Positions 1 through 64,000 of a DNA stretch of 64,000 nt are shown here, piece by piece (the first letter of the stretch is position 1; each line of letters begins with the position of its first letter). The notes beneath the pieces were generated by a model. The model worked only from the letters and a program-made list of their open reading frames with translations. It had not been told where the DNA came from and searched no databases. The translations under genes and the position numbers were made by a program. The stretch spans positions 114,317-178,316 of the forward strand of contig NW_027331416.1 of NCBI RefSeq assembly GCF_022965805.1. Direction: 5' to 3'. This stretch comes from Primulina eburnea (lineage: Eukaryota > Streptophyta > Magnoliopsida > Lamiales > Gesneriaceae).

Positions 1-170
1 ACCTTTCTTGCACACATAATTTTAATTCTTTTCGCGACTCTCCCGGTCCGATCCGTTCCGTCTATAATCATCTCGGTTAATTAAATAAATCATTCCGGAT
101 TAATCTCCGATTACAGTAATCATATCCAAATCATTTCAGATTACGGTAATTAAATTCTCGGGACATTACA
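1..170 (-). repeat. Family A 3' LTR, 5' (U3) end only, cut by window start
   Basis: Matches 6063-6232, the right end of the complete LTR at 4030-6232, almost base for base. In the minus sense the LTR begins TGTAATG at 170 and is followed on the plus side by the PPT of the internal region. Confidence 0.85.
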
Positions 171-184
171 TTTCTCCCCCTCTT
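171..184 (-). other. Family A polypurine tract (first copy)
   Basis: The plus strand reads tttctccccctctt, which is AAGAGGGGGAGAAA in the element sense, directly abutting the TG of the LTR. This is the plus-strand priming site expected beside a 3' LTR and fixes the element orientation as minus. Confidence 0.8.
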
Positions 185-2766
185 AGATCTGAGTTCGTCC
201 TCGAACTCACCAATCATCAAACCAAATCCATCAGAAGAACTGTATAACAGAGTTTAAATCAAACTCAGATCTCTACTTCAAGTCTGGAATAAGAATTCTC
301 TAAGTAAATATCATAATACTTCTCTAATTTTTTCTGCTAGAATCAATCTCGCATTACTGGCTATACAACATCCGTATATACCTATCTATAGCTTATGACA
401 TATCAGTACTATTAGCTATTATCAATCTATATTCCTCAAATCAAGGATATCATTCCTCGACCAACTGTCATCATCCGACGTTGGCATAATAAATCTGTCA
501 AATCTGATCTATATTCATTCTTTTCTGCCTTCTCTGCAAAAGAATTCTGTAGTATACACTGTATAATATCTTGTCTGTAACTATCTCATTACCCATCTGG
601 TAATTTGATAGCTATAATTATACCATAATTCATATAATGATAATATGAACTATCATCTAGTGCTAACATTCAGCACTTCAGTTCTCTGAATATCTTCCAA
701 TATCTGGATAGTATACTCTGACTGTCTGTTAATCTGTGAATAATCTGCAAAATAACTTATGGTATAACCTATTATAATTGCAACCTTGATCAAAATCACA
801 ATCTGATATGGTCTACTTCTACATTCTAGTCACTCTGACTATGTTCTGACATAATCTACTGTGGCATTCTGATCTTTCTGACCACTTGTCTGACATCAAT
901 CTGTGTCATTGGGTCATGTTTGTACGTGATCTGGTACAAACTGATAGATATAGATTGAACAATCTGTCAATCTAAATCATATCATATCATAACACAATCT
1001 GGAAAATATTGGGATACTCTCATTACGAAATTCATCGAAATATACTCCTCATGTCGAATCAGAAATCTACAAGTTCTGTCTAAATCTTCTGATCTCTATC
1101 TTTCTATCTTCATTTATTGGTAATTCAGTCATTTCAGTATAATTTCTGTCAACAATTCATCATAAATTCTGTCATAACTGATTTAATCTATCTATATCAT
1201 ACCTATCTGTTCGAATCTCATACATTCTCAGCCAGCAAAATGAACACTGAATCCACTACAATGCATTTCTGACACTGTCTGTAATTTCAGATTCAAACTA
1301 TTCGGTATAAACAAATCAGTTAATAATAAAATTTAAAGAAAAATACCTACCTGGTATTCGGCTCTGATTATAATATCAATTCTGTTATACAACTCTGAAC
1401 CTTCTGATATCATAACACAATCAGTCTAATACAAACACAAAATCACATATCTGTTTCTCTGACCGATACTCTGCTCTGATTATCGAAATACTGTTCTAAC
1501 TACTCTGATCACGTTTCCGAACGGCTGAAATTCTTGAATTCATTTCTGATACAAGCTGAACTGTATATACTCTCAACGCTTCATACAATCTGTATCAATA
1601 CTGATTCAGAATAACAATAATCTATACTAATCTAGTAAATCTATAGGATTGTAAGTTCTAACAATACTATTGATTCTGACAAGTTAATCAGGTCTTCATA
1701 CCATTCTGATCAACTGCTATATATCATCTGCAAATATAATATGCTCCCCAAAACAATATAAGATGTCTCCAATACTGATTTAGAGCAATAACAATACTCA
1801 GCAGATATAAAGCAACAGTCGCATAGAATAATCTACCAAATCAGACAAAATACATATCTGACAATTCTGACATTTTTGAACTTTCTGGTCTTTCTGATAT
1901 CGGTATCTGATCAGTCACTGATCACAATATCAACTGTCTCAAAATCAATCAGTATACTAACATTAGATATCATCTATTCTGAATACAATCTGTTTCAAAT
2001 AAAATATCCTATCTGAACAATTTCTGTGTACAAGAATCATAGTTCTCAGAATATTTAATATAATCTTTCAAATATTCTTTCAATTCATTTTGTATCATTT
2101 TGTATAGTCAATACTATTCTGTACTAAATCTACTATACAAACAATACCTGATCTCAATTCAATTTCTGAAGTCTATCTGTCTGATATAAAGCAAATCTAA
2201 CATCTTATCTAGGCAAACATCAGCCAACTCATACATCATTGACATATCTGTCAATGATAAGCTCAATTTCAGTAGGTCTACTGAATACATAGGGATGCAA
2301 TCTGCTCCTTTCTGTATTAATCGAGTCATATACAATACAGATATCAAAGGAATTCTAAATCTAGAACCCTTATTGTGGTATCTCCACTGATCAGTCCTCT
2401 CTGATCTGTCGCTTACCATTTCTGGAAAAACTTCTACAATATGTCTGTACTTGTTCAGCATAAACATATCAATAATCCGTTCAAATCAGAAAACACAAGT
2501 ACATCATAATCTATCGCTATTTCATTCTCATCTTACTGTAGTATACAATATATATAGAAATATCTGATATCCATCTTTCCTCAACAAGCCAGGACATCAA
2601 TACTACAGTACTTACAAACCCAACAGGTACAGCATATCTCCATGCAATTCAGTCTAAGATATTCTTAACAAATTCCTTAGTATATATCAATACATATGCA
2701 ATAGAATCATAAAGAGTGGTACCTGGTGAGAATTCTGGATCGGTGTTTTCAGTTAAACTCTGTCCC
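185..2766 (-). other. Family A non-coding internal region (where pol would lie)
   Basis: About 2.6 kb between gag and PPT. It is AT-rich and crowded with short words such as tctgat, atctgt and caatctg. The longest open frame is 102 codons (2159-2467, minus) and resembles no retroelement protein I know. No RT, RNase H or integrase motif can be seen in any frame. It is either a pol region decayed beyond recognition or captured filler sequence. Its near-perfect copy at 6247-8304 shows that the duplication, rather than the sequence itself, is young. Confidence 0.6.
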
Positions 2767-3585
2767 CTACAATCTTCGGGAACGCTTCTGGGGACAGACT
2801 TTAGCAAAGTGTCCCGGCTGTCCACAAATATTGCATCTACCAGTCACTCCCTGGCATTGCTCGGTGGGGTGTCTCCCTCCGCAACTCCTGCAATACACTC
2901 CAGTATAACTTGGACCAGAAACACTAGAGCTAGATGAATCACTTCCTAGCTTCTTGAATGGCTTCTTTCGAGCTTTCAGCAAATCTTGCTTCCCACTCGT
3001 ACTGTCGTGATCATATTGAAGAGGGGATTGCTGTGTCTGAAGTGGCTTCACGCACAACCTTGTCAATTGTCTAATCAGACTCATCTCCGCTCTCTTTGCT
3101 CTACTCAAGATATCAGCAAAATGATAAGGTCGTTGCAAATTCATAAATGCAACTACCTCCGAATTCAACCCTCTGATGAACTGATTCACTACAGCTTCAT
3201 CATTCCCAGCTAAATGAGGAGCAAAATGCAGTAGAGTAGAGAATTTAGCAATATATTGGTCAATATTCAGCTGCCCTTGGCTCAAATTCTCAAACTCTGC
3301 TTTCTTGTCCTCTCGGTACGAGACTGAGAAAAATCGTCGATAAAATTCAGTTCTGAATATTTCCCACGAAATCACTGTACCTCTCTGTGCCCACATTCTT
3401 GTACTGGTAATCCACCAACTCCTGGCGGCTTCTCGTAACTGGTAAGGCACCATTTTAACCCTCTGTTCATCTGTACAGTCAAGTAAATCGAACAAGATTT
3501 CTATATCATCAAACCAGTTCTGGCAGTCTTCAGATGTCTCGGTACCATTCAAAACCGGCGGCTGTAATAACTCAAATTCTTTCAT
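2767..3585 (-). CDS. gag: Gag polyprotein of non-autonomous family A element
   Basis: 272 codons on the minus strand. The N-terminal two thirds match the Ty3/gypsy Gag (retrotrans_gag) fold: a PPVLNGTE start, a tryptophan-rich stretch including RSWW near residue 55, FRTEFYRRFF, and a QYIAKFSTL segment near residue 110. The C-terminus carries two zinc knuckles, one CX2CX3HX4C (CRSCGGRH) and one canonical CX2CX4HX4C (CNICGQPGHFAKVC), for RNA packaging. The frame ends soon after the second knuckle with no protease or pol behind it. The protein would form virus-like particles around the element RNA. It lies about 430 bp downstream of the PBS in the element sense, a normal leader length. The start is the first Met before the Gag homology. 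The reading frame is open, so it may still be functional. Confidence 0.85.
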   Translation of the reverse strand: MKEFELLQPPVLNGTETSEDCQNWFDDIEILFDLLDCTDEQRVKMVPYQLREAARSWWITSTRMWAQRGTVISWEIFRTEFYRRFFSVSYREDKKAEFENLSQGQLNIDQYIAKFSTLLHFAPHLAGNDEAVVNQFIRGLNSEVVAFMNLQRPYHFADILSRAKRAEMSLIRQLTRLCVKPLQTQQSPLQYDHDSTSGKQDLLKARKKPFKKLGSDSSSSSVSGPSYTGVYCRSCGGRHPTEQCQGVTGRCNICGQPGHFAKVCPQKRSRRL

Positions 3586-4012
3586 CTATTCTTCTAACTG
3601 AATTTCTGATACATCTCTCTGTTCAGACGAAGTACTGCCCTTTTCTGAAATTCTTCGAGGCGGTATATCTGAATATCAAACAGATTAGTACAATCTGTAT
3701 AATCTGTCTCAGCCCTCCTCTGATCATATACCTCTGATCCAGACTCGGTTCTGATTCAGTCTTAGTAATTACATGCTGTAATCAACTCAGATAACAAACA
3801 ACATGTAATAGGGAAAACAATAAATCATGCTAGCACACACAATGTAGTCAACATTGAAATAAATCTCATGCTAGCAATCACATGCAAGGACAGAAAAATT
3901 CAATCCTACCCCGCTCATTCTCTGCTATCTCAGTCTGAAGAATCTATCAACTCTGATTATCTCAATCTAAAGGATCTATCGTTCTGATAATCTAAGTCTA
4001 AAGGAACTATCA
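3586..4012 (-). other. Family A leader (5' UTR) between PBS and gag
   Basis: About 430 bp without a coding frame. It contains short repeats of the type atcaactctgat and aaaggatctatc at 3930-4010. Its position between PBS and gag fits an untranslated leader and packaging region. Confidence 0.55.
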
Positions 4013-4024
4013 GCTCTGATACCA
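4013..4024 (-). other. Family A primer binding site (tRNA-iMet)
   Basis: Plus-strand gctctgatacca is TGGTATCAGAGC in the element sense, the standard PBS complementary to the 3' end of plant initiator tRNA-Met. It lies 5 bp from the LTR tip at 4030. Confidence 0.9.
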
Positions 4025-5741
4025 CCTGTTGTGGGGACCCGGACGCTGATCTTCTTCTTAATCATCTTTGGGATTTAATTATCAATTAAGATAAAACAGG
4101 GTCTAAAATTTTTCTTTTTAAAATACAAGTGCGGAAGGTAATGGCATCTAAATAATATTCATATCTGTATAAAACTACAATTCAGTATAAAGATACAACA
4201 GTCTTTTAACTAATCTAAGGTTCAACTACTAAGTTCTAGTAATAAAACCAAATCTACAGTAAGTCCGAAATCACCACGCTATCTAGTCCAGCCTCTTTCT
4301 CATCTTGACCCTGATCCAGCCCCACCTGTTGTCATGCACACATACAAAACAAGACAACAGCCGGATAACTCCGGTGAGAATAAATCCCAGTATAAGACAT
4401 GGTAAGCATGTATATACACAAAGTAAATCATGAAACGTTCTATCATGAATAAAATTAAATATAATAGATTTCATAATCTATGAAATCAAATCAAAATAAG
4501 CATGCAGCTCCAATCAGATAAACATGCAATTCAAATCAAATCATATAAACATGCTATCATACTGAAAGCAATAAACATGGGTTTCATAGTCTATGAAACC
4601 ACATCTCTAAACACATGCAGTTCTAGTCAAATCATGTCTAGACTCGACTCAACTATAACTCTAGGGATCCCGTGATGAATAAGACGTCAATGGCTGTTAC
4701 CTACTCAACCGATCGTGGTAACTGTACGTCTTATTCCTAGACTTCGGCCATGGCTGTATCGTGGTGCTACAATAGGACAATGTCTGCTCCTATGTACGAT
4801 ACACCGAACGTCTAGAAGTCTGACAATGACTGTCAAGACTTTCCTATCTTAAATGCAATGAATAACAATCTGTAAACAAAGCATAATCATATTCATAACT
4901 GAATATCACAATTATCTTACATGCTTGAATACAATTCTATAATCAAAGCATAATCAGGTAACAATATAAACAATAATCTAGTATGTGATTTTATTGGGAA
5001 ACTCAAATTAATCTAATCTGAGTTATGCTTCCCGAATATCACATGAATTATACCTTTGTCTTCCTGATCCGACGAAGACGATGTCTCGAATCTGTCCATA
5101 TCAAATCTGAAATGACAATATTAATACGCTGTATCAGTGAATAACTCAATACACAGTCTGTTCTGATCAATACTCAACTCTGTATATAATCTGATCAATA
5201 TCTGAACAAGATACAATCTGATTCATAACAATGATATCACGACATAATCGAATTCATTTCTGAATCTAAACAATCTGAATCAACTGATGTTTCGACGGCA
5301 TAACAATACAGTCTTGATAACCCCGTCAGTTCAAACATCACAGATATAATATCAGTATTCATAAACAATATCGTTACAACTCAAACTCTGAACGATAATA
5401 CAATTCTGATATGAAATCTTAGTCCATATCTTTCAAAAATCATAACAATTACAGAAACAGTCTGTTCTTTAATCTGACTTCAATTCTATAATGTCTACGG
5501 TAGCAGAAACACCATATCTGAATTATATTTAAATCTGACAATATCATAAACTCAAATCTTGTTTAAACGTAACAAAACTTACGTCCAGTTGTAGCCTGCG
5601 TTGCTAGAAACACGATACTGCAATCGGATTCGAAAACAGATGGACTGATTTCTCGTAACACTCAATTCTCACTCGGAAGAAGCTGAAGCTTTCCCTCGGC
5701 TCTTTATTTCTTATTCTGGTGGAGAATTGCTTGTGTATACA

Positions 5742-5754
5742 CATATATATATAT
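5742..5754 (-). promoter_or_regulatory. Putative TATA box of family A LTR
   Basis: An alternating TA run (catatatatatat on the plus strand) just downstream, in the element sense, of the palindrome cluster. A solo LTR of the same family has a similar TA run at 25619-25636 in the equivalent place, which supports a promoter role. Confidence 0.5.
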
Positions 5755-5789
5755 CCACCTCGCATGCAAGGCAAGTGGCACCATGCATG

Positions 5790-6065
5790 TGTTGCACGTT
5801 GCGCGCATATGCGCGCACAAAGTCGCGCATATGCGCCAGTTCCTTCGAACTAGCAATTTCCTTCTCGCGCATATGCGCCAATCTTTCCGCGCATATGCAC
5901 CAACCATTCTGTCCCTTCCGCGCATATGCGCCATCATCTTCGCGCATATGCGCCAATACTTCTGGCCTTGCCGCGCATGTGCGCCATCTTCTTCGCGCAT
6001 ATGCGCCGCTGCTTCTGCCATCTCCGCGCATGTGCGCCAATACATGCTGCGCATGTGCGCGGGAC
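5790..6065 (-). repeat. Palindromic minisatellite CGCGCATATGCGC in family A U3
   Basis: About ten copies of the self-complementary word cgcgcatatgcgcc or its variant cgcgcatgtgcgcc, separated by 10-25 bp of unrelated spacer. The cluster lies in U3 just upstream of the TATA-like run. Each word can pair with itself and holds an E-box-like CATATG or CATGTG. It could be an enhancer array bound by dimeric factors or a structural element. Confidence 0.85.
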
Positions 6066-6232
6066 CTTTCTTGCACACATAATTTTAATTCTTTTCGCGA
6101 CTCTCCCGGTCCGATCCGTTCCGTCTATAATCATCTCGGTTAATTAAATAAATCATTCCGGATTAATCTCCGATTACAGTAATCATATCCAAATCATTTC
6201 AGATTACGGTAATTAAATTCTCGGGCATTACA

Positions 6233-8304
6233 TTTCTCCCCCTCTTAGATCTGAGTTCGTCCTCGAACTCACCAATCATCAAACCAAATCCATCAGAAGA
6301 ACTGTATAACAGAGTTTAAATCAAACTCAGATCTCTACTTCCAGTCTGGAATAAGAATTCTCTAAGTAAATATCATAATACTTCTCTAATTTTTTCTGCT
6401 AGAATCAATCTCGCATTACTGGCTATACAACATCCGTATATACCTATCTATAGCTTATGACATATCAGTACTATTAGCTATTATCAATCTATATTCCTCA
6501 AATCAAGGATATCATTCCTCGACCAACTGTCATCATCCGACGTTGGCAAAATAAATCTGTCAAATCTGATCTATATTCATTCTTTTCTGCCTTCTCTGCA
6601 AAAGAATTCTGTAGTATACACTGTATAATATCTTGTCTGTAACTATCTCATTACCCATCTGGTAATTTGATAGCTATAATTATACCATAATTCATATAAT
6701 GATAATATGAACTATCATCTAGTGCTAACATTCAGCACTTCAGTTCTCTGAATATCTTCCAATATCTGGATAGTATACTCTGACTGTCTGTTAATCTGTG
6801 AATAATCTGCAAAATAACTTATGGTATAACCTGTTATAATTGCAACCTTGATCAAAATCACAATCTGATATGGTCTACTTCTACATTCTAGTCACTCTGA
6901 CTATGTTCTGACATAATCTACTGTGGCATTCTGATCTTTCTGACCACTTGTCTGACATCAATCTGTGTCATTGGGTCATGTTTGTACGTGATCTGGTACA
7001 AACTGAAAGATATAGATTGAACAATCTGTCAATCTAAATCATATCATATCATAACACAATCTGGAAAATATTGGGATACTCTCATTACGAAATTCATCGA
7101 AATATACTCCTCATGTCGAATCAGAAATCTACAAGTTCTGTCTAAATCTTCTGATCTCTATCTTTCTATCTTCATTTATTGGTGATTCAGTCATTTCAGT
7201 ATAATTTCTGCCAACAATTCATCATAAATTCTGTCATAACTGATTTAATCTATCTATATCATACCTATCTGTTCGAATCTCATACATTCTCAGCCAGCAA
7301 AATGAACACTGAATCCACTACAATGCATTTCTGACACTGTCTGTAATTTCAGATTCAAACTATTCGGTATAAACAAATCAGTTAATAATAAAATGTAAAG
7401 AAAAATACCTACCTGGTATTCGGCTCTGATTATAATATCAATTCTGTTATACAACTCTGAACCCTTCTGATATCATAACACAATCAGTCTAATACAAACA
7501 CAAAATCACATATCTGTTTCTCTGACCGATACTCTGCTCTGATTATCGAAATACTGTTCTAACTACTCTGATCACGTTTCCGAACGGCTGAAATTCTTGA
7601 ATTCATTTCTGATACAAGCTGAACTGTATATACTCTCAACGCTTCATACAATCTGTATCAATACTGATTCAGAATAACAATAATCTATACTAATCTAGTA
7701 AATCTATAGGATTGTAAGTTCTAACAATACTATTGATTCTGACAAGTTAATCAGGTCTTCATACCATTCTGATCAACTGCTATATGTCATCTGCAAATAT
7801 AATATGCTCCCCAAAACAATATAAGATGTCTCCAATACTGATTTAGAGCAATAACAATACTCAGCAGATATAAAGCAACAGTCGCATAGAATAATCTACC
7901 AAATCAGACAAAATACATATCTGACAATTCTGACATTTTTGAACTTTCTGGTCTTTCTGATATCGGTATCTGATCAGTCACTGATCACAATATCAACTGT
8001 CTCAAAATCAATCAGTATACTAACATCAGATATCATCTATTCTGAATACAATCTGTTTCAAATAAAATACCTATCTGAACAATTTCTGTGTACAAGAATC
8101 ATAGTTCTCAGAATATTTAATATAATCTTTCAAATATTCTTTCAATTCATTTTGTATCATTTTGTATAGTCAATACTATTCTGTACTAAATCTACTATAC
8201 AAACAATACCTGATCTCAATTCAATTTCTGAAGTCTATCTGTCTGATATAAAGCAAATCTAACATCTTATCTAGGCAAACATCAGCCAACTCATACATCA
8301 TTGA
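6233..8304 (-). mobile_element. Family A second internal region, truncated at satellite
   Basis: Starts with a second PPT (6233-6246) and follows 171-2240 closely. It breaks off after catacatcattga at 8304, where satellite sequence begins. The gag half, PBS and outer LTR are missing, so the element was cut by a rearrangement with the array. Confidence 0.85.
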
Positions 8305-10766
8305 TAACAAGTAGTAGAAAACAACAATTTTGTGCCTAGTTTAGCCCATAAAGTATTCCAAAAGTAACTCAAGAATTTAACATCGCGACCAGGAACAGTA
8401 GTCTTAGGCATGCCACGCAACCTAACGACTTCTCTAAAGAACAAATCCGCAATGTTTGAAGCATCATTGGTTTTATGACAAGCTATAAAATGTGCCATCT
8501 TAGAGAATCTATCCACAACAACAAAAAAAGAATCCCTACCTTTCTTAGTCCTAGGCAACCCCAAAATAAAGTCCATAGAAATGTCAATCCAAGTTCTTTT
8601 TAAGAATAGCACGCAAAAGTGTTCCCAAAGTTCTATTGACAACTTCAGTCTGTCCATCCATTTGAGGATGACAAGTAGTAGAAAACAACAATTTTGTGCC
8701 AAGTTTGGTCCATAAAGTATTCCAAAAGTAACTCAAGAATTTAACATCGCGACCAGAAACAATAGTCCTAGGCATACCATGCAACCTAACGACTTCTCTA
8801 AAGAACAAATACGCATTGTTTGAAGCATCATTGCTTTTATGACAAGCTAGAAAATGTGCCATCTTAGATAATCTATCCACAACAACAAAAATAGAATCCC
8901 TACCCTTCTTAGTCCTAGGCAACCCCAAAATAAAGTCCATAGAAATGTCAATCCAAGTTCGTTTTAAGAATAGCACGCAAAAGTGTTCCCAAAGTTCTAT
9001 TGACAACTTCAGTTTGTCCATCCGTTTGAGGATAACAAGTAGTAGAAACCAACAATTTTGTGCCAAGTTTAGCCCATAAAGTCTTCCAAAAGTAACACAA
9101 GAATTTAACATCGCGACCAGAAACAATAGTCCTAGGCATGCCATGCAACCGAACGACATCTCTAAAGAACAAATCCGCAATGTTTGAAGCATCATCGGTT
9201 TTATGACAAGCTATAAAATGTGCCAACTAAGAGAATCTATCCACAACAACAAAATTAGAATTCCTCCCCTTCTTAGTCCTAGGCAACCCCAAAATAAAGT
9301 CCATAGAAATGTCAATCCAAGTTCTTTTTAAGAATAGCACGCAAAAGTGTTCCCAAAGTTCTATTGACAACTTCAGTTTGTCCATCCGTTTGAGGATGAC
9401 AAGTAGTAGAAACCTACAATTTTGTGCCAAGTTTAGCCCATAAAGTCTTCCAAAAGTAACACAAGAATTTAACATCGCGACCAGAAACAATATTCCTAGG
9501 CATGCCATGCAACCTAACGACTTCTCTAAAGAACAAATCCGCAATGTTTGAAGCATCATCGGTTTTATGACAAGCTATAAAATGTGCCAACTAAGAGAAT
9601 CTATCCACAACAACAAAAATAGAATTCCTCCCTTTCTTAGTCCTAGGCAACCCCAAAATAAAGTCCATAGAAATGTCAATCCAAGTTCTTTTTAAGAATA
9701 GCACGCAAAAGTGTTCCCAAAGTTCTATTGACAACTTCAGTTTGTCCATCCGTTTGAGGATGACAAGTAGTAGAAAACAACAATTTTGTGCCAAGTTTAG
9801 CCATAAAGTCTTCCAAAAGTAACTAAAGAATTTAACATCGCGACCAGAAACAATAGTCCTAGGCATACCATGCAACCTAACGACTTCTCTAAAGAACAAA
9901 TCCGCAATGTTTGAAGCATCATTTGTTTTATGACAAGCTATAAAATGTGCCATATTAGATAATCTATCCACAACAACAAAAAAAGAATCCCTACCCTTCT
10001 TAGTCCTAGGCAACCCCAAAATAAAGTCCATAGAAATGTCAATCCAAGTTCTTTTTAAGAATAGCACGCAAAAGTGTTCCCAAAGTTTTATTGAAAACTT
10101 CAGTTTGTCCATCCGTTTGAGGATAACAAGTAGTAGAAAACAACAATTTTATGCCAAGTTTAGCCCATAAAGTATTCCAAAAGTAACTCAAGAATTTAAC
10201 ATCGCCACCAGGAACAGTAGTCTTAGGCATGCCATGCAACCTAACGACTTCTCTAAAGAACAAATCCGCAATGTTTGAAGCATCATTGGTTTTATGACAA
10301 GCTATAAAATGTGCCATCTTAGGGAATCTATCCACAACAACAAAAATAGAATCCCTACCCTTCTTAGTACTAGGCAACCCCAAAATAATGTCCATAGAAA
10401 TGTCAATCCAAGTTCGTTTTATGAATAGAACGCAAAAGTGTTCCCAAAGTTCTGTTGACAACTTCAGTTTGTCATTCCGTTTGAGGATAACAAGTAGTAG
10501 AAACCAACAATTTTGTGCCAAGTTTAGCCCATAAAGTCTTCCAAAAGTAACACAAGAATTTAACATCGCGACCAGAAACAATAGTCCTAGGCATGCCTTG
10601 CAACCTAACGACTTCTCTAAAGAACAAATCCGCAATGTTTGAAGCATCATCGGTTTTATGACAAGCTATAAAATGTGCCAACTTAGAGAATCTATCCACA
10701 ACAACAAAAATAGAATTCCTCCCCTTCTTAGTCCTAGGCAACCCCAAAATAAAGTCAATAGAAATG

Positions 10767-13700
10767 TCAATCCAAGTTCTTTTTAAGAATAGCACGCAAA
10801 AGTGTTCCCAAAGTTCTATTGACAACTTCAGTTTGTCCATCCGTTTGAGGATGACAAGTAGTAGAAGACAACAATTTTGTGCCAAGTTTAGCCCATAAAG
10901 TCCTCCAAAAGTAACTCAATAATTTAACATCGCGACCAGAAACAATAGTCCTAGGCATGCCATGCAACCTAACGACTTTTCTAAAGAAAAAATCCGCAAT
11001 GTTTGAAGCATCATCGGTTTTATGACAATCTATAAAATGTGACATCTTAGAGAATCTATCCACAACAACAAAAATAGAATCCCTCCCCTTCTTAGTCCTA
11101 GGCAACCCCAAAATAAAGTCCATAGAAATGTCAAACCAAATTCTTTTTAAGAATAGAACGCAAAAGTGTTTCCAAAGTTCTATTGACAACTTCAGTTTGT
11201 CCATCCGTTTGAGGATGACAAGTAGTAGAAAACAATAATTTTGTGTCAGGTTTAGCCCATAAATTCTTCCAAAAGTAACTCAAGAATTTAACATCGTGAC
11301 CAGAAACAATAGTCCTAGACATGCCATGCAACCTAACGACTTCTCTAAAGAACAAATCCGCAATGTTTGAAGCATCATCGGTTTTATGACAAGCAAGAAA
11401 ATGTGCCATCTTTGATAATCTATCCACAACAACAAAAATAGAATCCCTACCCTTCTTAGTCCTAGGCAACCCCAAAATAAAGTCAATAGAAATGTCAATC
11501 CAAGTTCTTTTTAAGATTAGCACGCAAAAGTGTTCCAAAGTTCTATTGACAACTTCAGTTTGTCCATCCGTTTGAGGATGACAAGTAGTAGAAAACAATA
11601 ATTTTGTGTCAGGTTTAGCCCATAAATTCTTCCAAAAGTAACTCAAGAATTTAACATCGTGACCAGAAACAATAGTCCTAGACATGCCATGCAACCTAAC
11701 GACTTCTCTAAAGAACAAATCCGCAATGTTTGAAGCATCATCGGTTTTATGACAAGCTATAAAATGTGCCATCTTAGATAATCTATCCACAACAACAAAA
11801 AAAAAATCCCTACCCTTCTTAGTCCTAGGCAACCCCAAAATAAAGTAAATAGAAATGTCAATCCAAGTCTTTTTAAGAATAGCACGCAAAAGTGTTCCCA
11901 AATTTTTATTGACAACTTCAGTTTGTCCATCCGTTTGAGGATAACAAGTAGTAGAAAACAACAATTTTGTGCCTAGTTTAGCCCATAAAGTATTCCAAAA
12001 GTAACTCAAGAATTTAACATCGCGACCAGGAACAGTAGTCATAGGCATGCCATGCAACCTAACGACTTCTCTAAAGAACAAATCCGTAATGTTTGAAGCA
12101 TCATTGGTTTTATGACAAGCTATAAAATGTGCCATCTTAGAGAATCTATCCACAACAACAAAAAAAGAATCCCTACCCTTCTTAGTCCTAGGCAACCCCA
12201 AAATAAAGTCCATAGAAATGTCAATCCAAGTTCTTTTTAAGAATAGCACGCAAAAGTGTTCCCAAAGTTCTATTGACAACTTCAGTTTGTCCATCCGTTT
12301 GAGGATGACAAGTAGTAGAAAACAACAATTTTGTGCCAAGTTTAGCCCATAAAGTCTTCCAAAAGTAACTCAAGAATTTAACATCGCGACCAAAAACAAT
12401 AGTCCTAGGCATGCCATGCAACCTAACGACTTCTCTAAAGAACAAATCCGCAATGTTTGAAGCATCATCGGTTTTATGACAAGCTATAAAATGTGCCATT
12501 TTAGAAAATCTATCCACAATAACAAAAATAGAATCTCTACCCTTCTTAGTCCTAGGCAACCCCAAAATAAACTCTATAGAAATGTCAATCCAAGTTCTTT
12601 TTATGAATAGCACGAAAAGGTTTTCCCAAAGTTCTATCTACAACTTCAGTCTGTCCATCTGTTTGAGGATGAAAAGTAGTAGAAAACAACAATTTTGTGC
12701 CAAGTTTCGCCCATAAAGTATTCCAAAAGTAACTCAAGAATTTAACATCGCGACCAGAAACAATAGTCCTAGGCATGCCATGCAACCTAACGACTTCTCT
12801 AAAGAACAAATCCTCAATGTTTGAAGCATCATTTGTTTTATGACAAGCTATAAAATGTGCCATCTTAGATAATCTATCCACAACAACAAAAAAAGAATCC
12901 CTACCCTTCTTAGTCCTAGGCAACCCCAAAATAAAGTCCATAGAAATGTCAATCCAAGTTCTTTTTAAGAATAGCACGCAAAAGTGTTCCCAAAGTTTTA
13001 TTGACAACTTCAGTTTGTCCATCCGTTTGAGGATAACAAGTAGTAGAAAACAACAATTTTGTGCCTAGTTTAGCCCATAAAGTATTCCAAAAGTAACTCA
13101 AGAATTTAACATCGCGACCAGAAACAATAGTCCTAGGCATGCCTTGCAACCTAACGACTTCTCTAAAGAACAAATCCGCAATGTTTGAAGCATCATCGGT
13201 TTTATGACAAGCTATAAAATGTGCCAACTTAGAGAATCTATCCACAACAACAAAAATAGAATTCCTCCCCTTCTTAGTCCTAGGCAACCCCAAAATAAAG
13301 TCAATAGAAATGTCAATCCAAGTTCTTTTTAAGAATAGCACGCAAAAGTGTTCCCAAAGTTCTATTGACAACTTCAGTTTGTCCATCCGTTTGAGGATGA
13401 CAAGTAGTAGAAGACAACAATTTTGTGCCAAGTTTAGCCCATAAAGTCCTCCAAAAGTAACTCAAGAATTTAACATCGCGACCAGAAACAATAGTCCTAG
13501 GCATGCCATGCAACCTAACGACTTTTCTAAAGAAAAAATCCGCAATGTTTGAAGCATCATCGGTTTTATGACAATCTATAAAATGTGACATCTTAGAGAA
13601 TCTATCCACAACAACAAAAATAGAATCCCTCCCCTTCTTAGTCCTAGGCAACCCCAAAATAAAGTCCATAGAAATGTCAAACCAAATTCTTTTTAAGAAT

Positions 13701-15858
13701 AGAACGCAAAAGTGTTTCCAAAGTTCTATTGACAACTTCAGTTTGTCCATCCGTTTGAGGATGACAAGTAGTAGAAAACAATAATTTTGTGTCAGGTTTA
13801 GCCCATAAATTCTTCCAAAAGTAACTCAAGAATTTAACATCGTGACCAGAAACAATAGTCCTAGACATGCCATGCAACCTAACGACTTCTCTAAAGAACA
13901 AATCCGCAATGTTTGAAGCATCATCGGTTTTATGACAAGCTAGAAAATGTGCCATCATAGATAATCTATCCACAACAACAAAAATAGAATCCCTCCCCTT
14001 CTTAGTCATAGGCAACTCCAAAATAAAGTCCATAGAAATGTCAATCCAAGTTCTTTTTAAGAATAGCACGCAAAAGTGTTCCCAAAGTTTTATTGACAAC
14101 TTCAGTTTGTCCATCCGTTTGAGGATGACAAGTAGTATAAAACAATAATTTTGTGCCAAGTTTAGCCATAAAGTCTTCCAAAAGTAACTAAAGAATTTAA
14201 CATCGCGACCAGAAACAATAGTCCTAGGCATGCCATGCAACCTAACGACTTCTCTAAAGAACAAATCCGCAATGTTCGAAGCATCATTTGTTTTATGACA
14301 AGCTATAAAATGTGCCATCTTAGATAATCTATCCACAACAACAAAAAAAAAATCCCTACCCTTCTTAGTCCTAGGCAACCCCAAAATAAAGTCCATAGAA
14401 ATGTCAATCCAAGTCTTTTTAAGAATAGCACGCAAAAGTGTTCCCAAATTTTTATTGACAACTTTAGTTTGTCCATCCGTTTGAGGATAACAAGTAGTAG
14501 AAAACAACAATTTTGTGCCTAGTTTAGCCCATAAAGTATTCCAAAAGTAACTCAAGAATTTAACATCGCGACCAGGAACAGTAGTCATAGGCATGCCATG
14601 CAACCTAACGACTTCTCTAAAGAACAAATCCGTAATGTTTGAAGCATCATTGGTTTTATGACAAGCTATAAAATGTGCCATCTTAGAGAATCTATCCACA
14701 ACAACAAAAAAAGAATCCCTACCCTTCTTAGTCCTAGGCAACCCCAAAATAAAGTCCATAGAAATGTCAATCCAAGTTCTTTTTAAGAATAGCACGCAAA
14801 AGTGTTCCCAAAGTTCTATTGACAACTTCAGTTTGTCCATCCGTTTGAGGATGACAAGTAGTAGAAAACAACAATTTTGTGCCAAGTTTAGCCCATAAAG
14901 TCTTCCAAAAGTAACTCAAGAATTTAACATCGCGACCAAAAACAATAGTCCTAGGCATGCCATGCAACCTAACGACTTCTCTAAAGAACAAATCCGCAAT
15001 GTTTGAAGCATCATCGGTTTTATGACAAGCTATAAAATGTGCCATTTTAGAAAATCTATCCACAATAACAAAAATAGAATCTCTACCCTTCTTAGTCCTA
15101 GGCAACCCCAAAATAAACTCTATAGAAATGTCAATCCAAGTTCTTTTTATGAATAGCACGAAAAGGTTTTCCCAAAGTTCTATCTACAACTTCAGTCTGT
15201 CCATCTGTTTGAGGATGAAAAGTAGTAGAAAACAACAATTTTGTGCCAAGTTTCGCCCATAAAGTATTCCAAAAGTAACTCAAGAATTTAACATCGCGAC
15301 CAGAAACAATAGTCCTAGGCATGCCATGCAACCTAACGACTTCTCTAAAGAACAAATCCTCAATGTTTGAAGCATCATTTGTTTTATGACAAGCTATAAA
15401 ATGTGCCATCTTAGATAATCTATCCACAACAACAAAAAAAGAATCCCTACCCTTCTTAGTCCTAGGCAACCCCAAAATAAAGTCCATAGAAATGTCAATC
15501 CAAGTTCTTTTTAAGAATAGCACGCAAAAGTGTTCCCAAAGTTTTATTGACAACTTCAGTTTGTCCATCCGTTTGAGGATAACAAGTAGTAGAAAACAAC
15601 AATTTTGTGCCTAGTTTAGCCCATAAAGTATTCCAAAAGTAACTCAAGAATTTAACATCGCAACCAGGAACAGTAGTCTTAGGCATGCCATGCAACCTAA
15701 CGACTTCTCTAAAGAACAAATCTGCAATGTTTGAAGCATCATTGGTTTTATGACAAGCTATAAAATGTGCCATCTTAGAGAATCTATCCACAACAACAAA
15801 AAAAGAATCCCTACCCTTCTTAGTCCTAGGCAACCCCAAAATAAAGTCCATAGAAATG
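10767..15858 (-). repeat. Higher-order repeat HOR-1: two copies of a 7-monomer, 2546-bp unit
   Basis: 10767-13312 and 13313-15858 match with an exact 2546-bp offset. Subtype-specific features recur at this spacing: the aaagtcctcc monomer, the gtgtcaggttt monomer, the gaaaaggttttccc monomer and the caatgtttgaagcatcatttg monomer. One monomer differs in subtype between copies (11500-11860 against 14045-14405), as if replaced by conversion while keeping the total length. The first ten or so monomers of the block do not fit the same phase. Confidence 0.85.
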
Positions 15859-18052
15859 TCAATCCAAGTTCTTTTTAAGAATAGCACGCAAAAGTGTTCC
15901 CAAAGTTCTATTGACAACTTCAGTTTGTCCATCCGTTTGAGGATGACAAGTAGTAGAAAACAACAATTTTGTGCCAAGTTTAGCCCATAAAGTCTTCCAA
16001 AAGTAACTCAAGAATTTAACCTCGCGACCAAAAACAATAGTTCTAGGCATGCCATGCAACCTAACGACTTCTCTAAAGAACAAATCCGCAATGTTTGAAG
16101 CATCATCGGTTTTATGACAAGCTATAAAATGTGCCATCTTAGAGAATCTATCCACAATAACAAAAATAGAATCTCTACCCTTCTTAGTCCTTGGCAACCC
16201 CAAAATAAACTCTATAGAAATGTCAATCCAAGTTCTTTTTATGAATAGCACGAAAAAGTGTTCCCAAAGTTCTATTGACAACTTCAGTCTGTCCATCTGT
16301 TTGAGGATGAAAAGTAGTAGAAAACAACAATTTTGTGCCAAGTTTGGCCCATAAAGTATTCCAAAAGTATCTCAAGAATTTAACATCACGACCAGAAACA
16401 ATAGTCCTAGACATGCCATGCAACCTAACGACTTCTCTAAAGAACAAATCCGCAATGTTTGAAGCATCATCGGTTTTATGACAAGCTAGAAAATGTGTCA
16501 TCTTAGATAATCTATCCACAACAACAAAAATAGAATCCCTACCCTTCTTAGTCCTAGGCAACCCCAAAATAAAGTCCATAGAAATGTCAATCCAAGTTCT
16601 TTTTAAGAATAGCACGCAAAAGTGTTCCAAAGTTCTATTGACAACTTCAGTTTGTCCATCCGTTTGAGGATGACAAGTAGTAGAAAACAATAATTTTGTG
16701 CCAAGTTTAGCCATAAAGTCTTCCAAAAGTAACTAAAGAATTTAACATCGCGACCAGAAACAATAGTCCTAGGCATGCCATGCAACCTAACGACTTCTCT
16801 AAAAAACAAATCCGCAATGATTGAAGCATCATTTGTTTTATGACAAGCTATAAAATGTGCCATCTTAGATAATCTATCCACAACAACAAAAAAAGAATCC
16901 CTACCCTTCTTAGTCCTAGGCAACCCCAAAATAAAGTCCATAGAAATGTCAATCCAAGTTCTTTTTAAGAATAGCACGCAAAAGTGTTCCCAAAGTTTTA
17001 TTGACAACTTCAGTTTTTCCATCCGTTTGAGGATAACAAGTTGTAGAAAACAACAATTTTGTGCCTAGTTTAGCCCATAAAGTATTTCAAAAGTAACTCA
17101 AGAATTTAACATCGCGACCAGGAACAGTAGTCTTAGGCATGCCACGCAACCTAACGACTTCTCTAAAGAACAAATCCGCAATGTTTGAAGCATCATTGGT
17201 TTTATGACAAGCTATAAAATGTGCCATCTTAGAGAATCTATCCACAACAACAAAAAAAGAATCCCTACCTTTCTTAGTCCTAGGCAACCCCAAAATAAAG
17301 TCCATAGAAATGTCAATCCAAGTTCTTTTTAAGAATAGCACGCAAAAGTGTTCCCAAAGTTTTATTGACAACTTCAGTTTGTCCATCCGTTTGAGGATAA
17401 CAAGTAGTAGAAAACAACAATTTTGTGCCTAGTTTAGCCCATAAAGTATTCCAAAAGTAACTCAAGAATTTAACATCGCGACCAGGAACAGTAGTCTTAG
17501 GCATGCCACGCAACCTAACGACTTCTCTAAAGAACAAATCCGCAATGTTTGAAGCATCATTGGTTTTATGACAAGCTATAAAATGTGCCATCTAAGAGAA
17601 TCTATCCACAACAACAAAAAAAGAATTCCTACCTTTCTTAGTCCTAGGCAACCCCAAAATAAAGTCCATAGAAATGTCAATTCAAGTTCTTTTCAAGAAT
17701 AGCACGCAAAAGTGTTCCCAAAGTTCTATTGACAACTTCAGTCTGTCCATCCGTTTGAGGATGACAAGTAGTAGAAAACAACAATTTTGTGCCAAGTTTG
17801 GTCCATAAAGTATTCCAAAAGTAACTCAAGAATTTAACATCGCGACCAGAAACAATAGTCCTAGGCATGCCATGCAACCTAACGACTTCTCTAAAGAACA
17901 AATACGCAATGTTTGAAGCATCATTGCTTTTATGACAAGCTAGAAAATGTGCCATCTTAGATAATCTATCCACAACAACAAAAATAGAATCCCTACCCTT
18001 CTTAGTCCTAGGCAACCCCAAAATAAAGTCCATAGAAATGTCAATCCAAGTT

Positions 18053-18057
18053 CGTTT
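18053..18057. other. Target site duplication CGTTT, left (three-LTR element)
   Basis: CGTTT directly left of the LTR tip TGTAGTG. It recurs at 23008-23012 after the last LTR. The uninterrupted satellite reads aagttcgttttaag, so the insertion is exact. Confidence 0.95.
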
Positions 18058-19172
18058 TGTAGTGACCCGTTCCAGAATCACCTACTAATCAAGAACTAAG
18101 CATGCAATCAACCTAATTAACAATAATCAGAGATAACAGCGGAAATACCACAAATGATAGATATACAACCCAATCGAAGTCTAGAACAACTCAAAATAAA
18201 ATATCCAATACAACCATATCGAATCAAAACAATATCGATAAACTAAACCAACCAGCTACTCAACGTCCTCCTCCTGCTCCTCCTGAGCTGTCCAACCTGA
18301 GGCCTGCCCCGTGGGAATGGGGTGTCCAAGAATAAACAAAACCGAGGACGTGAGCGATAAGAACGCCCAGTACAAAAGTATGAGTATACAGACCTATATG
18401 AAATGCACATGCTATGATATGATACCAGGGTAGTCAAGAAACAGGAATCACAAAAGGATCTCAACAATGCTCAGTCTAGAGGCGCCAAGTGGATAGTGCC
18501 GCGCGGTACACCTCTGGGTCACTGCATCCACTACAAGACAGACGTGGACCTAAAATGTCCCGGACCACCGAAGCCCTCCCGACCCGTCGGCCACTGTGTA
18601 CTCTCGGTGTCCATGCGTCCACAAGACAGGGCTGAGCGGCCCCAAGATATAGCTTATCTCGAAAGAGATACAGCTCAACAGTAAAGGCTATCTCAAAGGA
18701 GAATACGGCTCAACATGAAATGCAACGTGCAGTAATAAACGTGACATAATAGCATGCATCATATGACATATATCAATGCACCACATAATCATGCAACACA
18801 TATATGAATGTATACTCAACCAGGATATCTCGGATAGTACTTTCGTACCTCTATCACAGCAAGCCTAGCCTTACGCAACACCGCTAATCAGGTCTAGAAC
18901 AAGCCTACGCATCAAAAGCATACTCAATCAATACTACCATGCTCGACTAGCAAAACCAGTACTCCCTAGTACTACCAAAGGTTTAGGGTTTACCTTCGTC
19001 CGTCGACAGCCCTTTGATGTCGATTGCCTCGAAACTCAGGCGCCGCTACGCTACTACTCCTGGCAGCTCTTAGCTATCGCTCGACCAACAACTAACCCTA
19101 GAAACCTTCCAAACTCTCCAAAATGAGAGAAAACTCAAGAAATTGGCAAGTCAAAAATGAGAAATCCGAGCA

Positions 19173-19182
19173 CTATTTATAG
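19173..19182 (-). promoter_or_regulatory. TATA box of TR element LTR
   Basis: Plus-strand ctatttatag is CTATAAATAG in the element sense, a strong TATA box about 10 bp downstream of the palindromic cluster. Identical copies lie at 20934-20943 and 22695-22704. Transcription from the outer 5' LTR (21580-23007) would start from the last of these. Confidence 0.7.
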
Positions 19183-19188
19183 GCCATG

Positions 19189-19404
19189 TTCGGATCCTCC
19201 GAACAACACTTCGGAACGTCCGAACGCTACGTGTCCATTGGCTCTTGACAGCTCATGATCGGATCCTCCGATCATACACTTCGGACCGTCCGAACATGCA
19301 CGTGTCCAGCTGCTCTTGACACCTCATGATCGGATCCACCGAACCCACTTCGGACCTTCCGAACTCTTCGGTGCTTCCGAACCATCTTCGGTCCGTCCGA
19401 TCAT
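19189..19404 (-). repeat. Palindromic cluster (TTCGGA/TCCGAA words) in TR LTR
   Basis: Repeated inverted words such as ttcggatcctccgaa, cttcggaacgtccgaac and atgatcggatcctccgatcat, alternating with gctcttgacagctcatgatc and related 20-bp spacers. The same cluster is present at 20950-21165 and 22711-22926. It lies directly upstream of the TATA box in the element sense. Confidence 0.8.
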
Positions 19405-19485
19405 GACTCGGTCAAAATTACACATTAAACCTTCTTAATCACCATTAATCCGTTAATTACCCAATTTGGAATTCGGGCTACTACA

Positions 19486-19818
19486 TTCTCCCCCCCTTAA
19501 AACGATTTCGTCCTCGAAATCAGGCTTAGAGAATGAACAAAACGAAAATAACAACATCGTTACCCTCAAAATCTAAAGGACAACCCATCACTAGACGCTT
19601 CGCTAACACCGAATGACCCATCGGAGTAGAAACAGAAAGAATGACGTCTACGATCGTCCTGGTCACCCCAACGACCTACACTCCCCTGACTACTCTCATC
19701 ACCAAAGTGGTCAGCCATCACTACAAGATAGAATAGGGAAAACTAGTAAATTGGTCAACGGAAATCCCAAAACAGAAATCTATATCCCAAAATCATACGC
19801 ATGCTCTGATACCATAAA
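19486..19818 (-). mobile_element. TR element internal region 1 (333 bp, non-coding) with PPT and PBS
   Basis: Begins with a polypurine tract (19486-19498; AAGGGGGGGAGAA in the element sense) abutting the LTR and ends with PBS TGGTATCAGAGC (19803-19814, minus) 4 bp from the next LTR. The remaining roughly 300 bp has one open frame of 78 codons on the plus strand, antisense to the element, with no recognisable domain. It should hold the packaging signal. Confidence 0.85.
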
Positions 19819-21246
19819 TGTAGTGACCCGTTCCAGAATCACCTACTAATCAAGAACTAAGCATGCAATCAACCTAATTAACAATAATCAGAGATAACAG
19901 CGGAAATACCACAAATGATAGATATACAACCCAATCGAAGTCTAGAACAACTCAAAATAAAATATCCAATACAACCATATCGAATCAAAACAATATCGAT
20001 AAACTAAACCAACCAGCTACTCAACGTCCTCCTCCTGCTCCTCCTGAGCTGTCCAACCTGAGGCCTGCCCCGTGGGAATGGGGTGTCCAAGAATAAACAA
20101 AACCGAGGACGTGAGCGATAAGAACGCCCAGTACAAAAGTATGAGTATACAGACCTATATGAAATGCACATGCTATGATATGATACCACGGTAGTCAAGA
20201 AACAGGAATCACAAAAGGATCTCAACAATGCTCAGTCTAGAGGCGCCAAGTGGATAGTGCCGCGCGGTACACCTCTGGGTCACTGCATCCACTACAAGAC
20301 AGACGTGGACCTAAAATGTCCCGGACCACCGAAGCCCTCCCGACCCGTCGGCCACTGTGTACTCTCGGTGTCCATGCGTCCACAAGACAGGGCTGAGCGG
20401 CCCCAAGATATAGCTTATCTCGAAAGAGATACAGCTCAACAGTAAAGGCTATCTCAAAGGAGAATACGGCTCAACATGAAATGCAACGTGCAGTAATAAA
20501 CGTGACATAATAGCATGCATCATATGACATATATCAATGCACCACATAATCATGCAACACATATATGAATGTATACTCAACCAGGATATCTCGGATAGTA
20601 CTTTCGTACCTCTATCACAGCAAGCCTAGCCTTACGCAACACCGCTAATCAGGTCTAGAACAAGCCTACGCATCAAAAGCATACTCAATCAATACTACCA
20701 TGCTCGACTAGCAAAACCAGTACTCCCTAGTACTACCAAAGGTTTAGGGTTTACCTTCGTCCGTCGACAGCCCTTTGATGTCGATTGCCTCGAAACTCAG
20801 GCGCCGCTACGCTACTACTCCTGGCAGCTCTTAGCTATCGCTCGACCAACAACTAACCCTAGAAACCTTCCAAACTCTCCAAAATGAGAGAAAACTCAAG
20901 AAATTGGCAAGTCAAAAATGAGAAATCCGAGCACTATTTATAGGCCATGTTCGGATCCTCCGAACAACACTTCGGAACGTCCGAACGCTACGTGTCCATT
21001 GGCTCTTGACAGCTCATGATCGGATCCTCCGATCATACACTTCGGACCGTCCGAACATGCACGTGTCCAGCTGCTCTTGACACCTCATGATCGGATCCAC
21101 CGAACCCACTTCGGACCTTCCGAACTCTTCGGTGCTTCCGAACCATCTTCGGTCCGTCCGATCATGACTCGGTCAAAATTACACATTAAACCTTCTTAAT
21201 CACCATTAATCCGTTAATTACCCAATTTGGAATTCGGGCTACTACA
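19819..21246 (-). repeat. TR element LTR copy 2 (central, shared)
   Basis: 1428 bp, differing from copy 1 at one visible base (ataccacgg against ataccaggg near 20188). It is flanked on the left by a PBS and on the right by a PPT, so it serves both internal regions. Confidence 0.93.
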
Positions 21247-21579
21247 TTCTCCCCCCCTTAAAACGATTTCGTCCTCGAAATCAGGCTTAGAGAATGAACA
21301 AAACGAAAATAACAACATCGTTACCCTCAAAATCTAAAGGACAACCCATCACTAGACGCTTCGCTAACACCGAATGACCCATCGGAGTAGAAACAGAAAG
21401 AATGACGTCTACGATCGTCCTGGTCACCCCAACGACCTACACTCCCCTGACTACTCTCATCACCAAAGTGGTCAGCCATCACTACAAGATAGAATAGGGA
21501 AAACTAGTAAATTGGTCAACGGAAATCCCAAAACAGAAATCTATATCCCAAAATCATACGCATGCTCTGATACCATAAA
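21247..21579 (-). mobile_element. TR element internal region 2 (333 bp)
   Basis: Appears identical to internal region 1 by eye, including the PPT at 21247-21259 and the PBS at 21564-21575. Confidence 0.85.
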
Positions 21580-23007
21580 TGTAGTGACCCGTTCCAGAAT
21601 CACCTACTAATCAAGAACTAAGCATGCAATCAACCTAATTAACAATAATCAGAGATAACAGCGGAAATACCACAAATGATAGATATACAACCCAATCGAA
21701 GTCTAGAACAACTCAAAATAAAATATCCAATACAACCATATCGAATCAAAACAATATCGATAAACTAAACCAACCAGCTACTCAACGTCCTCCTCCTGCT
21801 CCTCCTGAGCTGTCCAACCTGAGGCCTGCCCCGTGGGAATGGGGTGTCCAAGAATAAACAAAACCGAGGACGTGAGCGATAAGAACGCCCAGTACAAAAG
21901 TATGAGTATACAGACCTATATGAAATGCACATGCTATGATATGATACCAGGGTAGTCAAGAAACAGGAATCACAAAAGGATCTCAACAATGCTCAGTCTA
22001 GAGGCGCCAAGTGGATAGTGCCGCGCGGTACACCTCTGGGTCACTGCATCCACTACAAGACAGACGTGGACCTAAAATGTCCCGGACCACCGAAGCCCTC
22101 CCGACCCGTCGGCCACTGTGTACTCTCGGTGTCCATGCGTCCACAAGACAGGGCTGAGCGGCCCCAAGATATAGCTTATCTCGAAAGAGATACAGCTCAA
22201 CAGTAAAGGTTATCTCAAAGGAGAATACGGCTCAACATGAAATGCAACGTGCAGTAATAAACGTGACATAATAGCATGCATCATATGACATATATCAATG
22301 CACCACATAATCATGCAACACATATATGAATGTATACTCAACCAGGATATCTCGGATAGTACTTTCGTACCTCTATCACAGCAAGCCTAGCCTTACGCAA
22401 CACCGCTAATCAGGTCTAGAACAAGCCTACGCATCAAAAGCATACTCAATCAATACTACCATGCTCGACTAGCAAAACCAGTACTCCCTAGTACTACCAA
22501 AGGTTTAGGGTTTACCTTCGTCCGTCGACATCCCTTTGATGTCGATTGCCTCGAAACTCAGGCGCCGCTACGCTACTACTCCTGGCAGCTCTTAGCTATC
22601 GCTCGACCAACAACTAACCCTAGAAACCTTCCAAACTCTCCAAAATGAGAGAAAACTCAAGAAATTGGCAAGTCAAAAATGAGAAATCCGAGCACTATTT
22701 ATAGGCCATGTTCGGATCCTCCGAACAACACTTCGGAACGTCCGAACGCTACGTGTCCATTGGCTCTTGACAGCTCATGATCGGATCCTCCGATCATACA
22801 CTTCGGACCGTCCGAACATGCACGTGTCCAGCTGCTCTTGACACCTCATGATCGGATCCACCGAACCCACTTCGGACCTTCCGAACTCTTCGGTGCTTCC
22901 GAACCATCTTCGGTCCGTCCGATCATGACTCGGTCAAAATTACACATTAAACCTTCTTAATCACCATTAATCCGTTAATTACCCAATTTGGAATTCGGGC
23001 TACTACA
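21580..23007 (-). repeat. TR element LTR copy 3 (outer 5' LTR)
   Basis: 1428 bp. Visible differences from copy 1 are aggttatc near 22208 and cgacatccc near 22530. It ends CTACA at 23007 followed by the right TSD. Confidence 0.93.
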
Positions 23008-23012
23008 CGTTT
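23008..23012. other. Target site duplication CGTTT, right (three-LTR element)
   Basis: Matches 18053-18057. The satellite resumes as CGTTTTAAGAATAGC in register. Confidence 0.95.
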
Positions 23013-23686
23013 TAAGAATAGCACGCAAAAGTGTTCCCAAAGTTCTATTGACAACTTCAGTTTGTCCATCCGTTTGAGGATAACAAGTAGTAGAAACCAA
23101 CAATTTTGTGCCAAGTTTAGCCCATAAAGTCTTCCAAAAGTAACACAAGAATTTAACATCGCGACCAGAAACAATAGTCCTAGGCATGCCATGCAACCTA
23201 ACGACATCTCTAAAGAACAAATCCGCAATGTTTGAAGCATCATCGGTTTTATGACAAGCTATAAAATGTGCCAACTAAGAGAATCTATCCACAACAACAA
23301 AAATAGAATTCCTCCCCTTCTTAGTCCTAGGCAACCCCAAAATAAAGTCCATAGAAATGTCAATCCAAGTTCTTTTTAACAATAGCACGCAAAAGTGTTC
23401 CCAAAGTTCTATTGACAACTTCAGTTTGTCCATCCGTTTGAGGATGACAAGTAGTAGAAACCTACAATTTTGTGCCAAGTTTAGCCCATAAAGTCTTCCA
23501 AAAGTAACACAAGAATTTAACATCGCGACCAGAAACAATATTCCTAGGCATGCCATGCAACCTAACGACATCTCTAAAGAACAAATCCGCAATGTTTGAA
23601 GCATCATCGGTTTTATGACAAGCTATAAAATGTGCCAACTAAGAGAATCTATCCACAACAACAAAAATAGAATTCCTCCCCTTCTT
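23008..23686 (-). repeat. Integrase-derived satellite, continuation of S1 (about 1.9 monomers)
   Basis: Continues the array interrupted at 18057. Two monomers of the subtypes with accaacaattttg and cctacaattttg, both with aacacaagaattt. The same ordered pair occurs at 8950-9670 and 39600-40310. It breaks at ccccttctt where the B1 LTR begins. Confidence 0.93.
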
Positions 23687-25213
23687 TGTGACACCCTGAC
23701 CCGTAACGATAAAAATACGCAGCGGAAATAAATTTTTTTTTCTTTAAAATATGGAAGGAGTTTCAAAATACATTTCATAAAATGTTTACAAAATAAATAC
23801 ATGATCATTCAAATGATATACAAAATACAAAACAATCATTCTTATGATCATGTCCCAAAATATTTGCAAAATAATCTTCCTTCCAACAGTGTATGCATAT
23901 GACCCCTATCCACAGTCAACGTCCCGGGCCTCCACTCTGATCTGCATCACATGAAAATAACTGAAATGAGAATAAATCTCAGCAAGTGGAACTCTACATA
24001 GCAATGATACATAGTATACTCTGTAAAACATGACTTTGAAATCATAAATACCATCAACTCTGAAACATGAATACTGTAGCAATAACTGTAGCAATAACAA
24101 TAGCAATAGATAGCAATACGATGGTATTTATCTTTTCTATGGTTGGATTGATATCAATAGTATCTCTGTCTGTGGTTGCAAATATCCCATCGATATAAAT
24201 CGATAACTGTGAGGGATAAAAGCCTATGGTCGTTGATCAACTAATTGCATGCAATGCTCTGACTATGATTAATAAATCCAATAAAACATTTGAACTCTGA
24301 ATAGCATTTAAAGCCGTCATTTCGCAATCTCTATCTTTTGTATTCCCTTTTTAACAATAGTGAGACATACAATGCCTCCAATAGATAATCAATGAAATCA
24401 ATACATAACAATGGATCAATGGAAGGGAATAACACTTTGAAACCTTTAAAACACAATACATATATCATCATGTGAGCAAAAGGATGAAATTCCACTTACA
24501 AACCAATAGAACACCTCCAAACTATACTCTTGGTACACCACCTACAACAATAATCCATAAATAACACCAATATCAACTCTATATCCAAAAATATAAGTCA
24601 AACAATCCATTAAACCAACAATAACATCACCCTATAACATCTCATATCCAAAACCATGATAGAATCGCACCAAAAACTTACCTAAGCTTCCCAACACCAA
24701 GGAGAACGTCGATCTCAAGTCGAATCGTCGAAAAGAAGCTTGGATTGAAGATAGGAAATGAACGAAATGGTAGAAAACCCTTGGAACTAGAGAGGAAATC
24801 TCGAAAATGAAAAGAAGATAAGGTAGAAATGAAGTCAACTCAATCAAAAAGGTACTAAATATCTCGCCCATACTTACACCGCGGGTGCGGTCACACAAGC
24901 ACCGCGGGTGCGCTAAGCTCACGGCATTCCAACAAAATTCCCACGCACGATCACCGCGGGTGCGGTGCTACAATTACCGCGGGTGCGGTGCTTACACTGC
25001 CGCGAGTGCGGTGCCACTTCGGCCAAGAACAAACCAAGGCAACTGAAAATCGAACCGAAACACTGAAACGAACAACCAACAACATCTAATACCTCAAGAC
25101 AACAATAACCAATAATACTATGGCCCAAAACACAACTCTAAACATATAAATCATAAAACCCAATAAACACAATAAAGCTTAAACCGTACCGTACACCGGG
25201 CTCGGCTATTACA
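23687..25213 (-). repeat. B1 3' LTR (about 1527 bp)
   Basis: TGTGACACCCTGACCC...GGCTATTACA, matching the LTRs of B2 (58349-59964) over its length. It contains the palindromic GC cluster accgcgggtgcggt at 24877-25015. It joins satellite directly at 23686. Confidence 0.88.
24877..25015 (-). repeat. Palindromic GC minisatellite (ACCGCACCCGCGGT) in B1 U3
   Basis: Five near-copies of accgcgggtgcggt, an imperfect palindrome, separated by short spacers. The same motif is expanded in the B2 LTRs (53351-53580 and 59540-59770) and occurs in the same element-sense orientation in the solo LTR at 60608. A weak TATA-like gatatttag follows near 24850 in the element sense. Confidence 0.8.
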
Positions 25214-25214
25214 A
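25210..25214. other. Target site duplication TACAA, left (family A solo LTR)
   Basis: TACAA precedes the LTR tip TGTAATG and recurs at 27254-27258. The uninterrupted site is seen in B2 as ctattacaatctccc at 53766-53780. Confidence 0.93.
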
Positions 25215-25366
25215 TGTAATGCCCAAGAATTTGGTTACCGTAATCTGAGATGATTAACGTAATCTGGGATGTTTTATTGATGATGAACTGATATGATTTT
25301 AGATGCATTGTGCCGAGACCGAACGGGGCCAAGTACATGACTTATACAAGAATTGAACAGAACTAT

Positions 25367-25550
25367 TGGCGCTTGCGGGCCATTACCAGATCAAATCGGA
25401 GCAAGTATATGATTTATACCACTGGGGGACAGAAAGTCTGGCGCCCGAGCGGTAGAAAGTGACCGCCCGAGCGCCAGTGTTCATCAAACATTCGTCGCGG
25501 GCAGAGGATGTGGCGCCCGGGCAGTAGATTATTACCGCCCGAGCGCCAAA
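25367..25550 (+). repeat. GC-rich inverted minirepeats (GCGCCCGAGCGG) in solo LTR U3
   Basis: tggcgcccgagcggtagaaa faces accgcccgagcgcca, so the words form inverted pairs that could fold. Two such pairs are complete and one is decayed. They sit about 70 bp upstream of the TATA-like run. Confidence 0.7.
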
Positions 25551-25618
25551 GGTGTAATCGGTAACGCTTGAGCCGAGAGGGCCGCAAAAGTGCCACGTTT
25601 CTCCAACATGCAGCTTGT

Positions 25619-25636
25619 GATATATATATGTATATC
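25619..25636 (+). promoter_or_regulatory. Putative TATA box of family A solo LTR
   Basis: gatatatatatgtatatc, the only strong TA run in this LTR, placed just after the GC-rich inverted repeats as in the family A LTR at 5742-5754. Confidence 0.5.
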
Positions 25637-26339
25637 ACTCGAAATTCCTCAGAAATCGAGGAAGGAAGTCGAGAATCTTTCAAAGAAATCTTTACGTCTT
25701 TTTATTTCAATCCGTCCGTTAGATTTTAAATCCGACTTCGGTACCGTACTCCTATCAACGTAGGCTACAACTGGACGTAAGTTTTACTACGTTTTAACAT
25801 GTTTTGAAATTATGATGTTGTTAGAATTGAATACACGTCATATATGTTATTCTTGACATGTTAGACAGCGTAGAATCGAAGTCAGATTAAGAAACGGACT
25901 GAATATGGAATTGTTATGAATTTCAGAATGAAATTGACTGAGATGTGATGTCAGATTTGTACGGTGGTTGATTTTAAATTAGTGGTATTAGTATATACTG
26001 GTGTGGTATTACTGGTATCGCAAGATTGTACCATTGTACTGGCAGAATTTGATAAAACAGAGATGTTGTGATTTGATTTGAATATTAATACAGAATATCG
26101 ATATTGTTATTGTCAGATTGAGTATTGACAGGATTTGAGTTCGAGACTTCGACAGAGTCAGAATATCAGAAAGAAAGGTATAAATTAATGTTGAGTTGGG
26201 ATTGCACAACTCGAGTGTGGTTTGGCTCGAGTCTCCCTAAATCACATACTTAGTTTATTACATTGATATTTGTAATTGTTGAGATTGATGTTTGTAGTCT
26301 GTTGATTCATAGCCACTGCATGTATTGTTTACTGATTTG

Positions 26340-26645
26340 TTGAGTCATTGGCTGAGTCGCCTAGTCACCGACTGATTCGTCTAGCTATCGGCTGTTTCGC
26401 CTAGCTATTGGCTGATTCGCTTAATTATTGACTGAGTCGTCTAGCTATCGGCTGTTTCGCCTAGCTATTGGCTGATTCACTTACTTATTGACTGAGTCGT
26501 CTAGCTATCGGCTGTTTCGCCTAGCTATTGGCTGATTCGCTTACTTATTGACTGAGTCGTCTAGCTATCGGTTGTTTCGCCTAGCTATTGGCTGATTCGC
26601 TTAAATCTTGACTGAGTCGTCAATTCTGTGGCTGTTTCGCCCAGA
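26340..26645 (+). repeat. 60-bp minisatellite in solo LTR (about 5 copies)
   Basis: An exact 60-bp period, each copy built from three roughly 20-bp subunits related to ctagctattggctgattcgc, ttacttattgactgagtcgt and ctagctatcggctgtttcgc. The last copy is decayed. I do not see it in the family A LTR at 4030-6232, so it probably expanded inside this copy or subfamily. Confidence 0.9.
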
Positions 26646-27253
26646 CATCGGGATCCCTAGGTTAGAGTTGAGTCGAGTCTGAGACGACGCGTTGTTTGAG
26701 TTGAGTTTGAGTCTGAGTGTGAGTCATTGCTTGATATTGATTTATATTATTTGATGTTGATTATGTTCCTGATGATGGTACATGTTTAGAATAAGAGTTA
26801 TTCTTGATATTGCTTCATGTTCTGATTTGATACATGTTATGATTATTGCTTATATGCTTTTATATATGTTTTTATATGATTGCACGTTTACATTGTTTAT
26901 ACTGGGATATTTATATCTCACCGGAGTTATCCGGCTGTTGTCTTGTTTTGTATGTGTGCATGACAACAGGTGGGACATGTTCAGGGTCAAGAAAAGAAAG
27001 AGGCTGGACTAGATAGCGTGGAGATCCGGGCTTCGAAGCAACTTAGGATTCAGCACTGATATGTAGTTGAACCTAGTTGAATCCTTGTAGATAATACATG
27101 ATGTGTATGTTTATGTTTAATATGTAATTTGAATTTAATTACATTACGTTTCCGCTTTGTATATTAAAAGAAAAAAAAATTAGACCCTGTTTTATAATTG
27201 ATTAATTAGTCCCAATGATGAGTAAGAACTTGATTAGCGTCCGGGTCCCCACA

Positions 27254-27258
27254 TACAA
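27254..27258. other. Target site duplication TACAA, right (family A solo LTR)
   Basis: Matches 25210-25214. The B1 polypurine tract (tctcccatcctta on the plus strand) follows directly. Confidence 0.93.
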
Positions 27259-27297
27259 TCTCCCATCCTTAGAGGAATTTCGTCCGCGAAATTGACG

Positions 27298-30200
27298 TCA
27301 CTGCACGAATAACTCAGGATACTTCTCTCTCATCTCATCCTCTGGTTCCCACGTAGCCTCTTCGATCAAATGGTTCCTCCAAAGGACTTTAACGATGCCG
27401 ATCTCTTTGTTCCTCAATACTCTAACTGTGCGATCCAGAATCTGAATCGGAATCTCTTGGTAAGTCAAATTCGGCGTCAAGTCCAATGGCTCATGGCGAA
27501 GAACATGGGAAGGATTCGCAATATACTTCCAGAGCATCGATACGTGAAACACATTATGGACTCTGTCAAGATCGGGCGGTAGGGCTAATCTGTAGGCTCT
27601 GTCACCAACTCGGTCCAATATCTCGAATGGACCAATGAATCTCGGACTCAACTTGCCCTTCTTGCCAAATCTCATCACACTCTTGAGAGGTGCTATCTTC
27701 AAGAACACGTGATCGCCAACCTCGAACTGCAAAGGTCTGCGACGAACATCTGCATAGCTCTTCTGTCTCGACTGAGCAGTCTTCATCCTCTCTCTGATCA
27801 CAGTAACAACATCGGCTGTCTGCTGGACCAACTCGGGACCCAACATCTTTCTCTCACCAACCTCATCCCAAAACAAAGGCGATCTGCACTTCCTGCCATA
27901 AAGTGCCTCATACGGTGCCATCCCAATCGACTCCTGGTAGCTATTGTTGTACGTGAACTCCACAAGAGGCAATTTAGAATCCCAGCTACCAGAATAGTCA
28001 ATAGTACAAGCTCTGAGCATATCCTCAAGAATCTGAATGACTCTCTCTGACTGACCGTCGCTCTGAGGGTGATAAGCTGTACTGAAAGCTAACCGTGATC
28101 CCATAGCTCTGTGCAGACTCTTCCAAAACTCGGAGGTAAATCTGGGGTCACGATCAGGCACAATCGACACAGGGACACCGTGAAGTCTAACAATCTCTGC
28201 AATATAATCCTCGGCATACTGCTTCATGGAGTACGTCGTCTTGACTGGGAGAAAGTGCGCTGACTTAGTTAACCGATCAACAATGACCCAAATGGAATTA
28301 TAACCTTTCTGCACTCTGGGAAGACCAGTCACGAAATCCATCGTAATATGCTCCCACTTCCACTGAGGAATCGGCAATGATAGCAATGACCCAGCAGGTC
28401 TCTGATGCTCAATCTTCACCTGCTGACAAGTAAGGCACTGAGAAATGAACAAAGCAATATCTTTCTTCATACCTGGCCACCAATAGAATCGACGAAGATC
28501 CTGATACATCTTCGTACTGCCTGGATGAATCGAATATGGTGCAGTATGAGCCTCTGTCAAGACATCTCGCCTAATATCATCGCCAATAGGAACACAGATA
28601 CGGCCTCTGAAAGTCACCAATCCATCACCATTCAAACCAAACTCTGAATTACCCCTCTCCTCAGCTCTAGCTCTCAACTCTAGCAACTGCACATCGACAG
28701 TCTGCTCTCTACGGATCCTGTCCGTCAAAGTAGATCGAATAACCAACGCTGAAAGACGAGCAATGGTACCTGGAATCACCAGATAAATCTCCTCTCTCTG
28801 CAAATCCATCAACAATGGCCTCTGAATCAAAGAACTCAATGAAGAACTCGATTTACGACTCAAAGCATCAGCCACAATGTTCGCCTTCCCTGGGTGGTAA
28901 CTGATAGTTACATCATAATCTTTGACCAGCTCTAACCACCTCCTCTGCCTCATGTTGAGCTCTTTTTGAGAAAACAGATACTTCAAGCTCTTGTGGCCTG
29001 TGAAGATCTCACACTTTTCGCCATACAGATAATGTCTCCAAATCTTCAGGGCGAAAACCACAGCTGCTAGCTCCAAATCGTGCGTCGGATAATTCTTCTC
29101 ATAGTCTTTCAACTGACGAGAAGCATAAGCAATGACCTTACCTCGCTGCATCAGCACTGCACCAAGGCCTCTCTTCGACGCATCAGTATAGACCACAAAA
29201 TCCTCGGAACCACTAGGCAAAGAAGGAACAGGAGCTGTCGTCAACGTGTCCTTCAACTCCTGAAATGCACGCTGGCAATCGATAGACCACTCGAACTTCA
29301 CAGTCTTCCTCGTCAAATTGGACAATGGCAGGGCAATCTTGGAAAAATCTGAAATGAAACGACGATAGTAACCCGCCAAACCAAGGAAACTGCGTACCTC
29401 TGAGACAGTGGTAGGAATAGGCCATTTCTGAATCGCCTCTATCTTCATCGGATCAACAGCAATGCCATCCCTCGAAACAACATGGCCTAGAAAAGAAATC
29501 TGATCCAGCCAAAACTCACACTTCTTCAACTTGGCAAACAGCCTCCTCTCTCTCAGCAATTGAAGAACAACTCTGAGATGCTCTGCATGAAGCTCTCTGG
29601 TCTTGGAATAGATCAAGATGTCGTCAATGAAGACAATGACGAAGCTATCCAGATAGGGCTTGAACACACGGTTCATCAGGTCCATGAAGACTGAAGGGGC
29701 ATTGGTCAAACCAAACGACATCACAAGAAACTCAAAATGACCATACCTGGTCCTGAAAGCCGTCTTAGGGACATCAGACTCCCTAACCTTCAACTGATAA
29801 TAGCCAGACCGAAGATCAATCTTCGAAAATACAGTGGCACCATGGAGCTGATCAAACAAATCATCTATCCGAGGCAACGGATACTTGTTCTTGACAGTCA
29901 CTTTGTTAAGCTCCCTGTAGTCGATACACAGCCGCAAAGAACCATCTTTCTTCTTGACAAACAGAACCGGAGCTCCCCAAGGCGAAGAACTCGGACGAAT
30001 AAAACCCTTGTCTAAAAGATCCTGCAACTGAATCTTCAACTCCTTCATCTCAGTAGGGGCCATCCTGTACGGAGCCTTAGAAATAGGAACCGTATCTGGA
30101 GCTAAATCGATCGAAAACTCAACATCTCTGTCCGACGGCAAACCCGAAACATCATCCTCAAACACATCAGCAAACTCCCTCACAACATCAATATCATCAG

Positions 30201-30609
30201 TATTCAACTTAATCAGTCTATCCACATCCACAATAGAAGCAAGAAACCCATCGCAACCTCTACACAGCAATCTCTCAGCCTCAAGACAAGAAATAAAAGG
30301 AAGGACCAGCGAAGTACCTGAGCTGGCGAGAACTCCTCCCTGGCCATCATCTGCAAAAGTCACCTTATTAGCAACACAATCGATAACTGCACGGTAAGTC
30401 GAAAGCCAATCCATGCCAAGAATAACATTGAAAGCAACCATAGGAATAACAATCAAATCAGCGAAGACAACTCGCTCCTCAATACAAACAGGGCACGCAA
30501 ACACAATCGACGTCGGGCACAACACGTCCCCCGAAGGCAAAACAACACTAAGCTGGAGGGGAAGAACATAAGGAACTATACCCAACGATCTCAAAAACAA
30601 ATCAGACAT
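27298..30609 (-). pseudogene. pol: B1 pol: protease, RT, RNase H, integrase, chromodomain (inactivated)
   Basis: An open frame of 1103 codons from an internal Met. Domains in order: the rest of retropepsin; RT with [11 protein letters not shown] and the catalytic FIDDILIYS; RNase H with [12 protein letters not shown]; integrase with an HHCC zinc region, [20 protein letters not shown] and DGQSER (D, D, 35 residues, E intact); then a [14 protein letters not shown] linker and a complete chromodomain ([14 protein letters not shown] to KYPELFVQ). Two defects: a TAG stop at about 30638 just upstream cuts the frame two residues before the protease DTGA, and the RNase H motif TDHKSL has become TGHKSL (codon 28996-28998), removing a catalytic Asp. 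The chromodomain is more complete than in B2. Confidence 0.9.
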
Positions 30610-30636
30610 AAAAGAATGAGTAGCACCAGTATCTAC

Positions 30637-30859
30637 CTAAGTCTTAGCTACTCTGCCTGAAATCAAAATAGTACTAGAGATCAATGAAGAATCATGATTA
30701 ATACCTTCCTTCGTCATCGCAAAGATACGACCCTGCACCTTCCCTTGGTTAGCTCCTCGTGGACAATTTCTGGCAACGTGGCCTGCCGTGCCACAACGGT
30801 AACAAGTATGAGTGCCAAGTCTGCACTCTCCTCGATGATGCTTGCCACACTTAGGACAC
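30637..30859 (-). pseudogene. gag: B1 gag C-terminal fragment with zinc knuckle, left of element C
   Basis: Encodes [12 protein letters not shown], then [14 protein letters not shown] (a CX2CX4HX4C knuckle), then the linker to the protease, ending ISGRVAKT and a stop where B2 continues into LIDTGATH. The other half of gag lies beyond element C at 37925. The break falls within the codons just before the first knuckle. Confidence 0.85.
30855..30859. other. Target site duplication GACAC, left (element C)
   Basis: GACAC before the LTR tip TGACGTG. It recurs at 37925-37929. Joining the two sides at one copy restores the gag order seen in B2 (gga cac agt gg on the plus strand). Confidence 0.95.
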
Positions 30860-31777
30860 TGACGTGAATCTTGACACGAATAAATAGCAAACACGATTAA
30901 AAATAAATCGCACCCTCTATTCAATTACGATATTAAGATCCGTGTGTTTTCCCGATCTTTTGATTCAAGTATTGTGTGATATTCACCTCTAAACTAGCAA
31001 GAGTTTAGCAACAAATAAACACGAGGATAAACAATCGAAAACTATACGAACCTTCGAAGAACTTTGCCTACGACAATCCGCACAAGCAACGATCGACAAA
31101 CGCCACAAAGTTAAAAACTTTGTTAAGTTTGATTTGATTTGACAAAGCTAAAAGCTTTGAAAAGTTGAGAGAAAATTCTCACAAGTTTGATAAACTCAAA
31201 ATAATATGCGTATTGTGTTCTAAAAATTCGTCCAACATAGTCTATGTATCAAAAGATATCAAGAAATCTAGTCTCCCAAAATAATAAAACTCTAGAAAAG
31301 GAAACAAATCCGCGCAGAAAACATAGGACACAGACCCCGTGTAGACCTCCGTGTCAGGGTCCGTGTACATACTGTAAAACTCTTCAGTCGGAAACAAGGG
31401 ACACGGACCCCGTGCTCGCCTCCGTGTGCGGGTCCGTGTAGGCACTGTCTTTGCCAATAACAAAGGGCACGGACCCCGTGCCTGGGTCCGTCTCCAGGTC
31501 CGTGGAGCCACTGTAAAAACTCATCCCAGCTTGTAAAGGACACCGACCCCGTGTACAGGTCCGTGTGCAGGTCCGTCCAGACTCTGTCAGCAACATCAAT
31601 GCTTGAATGACTTTCCGTTGGCCTCCAAACGTACTCCCATGCATCACGACCTCTTCCGGCTTGCTCATGACTCCTTGTAGCGCCTCCTTGAATCTCTTTA
31701 GTCGACCCCTCGTGATTGGTCCCTCCGGCAACTGCAAAGGATCCCATGCTTTCCTTGGGACGTCCACGTTCGCATCA
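30860..31777 (-). repeat. Element C 3' LTR (918 bp)
   Basis: Contains the end of the pol frame and a palindromic cluster (31318-31590) with repeats of cacggaccccgtg and ggtccgtgt. In the element sense it begins TGATGCGAACG right after the PPT. Confidence 0.93.
31318..31590 (-). repeat. Palindromic minisatellite CACGGACCCCGTG in element C LTR
   Basis: Four blocks, each a near-palindrome (cacggaccccgtg) followed by ctccgtgt or ggtccgtgt half-sites, spaced about 65-75 bp by spacers such as actgtaaaactcttcagtcgg. The same array is in the 5' LTR at 37475-37725. In the pol frame it is translated as repeated peptides of the type [13 protein letters not shown]. Confidence 0.85.
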
Positions 31778-31790
31778 TCCTCCCCTTCTT
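31778..31790 (-). other. Element C polypurine tract, inside the pol frame
   Basis: Plus-strand tcctccccttctt, AAGAAGGGGAGGA in the element sense, abutting the LTR TG. It is translated as part of FQEGEDD, so plus-strand priming site and coding sequence overlap. Confidence 0.88.
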
Positions 31791-32299
31791 GAAAAGGATT
31801 TGTCCTCAAATCTTGCTCATCACCTACATCAAACAACGACAAATCACTAACATTAAATGTAGAACTTACGTTGTACTCACCTGGCAAGTCGAGTTTGTAG
31901 GCGTTGTCATTGATTCTCTCAAGAACTTGGAATGGTCCATCGCCCCTAGGTAATAGCTTTGAGCGTCGCTTCTCCGGAAACCTCTCCTTCCTCCAGTGTA
32001 GCCACACCCAATCCCCCTTCTCAAATACCACCTTCTTTTTCCCTTTGTTGGCTTGCCTAGCATATTGTTCATTCTTCTTCTCAATGTTGGCTTTGGCCTT
32101 TTCATGCAACCCCCTAACAAATTCAGCCTTCTTTTTGCCATCCATGTTTAACCTTTCACTCACAGGTAAAGACATCAAATCCAACGGAGTCAAAGGATTA
32201 AAACCGTATACAATTTCAAATGGCGAATAGTTAGTAGTAGAATGCACACAACGATTATAAGCAAATTCAACAAATGGCAAGCAATTTTCCCAATTCTTT

Positions 32300-32664
32300 A
32301 AGTTCTTCTTGAGAATAGCACGTAATAAAGTTCCTAACGTCCTATTAACTACCTCAGTTTGACCATCAGTTTGAGGATGACAGGTCGTAGAAAACAGTAA
32401 TTTAGTGCCAAGTTTAGCCCACAGTGTTTTCCAAAAGTAACTTAGGAATTTAACATCACGGTCCGACACAATGGTCCTAGGCATGCCATGCAGCCTAACG
32501 ACTTCTCTAAAGAATAGGTCCGCAATGTTAGATGCATCATCCGTCTTGTGACAAGCAATAAAGTGTACCATTTTCGAAAACCTATCCACAACAACAAATA
32601 TAGAGTCTCTCCCCTTCTTTGTCCTAGGTAATCCCAAAACAAAGTCCATAGAGATATCCACCCA
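32300..32664 (-). other. Single-copy counterpart of the 364-bp satellite monomer within element C integrase
   Basis: The segment from the Trp codon of [10 protein letters not shown] (32662-32664) to the Leu of KKNL (near 32300) has the same limits as one satellite monomer. By eye about 84 percent of bases match the satellite consensus, but only about four residues differ in protein (V/I twice, V/A, and Asp to Gly at the catalytic site). Confidence 0.85.
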
Positions 32665-33897
32665 AGGTTCACTAGGGACGGGAAGTGGTGTATATAATCC
32701 GTGTGGTAGTGTCCTAGACTTAGCTTGTCTACAAGTTATGCACTTCTCACAAATACGTTCAACATCACGCTTCATGTGTGGCCAATAAAAATGTTCATGC
32801 AATACACTTAAAGTCTTAGCCACCCCAAAGTGCCCCATTAGGCCACCCCCATGTGCCTCCCTAACAAGTAATTCACGAATTGATGACTTGGGAATGCACA
32901 ATCTATCCTCTCTAAACAAGAAACCTTTATGCAAGTAGAATTTATCATGTGGACCATGCATACAAGTTTCAAACACTTCCTTAAAATCATCATCTAGCAC
33001 ATACAACTCTTTAACAAGTTCAAACCCCAATATTTTGGATTCCAAAGTAGAGAAAAGTACATACCTCCGTGATAGTGCGTCGGCCACTACATTTTCCTTA
33101 CCTCGCTTATACTTGATCATGTAGGGGAATGTCTCTATGAAGGCCACCCACTTAGCATGCCGCTTGTTCAGCTTTTGTTGCCCCTTGAGGTGCTTTAGAG
33201 ACTCATGATCCTTATGAATCACAAACTCTTTAGGCCTCAAGTAGTGTTGCCACGTCTCAAGAGTCCTCACAAGTGCATAGAACTCCTTGTCATACGTGGG
33301 ATAGTTCAGCGCTGCCCCATTGAGTTTCTCACTAAAGTACGCCACCGGCCTTCCTCCTTGCATCAACACGCCACCGATACCTACACCTGAAGCATCACAT
33401 TCAATTTCAAAAGTATTAGCAAAATCAGGTAACACAAGTAAAGGAGCATTAATTAATTTTTGCTTGATAATATTAAAAGACTTCTCTGGCTCCTCGCCCC
33501 AACAGAATGGAACGTTCTTCTTGATGACCGCCGTCATCGGTGCCGCCAATGTGCTAAAATCCCTTACAAACCTCCTATAGAAGCTTGCAAGACCATGAAA
33601 GCTTCGGACTTGACCAACAGTAGTAGGCGATGGCCAATCTCGAATAGCACTTACCTTGTCTTCGTCCACTTGTATCCCTTGTGAACTCACAACGAAACCA
33701 AGAAACACAAGTTTGTTTGTACAAAAATCACACTTCTTTAAGTTAGCATACAAATTTTCAGCCCTTAATGTGATTAGCACAAGTTTCAAGTGTTTAACAT
33801 GCTCTTCAAGATTCTTGCTATACACTAGGATATCATCAAAGTAAACCACAACAAATTTACCTATATGTTCACGCAAGACATGATTCATTAACCTCAT

Positions 33898-33976
33898 AAA
33901 GTGCTAGGTGCATTAGTTAAGCCAAAAGGCATAACCATCCACTCATACAACCCATACTTAGTTTTAAAATCAGTTT
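33898..33976 (-). other. Lesion zone in element C RT: two single-base deletions
   Basis: Compared with the usual RT reading, one base is missing right after REGDE (near 33977, making an immediate TGA) and one more about 70 bp downstream in the sense direction (near 33900). The intervening stretch is recognisable RT only in a shifted frame. The two lesions do not restore a continuous protein. Confidence 0.8.
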
Positions 33977-36373
33977 TCACTCATCACCTTCCCTCATTCT
34001 AATTTGATGGTAGCCACTTCTCAAGTCAATTTTGCTAAAGATGCAAGACCCATGCAACTCATCTAACATATCATCTAGTCTAGGTATGGGATGCCTATAC
34101 TTAATGGTTATGTTATTGATTGCTCTACAGTCGACACACATACGCCATGAGCCATCTTTCTTAGGGACTAGCAAAACAGGCACCGCACAAGGTGACATGG
34201 ACTCACGCACATAACCCTTATCTAATAACTCACTTACCTGCCTTTGTAGCTCCTTACTCTCCTCCGGATTGCTCCTATAAGCTGGACGGTTTGGCAAGGC
34301 ACTCCCGGGCACCAAATCAATTTGGTGCTCAATTCCCCTCAATGGTGGTAAGCCTTGAGGTAGCTCCTCCGGAAATACATCGTCAAATTCCTGCAATAGT
34401 GAAACAACAATGCTCGGAAGGGATCCGGCTATATAACTTGTGTTAAGGAGGATCTCCTTATAAAGAACTAACACAAATGGTTCATGTGTGTGCAACAAGT
34501 GTTTTATCTCACCTTTTTGGGCCATATAAGAATTCTTTTTGGCCTCTTTCCTCTCTTTTTCTTTCCCCTCAATTTCTTTCCTCTCTTTTTTTGTTTGTGT
34601 GGCTATCTCACTCTTTTCAACTCTCTTTTTTTCAGCCACTTCAATTTTATTTTCAGAGGCCATCTCACTTTTTAATTCACTCTTTTTTTCGGCCTCATCT
34701 CTCTTCTTTTTTTTCAAGTGGTCGTCCAATACTTGTTTTGGAGACAATGGAAGTAGAACAACAGATTCCTTTTTTAATACAAACGAGTACTTATTTTTGA
34801 AACCGTCGTGAGTCACTCGCCTATCAAATTGCCATGGCCTACCCAACAAGATATGACAAGCATGCATGGGCACCATGTCACACAAAACCTCGTCTTTGTA
34901 CTTCCCAATTGAGAATGACACTAGAACTTGCCTATTAACCCTCACTTCCGCACAATCGTTCAACCATTGAAGCCTATATGGTTGAGGATGTTTTATTGTA
35001 GGCAATCCCAATTTTTCAACCATCTCAACACTAGCCACATTGGTGCAACTACCCCCATCTATGATTACATTGCACACCTTACCATTCACAAAACATCTAG
35101 TGTGGAACAAGTTCTCTCTTTGGTTAGCTTCCTCATCTTTGACTTGGGCACTCATGATTCGCCTAGTCACTAGCGCTTCTCCTACAACCGCCCCATATCC
35201 CTCATCGGGATCCTCCAACTCCGGCATATCATCATCACTACCCTCGCCATCCCCCTCACTTTGAGACTCATACTCACCATAATCATTTAAGAACATGACT
35301 CTCTTATTAGGACACTCACTAGCAATATGGCCCAACCCTTGACATCTAAAACATTTTGTATCTCTAGAACGAGTAGTAGGAATTTCAGATTTACCTTGTA
35401 CTCCATGTCTAGGTGTCTCTTGCTTTGGTTCAAACTTAGGCTTGGTCACCACTTTGCTATCATCTCGCTTGGCCGCATTTGGTCGCCAAGAAGAAGATGC
35501 ACCTCCGGTTTGATTGGTGCGGCCAACTCCTCGTCTTTTGAGTTGTTGCTCCACCTTTATGGCCATTTGCACCATTTCGTCTAGATCTAAGTAGTGCCGA
35601 AGCTCCACTTGATCTTGAATCTCCCTGTTCAAACCACAAAGAAAACGAGCCATGGTTGCTTCATTATCTTCCTCAATGTTGGTCCTAATCATGACTACCT
35701 CCATCTCCTTATAGTAGTCCTCCACACTCTTTAACCCTTGCCTCAAAGTTTGTAGCCTCTTGAACATCTCTCTATAATAGTGGTTTGGCACAAACCTCTT
35801 CCTCATAACCCTCTTCATCTCATCCCAAGACTCAATAGGCCTTTCATTATACTTTCTTCTAGTGGTCACTAATTGATCCCACCAGATGAGTGCATAATCC
35901 ATAAATTCAACCACCGCCAACCTAACCTTTTTGAGCTCGGAGTATTGGTGACAGTCGAATACAAACTCTACCCTCTTTTCCCACTCTAGATACGCTTCCG
36001 GATCCGACTTCCCATGGAAAGAAGGGATTTTCATCTTAATGCCACTCATATTCCCATCATCTCTATGCTCATCATTATATCTACCCCGCATAGCTTCGCC
36101 TAGACCTCTTCCAACTCCTCTACCTCTTCCATTCCTACCCCAAGTTTCATTTTGACTCTCCTCTTCCTCACCTAAGTCATACTCCTCCTCTTCACCTCTA
36201 CCAAAATCTCTACCCTTAGATTTACCCCCACTAGCACTCACTTCCATCCTATCCAAACGCTCATGTAGGGCCTCCATCTCAACCTTTATCATCCTAGAAA
36301 AATGCCCCGATAACGCCTCTATTTGGAACTTAGACAACTCCGAATTCGAACTATCTCCTACCTCCCTCTCCAT
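33977..36373 (-). pseudogene. gag-pol: Element C gag-pol, first part: Gag, zinc knuckle, protease, start of RT
   Basis: 798 codons. A charged, Gly/Arg-rich N-terminus (RGRGVGRGLG), then the Gag core (FHGKSDPEAYLEWEKRVEF, YALIWWDQL, RFLCGLNREI), one zinc knuckle CFRCQGLGHIASEC near residue 340, an acidic linker, a protease whose active site reads IIDGGSCTNVAS (near residue 440) rather than DTG, a Lys/Glu-rich segment (EKKSELKSEM, KKERKEIEGKEKER), and RT up to SGYHQIRMREGDE where a stop follows. Gag and pol share one frame, usual for this clade. The frame is otherwise open over 2.4 kb, so inactivation is recent. Confidence 0.9.
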
Positions 36374-36992
36374 TTAATTTCGAAGTTGTACCTGCAAGAA
36401 AAGGTTAGTAGAAATAAAATAATCCTCACCCAAATGCTCACGATCACTCCAAAGAAATTCACTCGTCTTTTACCTCTTTACTTGTATGCTCACAACAAAT
36501 ACTCACCGTTCACTCCAAAGAAAAGTCACTCGCACTCAAGTGTATCACTCGAATTTTGAAAGCTCTCTTGGAAGTGCTCAAGCTTTGTATTGTGGGTATA
36601 TCAAACAATCAAAGTTCAAACTTGTGAACAAATGCGACCGACTCACTTGGACTGTGTAGACAAGAAATACGAATATAGGAATTTTTTTTTTTTTTTTTGA
36701 CTGTGAGAGACAATTAAATATGACTCTCTAAAGGGAATAGAACAATATATCAAAAAGAAATAATGGTGAATTTTCGGAATTTTTTTATTTTTTATTTTTT
36801 TTTTTTTTTGGCTTGAGTACTACTCGAAAATCCAAAAAAAAAAAAAAAATCACCAACAAATTTCGAGAATCACAGATTCACGAAAAAATTTACGAAGAAC
36901 GATAGAACAAAACAGATCTGAAAATAAACGAAGAAATAATACAGATCTGCAATTTAGAAACAAGATAATTACTTGAATTCAATAAACCTAAA
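36374..36992 (-). other. Element C leader with long T and A tracts
   Basis: About 620 bp between PBS and gag, no coding frame. It has a T tract near 36678-36698, a T-rich run at 36779-36810 and an A run at 36833-36849. The last two face each other around ggcttgagtactactcg, flanked by ggtga and tcacc, so an imperfect hairpin can form. This may be packaging or dimerisation structure, or simple slippage. Confidence 0.6.
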
Positions 36993-37004
36993 GCTCTGAT
37001 ACCA
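36993..37004 (-). other. Element C primer binding site (tRNA-iMet)
   Basis: TGGTATCAGAGC in the element sense, 2 bp from the LTR tip at 37007. Confidence 0.92.
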
Positions 37005-37006
37005 AA

Positions 37007-37924
37007 TGACGTGAATCTTGACACGAATAAATAGCAAACACGATTAAAAATAAATCGCACCCTCTATTCAATTACGATATTAAGATCCGTGTGTTTTCCC
37101 GATCTTTTGATTCAAGTATTGTGTGATATTCACCTCTAAACTAGCAAGAGTTTAGCAACAAATAAACACGAGGATAAACAATCGAAAACTATACGAACCT
37201 TCGAAGAACTTTGCCTACGACAATCCGCACAAGCAACGATCGACAAACGCCACAAAGTTAAACACTTTGATAAGTTTGATTTAATTTGACAAAGCTAAAA
37301 GCTTTGAAAAGTTGAGAGAAAATTCTCACAAGTTTGATAAACTCAAAATAATATGTGTATTGTGTTCTAAAAATTCGTCCAACATAGTCTATGTATCAAA
37401 AGATATCAAGAAATCTAGTCTCCCAAAATAATAAAACTCTAGAAAAGGAAACAAATCGGCGCAGAAAACATAGGACACGGACCCCGTGTAGACCTCCGTG
37501 TCAGGGTCCGTGTACATACTGTAAAACTCTTCAGTCGGAAACAAGGGACACGGACCCCGTGCTCGCCTCCGTGTGCGGGTCCGTGTAGGCACTGTCTTCG
37601 CCAATAACAAAGGGCACGGACCCCGTGCCTAGGTCCGTCTCCAGGTCCGTGGAGCCACTGTAAAAACTCATCCCAGCTTGTAAAGGACACGGACCCCGTG
37701 TACAGGTCCGTGTGCAGGTCCGTCCAGACTCTGTCAGCAACATCAATGCTTGAATGACTTTCCGTTGGCCTCCAAACGTACTCCCATGCATCACGACCTC
37801 TTCCGGCTTGCTCATGACTCCTTGTAGCGCCTCCTTGAATCTCTTTAGTCGACCCCTCGTGATTGGTCCCTCCGACAACTGCAAAGGATCCCATGCTTTC
37901 CTTGGGACGTCCACGTTCGCATCA
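37007..37924 (-). repeat. Element C 5' LTR (918 bp)
   Basis: Same length as the 3' LTR. About ten substitutions and no indels seen by eye, around 1.1 percent. The palindromic cluster is at 37475-37725. No strong TATA box is visible; tttattatttt (minus) near 37425-37437 is the best candidate. Confidence 0.93.
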
Positions 37925-37929
37925 GACAC
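37925..37929. other. Target site duplication GACAC, right (element C)
   Basis: Matches 30855-30859 at the resumption of B1 gag. Confidence 0.95.
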
Positions 37930-38786
37930 AGTGGCTTCTCGGGATCAACTGGAACTGGCGGTGGTCTAGGACTCGGCTCCATCTTGCCCTTGCCCTTGAA
38001 ACGATCCCTGCCCCTCTGATTAGAACCCTGGCCTCTCTGAGCAATAGCTTGATGCCTCTCTTGCCTCTCCCTGGCGATGTCCTTCTCATCCTGCTCGGCC
38101 AACAAAGCTTTGGACACGATCTCCTTGAAAGTAACAGCCTTGGACATGTTGATATCACGACGAATCTCTGCTCTAAGGCCTCGAATGAAATGAGCGCCTT
38201 TATCCTTGTCATTGGAAGCAATGTAAGGAGCAAACAAGCAACCCTCCTCAAACTTCAGAATGTACTCACCAACATCCAAGATCCCCTGACGAAGCTCCAA
38301 GAACTCCATAACCTTCCTCGCTCGAAGTGCATCGGGGAAATACTTGTCATAGAACAGGTCAGTGAACTCTGACCACTTCAGTGTCGCAACATCAACTCCA
38401 ACTTTGGTCGCATTCCACCAAATGCGAGCAGCTTTAACCAACATGAATACAGCACAGCTGATCCTGTCTTTGTCCTCGTACTGGAGATGATCGAAGATCG
38501 CCTCTAAAGCCTTGACCCACTCGACAGCAACTAGAGGATCGGTGCTACCTGCGAATTCCGGTGGATCCATTCTCTTGAAAGCAGAAAAGACGGCATCAGT
38601 GCCAACAACCTGTGCAACCTGACCTCTCACTTGGCCTCTACCCTGTCCAGTTCCTTGCATACGAATGAGCTACTGAATCTGCTCGCTATGCACCTTAGCC
38701 TGCTCCTTAAGCAACTTGCCGAACTCGTCGACAACTCTAGAGGAAGAACTATCCTCACCCTCTGTCGCCTTACGCTTAGGAGGCAT
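37925..38786 (-). pseudogene. gag: B1 gag N-terminal part, right of element C
   Basis: The original start is the ATG at 38786 (MPPKRKA, as in B2). A TAG stop follows in the segment HSEQIQ-stop-LIR (near 38670) where B2 has Gln. An open frame resumes at 38660 and carries the Gag core: [60 protein letters not shown]. It ends at DPEKPLC where element C inserted, directly before the zinc knuckle. Gag here is therefore broken twice. Confidence 0.87.
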
Positions 38787-38904
38787 ACTCTACAATTGCT
38801 CACAAGACACCAATCAATAGATAACAATGAATAGATAGATACAAGAAAACATACCCGGACAGTTGAGAGTAGACGAAGTCATATGCATTGGTCCGAAGAA
38901 CACC

Positions 38905-38916
38905 GCTCTGATACCA
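38905..38916 (-). other. B1 primer binding site (tRNA-iMet)
   Basis: TGGTATCAGAGC in the element sense, 5 bp from the LTR tip at 38922. Confidence 0.9.
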
Positions 38917-38921
38917 CTAAA

Positions 38922-39566
38922 TGTGACACCCTGACCCGTAACGATAAAAATACACAGCGGAAATAAAATTTTTTTTCTTTAAAATATGGAAGGAGTTTCA
39001 AAATACATTTCATAAAATGTTTACAAAATAAATACATGATCATTCAAATGATATACAAAATACAAAACAATCATTCTTATGATCATGTCCCAAAATATTT
39101 GCAAAATAATCTTCCTTCCAACGGTGTATGCATATGACCCCTATCCACAGTCAACGTCCCGGGCCTCCACTCTGATCTGCATAACATGAAAATAACTGAA
39201 ATGAGAATAAATCTCAGCAAGTGGAACTCTACATAGCAATGATACATAGTATACTCTGTAAAAAATGACTTTGAAATCATAAATACCATCAACTCTTAAA
39301 CATGAATACTGTAAAAATAACTGTAGCAATAGCAATAGCAATAGATAGCAATACGATGGTATTTCTCTTTTTTCTGGTTGGATTGATATCAATAGTATCT
39401 CTGTCTGTGGTTGCAAATATCCCATCGATATAAATCGATAACTTTGAGGGATAAAAGCCTATGGTCGTTGATCAACTAATTGCATGAAATGCTCTGACTA
39501 TGATTAATCAATCCAATAAAACATTTGAACTCTGAATAGCATTTAAAGCCGTCGTTTCGCAATCTC
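38922..39566 (-). repeat. B1 5' LTR, truncated (645 of about 1527 bp)
   Basis: Follows the 3' LTR from its PBS-side tip to tttcgcaatctc, then changes abruptly to satellite aaaataaagtcc. The missing 880 bp includes U3, the palindromic cluster and any promoter, so B1 cannot be transcribed from its own 5' LTR. No TSD can be found. Confidence 0.88.
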
Positions 39567-42500
39567 AAAATAAAGTCCATAGAAATGTCAATCCAAGTTC
39601 GTTTTAAGAATAGCACGCAAAAGTGTTCCCAAAGTTCTATTGACAACTTCAGTTTGTCTATCCGTTTGAGGATAACAAGTAGTAGAAACCAACAATTTTG
39701 TGCCAAGTTTAGCCCATAAAGTCTTCCAAAAGTAACACAAGAATTTAACATCACGACCAGAAACAATAGTCCTAGGCATGCCATGGACCTAACGACTTCT
39801 CTAAAGAACAAATCCGCAATGTTTGAAGCATCATTTGTTTTATGACAAGCTATAAAATGAGCCAACTAAGAGAATCTATCCACAACAACAAAAATAGAAT
39901 TCCTCCCCTTCTTAGTCCTAGGCAACCCCAAAATAAAGTCCATAGAAATGTCAATCCAAGTTCTTTTTAAGAATAGCACGCAAAAGTGTTCCCAAAGTTC
40001 TATTGACAACTTCAGTTTGTCCATCCGTTTGAATATGACAAGTAGTAGAAACCTACAATTTTGTGCCAAGTTTAGCCCATAAAGTCTTCCAAAAGTAACA
40101 CAAGAATTTAACATCGCGACCAGAAACAATATTCCTAGGCATGCCATGCAACCTAACGACTTCTCTAAAGAACAAATCCGCAATGTTTGAAGCATCATCG
40201 GTTTTATGACAAGCTATAAAATGTGCCATCTTAGAGAATCTATCCACAACAACAAAAATAGAATCCCTACCCTTATTAGTCCTAGGCAACCCCAAAATAA
40301 ACTCTATCGAAATGTCATTCCAAGTTCTTTTTATGAATAGCACGCAAAAGTGTTCCCCAAGTTCTATTGACAACTTCAGTCTGTCCATCTGTTTGAGGAT
40401 GAAAAGTAGTAGAAAACAACAATTTTATGCCAAGTTTGGCCCATAAAGTATTCCAAAAGTAACTCAAGAATTTAACATCGCGACCACAAACAATAGTCCT
40501 AGGCATGCCATGCAACCTAACGACTTCTCTAAAGAACAAATCCGCAATGTTTGAAGCATCATCGGTTTTATGACAAGCTATAAAATGTGCCATCTTAGAG
40601 AATCTATCCACAACAACAAAAATAGAATCCCTACCATTCTTAGTCCTAGGCAACCCCAAAAAAAAGTCCATAGAAATGTCAATCCAAGTTCGTTTTATGA
40701 ATAGCACGCAAAAGTGTTCCTAAAGTTCTATTGACAACTTCAGTTTGTCCATCCGTTTGAGGATAAGAAGTAGTAGAAACCAACAATTTTGTGCCAAGTT
40801 TAGCCCATAAAGTCTTCCAAAAGTAACACAAGAATTTAACATCGCGACCAGAAACAATAGTCCTAGGCATGCCTTGCAACCTAACGACTTCTCTAAAGAA
40901 CAAATCCGCAATGTTTGAAGCATCATCGGTTTTATGACAAGCTATAAAATGTGCTAACTAAGAGAATCTATCAACAACAACAAAAAGAGAATCCCTACCC
41001 TTCTTAGTCCTAGGCAACCCCAAAATAAACTCTATCGAAATGTCATTCCAAGTTCTTTTTAAGAATAGCACGCAAAAGTGTTCCCAAAGTTCTATTGACA
41101 ACTTCAGTTTGTCCATCCGTTTGAGGATGACAAGTAGTAGAAAACAACAATTTTGTGCCAAGTTTAGCCCATAAAGTCCTCCAAAAGTAACTCAAGAATT
41201 TAACATCGCGACCAGAATTAATAGTCCTAGGCATGCCATGCAACCTAACGACTTTTCTAAAGAAAAAATCCGCAATGTTTGAAGCATCATCGGTTTATGA
41301 CAATCTATAAAATGTGCCATCTTAGAGAATCTATCCACAACAACAAAAATAGAATCCCTCCCCTTCTAAGTCCTAGGCAACCCCAAAATAAAGTCCATAG
41401 AAATGTCAATCCAAGTTCTTTTTAAGAATAGAACGCAAAAGTGTTTCCAAAGTTCTATTGACAACTTCAGTTTGTCCATCCGTTTGAGGATGACAAGTAG
41501 TAGAAAACAATAATTTTGTGTCAGGTTTAGCCCATAAATTTTTCTAAAAGTAACTCAAGAATTTAACATCGTGAGCTGAAACAATAGTCCTAGACATGCC
41601 ATGCAACCTAACGACTTCTCTAAATAACAAATCCGCAATGTTTGAAGCATCATCGGTTTTATGACAAGCTAGAAAATGTGCCATCTTAGATAATCTATCC
41701 ACAACAACAAAAATAGAATCCCTACCCTTCTTAGTCCTAGGCAACCCCAAAATAAAGTCCATAGAAATGTCAATCCAAGTTCTTTTTAAGAATAGCATGC
41801 AAAAGTGTTCTAAAGTTCTATTGACAACTTCAGTTTGTCCATCCGTTTGAGGATGACAAGTAGTAGAAAACAACAATTTTGTGTCAGGTTTAGCCCATAA
41901 ATTCTTCGAAAAGTAACTCAAGAATTTAACATCGTGACCAGAAACAATAGTCCTAGACATGTCATGCAACCTAACGACTTCTCTAAAGAACAAATCCGCA
42001 ATGTTTGAAGCATCATCGGTTTTATGACCAGCTAGAAAATGTGCCATCTTAGATAATCTATCCACAACAACAAAAATAGAATCCCTACCCTTCTTAGTCC
42101 TAGGCAACCCCAAAATAAAGTCCATAGAAATGTCAATCCAAGTTCTTTTTAAGAATAGCACGCAAAAGTGTTCCAAAGTTCTATTGACAACTTCAGTTTG
42201 TCCATCCGTTTGAGAATGACAAGTAGTAGAAAACAATAATTTTGTGTCAGGTTTAGCCCATAAATTCTGCCAAAAGTAACTCAAGAATTTAACGTCGTGA
42301 CCAGAAACAATAGTCCTAGACATGCCATGCAACCTAACGACTTATCTAAAGAACAAATCCGCAATGTTTGAAGCATCATCGGTTTTATGACAAGCTAGAA
42401 AATGTGCCATCTTAGATAATCTATCCACAACAACAAAAATAGAATCCCTCCTTTCTTAGTCATAGGCAACCCCAAAATAAAGTCCATAGAAATGTCAATC

Positions 42501-45500
42501 CAAGTTCTTTTTAAGAATAGCACGCAAAAGTGTTCCCAAAGCTTTATTGACAACTTCAGTTTGTCCATCCGTTTGAGGATGACAAGTAGTAGAAAACAAT
42601 AATTTTGTGCCAAGTTTAGCCATAAAGTCTTCCCAAAGTAACTAAAGAATTTAACATCGCGACCAGAAACAATAGTCCTAGGCATGCCATGCAACCTAAC
42701 GACTTCTCTAAAGAACAAATCCGCAATGTTTGAAGCATCATTTGTTTTATGACAAGCTATAAAATGTGCCATCTTAGATAATCTATCCACAACAACAAAA
42801 AAAGAATCCCTACCCTTCTTAGTCCTAGGCAACCCCAAAATAAAGTCCATAGAAATGTCAATCCAAGTTCTTTTTAAGAATAGCACGCAAAAGTGTTCCC
42901 AAAGTTTTATTGACAACTTCAGTTTGTCCATCTGTTTGAGGATAACAAGTAGTAGAAAACAACAATTTTGTGCCAAGTTTAGCCCATAAAGTATTGCAAA
43001 AGTAACTCAAGAATTTAACATCGCCACCAGGAACAGTAGTCTTAGGCATGCCATGCTACCTAACGACTTCTCTAAAGAACAAATCCGCAATGTTTGAAGC
43101 ATCATTGGTTTTATGACAAGCTATAAAATGTGCCATCTTAGAGAATCTATCCACAACAACAAAAATAGAATCCCTACCCTTCTTAGTCCTAGGCAACCCC
43201 AAAATAAAGTCCATAGAAATGTCAATCCAAGTTCGTTTTAAGAATAGCACGCAAAAGTGTTCCCAAAATTCTATTGACAACTTCAGTTTGTCCATCCGTT
43301 TGAGGATAACAAGTAGTAGAAACCAACAATTTTGTGCCAAGTTTAGCCCATAAAGTCTTCCAAAAGTAACACAAGAATTTAACATAGCGACCAGAAACAA
43401 TAGTCCTAGGCATGCCTTGCAACCTAACGACTTCTCTAAAGAACAAATCCGCAATGTTTGAAGCATCATCGGTTTTATGACAAGCTTTAAAATGTGCCAT
43501 ATTAGAGAATCTATCAACAACAAAAAAATAGAATCCCTACCCTTCTTAGTCCTAGGCAACCCCAAAATAAACTCTATCGAAATGACATTCCAAGTTCTTT
43601 TTATGAATAGCACGCAAAAGTGTTCCCAAAGTTCTATTGACAACTTCAGTCTGTCCATCTGTTTGAGGATGAAAAGTAGTAGAAAACAACAATTTTGTGC
43701 CAAGTTTGGCCCACAAAGTATTCCCAAAGTAACTCAAGAATTTGACATCGCGACCAGAAACAATAGTCCTAGGCATGCCATGCAACCTACTTCTCTAAAG
43801 AACAAATACGCAATGTTTGAAGCATCATTGGTTTTATGACAAGCTAGAAAATGTGCCATCTTAGATAATCTATCCACAACAACAAAAATAGAATCCCTAC
43901 CCTTCTTAGTCCAAGGCAACCCCAAAATAAAGTCCATAGAACTGTCAATCCAAGTTCGTTTTAAGAATAGCACGCAAAAGTGTTTCCAAAGTTCTATTGA
44001 CAACTTCAGTTTGTCCATCCGTTTGAGGATGACAAGTAGTAGAAAACAATAATTTTGTGTCAGGTTTAGCCCATAAATTCTTCCAAAAGTAACTCAAGAA
44101 TTTAACATCGTGAGCAGAAACAATAGTCCTAGATATGCCATGCAACCTAACGACTTCTCTAAATAACAAATCCGCAATGTTTGAAGCATCATCGGTTTTA
44201 TGACAAGCTAGAAAATGTGCCATCTTAGATAATCTATCCACAACAACAAAAATAGAATGCCTCCCCTTCTTAGTCCTAGGCAACCCCAAAATAAAGTCCA
44301 TAGAAATGTCAATCCAAGTTCTTTTTAAGAATAGCACGCAAAAGTGTTCCCAAAGTTCTATTGACAACTTCAGTTTGTCCATCCGTTTGAGGATGACAAG
44401 TAGTAGAAAACAATAATTTTGTGTCAGGTTTAGCCCATAAATTCTTCCAAAAGTAACTCAAGAATTTAACATCGTGACCAGAAACAATAGTCCTAGACAT
44501 GCCATGCAACCTAACGACTTCTCTAAAGAACAAATCCGCAATGTTTGAAGCATCATCGGTTTTATGACAAGCTAGAAAATGTGCCATCTTAGATAATCTA
44601 TCCACAACAACAAAAATAGAATCCCTCCCCTTCTTAGTCATAGGCAACCCCAAAATAAAGTCCATAGAAATGTCAATCCAAGTTCTTTTTAAGAATAGCA
44701 CGCAAAAGTGTTCCCAAAGTTTTATTGACAACTTCAGTTTGTCCATCCGTTTGAGGATGACAAGTAGTAGAAAACAATAATTTTGTGCCAAGTTTAGCCA
44801 TAAAGTCTTCCAAAGTAACTAAAGAATTTAACATCGCGACCAGAAACAATAGTCCTAGGCATGCCATGCAACCTAACGACTTCTCTAAAGAACAAATCCG
44901 CAATGTTTGAAGCATCATTTGTTTTATGACAAGCTATAAAATGTGCCATCTTAGATAATCTATCCACAACAACAAAAAAAGAATCCCTACCCTTCTTAGT
45001 CCTAGGCAACCCCAAAATAAAGTCCATAGAAATGTCAATCCAAGTTCTTTTTAAGAATAGCACGCAAAAGTGTTCCCAAAGTTTTATTGACAACTTCAGT
45101 TTGTCCATCCGTTTGAGGATAACAAGTAGTAGAAAACAACAATTTTGTGCCAAGTTTAGCCCATAAAGTATTGCAAAAGTAACTCAAGAATTTAACATCG
45201 CCACCAGAAACAGTAGTCTTAGGCATGCCATGCAACCTAACGACTTCTCTAAAGAACAAATCCGCAATGTTTGAAGCATCATTGGTTTTATGACAAGCTA
45301 TAAAATGTGCCATCTTAGAGAATCTATCCACAACAACAAAAATAGAATCCCTACCCTTCTTAGTCCTAGGCAACCCCAAAATAAAGTCCATAGAAATGTC
45401 AATCCAAGTTCGTTTTAAGAATAGCACGCAAAAGTGTTCCCAAAGTTCTATTGACAACTTCAGTTTGTCCATTCGTTTGAGGATAACAAGTAGTAGAAAC

Positions 45501-48500
45501 CAACAATTTTGTGCCAAGTTTAGCCCATAAAGTCTTCCAAAAGTAACTCAAGAATTTAACATCGCGACCAGAAACAATAGTCCTAGGCATGCCATTGCAA
45601 CCTAACGACTTCTCTAAAGAACAAATCCGCAATGTTTGAAGCATCATCGGTTTTATGACAAGCTATAAAATGTGCCATCTTAGAGAATCTATCCACAACA
45701 ACAAAAATAGAATCCCTACCCTTCTTAGTCCTAGGCAACCCCAAAATAAACTCTATCGAAATGACATTCCAAGTTCTTTTTATGAATAGCACGCAAAAGT
45801 GTTCCCAAAGTTCTATTGACAACTTCAGTCTGTCCATCTGTTTGAGGATGAAAAGTAGTAGAAAACAACAATTTTGTGCCAAGTTTGGCCCACAAAGTAT
45901 TCCAAAGTAACTCAAGAATTTGACATCGCGACCAGAAACAATAGTCCTAGGCATGCCATGCAACCTACTTCTCTAAAGAACAAATACGCAATGTTTGAAG
46001 CATCATTGGTTTTATGACAAGCTAGAAAATGTGCCATCTTAGATAATCTATCCACAACAACAAAAATAGAATCCCTACCCTTCTTAGTCCAAGGCAACCC
46101 CAAAATAAAGTCCATAGAACTGTCAATCCAAGTTCGTTTTAAGAATAGCACGCAAAAGTGTTTCCAAAGTTCTATTGACAACTTCAGTTTGTCCATCCGT
46201 TTGAGGATGACAAGTAGTAGAAAACAATAATTTTGTGTCAGGTTTAGCCCATAAATTCTTCCAAAAGTAACTCAAGAATTTAACATCGTGAGCAGAAACA
46301 ATAGTCCTAGATATGCCATGCAACCTAACGACTTCTCTAAATAACAAATCCGCAATGTTTGAAGCATCATCGGTTTTATGACAAGCTAGAAAATGTGCCA
46401 TCTTAGATAATCTATCCACAACAACAAAAATAGAATGCCTCCCCTTCTTAGTCCTAGGAAACCCCAAAATAAAGTCCATAGAAATGTCAATCCAATTTCT
46501 TTTTAAGAATAGCACGCAAAAGTGTTCCCAAAGTTCTATTGACAACTTCAGTTTGTCCATCCGTTTGAGGATGACAAGTAGTAGAAAACAATAATTTTGT
46601 GTCAGGTTTAGCCCATAAATTCTTCCAAAAGTAACTCAAGAATTTAACATCGTGACCAGAAACAATAGTCCTAGACATGCCATGCAACCTAACGACTACT
46701 CTAAAGAACAAATCCGCAATGTTTGAAGCATCATCGGTTTTATGACAAGCTAGAAAATGTGCCATCTTAGATAATCTATCCACAACAACAAAAATAGAAT
46801 CCCTCCCCTTCTTAGTCATAGGCAACCCCAAAATAAAGTCCATAGAAATGTCAATCCAAGTTCTTTTTAAGAATAGCACGCAAAAGTGTTCCCAAAGTTT
46901 TATTGACAACTTCAGTTTGTCCATCCGTTTGAGGATGACAAGTAGTAGAAAACAATAATTTTGTGCCAAGTTTAGCCATAAAGTCTTCCAAAAGTAACTA
47001 AAGAATTTAACATCGCGACCAGAAACAATAGTCCTAGGCATGCCATGCAACCTAACGACTTCTCTAAAGAACAAATCCGCAATGTTTGAAGCATCATTTG
47101 TTTTATGACAAGCTATAAAATGTGCCATCTTAGATAATCTATCCACAACAACAAAAAAAGAATCCCTACCCTTCTTAGTCCTAGGCAACCCCAAAATAAA
47201 GTCCATAGAAATGTCAATCCAAGTTCTTTCTAAGAATAGCACGCAAAAGTGTTCCCAAAGTTTTATTGACAACTTCAGTTTGTCCATCCGTTTGAGGATA
47301 ACAAGTAGTAGAAAACAACAATTTTGTGCCAAGTTTAGCCCATAAAGTATTGCAAAAGTAACTCAAGAATTTAACATCGCCACCAGGAACAGTAGTCTTA
47401 GGCATGCCATGCGAACCTAACGACTTCTCTAAAGAACAAATCCGCAATGTTTGAAGCATCATTGGTTTTATGACAAGCTATAAAATGTGCCATCTTAGAG
47501 AATCTATCCACAACAACAAAAATAGAATCCCTACCCTTCTTAGTCCTAGGCAACCCCAAAATAAAGTCCATAGAAATGTCAATCCAAGTTCGTTTTAAGA
47601 ATAGCACGCAAAAGTGTTCCCAAAATTCTATTGACAACTTCAGTTTGTCCATTCGTTTGAGGATAACAAGTAGTAGAAACCAACAATTTTGTGCCAAGTT
47701 TAGCCCATAAAGTCTTCCAAAAGTAACACAAGAATTTAACATCGCGACCAGAAACAATAGTCTTAGGCATGCCTTGCAACCTAACGACTTCTCTAAAGGA
47801 CAAATCCGCGATGTTTGAAACATCATTGGTTTTATGACAAGCTTTAAAATGTGCCATATTAGAGAATCTATCAACAACAACAAAAATAGAATCCCTACCC
47901 TTCTTAGTCCTAGGCAACCCCAAAATAAACTCTATCGAAATGTCATTCCAAGTTCTTTTTATGAATAGCACGCAAAAGTGTTCCCAAAGTTCTATTGACA
48001 ACTTCAGTCTGTCCATCTGTTTGAGGATGAAAAGTAGTAGAAAACAACAATTTTGTGCCAAGTTTGGCCCACAAAGTATTCCCAAAGTAACTCAAGAATT
48101 TGACATCGCGACCAGAAACAATAGTCCTAGGCATGCCATGGAACCTAACGACTTCTCTAAAGAACAAATACGCAATGTTTGAAGCATCATTGGTTTTATG
48201 ACAAGCTAGAAAATGTGCCATCTTAGAGAATCTATCCACAACAACAAAAATAGAATCCCTACCCTTCTTAGTCCTAGGCAACCCAAAATAAAGTCCATAG
48301 AAATGTCAATCCAAGTTCGTTTTAAGAATAGCACGCAAAAGTGTTCCCAAAGTTCTATTGACAACTTCAGTTTGTCCATCCGTTTGAGGATAACAAGTAG
48401 TAGAAACCAACAATTTTGTGCCAAGTTTAGCCCATAAAGTCTTCCAAAAGTAACACAAGAATTTAAGATCGCGACCAGAAACAATAGTCCTAGGCATGCC

Positions 48501-51500
48501 ATGCAACCTAACGACTTCTCTAAAGAACAAATCCGCAATGTTTGAAGCATCATCGGTTTTATGACAAGCTATAAAATGTGCCAACTAAGAGAATCGATCC
48601 ACAACAACAAAAATAGAATTCCTCCCCTTCTTAGTCCTAGGCAACCCCAAAATAAAGTCCATAGAAATGTCAATCCAAGTTCTTTTTAAGAATAGCACGC
48701 AAAAGTGTTCCCAAAGTTCTATTGACAACTTCAGTTTGTCCATCCGTTTGAGGATGACAAGTAGTAGAAAACAACAATTTTGTGCCAAGTTTAGCCCATA
48801 AAGTCTTCCAAAAGTAACTCAAGAATTTAACATCGCGACGAGAAACAAAAGTCCTAGGCATGCCATGCAACCTAGCGACTTCTCTAAAGAAGAAATCCGC
48901 TATGTTTGAAGCATAATCGGTTTTATGACAAGCTATAAAATGTGCCATCTTAGAGAATCTATCCACAGCAAGAAAAATAGAATCCCTCCCCTTCTTAGTC
49001 CTAGGCAACCCCAAAATAAAGTCCATAGAAATGTCAATCCAAGTTCTTTTTAAGAATAGCACGGAAAAGTGTTCCCAAAGTTTTATTGACAACTTCATTT
49101 TGTCCAACCGTTTGAGGATGACAAGTAGTAGAAAACAACAATTTTGTGTCAGGTTTAGCCCATAAATTCTTCCAAAAGTAACTCAAGAATTTAACATCTT
49201 GACCAGAAACAACGGTCCTAGACATGCCATGCAACCTAACGACTTCTCTAAAGAACAAATCCAGTATGTTTGAAGCATCATCGGTTTTATGACAAGCTAG
49301 AAAATGTGCCATCTTAGATATTCTATCCACAACAACAAAAATAGAATCCCTCCCCTTCTTAGTCATAGGCAACCCCAAAATAAAGTCCATAGAAATGTCA
49401 TTCCAAGTTCTTTTTATGAATAGCACGCAAAAGTGCTCCCAAAGTTCTATTGACAACTTCAGTCTGTCCATCTGTTTGAGGATGAAAAGTAGTAGAAAAC
49501 AACAATTTTGTGCCAAGTTTGGCCCATAAAGTATTCCTAAAGTAACTCAAAAATTTAACATCGCGACCAGAAACAATAGTCCTAGGCATGCCATGCAACC
49601 TAACGACTTCTCTAAAGAACAAATACGCAATGTTTGAAGCATCATTGGTTTTATGACAAGCTATAAAATGTGCCATCTTAGAGAATCTATCCACAACAAC
49701 AAAAATAGAATCCCTACCCTTCTTAGTCCTAGGCAACCCCAAAATAAAGTCCATAGAAATGTCAATCCAAGTTCGTTTTATGAATAGCACGCAAAAGTGT
49801 TCCCAAAGTTCTATTGACAACTTCAGTTTGTCCATCCGTTTGAGGATAACAAGTAGTAGAAACCAACAATTTTGTGCCACAGTTTAGCCCATAAAGTCTT
49901 CCAAAAGTAACACAAGAATTTAACATCGCGACCAGAAACAATAGTCCTAGGCATGCCATTGCAACCTAACGACTTCTCTAAAGAACAAATCCGCAATGTT
50001 TGAAGCATTATCGGTTTTATGACAAGCTATAAAATGTGCTAACTAAGAGAATCTATCCACAACAACAAAAATAGAATTCCTCCCCTTCTTAGTCCTAGGC
50101 AACCCCAAAATAAAGTCCATAGAAATGTCAATCCAAGTTCTTTTTAAGAATAGCACGCAAAAGTGTTCCCAAAGTTCTATTGATAACTTCAGTTTGTCCA
50201 TCCGTTTGAGGATGACAAGTAGTACAAAACAACAATTTTGTGCCAAGTTTAGCCCATAAAGTCCTCCAAAAGTAACTCAAGAATTTAACATCGCGACCAG
50301 AAACAATAGTCCTAGGCATGCCATGCAACCTAACGACTTTTCTAAAGAAAAAATCCGCAATGTTTGAAGCATCATCGGTTTATGACAATCTATAAAATGT
50401 GTCATCTTAGAGAATCTATCCACAACAACAAAAATAGAATCCCTCCGCTTCTTAGTCCTAGGCAACCCCAAAATAAAGTCCATAGAAATGTCAATCCAAG
50501 TTCTTTTTAAGAATAGAACGCAAAAGTGTTTCCAAAGTTCTATTGACAACTTCAGTTTGTCCATCCGTTTGAGGATGACAAGTAGTAGAAAACAATAATT
50601 TTGTGTCAGGTTTAGCCCATAAATTCTTCGAAAAGTAACTCAAGAATTTAACATCGTGACCAGAAACAATAGTCCTAGACATGTCATGCAACCTAACGAC
50701 TTCTCTAAAGAACAAATCCGCAATGTTTGAAGCATCATCGGTTTTATGACAAGCTAGAAAATGTGCCATCTTAGATAATCGATCCACAACAACAAAAATA
50801 GAATCCCTACCCTTCTTAGTCCTAGGCAACCCCAAAATAAAGTCCATAGAAATGTCAATCCAAGTTCTTTTTAAGAATAGCACGCAAAAGTGTTCCAAAG
50901 TTCTATTGACAACTTCAGTTTGTCCATCCGTTTGAGGATGACAAGTAGTAGAAAACAATAATTTTGTGTCAGGTTTAGCCCATAAATTCTTCCAAAAGTA
51001 ACTCAAGAATTTAACATCGTGACCAGAAACAATAGTCCTAGACATGCCATGCAACCTAACGACTTCTCTAAAGAACAAATCCGCAATGTTTGAAGCATCA
51101 TCGGTTTTATGACAAGCTAGAAAATGTGCCATCTTAGATAATCTATCCACAACAACAAAAATAGAATCCCTCCCCTTCTTAGTCATAGGCAACCCCAAAA
51201 TAAAGTCCACAGAAATGTCAATCCAAGTTCTTTTTAACAATAGCACGCAAAAGTGTTCCCAAAGTTTTATTGACAACTTCAGTTTGTCCATCCGTTTGAG
51301 GATGACAAGTAGTAGAAAAAAATAATTTTGTGCCAAGTTTAGCCATAAGGCATGCCATGCAACCTAACGACTTCTCTAAAGAACAAATCCGCAATGTTTG
51401 AAGCATCATTTGTTTTATGACAAGCTATAAAATGTGCCATCTTAGATAATCTATCCACAACAACAAAAAAAGAATCCCTACCCTTCTTAGTCCTAGGCAA

Positions 51501-52170
51501 CCCCAAAATAAAGTCCATAGAAATATCAATCCAAGTTCTTTTTAAGAATAGCACGCAAAAGTGTTCCCAAAGTTTTATTGACAACTTCAGTTTGTCCATC
51601 CGTTTGAGGATAACAAGTAGTAGAAAACAACAATTTTGTGCCAAGTTTAGCCCATAAAGTATTGCAAAAGTAACTCAACAATTTAACATCGCCACCAGGA
51701 ACAGTAGTCTTAGGCATGCCATGCGACCTAACGACTTATCTAAAGAACAAATCCGCAATGTTTGAAGCATCATTGGTTTTATGACAAGCTATAAAATGTG
51801 CCATCTTAGAGAATCTATCCACAACAACAAAAATAGAATCCCTACCCTTCTTAGTCCTAGGCAACCCCAAAATAAAGTCCATAGAAATGTCAATCCAAGT
51901 TCGTTTTAAGAATAGCACGCAAAAGTGTTCCCAAAATTCTATTGACAACTTCAGTTTGTCCATCCGTTTGAGGATAACAAGTAGTAGAAACCAACAATTT
52001 TGTGCCAAGTTTAGCCCATAAAGTCTTCCAAAAGTAACACAAGAATTTAACATCGCGACCAGAAACAATAGTCCTAGGCATGCTTTGCAACCTAACGACT
52101 TCTCTAAAGAACAAATCCGCGATGTTTGAAGCATCATCGGTTTTATGACAAACTTTAAAATGTGCCATTA
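39567..52170 (-). repeat. Integrase-derived 364-bp satellite, block S2 (about 35 monomers)
   Basis: Same monomer and orientation as S1. Subtypes: SGRD with [19 protein letters not shown] and aacacaag; SGRD with RTLWAKLG and aaagtcctcc; SGHD or SAHD with [10 protein letters not shown] and gtgtcaggttt; PGGD with CNTLWAKLG and a gccaccaggaacag motif; [10 protein letters not shown] with the agccataaag 1-bp deletion; and NTLWAKLG with gatgaaaagtag. A short monomer at 51340-51360 (gccataaggcatgcc) has lost about 90 bp. None keeps the second catalytic Asp. Confidence 0.95.
41560..48100 (-). repeat. Higher-order repeat HOR-2: 6-monomer unit of about 2178 bp, three copies
   Basis: Marker tttgacatcgcgaccag occurs at 43741, 45919 and 48098. 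Marker agccataaagtcttcc occurs at 42620, 44798 and 46976. Both are spaced 2178 bp. Copies 43734-45911 and 45912-48090 are nearly identical, including rare changes such as gtgagcagaaac, atagatatgcc and catgcaacctacttctc. The first copy has one extra SGHD-type monomer, so it reaches back to about 41200. Confidence 0.85.
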
Positions 52171-52171
52171 G

Positions 52172-53772
52172 TGTGATTTTAAAATAATACAGCGGAATTT
52201 AAAATTTTCTTTCAAACGGAAGGAGTTTCAAAATACATTTTATAAAAGTGTTTACAAAATAACAACATGATCATTCCAATGACATAACAAAATACAAAAT
52301 ATCATTAGTGTGATCATGTTACAAAATGGTACAAAATAATCATCCTTCCAATCTTCGTATGCATATGACCCCCATCCACAGTCAACGTCCCGGTCCGTCG
52401 CTCTTATCTGCATCACATGAAAATAACTGAAATGAGAATAAATCTCAGCAAGTGGAACTCTTACATAGCAATGATACATAGTATACTCTGTAAAACATGG
52501 CTTTTAAATCATAAATACCATCGACTCTGAAACATGAATAACGTAGCAATAACTGTAGCAATAGCAATAGCAATAGATAGCAATACGATGGTATTTCTCT
52601 TTTCTATGGTTGGATTGATATCAATAGTATCTGTGACTGTGGTTGCCAATATCCCATCGATATAAATCGATAACTGTGAGGGGATAAAAGCCTATGGTCG
52701 ATGATCATCTAATTGCATGCAATGCTCTGACTATGATTAATCAATCCAATAAAACATTTGAACTCTGAATATCATTTAAGGCCGTCGTTTCGCAATCTCA
52801 TAATATCACTTGTATTCCCTTTTTTTAACAATAGTGAGACATCAATGCCTCCAATAGATAATCAATGAAATCGATACATAACAATGGATCAATGGAAGGG
52901 AATAACACTTTGAAACCTTTAAAACACAATACACATAACATCATGTGAGCAAAGGGATGAAATTCCACTTACAAACCAATAGAACACCTCCAACTATACT
53001 CTTGGTACACCACCTACAACAATAATCCATAAATAACACCAATATCAAGACTAAATCCAAGAGTCCATGCTAAATAATCCATAGAACCATCAAAACATCA
53101 AATCCAAAATAACCCTTAACTCGAAACCTCATTGGAATCGCACCAAAAACTTACCTAAGCTTCCTTATACCACGGAGAACGATGATCTCAAGTCGGAAAT
53201 CCACATAACTCCAAGAATCAAAGGTAGGAAGCTAAAGAAATGGAGAAAACCCTTGCCAAAAGGAGAGAAAAATCGAAAATGGAAGATAGGATAAGGTAGG
53301 TATGAAGTCAACTCAATCAAAAAGGTACTAAATAACTCGCCCATACTTACACCGCGGGTGCGGTCACACAAGCACCACGGGTGCGCCATGCTCACGGCAT
53401 TCCAAAATAAATCCCATGCACGATCACCGCGGGTGCGGTGCTACAAATACCGCGGGTGCGGTCTCACCGCGGGTGCGGTCCTTGCACTGCCGCGGGTGCG
53501 GTGATGCCACGGCCCTCCAAATCCAAAATCATGAATAGTACACCGCGGGGGCACTCATCTAAGAGCGCGGGTGCACTCTACTCACGGCAATGAACAGCAC
53601 AAACTCAACTAAAATCGATCCGAAACGCTGAAACGAACAATCAACACCAACTAATACCTCAAATAAATAATAACCAATAATAACAATCAAAACACAACTA
53701 TAAACGACTAATCAAAAACCCAATAACACAATAAAGCTTAAACCGTACCGTACACCGGGCTCGGCTATTACA
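52172..53772 (-). repeat. B2 3' LTR (about 1601 bp)
   Basis: Tip reads gtgtgattttaaaataatacagcgg where the other LTR has TGTGACACCCTGACCC then the same sequence, so about 15 bp is missing. Palindromic cluster accgcgggtgcggt at 53351-53580. Ends GGCTATTACA. Confidence 0.88.
53351..53580 (-). repeat. Palindromic GC minisatellite in B2 3' LTR
   Basis: Eight or so copies and half-copies of accgcgggtgcggt and relatives (caccacgggtgcgcc, gagcgcgggtgcac). The 5' LTR copy is at 59540-59770. More copies than in B1, so copy number varies within the family. Confidence 0.8.
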
Positions 53773-53786
53773 ATCTCCCCTCCTTA
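53773..53786 (-). other. B2 polypurine tract
   Basis: Plus-strand atctcccctcctta, TAAGGAGGGGAGAT in the element sense, next to the LTR end. Confidence 0.8.
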
Positions 53787-53880
53787 GAGAAATTTCGTCC
53801 GCGAAATTGACGTCACTGCACGAACAACTCAGGATACCTCTCTCTCATCTCAGTCTCTGGTTCCCACGTAGCCTCCTCAA

Positions 53881-56800
53881 TCAAATGGTTCCTCCAAAGA
53901 CTTTAACGATGCCGATCTCTTTGTTCCTCAGAACTCTAACTGAGCGATCCAGAATCTGAATCGGAATCTCATGGTAAGTCAGACTCGGCGTCAAGTCCAA
54001 TGGCTCATGGCGAAGAAAATGGGAAGGATCTGCAATATACTTCCTGAGCATCGATACGTGAAACACATTATGGACTCTGTCAAGATCGGGCGGTAGGGCT
54101 AATCTGTAGGCTCGGTCACCCACTCTGTCCAATATCTCGAATGGACCAATGAATCTAGGGCTCAACTTGCCCTTCTTGCCAAATCGCATCACACCCTTGA
54201 GAGGTGCTATCTTCAGAAAAACATGATCGCCAACCTCGAACTGCAAAGGTCTACGACGAACGTCTGCATAGCTCTTCTGTCTGGACTGAGCAGTCTTCAT
54301 CCTCTCTCTGATAACTGCAACAACATCGGCAGTCTGTTGGACCAACTCGGGACCCAACATCTTCCTCTCTCCAACCACATCCCAAAACAAAGGAGATCTG
54401 CACTTCCTGCCATAAAGTGCCTCATACGGTGCCATGCCAATCGTCGCCTGGTAGCTATTGTTGTACGTGAACTCCACAAGAGGCAACTTGGAATCCCAGC
54501 TACCAGAATAGTCAATAGTACAAGCTCTGAGCATATCCTCCAGAATCTGAATGACTCTCTCTGACTGACCGTCGCTCTGAGGATGATAAGCTGTACTGAA
54601 AGCTAATCGAGAACCCATAGCTCTGTGCAAACTCTTCCAAAACTCTGAGGTAAATCTAGGATCACGATCAAACACGATCGACACAGGAACCCCATGAAGT
54701 CTAACAATCTCTGCAATGTAATCCTCGGCATACTGAGACATCGAATACGTCGTCTTGACTGGGAGAAAGTGCGCTGACTTGGTCAATCTATCAACAATAA
54801 CCCAAATGGAATTGAAACCCTTCTGCGTCCTGGGTAAACCAGTCACGAAATCCATAGTGATATGCTCCCACTTCCACTGAGGAATCGGCAAAGAAAGCAA
54901 TGTCCCAGCAGGTCTCTGGTGCTCAATCTTTACCTGCTGACAAGTAAGGCACTGAGAAATGAACAAAGCAATATCTCTCTTCATACCTGGCCACCAGTAG
55001 AGTCGACGAAGATCCTGATACATCTTCGTACTGCCTGGATGAATCGAATAAGGTGCGGTATGAGCCTCTGTCAAGACATCTCTACGAATATCGTCGCCAG
55101 AAGGAACACAAATGCGGCCTCTGAAAGTTACCAAATCATCACCATTCAGACTAAACTCTGAATTCCCTCTAGCCTCGGCTCTAGCTCTCAACTCTGCCAA
55201 CTGAACATCAGTCGACTGCTCTCTACGGATCCTGTCCGTCAATGTAGATCGAATGACCAACGCTGAAAAGCGAGCAATGGTCCCTGGAATCACCAGATCA
55301 ATCTCCTCTCTCTGCAAATCCATCAACAATGGTCTCTGAATCAAAGAACTCAATGAAGCACTCGACTTGCGGCTCAAAGCATCAGCCACAACATTCGCCT
55401 TCCCTGGGTGATAACTGATTGTCACATCGTAATCCTTGACAAGCTCTAACAACCTCCTCTGTCGCATATTGAGCTCTTTCTGCGAGAACAGATACTTCAA
55501 ACTCTTGTGGTCTGTGAAGATCTCACACTTTTCGCCATACAGATAATGTCTCCAAATCTTCAGGGCGAAAACCACAGCTGCTAGCTCCATATCGTGCGTC
55601 GGATAATTCTTCTCATAATCCTTCAACTGGCGAGACGCATAGGCAATGACCTTACCTCGCTGCATCAGCACTGCACCAAGGCCTCTCTTCGACGCATCGG
55701 TAAAGACCACAAAATCTTCTGAACCACTGGGCAAAGAAAGAACAAGAGCTGTCGTCAATCTGTCCTTCAACTCCTGAAATGCACTCTGGCAATCGATAGA
55801 CCACTCGAACTTCACAGTCTTCCTCGTCAGATTGGACAATGGCAGGGCAATCTTGGAGAAACCTGAAATGAAACGACGATAGTAACCCGCCAAACCAAGG
55901 AAACTGCGTACCTCAGAAACAGTGGTAGGAATAGGCCAACTCCGAATCGCCTCTATCTTCAACGGATCAACAGCAATGCCATCTCTCGAAACCACATGGC
56001 CTAGAAAAGAAATCTGATCCAGCCAAAACTCACACTTCTTCAACTTGGCAAACAACCTCTTCTCTCGCAACAACTGAAGCACCACTCTGAGATGCTCTGC
56101 ATGAAGCTCTCTGGATTTGGAATAGATCAAGATATCGTCGATGAAAACAATGACGAAGCTATCCAGATAAGGCTTGAACACACGGTTCATCAGATCCATG
56201 AAGACTGAAGGGGCATTGGTCAAACCAAAAGACATGACTAGAAACTCATAGTGACCGTACCTGGTCCGGAAAGCTGTCTTAGGGATATCAGACTCCCTAA
56301 CCTTCAACTGATAGTAGCCAGACCGAAGATCAATCTTCGAGAACATAGTAGCACCATGGAGCTGATCAAACAAATCATCTATCCGAGGCAACGGATACTT
56401 GTTCTTGACAGTTACTTTGTTAAGCTCCCTGTAGTCGATACACAGTCGCAAAGAACCATCCTTCTTCTTGACAAATAGAACCGGAGCTCCCCAAGGCGAA
56501 GAACTCGGACGAATAAAGCCCTTGTCTAAAAGATCCTGCAACTGAGTCTTCAACTCCTTCATCTCGGTAGGGGCCATCCGGTACGGAGCCTTAGAAATAG
56601 GAACCGTACCTGGAGCTAAATTGATCACGAATTCAACATCTCTGTCCGGTGGCAAACCCGGAACATCATCCTCAAACACATCAGCAAACTCCCTCACCAC
56701 ATCAATATCATCTACATTCAACTTAATCAATCTATCAACATCCACAATAGAAGCAAGAAACCCATCGCAACCTCTACACAACAATCTCTCAGCCTCAAAG

Positions 56801-58215
56801 CAAGAAATAAAAGGAAGGACCAGCGAAGTACCTGTGCTGGCGAGCGCTCCTCCCTGGCCATCATCTGTAAAAGTCACCTTCTTAGCAACACAATCGATAA
56901 CTGCACGGTAAGTCGAAAGCCAATCCATGCCAAGAATAACATCGAAGGCAACCATAGGGATAACAATCAAATCAGCGAATACAACTCGCTCCTCAATACG
57001 AACAGGACACGCAAAGACCAAGACATCTCCCGAAGGCAAAACAACACTAAGCTGAATGGGAAGAATAGAAGGAACTATACCCAAAGATCTCAAAAATAAT
57101 TCAGACATAAAAGAATGAGTAGCACCAGTATCAATCAAAGTAGTAGCTACTCTGCCTGAAATCAAAATAGTACTAGAGATCAATGAAGAATCACGATTAA
57201 TACCTTCCTTGGTCATCGCAAAGATACGACCCTGCACCTTCCCTTGGCTATCTCCCCTCGGGCAATTCCTAGCAACGTGGCCCGCCGCGCCACAACGAAA
57301 ACAAGTATGAGTGCCCAATCTGCACTCTCCTCGATGATGCTTACCACACTTTGGACACAGTGGCTTCTCGGGATCAAATGGAACTGGCGGTGGTCTAGAA
57401 CTCGGCTCCATCTTACCCTTGCCCTTGAAACGATCCCTGCCCCTCTGATTCGAACCCTGGCCTCTCTGAGCAATGGCCTGGTGTCTCTCCTGCCTCTCCC
57501 TGGCGATGTCCTTCTCGTCTTGCTCGGCCAACAAAGCTTTGGACACAATCTCCTTGAAAGTAACAGCCTTGGACATGTTGATATCACGACGAATCTCCGC
57601 TCTAAGGCCTCGAATGAAATGAGCGCCCTTGTCCTTGTCGTTCGAAGCAATATACGGAGCAAATAGGCAACCCTCCTCAAACTTCAGAATATACTGGCCA
57701 ACATCCAAGCTCCCCTGTCGAAGTTCCAAGAACTCCGTAACTTTCCTCGCTCGAAGTGCGTCGGGGAAATACTTGTCGTAGAACAAGTCAGTGAACTCTG
57801 ACCACTTCAGTGTCGCAACATCAACTCCAACTTTCGTAGCATTCCACCAGATACGTGCAGCTTTAACCAGCAAGAACACTGCACAGCTAATCCTGTCTTT
57901 GTCTTCATACTGGAGATGATCGAAGATAGCTTCAAGCGCCTTGACCCACTCGACAGCAACTAGAGGATCAGTGCTACCTGCGAATTCCGGTGGATCCATT
58001 CTCTTAAAAGCAGAAAAGACGGCATCAGTGCCAACAGCCTGAGCAACTTGACCTCTCACTTGGCCTCGACCCTGTCCTGCTCCTTGCAATCGGAGCAACT
58101 GTTGAATCTGATCGCTATGCACCTTAGCCTGCTCCTTAAGCAACTTGCCGAACTCGTCGACAACTCTCGAGGAAGAACTATCCTCACCCTCTGCCGCCTT
58201 ACGCTTAGGAGGCAT
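53881..58215 (-). CDS. gag-pol: B2 Gag-Pol polyprotein (1444 codons), chromodomain frameshifted at the end
   Basis: One frame from [16 protein letters not shown] at 58215. Gag core residues 65-215 ([25 protein letters not shown]); Cys/His region near 285-320 with knuckle [14 protein letters not shown]; protease [10 protein letters not shown] near 362; RT with FIDDILIYS near 693; RNase H with [12 protein letters not shown] near 842 and [10 protein letters not shown]; integrase with HHCC near 1030-1090 and catalytic Asp (MDFVTGLP, about 1121), Asp ([12 protein letters not shown], about 1183) and Glu (DGQSER, about 1220). The C-terminal chromodomain begins ([12 protein letters not shown]) but a 1-bp deletion near 53895, seen against B1, turns it into FGGTI and a stop, losing about 25 residues. 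All enzymatic motifs look intact. The chromodomain normally steers integration to marked chromatin. Confidence 0.93.
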
Positions 58216-58331
58216 ACTCTACAATTGCTCACAAGACACCAATCAATATATATAACAATGGATAGATGCAAGAAAACATACCCGGACAGTTGAAAGTAGA
58301 CGAAGTCATATGCATTGGTCCGAAGAACACC

Positions 58332-58343
58332 GCTCTGATACCA
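58332..58343 (-). other. B2 primer binding site (tRNA-iMet)
   Basis: TGGTATCAGAGC in the element sense, 5 bp from the LTR tip at 58349. Confidence 0.9.
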
Positions 58344-58348
58344 CTAAA

Positions 58349-59964
58349 TGTGACACCCTGACCCGTTACAATTAAAATAATACAGCGGAATTTAAAATTT
58401 TCTTTCAAACGGAAGGAGTTTCAAAATACATTTTATAAAAGTGTTTACAAAATAACAACATGATCATTCCAATGACATAACAAAATACAAAATATCATTA
58501 GTGTGATCATGTTACAAAATGGTACAAAATAATCATCCTTCCAATCTTCGTATGCATATGACCCCCATCCACAGTCAACGTCCCGGTCCGTCGCTCTTAT
58601 CTGCATCACATGAAAATAACTGAAATGAGAATAAATCTCAGCAAGTGGAACTCTTACATAGCAATGATACATAGTATACTCTGTAAAACATGGCTTTTAA
58701 ATCATAAATACCATCGACTCTGAAACATGAATAACGTAGCAATAACTGTAGCAATAGCATAGCAATAGATAGCAATACGATGGTATTCTCTTTTCTCTGG
58801 TTGGATTGATATCAATAGTATCTGTGACTGTGGTTGCCAATATCCCATCGATATAAATCGATAACTGTGAGGGGATAAAAGCCTATGGTCGATGATCATC
58901 TAATTGCATGCAATGCTCTGACTATGATTAATCAATCCAATAAAACATTTGAATTCTCAATAACATTTAAAGCCGTCGTTTCGCAATCTCATAATATCTC
59001 TTGTATTCCCTTTTTAACAATAGTGAGACATCAATGCCTCCAATAGATAATCAATGAAATCGATACATAACAATGGATCAATGGAAGGGAATAACACTTT
59101 GAAACCTTTAAAACACAATACATATAACATCATGTGAGCAAAGGGATGAAATTCCACTTACAAACCAATAGAACACCTCCAACTATACTCTTGGTACACC
59201 ACCTACAACAATAATCCATAAATAACACCAATATCAAGACTAAATCCAAGAGTCCATGCTAAATAATCCATAGAACCATCAAAACATCAAATCCAAAATA
59301 ACCCTTAACTCGAAACCTCATTGGAATCGCACCAAAAACTTACCTAAGCTTCCTTATACCACGGAGAACGATGATCTCAAGTCGGAAATCCAAATAACTC
59401 CAAGAATCAAAGGTAGGAAGCTAAAGAAATGGAGAAAACCCTTGCCAAAAGGAGAGAAAAATCGAAAATGGAAGATAGGATAAGGTAGGTATGAAGTCAA
59501 CTCAATCAAAAAGGTACTAAATAACTCGCCCATACTTACACCGCGGGTGCGGTCACACAAGCACCGCGGATGCGCCATGCTCACGGCATTCCAAAATAAA
59601 TCCCATGCACGATCACCGCGGGTGCGGTGCTACAAATACCGCGGGTGCGGTCTCACCGCGGGTGCGGTCCTTGCACTGCCGCGGGTGCGGTGATGCCACG
59701 GCCCTCCAAATCCAAAATCATGAATAGTACACCGCGGGGGCACTCATCTAAGAGCGCGGGTGCACTCTACTCACGGCAATGAACAGCACAAACTCAACTA
59801 AAATCGATCCGAAACGCTGAAACGAACAATCAACACCAACTAATACCTCAAATAAATAATAACCAATAATACTATAGCCCAAAACACAACTATAAACGAC
59901 TAATCAAAAACCCAATAACACAATAAAGCTTAAACCGTACCGTACACCGGGCTCGGCTATTACA
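58349..59964 (-). repeat. B2 5' LTR (about 1616 bp)
   Basis: Complete TGTGACACCCTGACCC...GGCTATTACA. Palindromic cluster at 59540-59770. In the element sense it is followed by a weak TATA-like ttatttag near 59520. Contains the short inverted repeat tgagaataaatctca near 58627. Confidence 0.9.
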
Positions 59965-60607
59965 AACAAAAATAGAATCCCTACCCTTCTTAGTCCTAGG
60001 CAACCCCAAAATAAAGTCCATAGAAATGTCAATCCAAGTTCGTTTTATGAATAGCACGCAAAAGTGTTCCCAAAGTTCTATTGACAACTTCAGTTTGTCC
60101 ATCAGTTTGAGGATAACAAGTAGTAGAAACCAACAATTTTGTGTCACGTTTAGCCCATAAAGTCTTCCAAAAGTAACACAAAAATTTAACATCGCGACCA
60201 GAAACAATAGTCCTAGGCATGCCTTGCAACCTAACGACTTCTCTAAAGAACAAATCCGCAATGTTTGAAGCATCATCGGTTTTATGACAAGCTATAAAAT
60301 GTGCCAACTAAGAGAATCTATCCACAACAACAAAATAGAATTCCTCCCCTTCTTAGTCCTAGGCAACCCCAAAATATAGTCCATAGAAATGTCAATCCAA
60401 GTTCTTTTTAAGAATAGCACGCAAAAATATTCCCAAAGTTCTATTGACAACTTCAGTTTGTCCATCCGTTTGAGGATGACAAGTAGTAGAAAACAACAAT
60501 TTTGTGTCAAGTTTAGCCCATAAAGTCCTCCAAAAGTAACTCAAGAATTTAACATCGCGACCAGAAACAATAGTCCTAGGCATGCCATGCAACCTAACGA
60601 CTTTTCT
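59965..60607 (-). repeat. Integrase-derived satellite, block S3 (about 1.8 monomers)
   Basis: Resumes within the monomer at aacaaaaatagaatccc and stops at acgacttttct where the solo LTR begins. Same subtypes (accaacaattttg, then aaagtcctcc) as elsewhere. Confidence 0.93.
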
Positions 60608-60702
60608 TGTAAGGCTCGAGAATTATTCGTTGTCATTGATGTTAGACTTGTGGAAATAAGAATACATGAATTATGAGATTTTGAGCAGCAGGGCCGAAGC
60701 CA

Positions 60703-60935
60703 CATCGCACCCGCGGTGCTAGGACTACCGCCCCCGCGGTGTAGGTGATAGAAAATTGAGGGAAATGTGCGAACAGACACCGCACCCGCGGTGCTAGCAC
60801 GAGCGCACCCGCGGTGTGAGACCGCACCCGCGGTCATGTAAGGACCGCACCCGCGGTCTAGGTGCTGCAATGTTAGATTAATTCGCCGTGAGCACAGCGC
60901 ACCCGCGCTGTTAGTGTACCGCACCCGCGGTTATG
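60703..60935 (+). repeat. Palindromic GC minisatellite (ACCGCACCCGCGGT) in the solo LTR
   Basis: Same core word, and partly the same spacer (gccgtgagca, then gcgcacccgcg), as in family B LTRs read in their own sense. About nine copies and half-copies directly upstream of the TATA-like tataaat at 60964. Confidence 0.85.
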
Positions 60936-60963
60936 CGTGGCTTATGAAGAATAAACCATGTGT

Positions 60964-60970
60964 TATAAAT
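60964..60970 (+). promoter_or_regulatory. Putative TATA box of solo LTR
   Basis: tataaat within tgttataaatcatgc, about 30 bp after the palindromic cluster, the same arrangement as in the TR and family A LTRs. Confidence 0.5.
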
Positions 60971-61914
60971 CATGCAATATAGATTATGTGTCACCAACTC
61001 CTTTTGCTCAGATGATTCAGCCGAGAGGGAACTTCAAGGAGGGAGCTTCCATTTCTTTTGATCTTAGAGTGGTGATTGTACGAGATTTAGCCATTCGATT
61101 TGTGTTCCGAGGTAGGATTTGTACTCCTTACATCGACGGCTACAAGGTGACGTAAGTTTTATGTAATTCCAACATGTTTTGAATTATAGATGTTGGAGAA
61201 ATTGTAATATGTTAGTTATATTGTGTTCTTGAGGTATTGAGCATGGTATATTCGTAACCGCATCAAGAAACGGATGTTATTTGCTACGATTGTTAGTTTC
61301 CAGCATGTATATGATTTGACTAGAACTGCATGTGTTTAGAAATGTGGTTTCATAGAATATGAAACCCATATTTATTGCTTTCAGTATGATAGCATGTTTA
61401 TATGATTTGATTTAAATTGCATGCCTATCTGAAAGGAGTTGCATGCTTATTGTGATTTGATTTCATAGATTATGAAATCTATTACTTTGAATATGTTCAT
61501 GATAGCATGTTTTATGATTTAGATTGTTTATATACATGCTTACCATGTTTTATACTGGGATTTATTCTTACCGGAGTTATGCGGCTGTTGTCTTGTTTTG
61601 TATGTGTGCATGACAACAGGTGGGACTGGATCGGGGTCAAGAGGATGAGGAGAGAAGAAGAGTTAGCGTGGTGATTCCGGACTTACAGTAGATTTGGTTT
61701 ATTACTTGAACTTATTAACTGAACCTTTGACTTAGATTGTACAGTATTGTACTTTTATACTGAAATGTATTTTATACTGAAATTTATATTATTTAGATTC
61801 CATTACCTTCCGCATTTACATTTTAAAAAGAAAAATTTTGAGACCCTGTTTATCAGAATTGATAATTAAATCCCAACGACGATTAAGAAGATGATTAGCG
61901 TCCGGGTCCCCACA

Positions 61915-62941
61915 TGTGCCATCTTAGAGAATCTATCCACAACAACAAAAATAGAATCCCTACCCTTCTTAGTCCTAGGCAACCCCAAAATAAAGTCCAT
62001 AGAAATGTCAATCAAGTTCGTTTTAAGAATAGCACGCAAAAGTGTTCCCAAAGTTCTATTGACAACTTCAGTTTGTCCATCCGTTTGAGGATAACAAGTA
62101 GTAGAAACCAACACTTTTGTGCCAAGTTTAGCCCATAAAGTCTTCCAAAAGTAACACAAGAATTTAACATCGCGACCAGAAACAATAGTCCTAGGCATGC
62201 CATGCAACCTAACGACTTCTCTAAAGAACAAACCCGCCATTTTTGACGCATCATCGGTTTTATGACAAGCTATAAAATTTGCCAACTAAGAGAATCTATC
62301 CACAACAACAAAAATAGAATTCCTCCCCTTGTTAGTCCTAGGCAACCCCAAAATAACGTCCATAGAAATGTCAATCCAAGTTCTTTTTAAGAATAGCACG
62401 CAAAAGTGTTCCCAAAGTTCTATTGACAACTTCAGTTTGTCCATCCGTTTGAGGATGACAAGTAGTAGAAAACAACAATTTTGTGGCAAGTTTAGCCCAT
62501 AAAGTCCTCCAAAAGTAACTCAAGAATTTAACATCGCGACCAGAAACAATATTCCTTGGCATGCCATGCAACCTAACGACTTTTCTAAAGAAAAAATCCG
62601 CAATGTTTGAAGCATCATCGGTTTTATGACAATCTATAAAATGTGCCATCTTAGAGAATCTATCCACAACAACAAAAATAGAATCCCTCCCCTCCTTAGT
62701 CCTAGGCAACCCCAAAATAAAGTCAATAGAAATGTCAATCCAAGTTCTTTTTAAAAATAGCACGCAAAAGTGTTTCCGAAGTTCTATTGACAACTTCAGT
62801 TTGTCCATCCGTTTGAGGATGACAAGTAGTAGAAAACAATAATTTTGTGTCAGGTTTAGACCATAAATTCTTCCAAAAATAACTCAAGAATTTAACATCT
62901 TGAGCAGAAACAATAGTCCTAGACATGCCATGCAACCTAAC
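61915..62941 (-). repeat. Integrase-derived satellite, block S4 (about 2.8 monomers)
   Basis: Last satellite stretch in the window, with SGRD- and SAQD-type monomers. It shows somewhat more private substitutions than S1 and S2 (for example aacccgccatttttgacgc near 62230), as expected near an array edge. Ends at catgcaacctaac. Confidence 0.92.
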
Positions 62942-64000
62942 TGAAAGCGGACCGGTTACGGAGGCCGGAAACGCAACGGAAGCGAAAAATTAAATTTTAA
63001 GAGCAAAATTTCGGCCCCCACAAGAACATTGTGCAATATTTACAAAAATTAAACCATACATAGGAGGTTTAAGAAGATATACCTATCAACTTAAAGAAGT
63101 TGATGAATGGCACCAACTTGATTGTAGAACAACCAAGCTCTTGAAAGGAATGAAGAGTCTACAAGCTTCCCTTCTTGCTCCTAAATCAAGCCCACCACTT
63201 AGCAAGGCAAATCCCCTCAAAAATTGCACTAGAAAATTTTTGAGGATTTTTCAAAGAGAAATTTGTCTCCAAAAATGAAGAACAAAACTTGAGAGAAAAA
63301 TGAGAGAAAAATTGGTAGAAGATTTCGGCCAAGTGAGTGTATGAGTGAGTGGGAGACTAGCCTAGGTAGTTGTGAAAGTTGTCTCTCAAAAGTTGCATGT
63401 CTTTGGAATTTTTTTATTAAAAAGTAATCAACAACCTTTCACCTCCCAAGCATGCAAACCCTAGCATGTCTCACATATATTATATGGTTTTTTAACACAT
63501 TAAAAACCATAGACTAAATTTTATTATCTCAAACACATTTGAGATTAATTAAATATTACTTGATTTTACTCAAGTCCCACTAGTTAAATAATTATTTAAA
63601 TTGAGCTCTACTAGACTCAATATTATTTAATTAATTCAACACTTGAATTAATTTAATTATTTAGACTCTACTAGGTCCACTAGTGTTTAATTAATTCAAC
63701 ACTTGAATTAATTTAATTTAGTCTCCAATAATGTTCATGAAAATCACAATTTTCAACTACATTATTTACTTGGCCAATTTTAATCTTAGGAACACTTCCA
63801 TAAATTAAAATTTATATTTCTCTCTTAGAAGTCATACTTCTATTTTTCTTAACGCTTATAAACACATTTATAAGCCGTTCAACACATTGAACTATTTTAC
63901 TTCTCTTCGGGATTTACTAAGCAAGTACTTGTGTGGCCCTCAATGGTTCATTGATACAACTAGCCGTGGGTTCACATCTCAATGTGATTCGGACTAAACA
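62942..64000. mobile_element. Non-satellite flank, probable LTR of another retroelement
   Basis: Begins TGAAAGCGGACCGG exactly where satellite ends, and the last bases of the window are ctaaaca, so the stretch could be a TG...CA LTR of about 1059 bp or part of one. Near its left end it has cgcaacggaagcgaaaaa, resembling the cagcggaa words near the PBS-side tips of the other LTRs here. It is AT-rich with tandem-like words (ttaattcaacacttgaatta twice near 63635 and 63695). No protein-coding frame is visible. A minus-strand copia-type LTR is a guess. Internal sequence or a second copy beyond the window would settle it. Confidence 0.4.

Follow-up and report, generated by a model that had tools for sequence, protein, structure and literature searches.

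Several plant satellite DNAs are of retrotransposon origin. The maize tandem repeats CRM1TR and CRM4TR derive from the long terminal repeat (LTR) and untranslated region (UTR) of CRM elements; the CRM1TR unit averages 819 nt at locus II and the CRM4TR unit measures 1369–1391 nt, and the two repeats occur at two loci and one locus, respectively (PMC3648361). In Lathyrus sativus, satellites have arisen from tandem repeats in the 3′ UTR of Ogre elements (PMC7004042), and LTR-derived repeats have been described in jujube (PMC12596083). A 250-bp centromeric repeat of wheat and rye resembles the gag of cereba (Cheng and Murata, 2003, cited in PMC3648361). The expectation of the initial annotation that retrotransposon-derived satellites come mostly from LTRs or untranslated regions agrees with the maize, Lathyrus, and jujube cases, but a coding origin has a precedent in the gag-related repeat of wheat and rye.

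The Primulina eburnea satellite considered here resembles CRM1TR and CRM4TR in deriving from CRM-clade elements (here CRM-like), in being interrupted by LTR elements, and in locus-specific variants. The maize repeats lie in pericentromeric regions, a placement that is putative for the Primulina satellite. It differs in its source, which is integrase coding sequence rather than LTR and UTR, in its short unit of 364 or 200 bp, and in its presence on at least 14 chromosome-scale contigs rather than at few loci. Like the wheat and rye repeat, it is related to coding sequence of a centromeric Ty3/gypsy element; there the counterpart is gag, with an amino acid similarity of 53%, whereas here it is the integrase core, at ~94% DNA identity to one element copy (L056) and with mapped breakpoints. 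Like the Ogre-derived satellites, it is an abundant plant satellite of retrotransposon origin, although in Ogre short tandem repeats pre-exist in the UTR, whereas here the duplicated segment was coding and present in a single copy. In a literature search of titles, abstract openings, and passages, neither a satellite from an integrase core nor its donor lineage or return insertions were found; nor was a named record of the 364-bp satellite found in that literature, or a paper on Primulina satellites among titles and abstract openings. What appears to be new is thus the integrase-coding source, the donor lineage, the breakpoints, the 200-bp derivative, and the insertion of parent-family elements back into the satellite.

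The window, i.e., the whole 64-kb stretch analysed, corresponds to C886:114317–178316 in an assembly of 812 Mb and 1,224 contigs. About 68 head-to-tail monomers of 364 bp, amounting to 24.7 kb, had been annotated initially, and tandem-repeat detection (TRF) and BLAST bear this out: the 364-bp period is present in five blocks (Table 1) totalling 24,717 bp, or 67.9 units, with the integrase sense on the minus strand. The five blocks are a single array split by other elements, and the interval 8305–62941 additionally contains ~30 kb of non-satellite DNA, mostly LTR elements inserted in the array. Cutting in junction phase gives 62 complete units, and BLAST with a minimum length of 355 bp gives 63. 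The lengths of the 62 units are 364 bp (38 units), 363 bp (16), 362 bp (3), 365 bp (2), and 366, 360, and 359 bp (one each), and their mean pairwise identity is 94.5% (range 89.8–100%). One unit of the third block has a spacing of 308 bp, near 51348. Local duplications are evident in block 1, where four pairs of units seven apart (10780/13326 to 12598/15144) are 99.7–100% identical, and in block 3, where the same holds for two pairs six apart. Scans of the window for tRNAs and Rfam families found nothing.

Table 1. Positions of the satellite blocks and of the parent-family element P in the window.
Feature	Position	Strand	Basis and remarks
Satellite block 1	8303..18058	-	26.8 units of 364 bp; TRF, BLAST
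Satellite block 2	23010..23689	-	block 1 resumed past an LTR insertion (target duplication CGTTT); TRF, BLAST
Satellite block 3	39559..52168	-	~35 units; TRF, BLAST
Satellite block 4	59965..60607	-	1.8 units; BLAST
Satellite block 5	61914..62941	-	2.8 units; TRF, BLAST
P (parent family; CRM-like Ty3/gypsy)	30860..37924	-	LTR pair, ends, primer-binding site (PBS), polypurine tract (PPT), Pfam
P 3′ LTR	30860..31777	-	918 bp; identity to 5′ LTR 98.9%
P 5′ LTR	37007..37924	-	LTR pair, 918 bp
P ORF: end of RT, RNase H, integrase	31384..33903	-	last part within the 3′ LTR
P ORF: gag, zinc knuckle, protease, start of RT	33977..36373	-	ORF list, Pfam
P integrase segment homologous to one satellite unit	32306..32670	-	between GAACCTTGG and GAACTT, which are 365 bp apart

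The interrupting elements are of several kinds. The insertion at 18058–23007 comprises three tandem LTR copies of ~1,428 bp separated by two ~333-bp spacers (unit 1,761 bp, 99.9% alike), has a single perfect 5-bp target duplication and satellite on both sides, and carries a primer-site-like motif seen by eye; it is read as a very short non-autonomous LTR element in the form of a tandem dimer. Adjoining the start of the satellite, an LTR element occupies 1–8304; its LTRs (1–2242 and 6064–8304, 99.5% alike) measure at least 2.24 kb, and a gag-like ORF was recognised by eye at 2767–3585. Two related LTR elements (LTR start TGTGACACC) split the satellite at 23687–39566 and 52179–59965, and one of them holds the nested element P. 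The 3′ LTR of this host element is cut at 39566, where the satellite starts again, which points to recombination with the array. The LTR pairs of the elements within the array give ages of 0.05–1.0 My at a substitution rate of 1.3e-8 per site per year and of 0.1–1.8 My at 7e-9 per site per year; because these elements inserted into the array, the array is at least as old as the oldest insert.

The parent family of the unit is represented in the same window. Each unit aligns at ~82% DNA identity to the integrase core of P, so that the initial reading of the unit as the mid-region of a Ty3/gypsy integrase coding sequence is upheld by a parent family in the window itself and by a closer relative on C1. 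The shared segment spans the positions assigned to the catalytic residues of Ty3/gypsy integrases. In this respect the description of the unit as a catalytic core from the first Asp through the Glu is accurate for the positions covered, but not for the residues: the codon of the second catalytic Asp reads GGT in 58, GCT in 3, and CGT in 1 of the 62 units, and Asp in none. By contrast, 54 of 59 element rows have GAC or GAT there (53 of 58 distinct loci, since P is counted twice, as P and as L009); the five exceptions read GGC (twice), AAC, GAA, and TAC. Two decayed copies (L065 and L066) also have Gly at this position, with GGC differing from the GGT of the satellite.

The structure of P fits that of the CRM clade, group A. 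Its ORFs match the Pfam families RVT_1, RT_RNaseH, Integrase_H2C2, and rve, and its insertion into another LTR element that splits the satellite is marked by the target duplication GTGTC. The LTR of P starts with TGATG (read in P only), and the 3′ LTR ends with YATCA in 26 of the 29 readable loci of the family; the remaining ends, ACGTCA in P (L009) and L010 and ACATAA in L019, are one letter off. The 5′ LTR is followed by TTTGGTATCAGAGC, a primer site of the tRNA-Met type, and the polyprotein runs into the 3′ LTR, its ORF ending at 31384. A chromodomain was not detected in P by Pfam at E 0.001, and a comparable C-terminal tail was seen in 9 of 12 related proteins (8 from other genera), the other 3 yielding none. 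According to the CRM literature, most or all CRM families have TGATG...T/CATCA ends and a tRNA-Met primer site, the polyprotein enters the 3′ LTR in all group A members, and the group A elements tested are centromeric, the CR motif being key to this (PMC3059260). The P family thus shares with group A the LTR ends, the tRNA-Met-type primer site, and the extension of the polyprotein into the 3′ LTR; it differs in that its copies are also dispersed, occurring across whole chromosomes. A local concentration was observed on C4, where 29 of 50 exact P-family LTR ends cluster at 12538756–16812148 (12.5–16.8 Mb). Several of these ends lie in pairs ~4.5 kb apart, perhaps representing a shorter non-autonomous form, and the cluster, which is without satellite among the matches listed, is a possible element-based centromere.

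The search of the whole assembly, as suggested in the initial annotation, recovered the family, of which the window holds a small part, and revealed a second form in addition. Exact matches to a 45-bp junction pattern number 28,850 in the assembly (13,934 + 14,916), whereas the reversed pattern has 0, which excludes chance; the first 100 of those listed all lie at C1 31.56–31.62 Mb with a spacing of mostly ~362 bp. The exact pattern occurs 29 times for 62 complete units in the window and 28 times for 67 junction seeds in eight 200-bp loci. Because only part of the units or junction seeds carry it, the amount of satellite is estimated at 12–25 Mb, or 1.5–3.1% of the assembly. The second form, of ~200 bp, is the unit minus 163 bp and likewise makes long arrays. 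Probing for it with a 93-bp sequence yields 2,779 exact matches (control 0), the first listed being at C2 16.6–19.8, C11 22.7, and C13 12.3–12.7 Mb. A variant at C18 12.6–13.3 Mb is spaced by multiples of ~200 or 400 bp, and a rare-variant probe has 17 matches only. On an unplaced contig (C96:20219–88764), matches of a satellite variant recur at ~685, 1,285, and 1,767 bp, a spacing that hints at a different higher-order repeat.

The satellite is present on at least 14 of the 18 chromosome-scale contigs (C1–C3, C5–C11, C13, C15, C16, and C18), and none was found on C4, C12, C14, and C17 among the matches listed. Its zones are megabase-scale on several contigs. A strict rule of one zone per chromosome was dropped, since C2, C3, C5, C7, C8, C10, and C15 have more than one, and some blocks on C5 and C7 lie close to a contig end. 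From these positions the satellite may be said to form heterochromatin-like blocks, often with one main zone; the multiple zones, some of them near contig ends, and the four contigs with none among the matches listed leave a strictly centromeric placement unsupported.

Insertions of the parent family into the satellite were surveyed in the best 30 loci by likeness to the C-terminus of the P integrase, P included, 150 having been scored of 24,421 candidates. The 3′ LTR end is readable in 29 of these 30 loci, and satellite starts directly at the LTR end in six (L012, L019, L020, L024, L030, and L037). In L020 the satellite adjoins a second LTR end ~480 bp beyond the first, and L038, in which it adjoins a truncated LTR, was left out of the count. 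L009, which is P, and L010 have a common flank and probably represent one insertion event. At a genome share of 3%, the probability of at least 6 in 29 is ~2e-4, and without L020 that of at least 5 in 28 is 1.3e-3; as the sample was picked by similarity and not at random, the excess is suggestive and no proof of targeting. These figures suggest that the P family may prefer the satellite as an insertion target. The same origin of the satellite is compatible with passive insertion, in which the element family and the satellite both accumulate in low-recombination heterochromatin and no targeting takes place. Such a course is a real possibility, if somewhat short of an even chance. It accords with the spread of P-family copies over whole chromosomes, with the unrelated LTR elements that likewise lie in the array of the window, and with the cluster of LTR ends on C4, where no satellite occurs among the matches listed. 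It is opposed by the six adjoining loci, since the satellite is estimated to make up no more than ~3% of the genome, and by the group A structure of P, given what is reported on the centromeric placement of that group (PMC3059260).

The donor lineage was sought among 60 element loci (L009–L038 and L047–L076), 58 of which gave a full core, L012 and L069 yielding none. Nearest to the satellite among the 58 is L056, a decayed element on C1 at 35.35 Mb, with a mean identity of 93.7% and a maximum of 95.3% over the 62 units, compared with 81.5% for the core of P. P itself was ruled out as the donor on this difference; moreover, its nested position within another LTR element and the divergence of only 1.1% between its LTRs show P to be related to the donor rather than the donor itself. 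In a FastTree phylogeny the 62 units are monophyletic (0.74), L056 is their sister (0.91), and both are nested among the elements (0.993); the support for the monomer clade is thus only moderate. An identical copy of the L056 flank on C626 is probably a duplicate or alternative haplotype.

The proximity of L056 to the satellite might also have been acquired secondarily, its core having been overwritten by satellite while the true donor was lost. The core of L056 is 82.8% identical to 33 P-like cores, below its flanks at 87.5 and 88.7%, and for 18 other members of its group the core identity averages 86.4%; since the core is further from the P-like elements than the flanks are, an old conversion by satellite is possible. 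Against this, the second Asp codon of L056 is still GAT, which none of the 62 units has; L056 falls outside the satellite clade; and its best match to a unit (95.3%) is near the average between units (94.5%), unlike a recent copy. We consider overwriting improbable on this evidence and retain L056 as a member of the donor lineage.

The breakpoints point to how the segment may have become tandem. The satellite junction reads GAACTTGG, and the unit ends at a short GAAC(C)TT repeat whose two occurrences are 365 bp apart in P, so the tandem duplication may well have arisen at this repeat. The arrays could instead be remains of tandem repeats carried within a retrotransposon, the Ogre/Tat 3′ UTR route documented for Lathyrus (PMC7004042). 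For the present satellite this is very unlikely: BLAST finds the integrase core in a single copy in P, the arrays start outside the LTR end in the six counted loci, and the source is coding sequence, not UTR. Repeats pre-existing inside the element were rejected on the first two of these grounds.

A duplicated coding segment, as preferred here, leaves a record in the codon positions. Differences between the satellite and P fall at codon positions 1/2/3 in the proportions 10.7/5.4/41.2%, whereas those between the satellite and L056 are 5.7/7.7/6.9% and those among the satellite units 5.4/5.3/5.8%; the excess at third positions in the first comparison and the evenness of the other two indicate that coding DNA was captured and afterwards evolved as non-coding. 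The unit length is divisible by 3 in 18 of 62 units and not in the other 44, so that the frame is broken at most junctions. Of two satellite ORFs scanned with Pfam, one matches rve (3.3e-14) and the other no family. The proposal that the satellite encodes tandem integrase-like peptides under selection is scarcely credible and was rejected on the even codon-position variation and the broken frame, the second Asp being gone from every unit as well, although ORFs in the array reach 412 aa, one ORF matches rve, and the native start frame is stop-free in 37 of 62 units, a share (~60%) that by our own estimate is roughly the neutral expectation at the divergence of the array. The array produces no integrase.

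It seems quite probable to us that this non-coding satellite goes back to the integrase core of a CRM-like Ty3/gypsy element, which was duplicated in tandem, and that it developed in five steps. Exchange or replication slippage between GAACCTTGG / GAACTT-type repeats in an element of the L056 lineage would have produced the first tandem copies. These copies then ceased to be under coding constraint and the second catalytic Asp disappeared, as the units now display. Unequal exchange or conversion may then have spread and homogenised the units, leaving the arrays and the local block duplications observed. A 163-bp internal deletion gave rise to the ~200-bp unit, which likewise came to form long arrays. 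Finally, elements of the same family, which are found in the satellite, have inserted into it, perhaps by preference.

The present role of the satellite is most likely that of structural pericentromeric or centromeric repeat chromatin. Since elements of the same family insert into it, the array is a landing site for its source family. A further-reaching reading is that the satellite is a landing pad which a centromeric retrotransposon made for itself: an integrase-derived satellite, in its 364-bp and derived 200-bp forms, would be the main (peri)centromeric satellite of most chromosomes, and the still-coding family would preferentially integrate into it, with mutual maintenance of the two. We put this forward tentatively, as a conjecture that may well fail. 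The case bears on how new centromeric satellites arise; those of retrotransposon origin in the literature consulted come mostly from LTRs or UTRs. Here, one genome presents the segment from which the unit came, the repeats at its breakpoints, an element related to the donor, the lost coding constraint, and a second-generation derivative, so that both the emergence of a satellite and the re-entry of its parent element would become directly testable.
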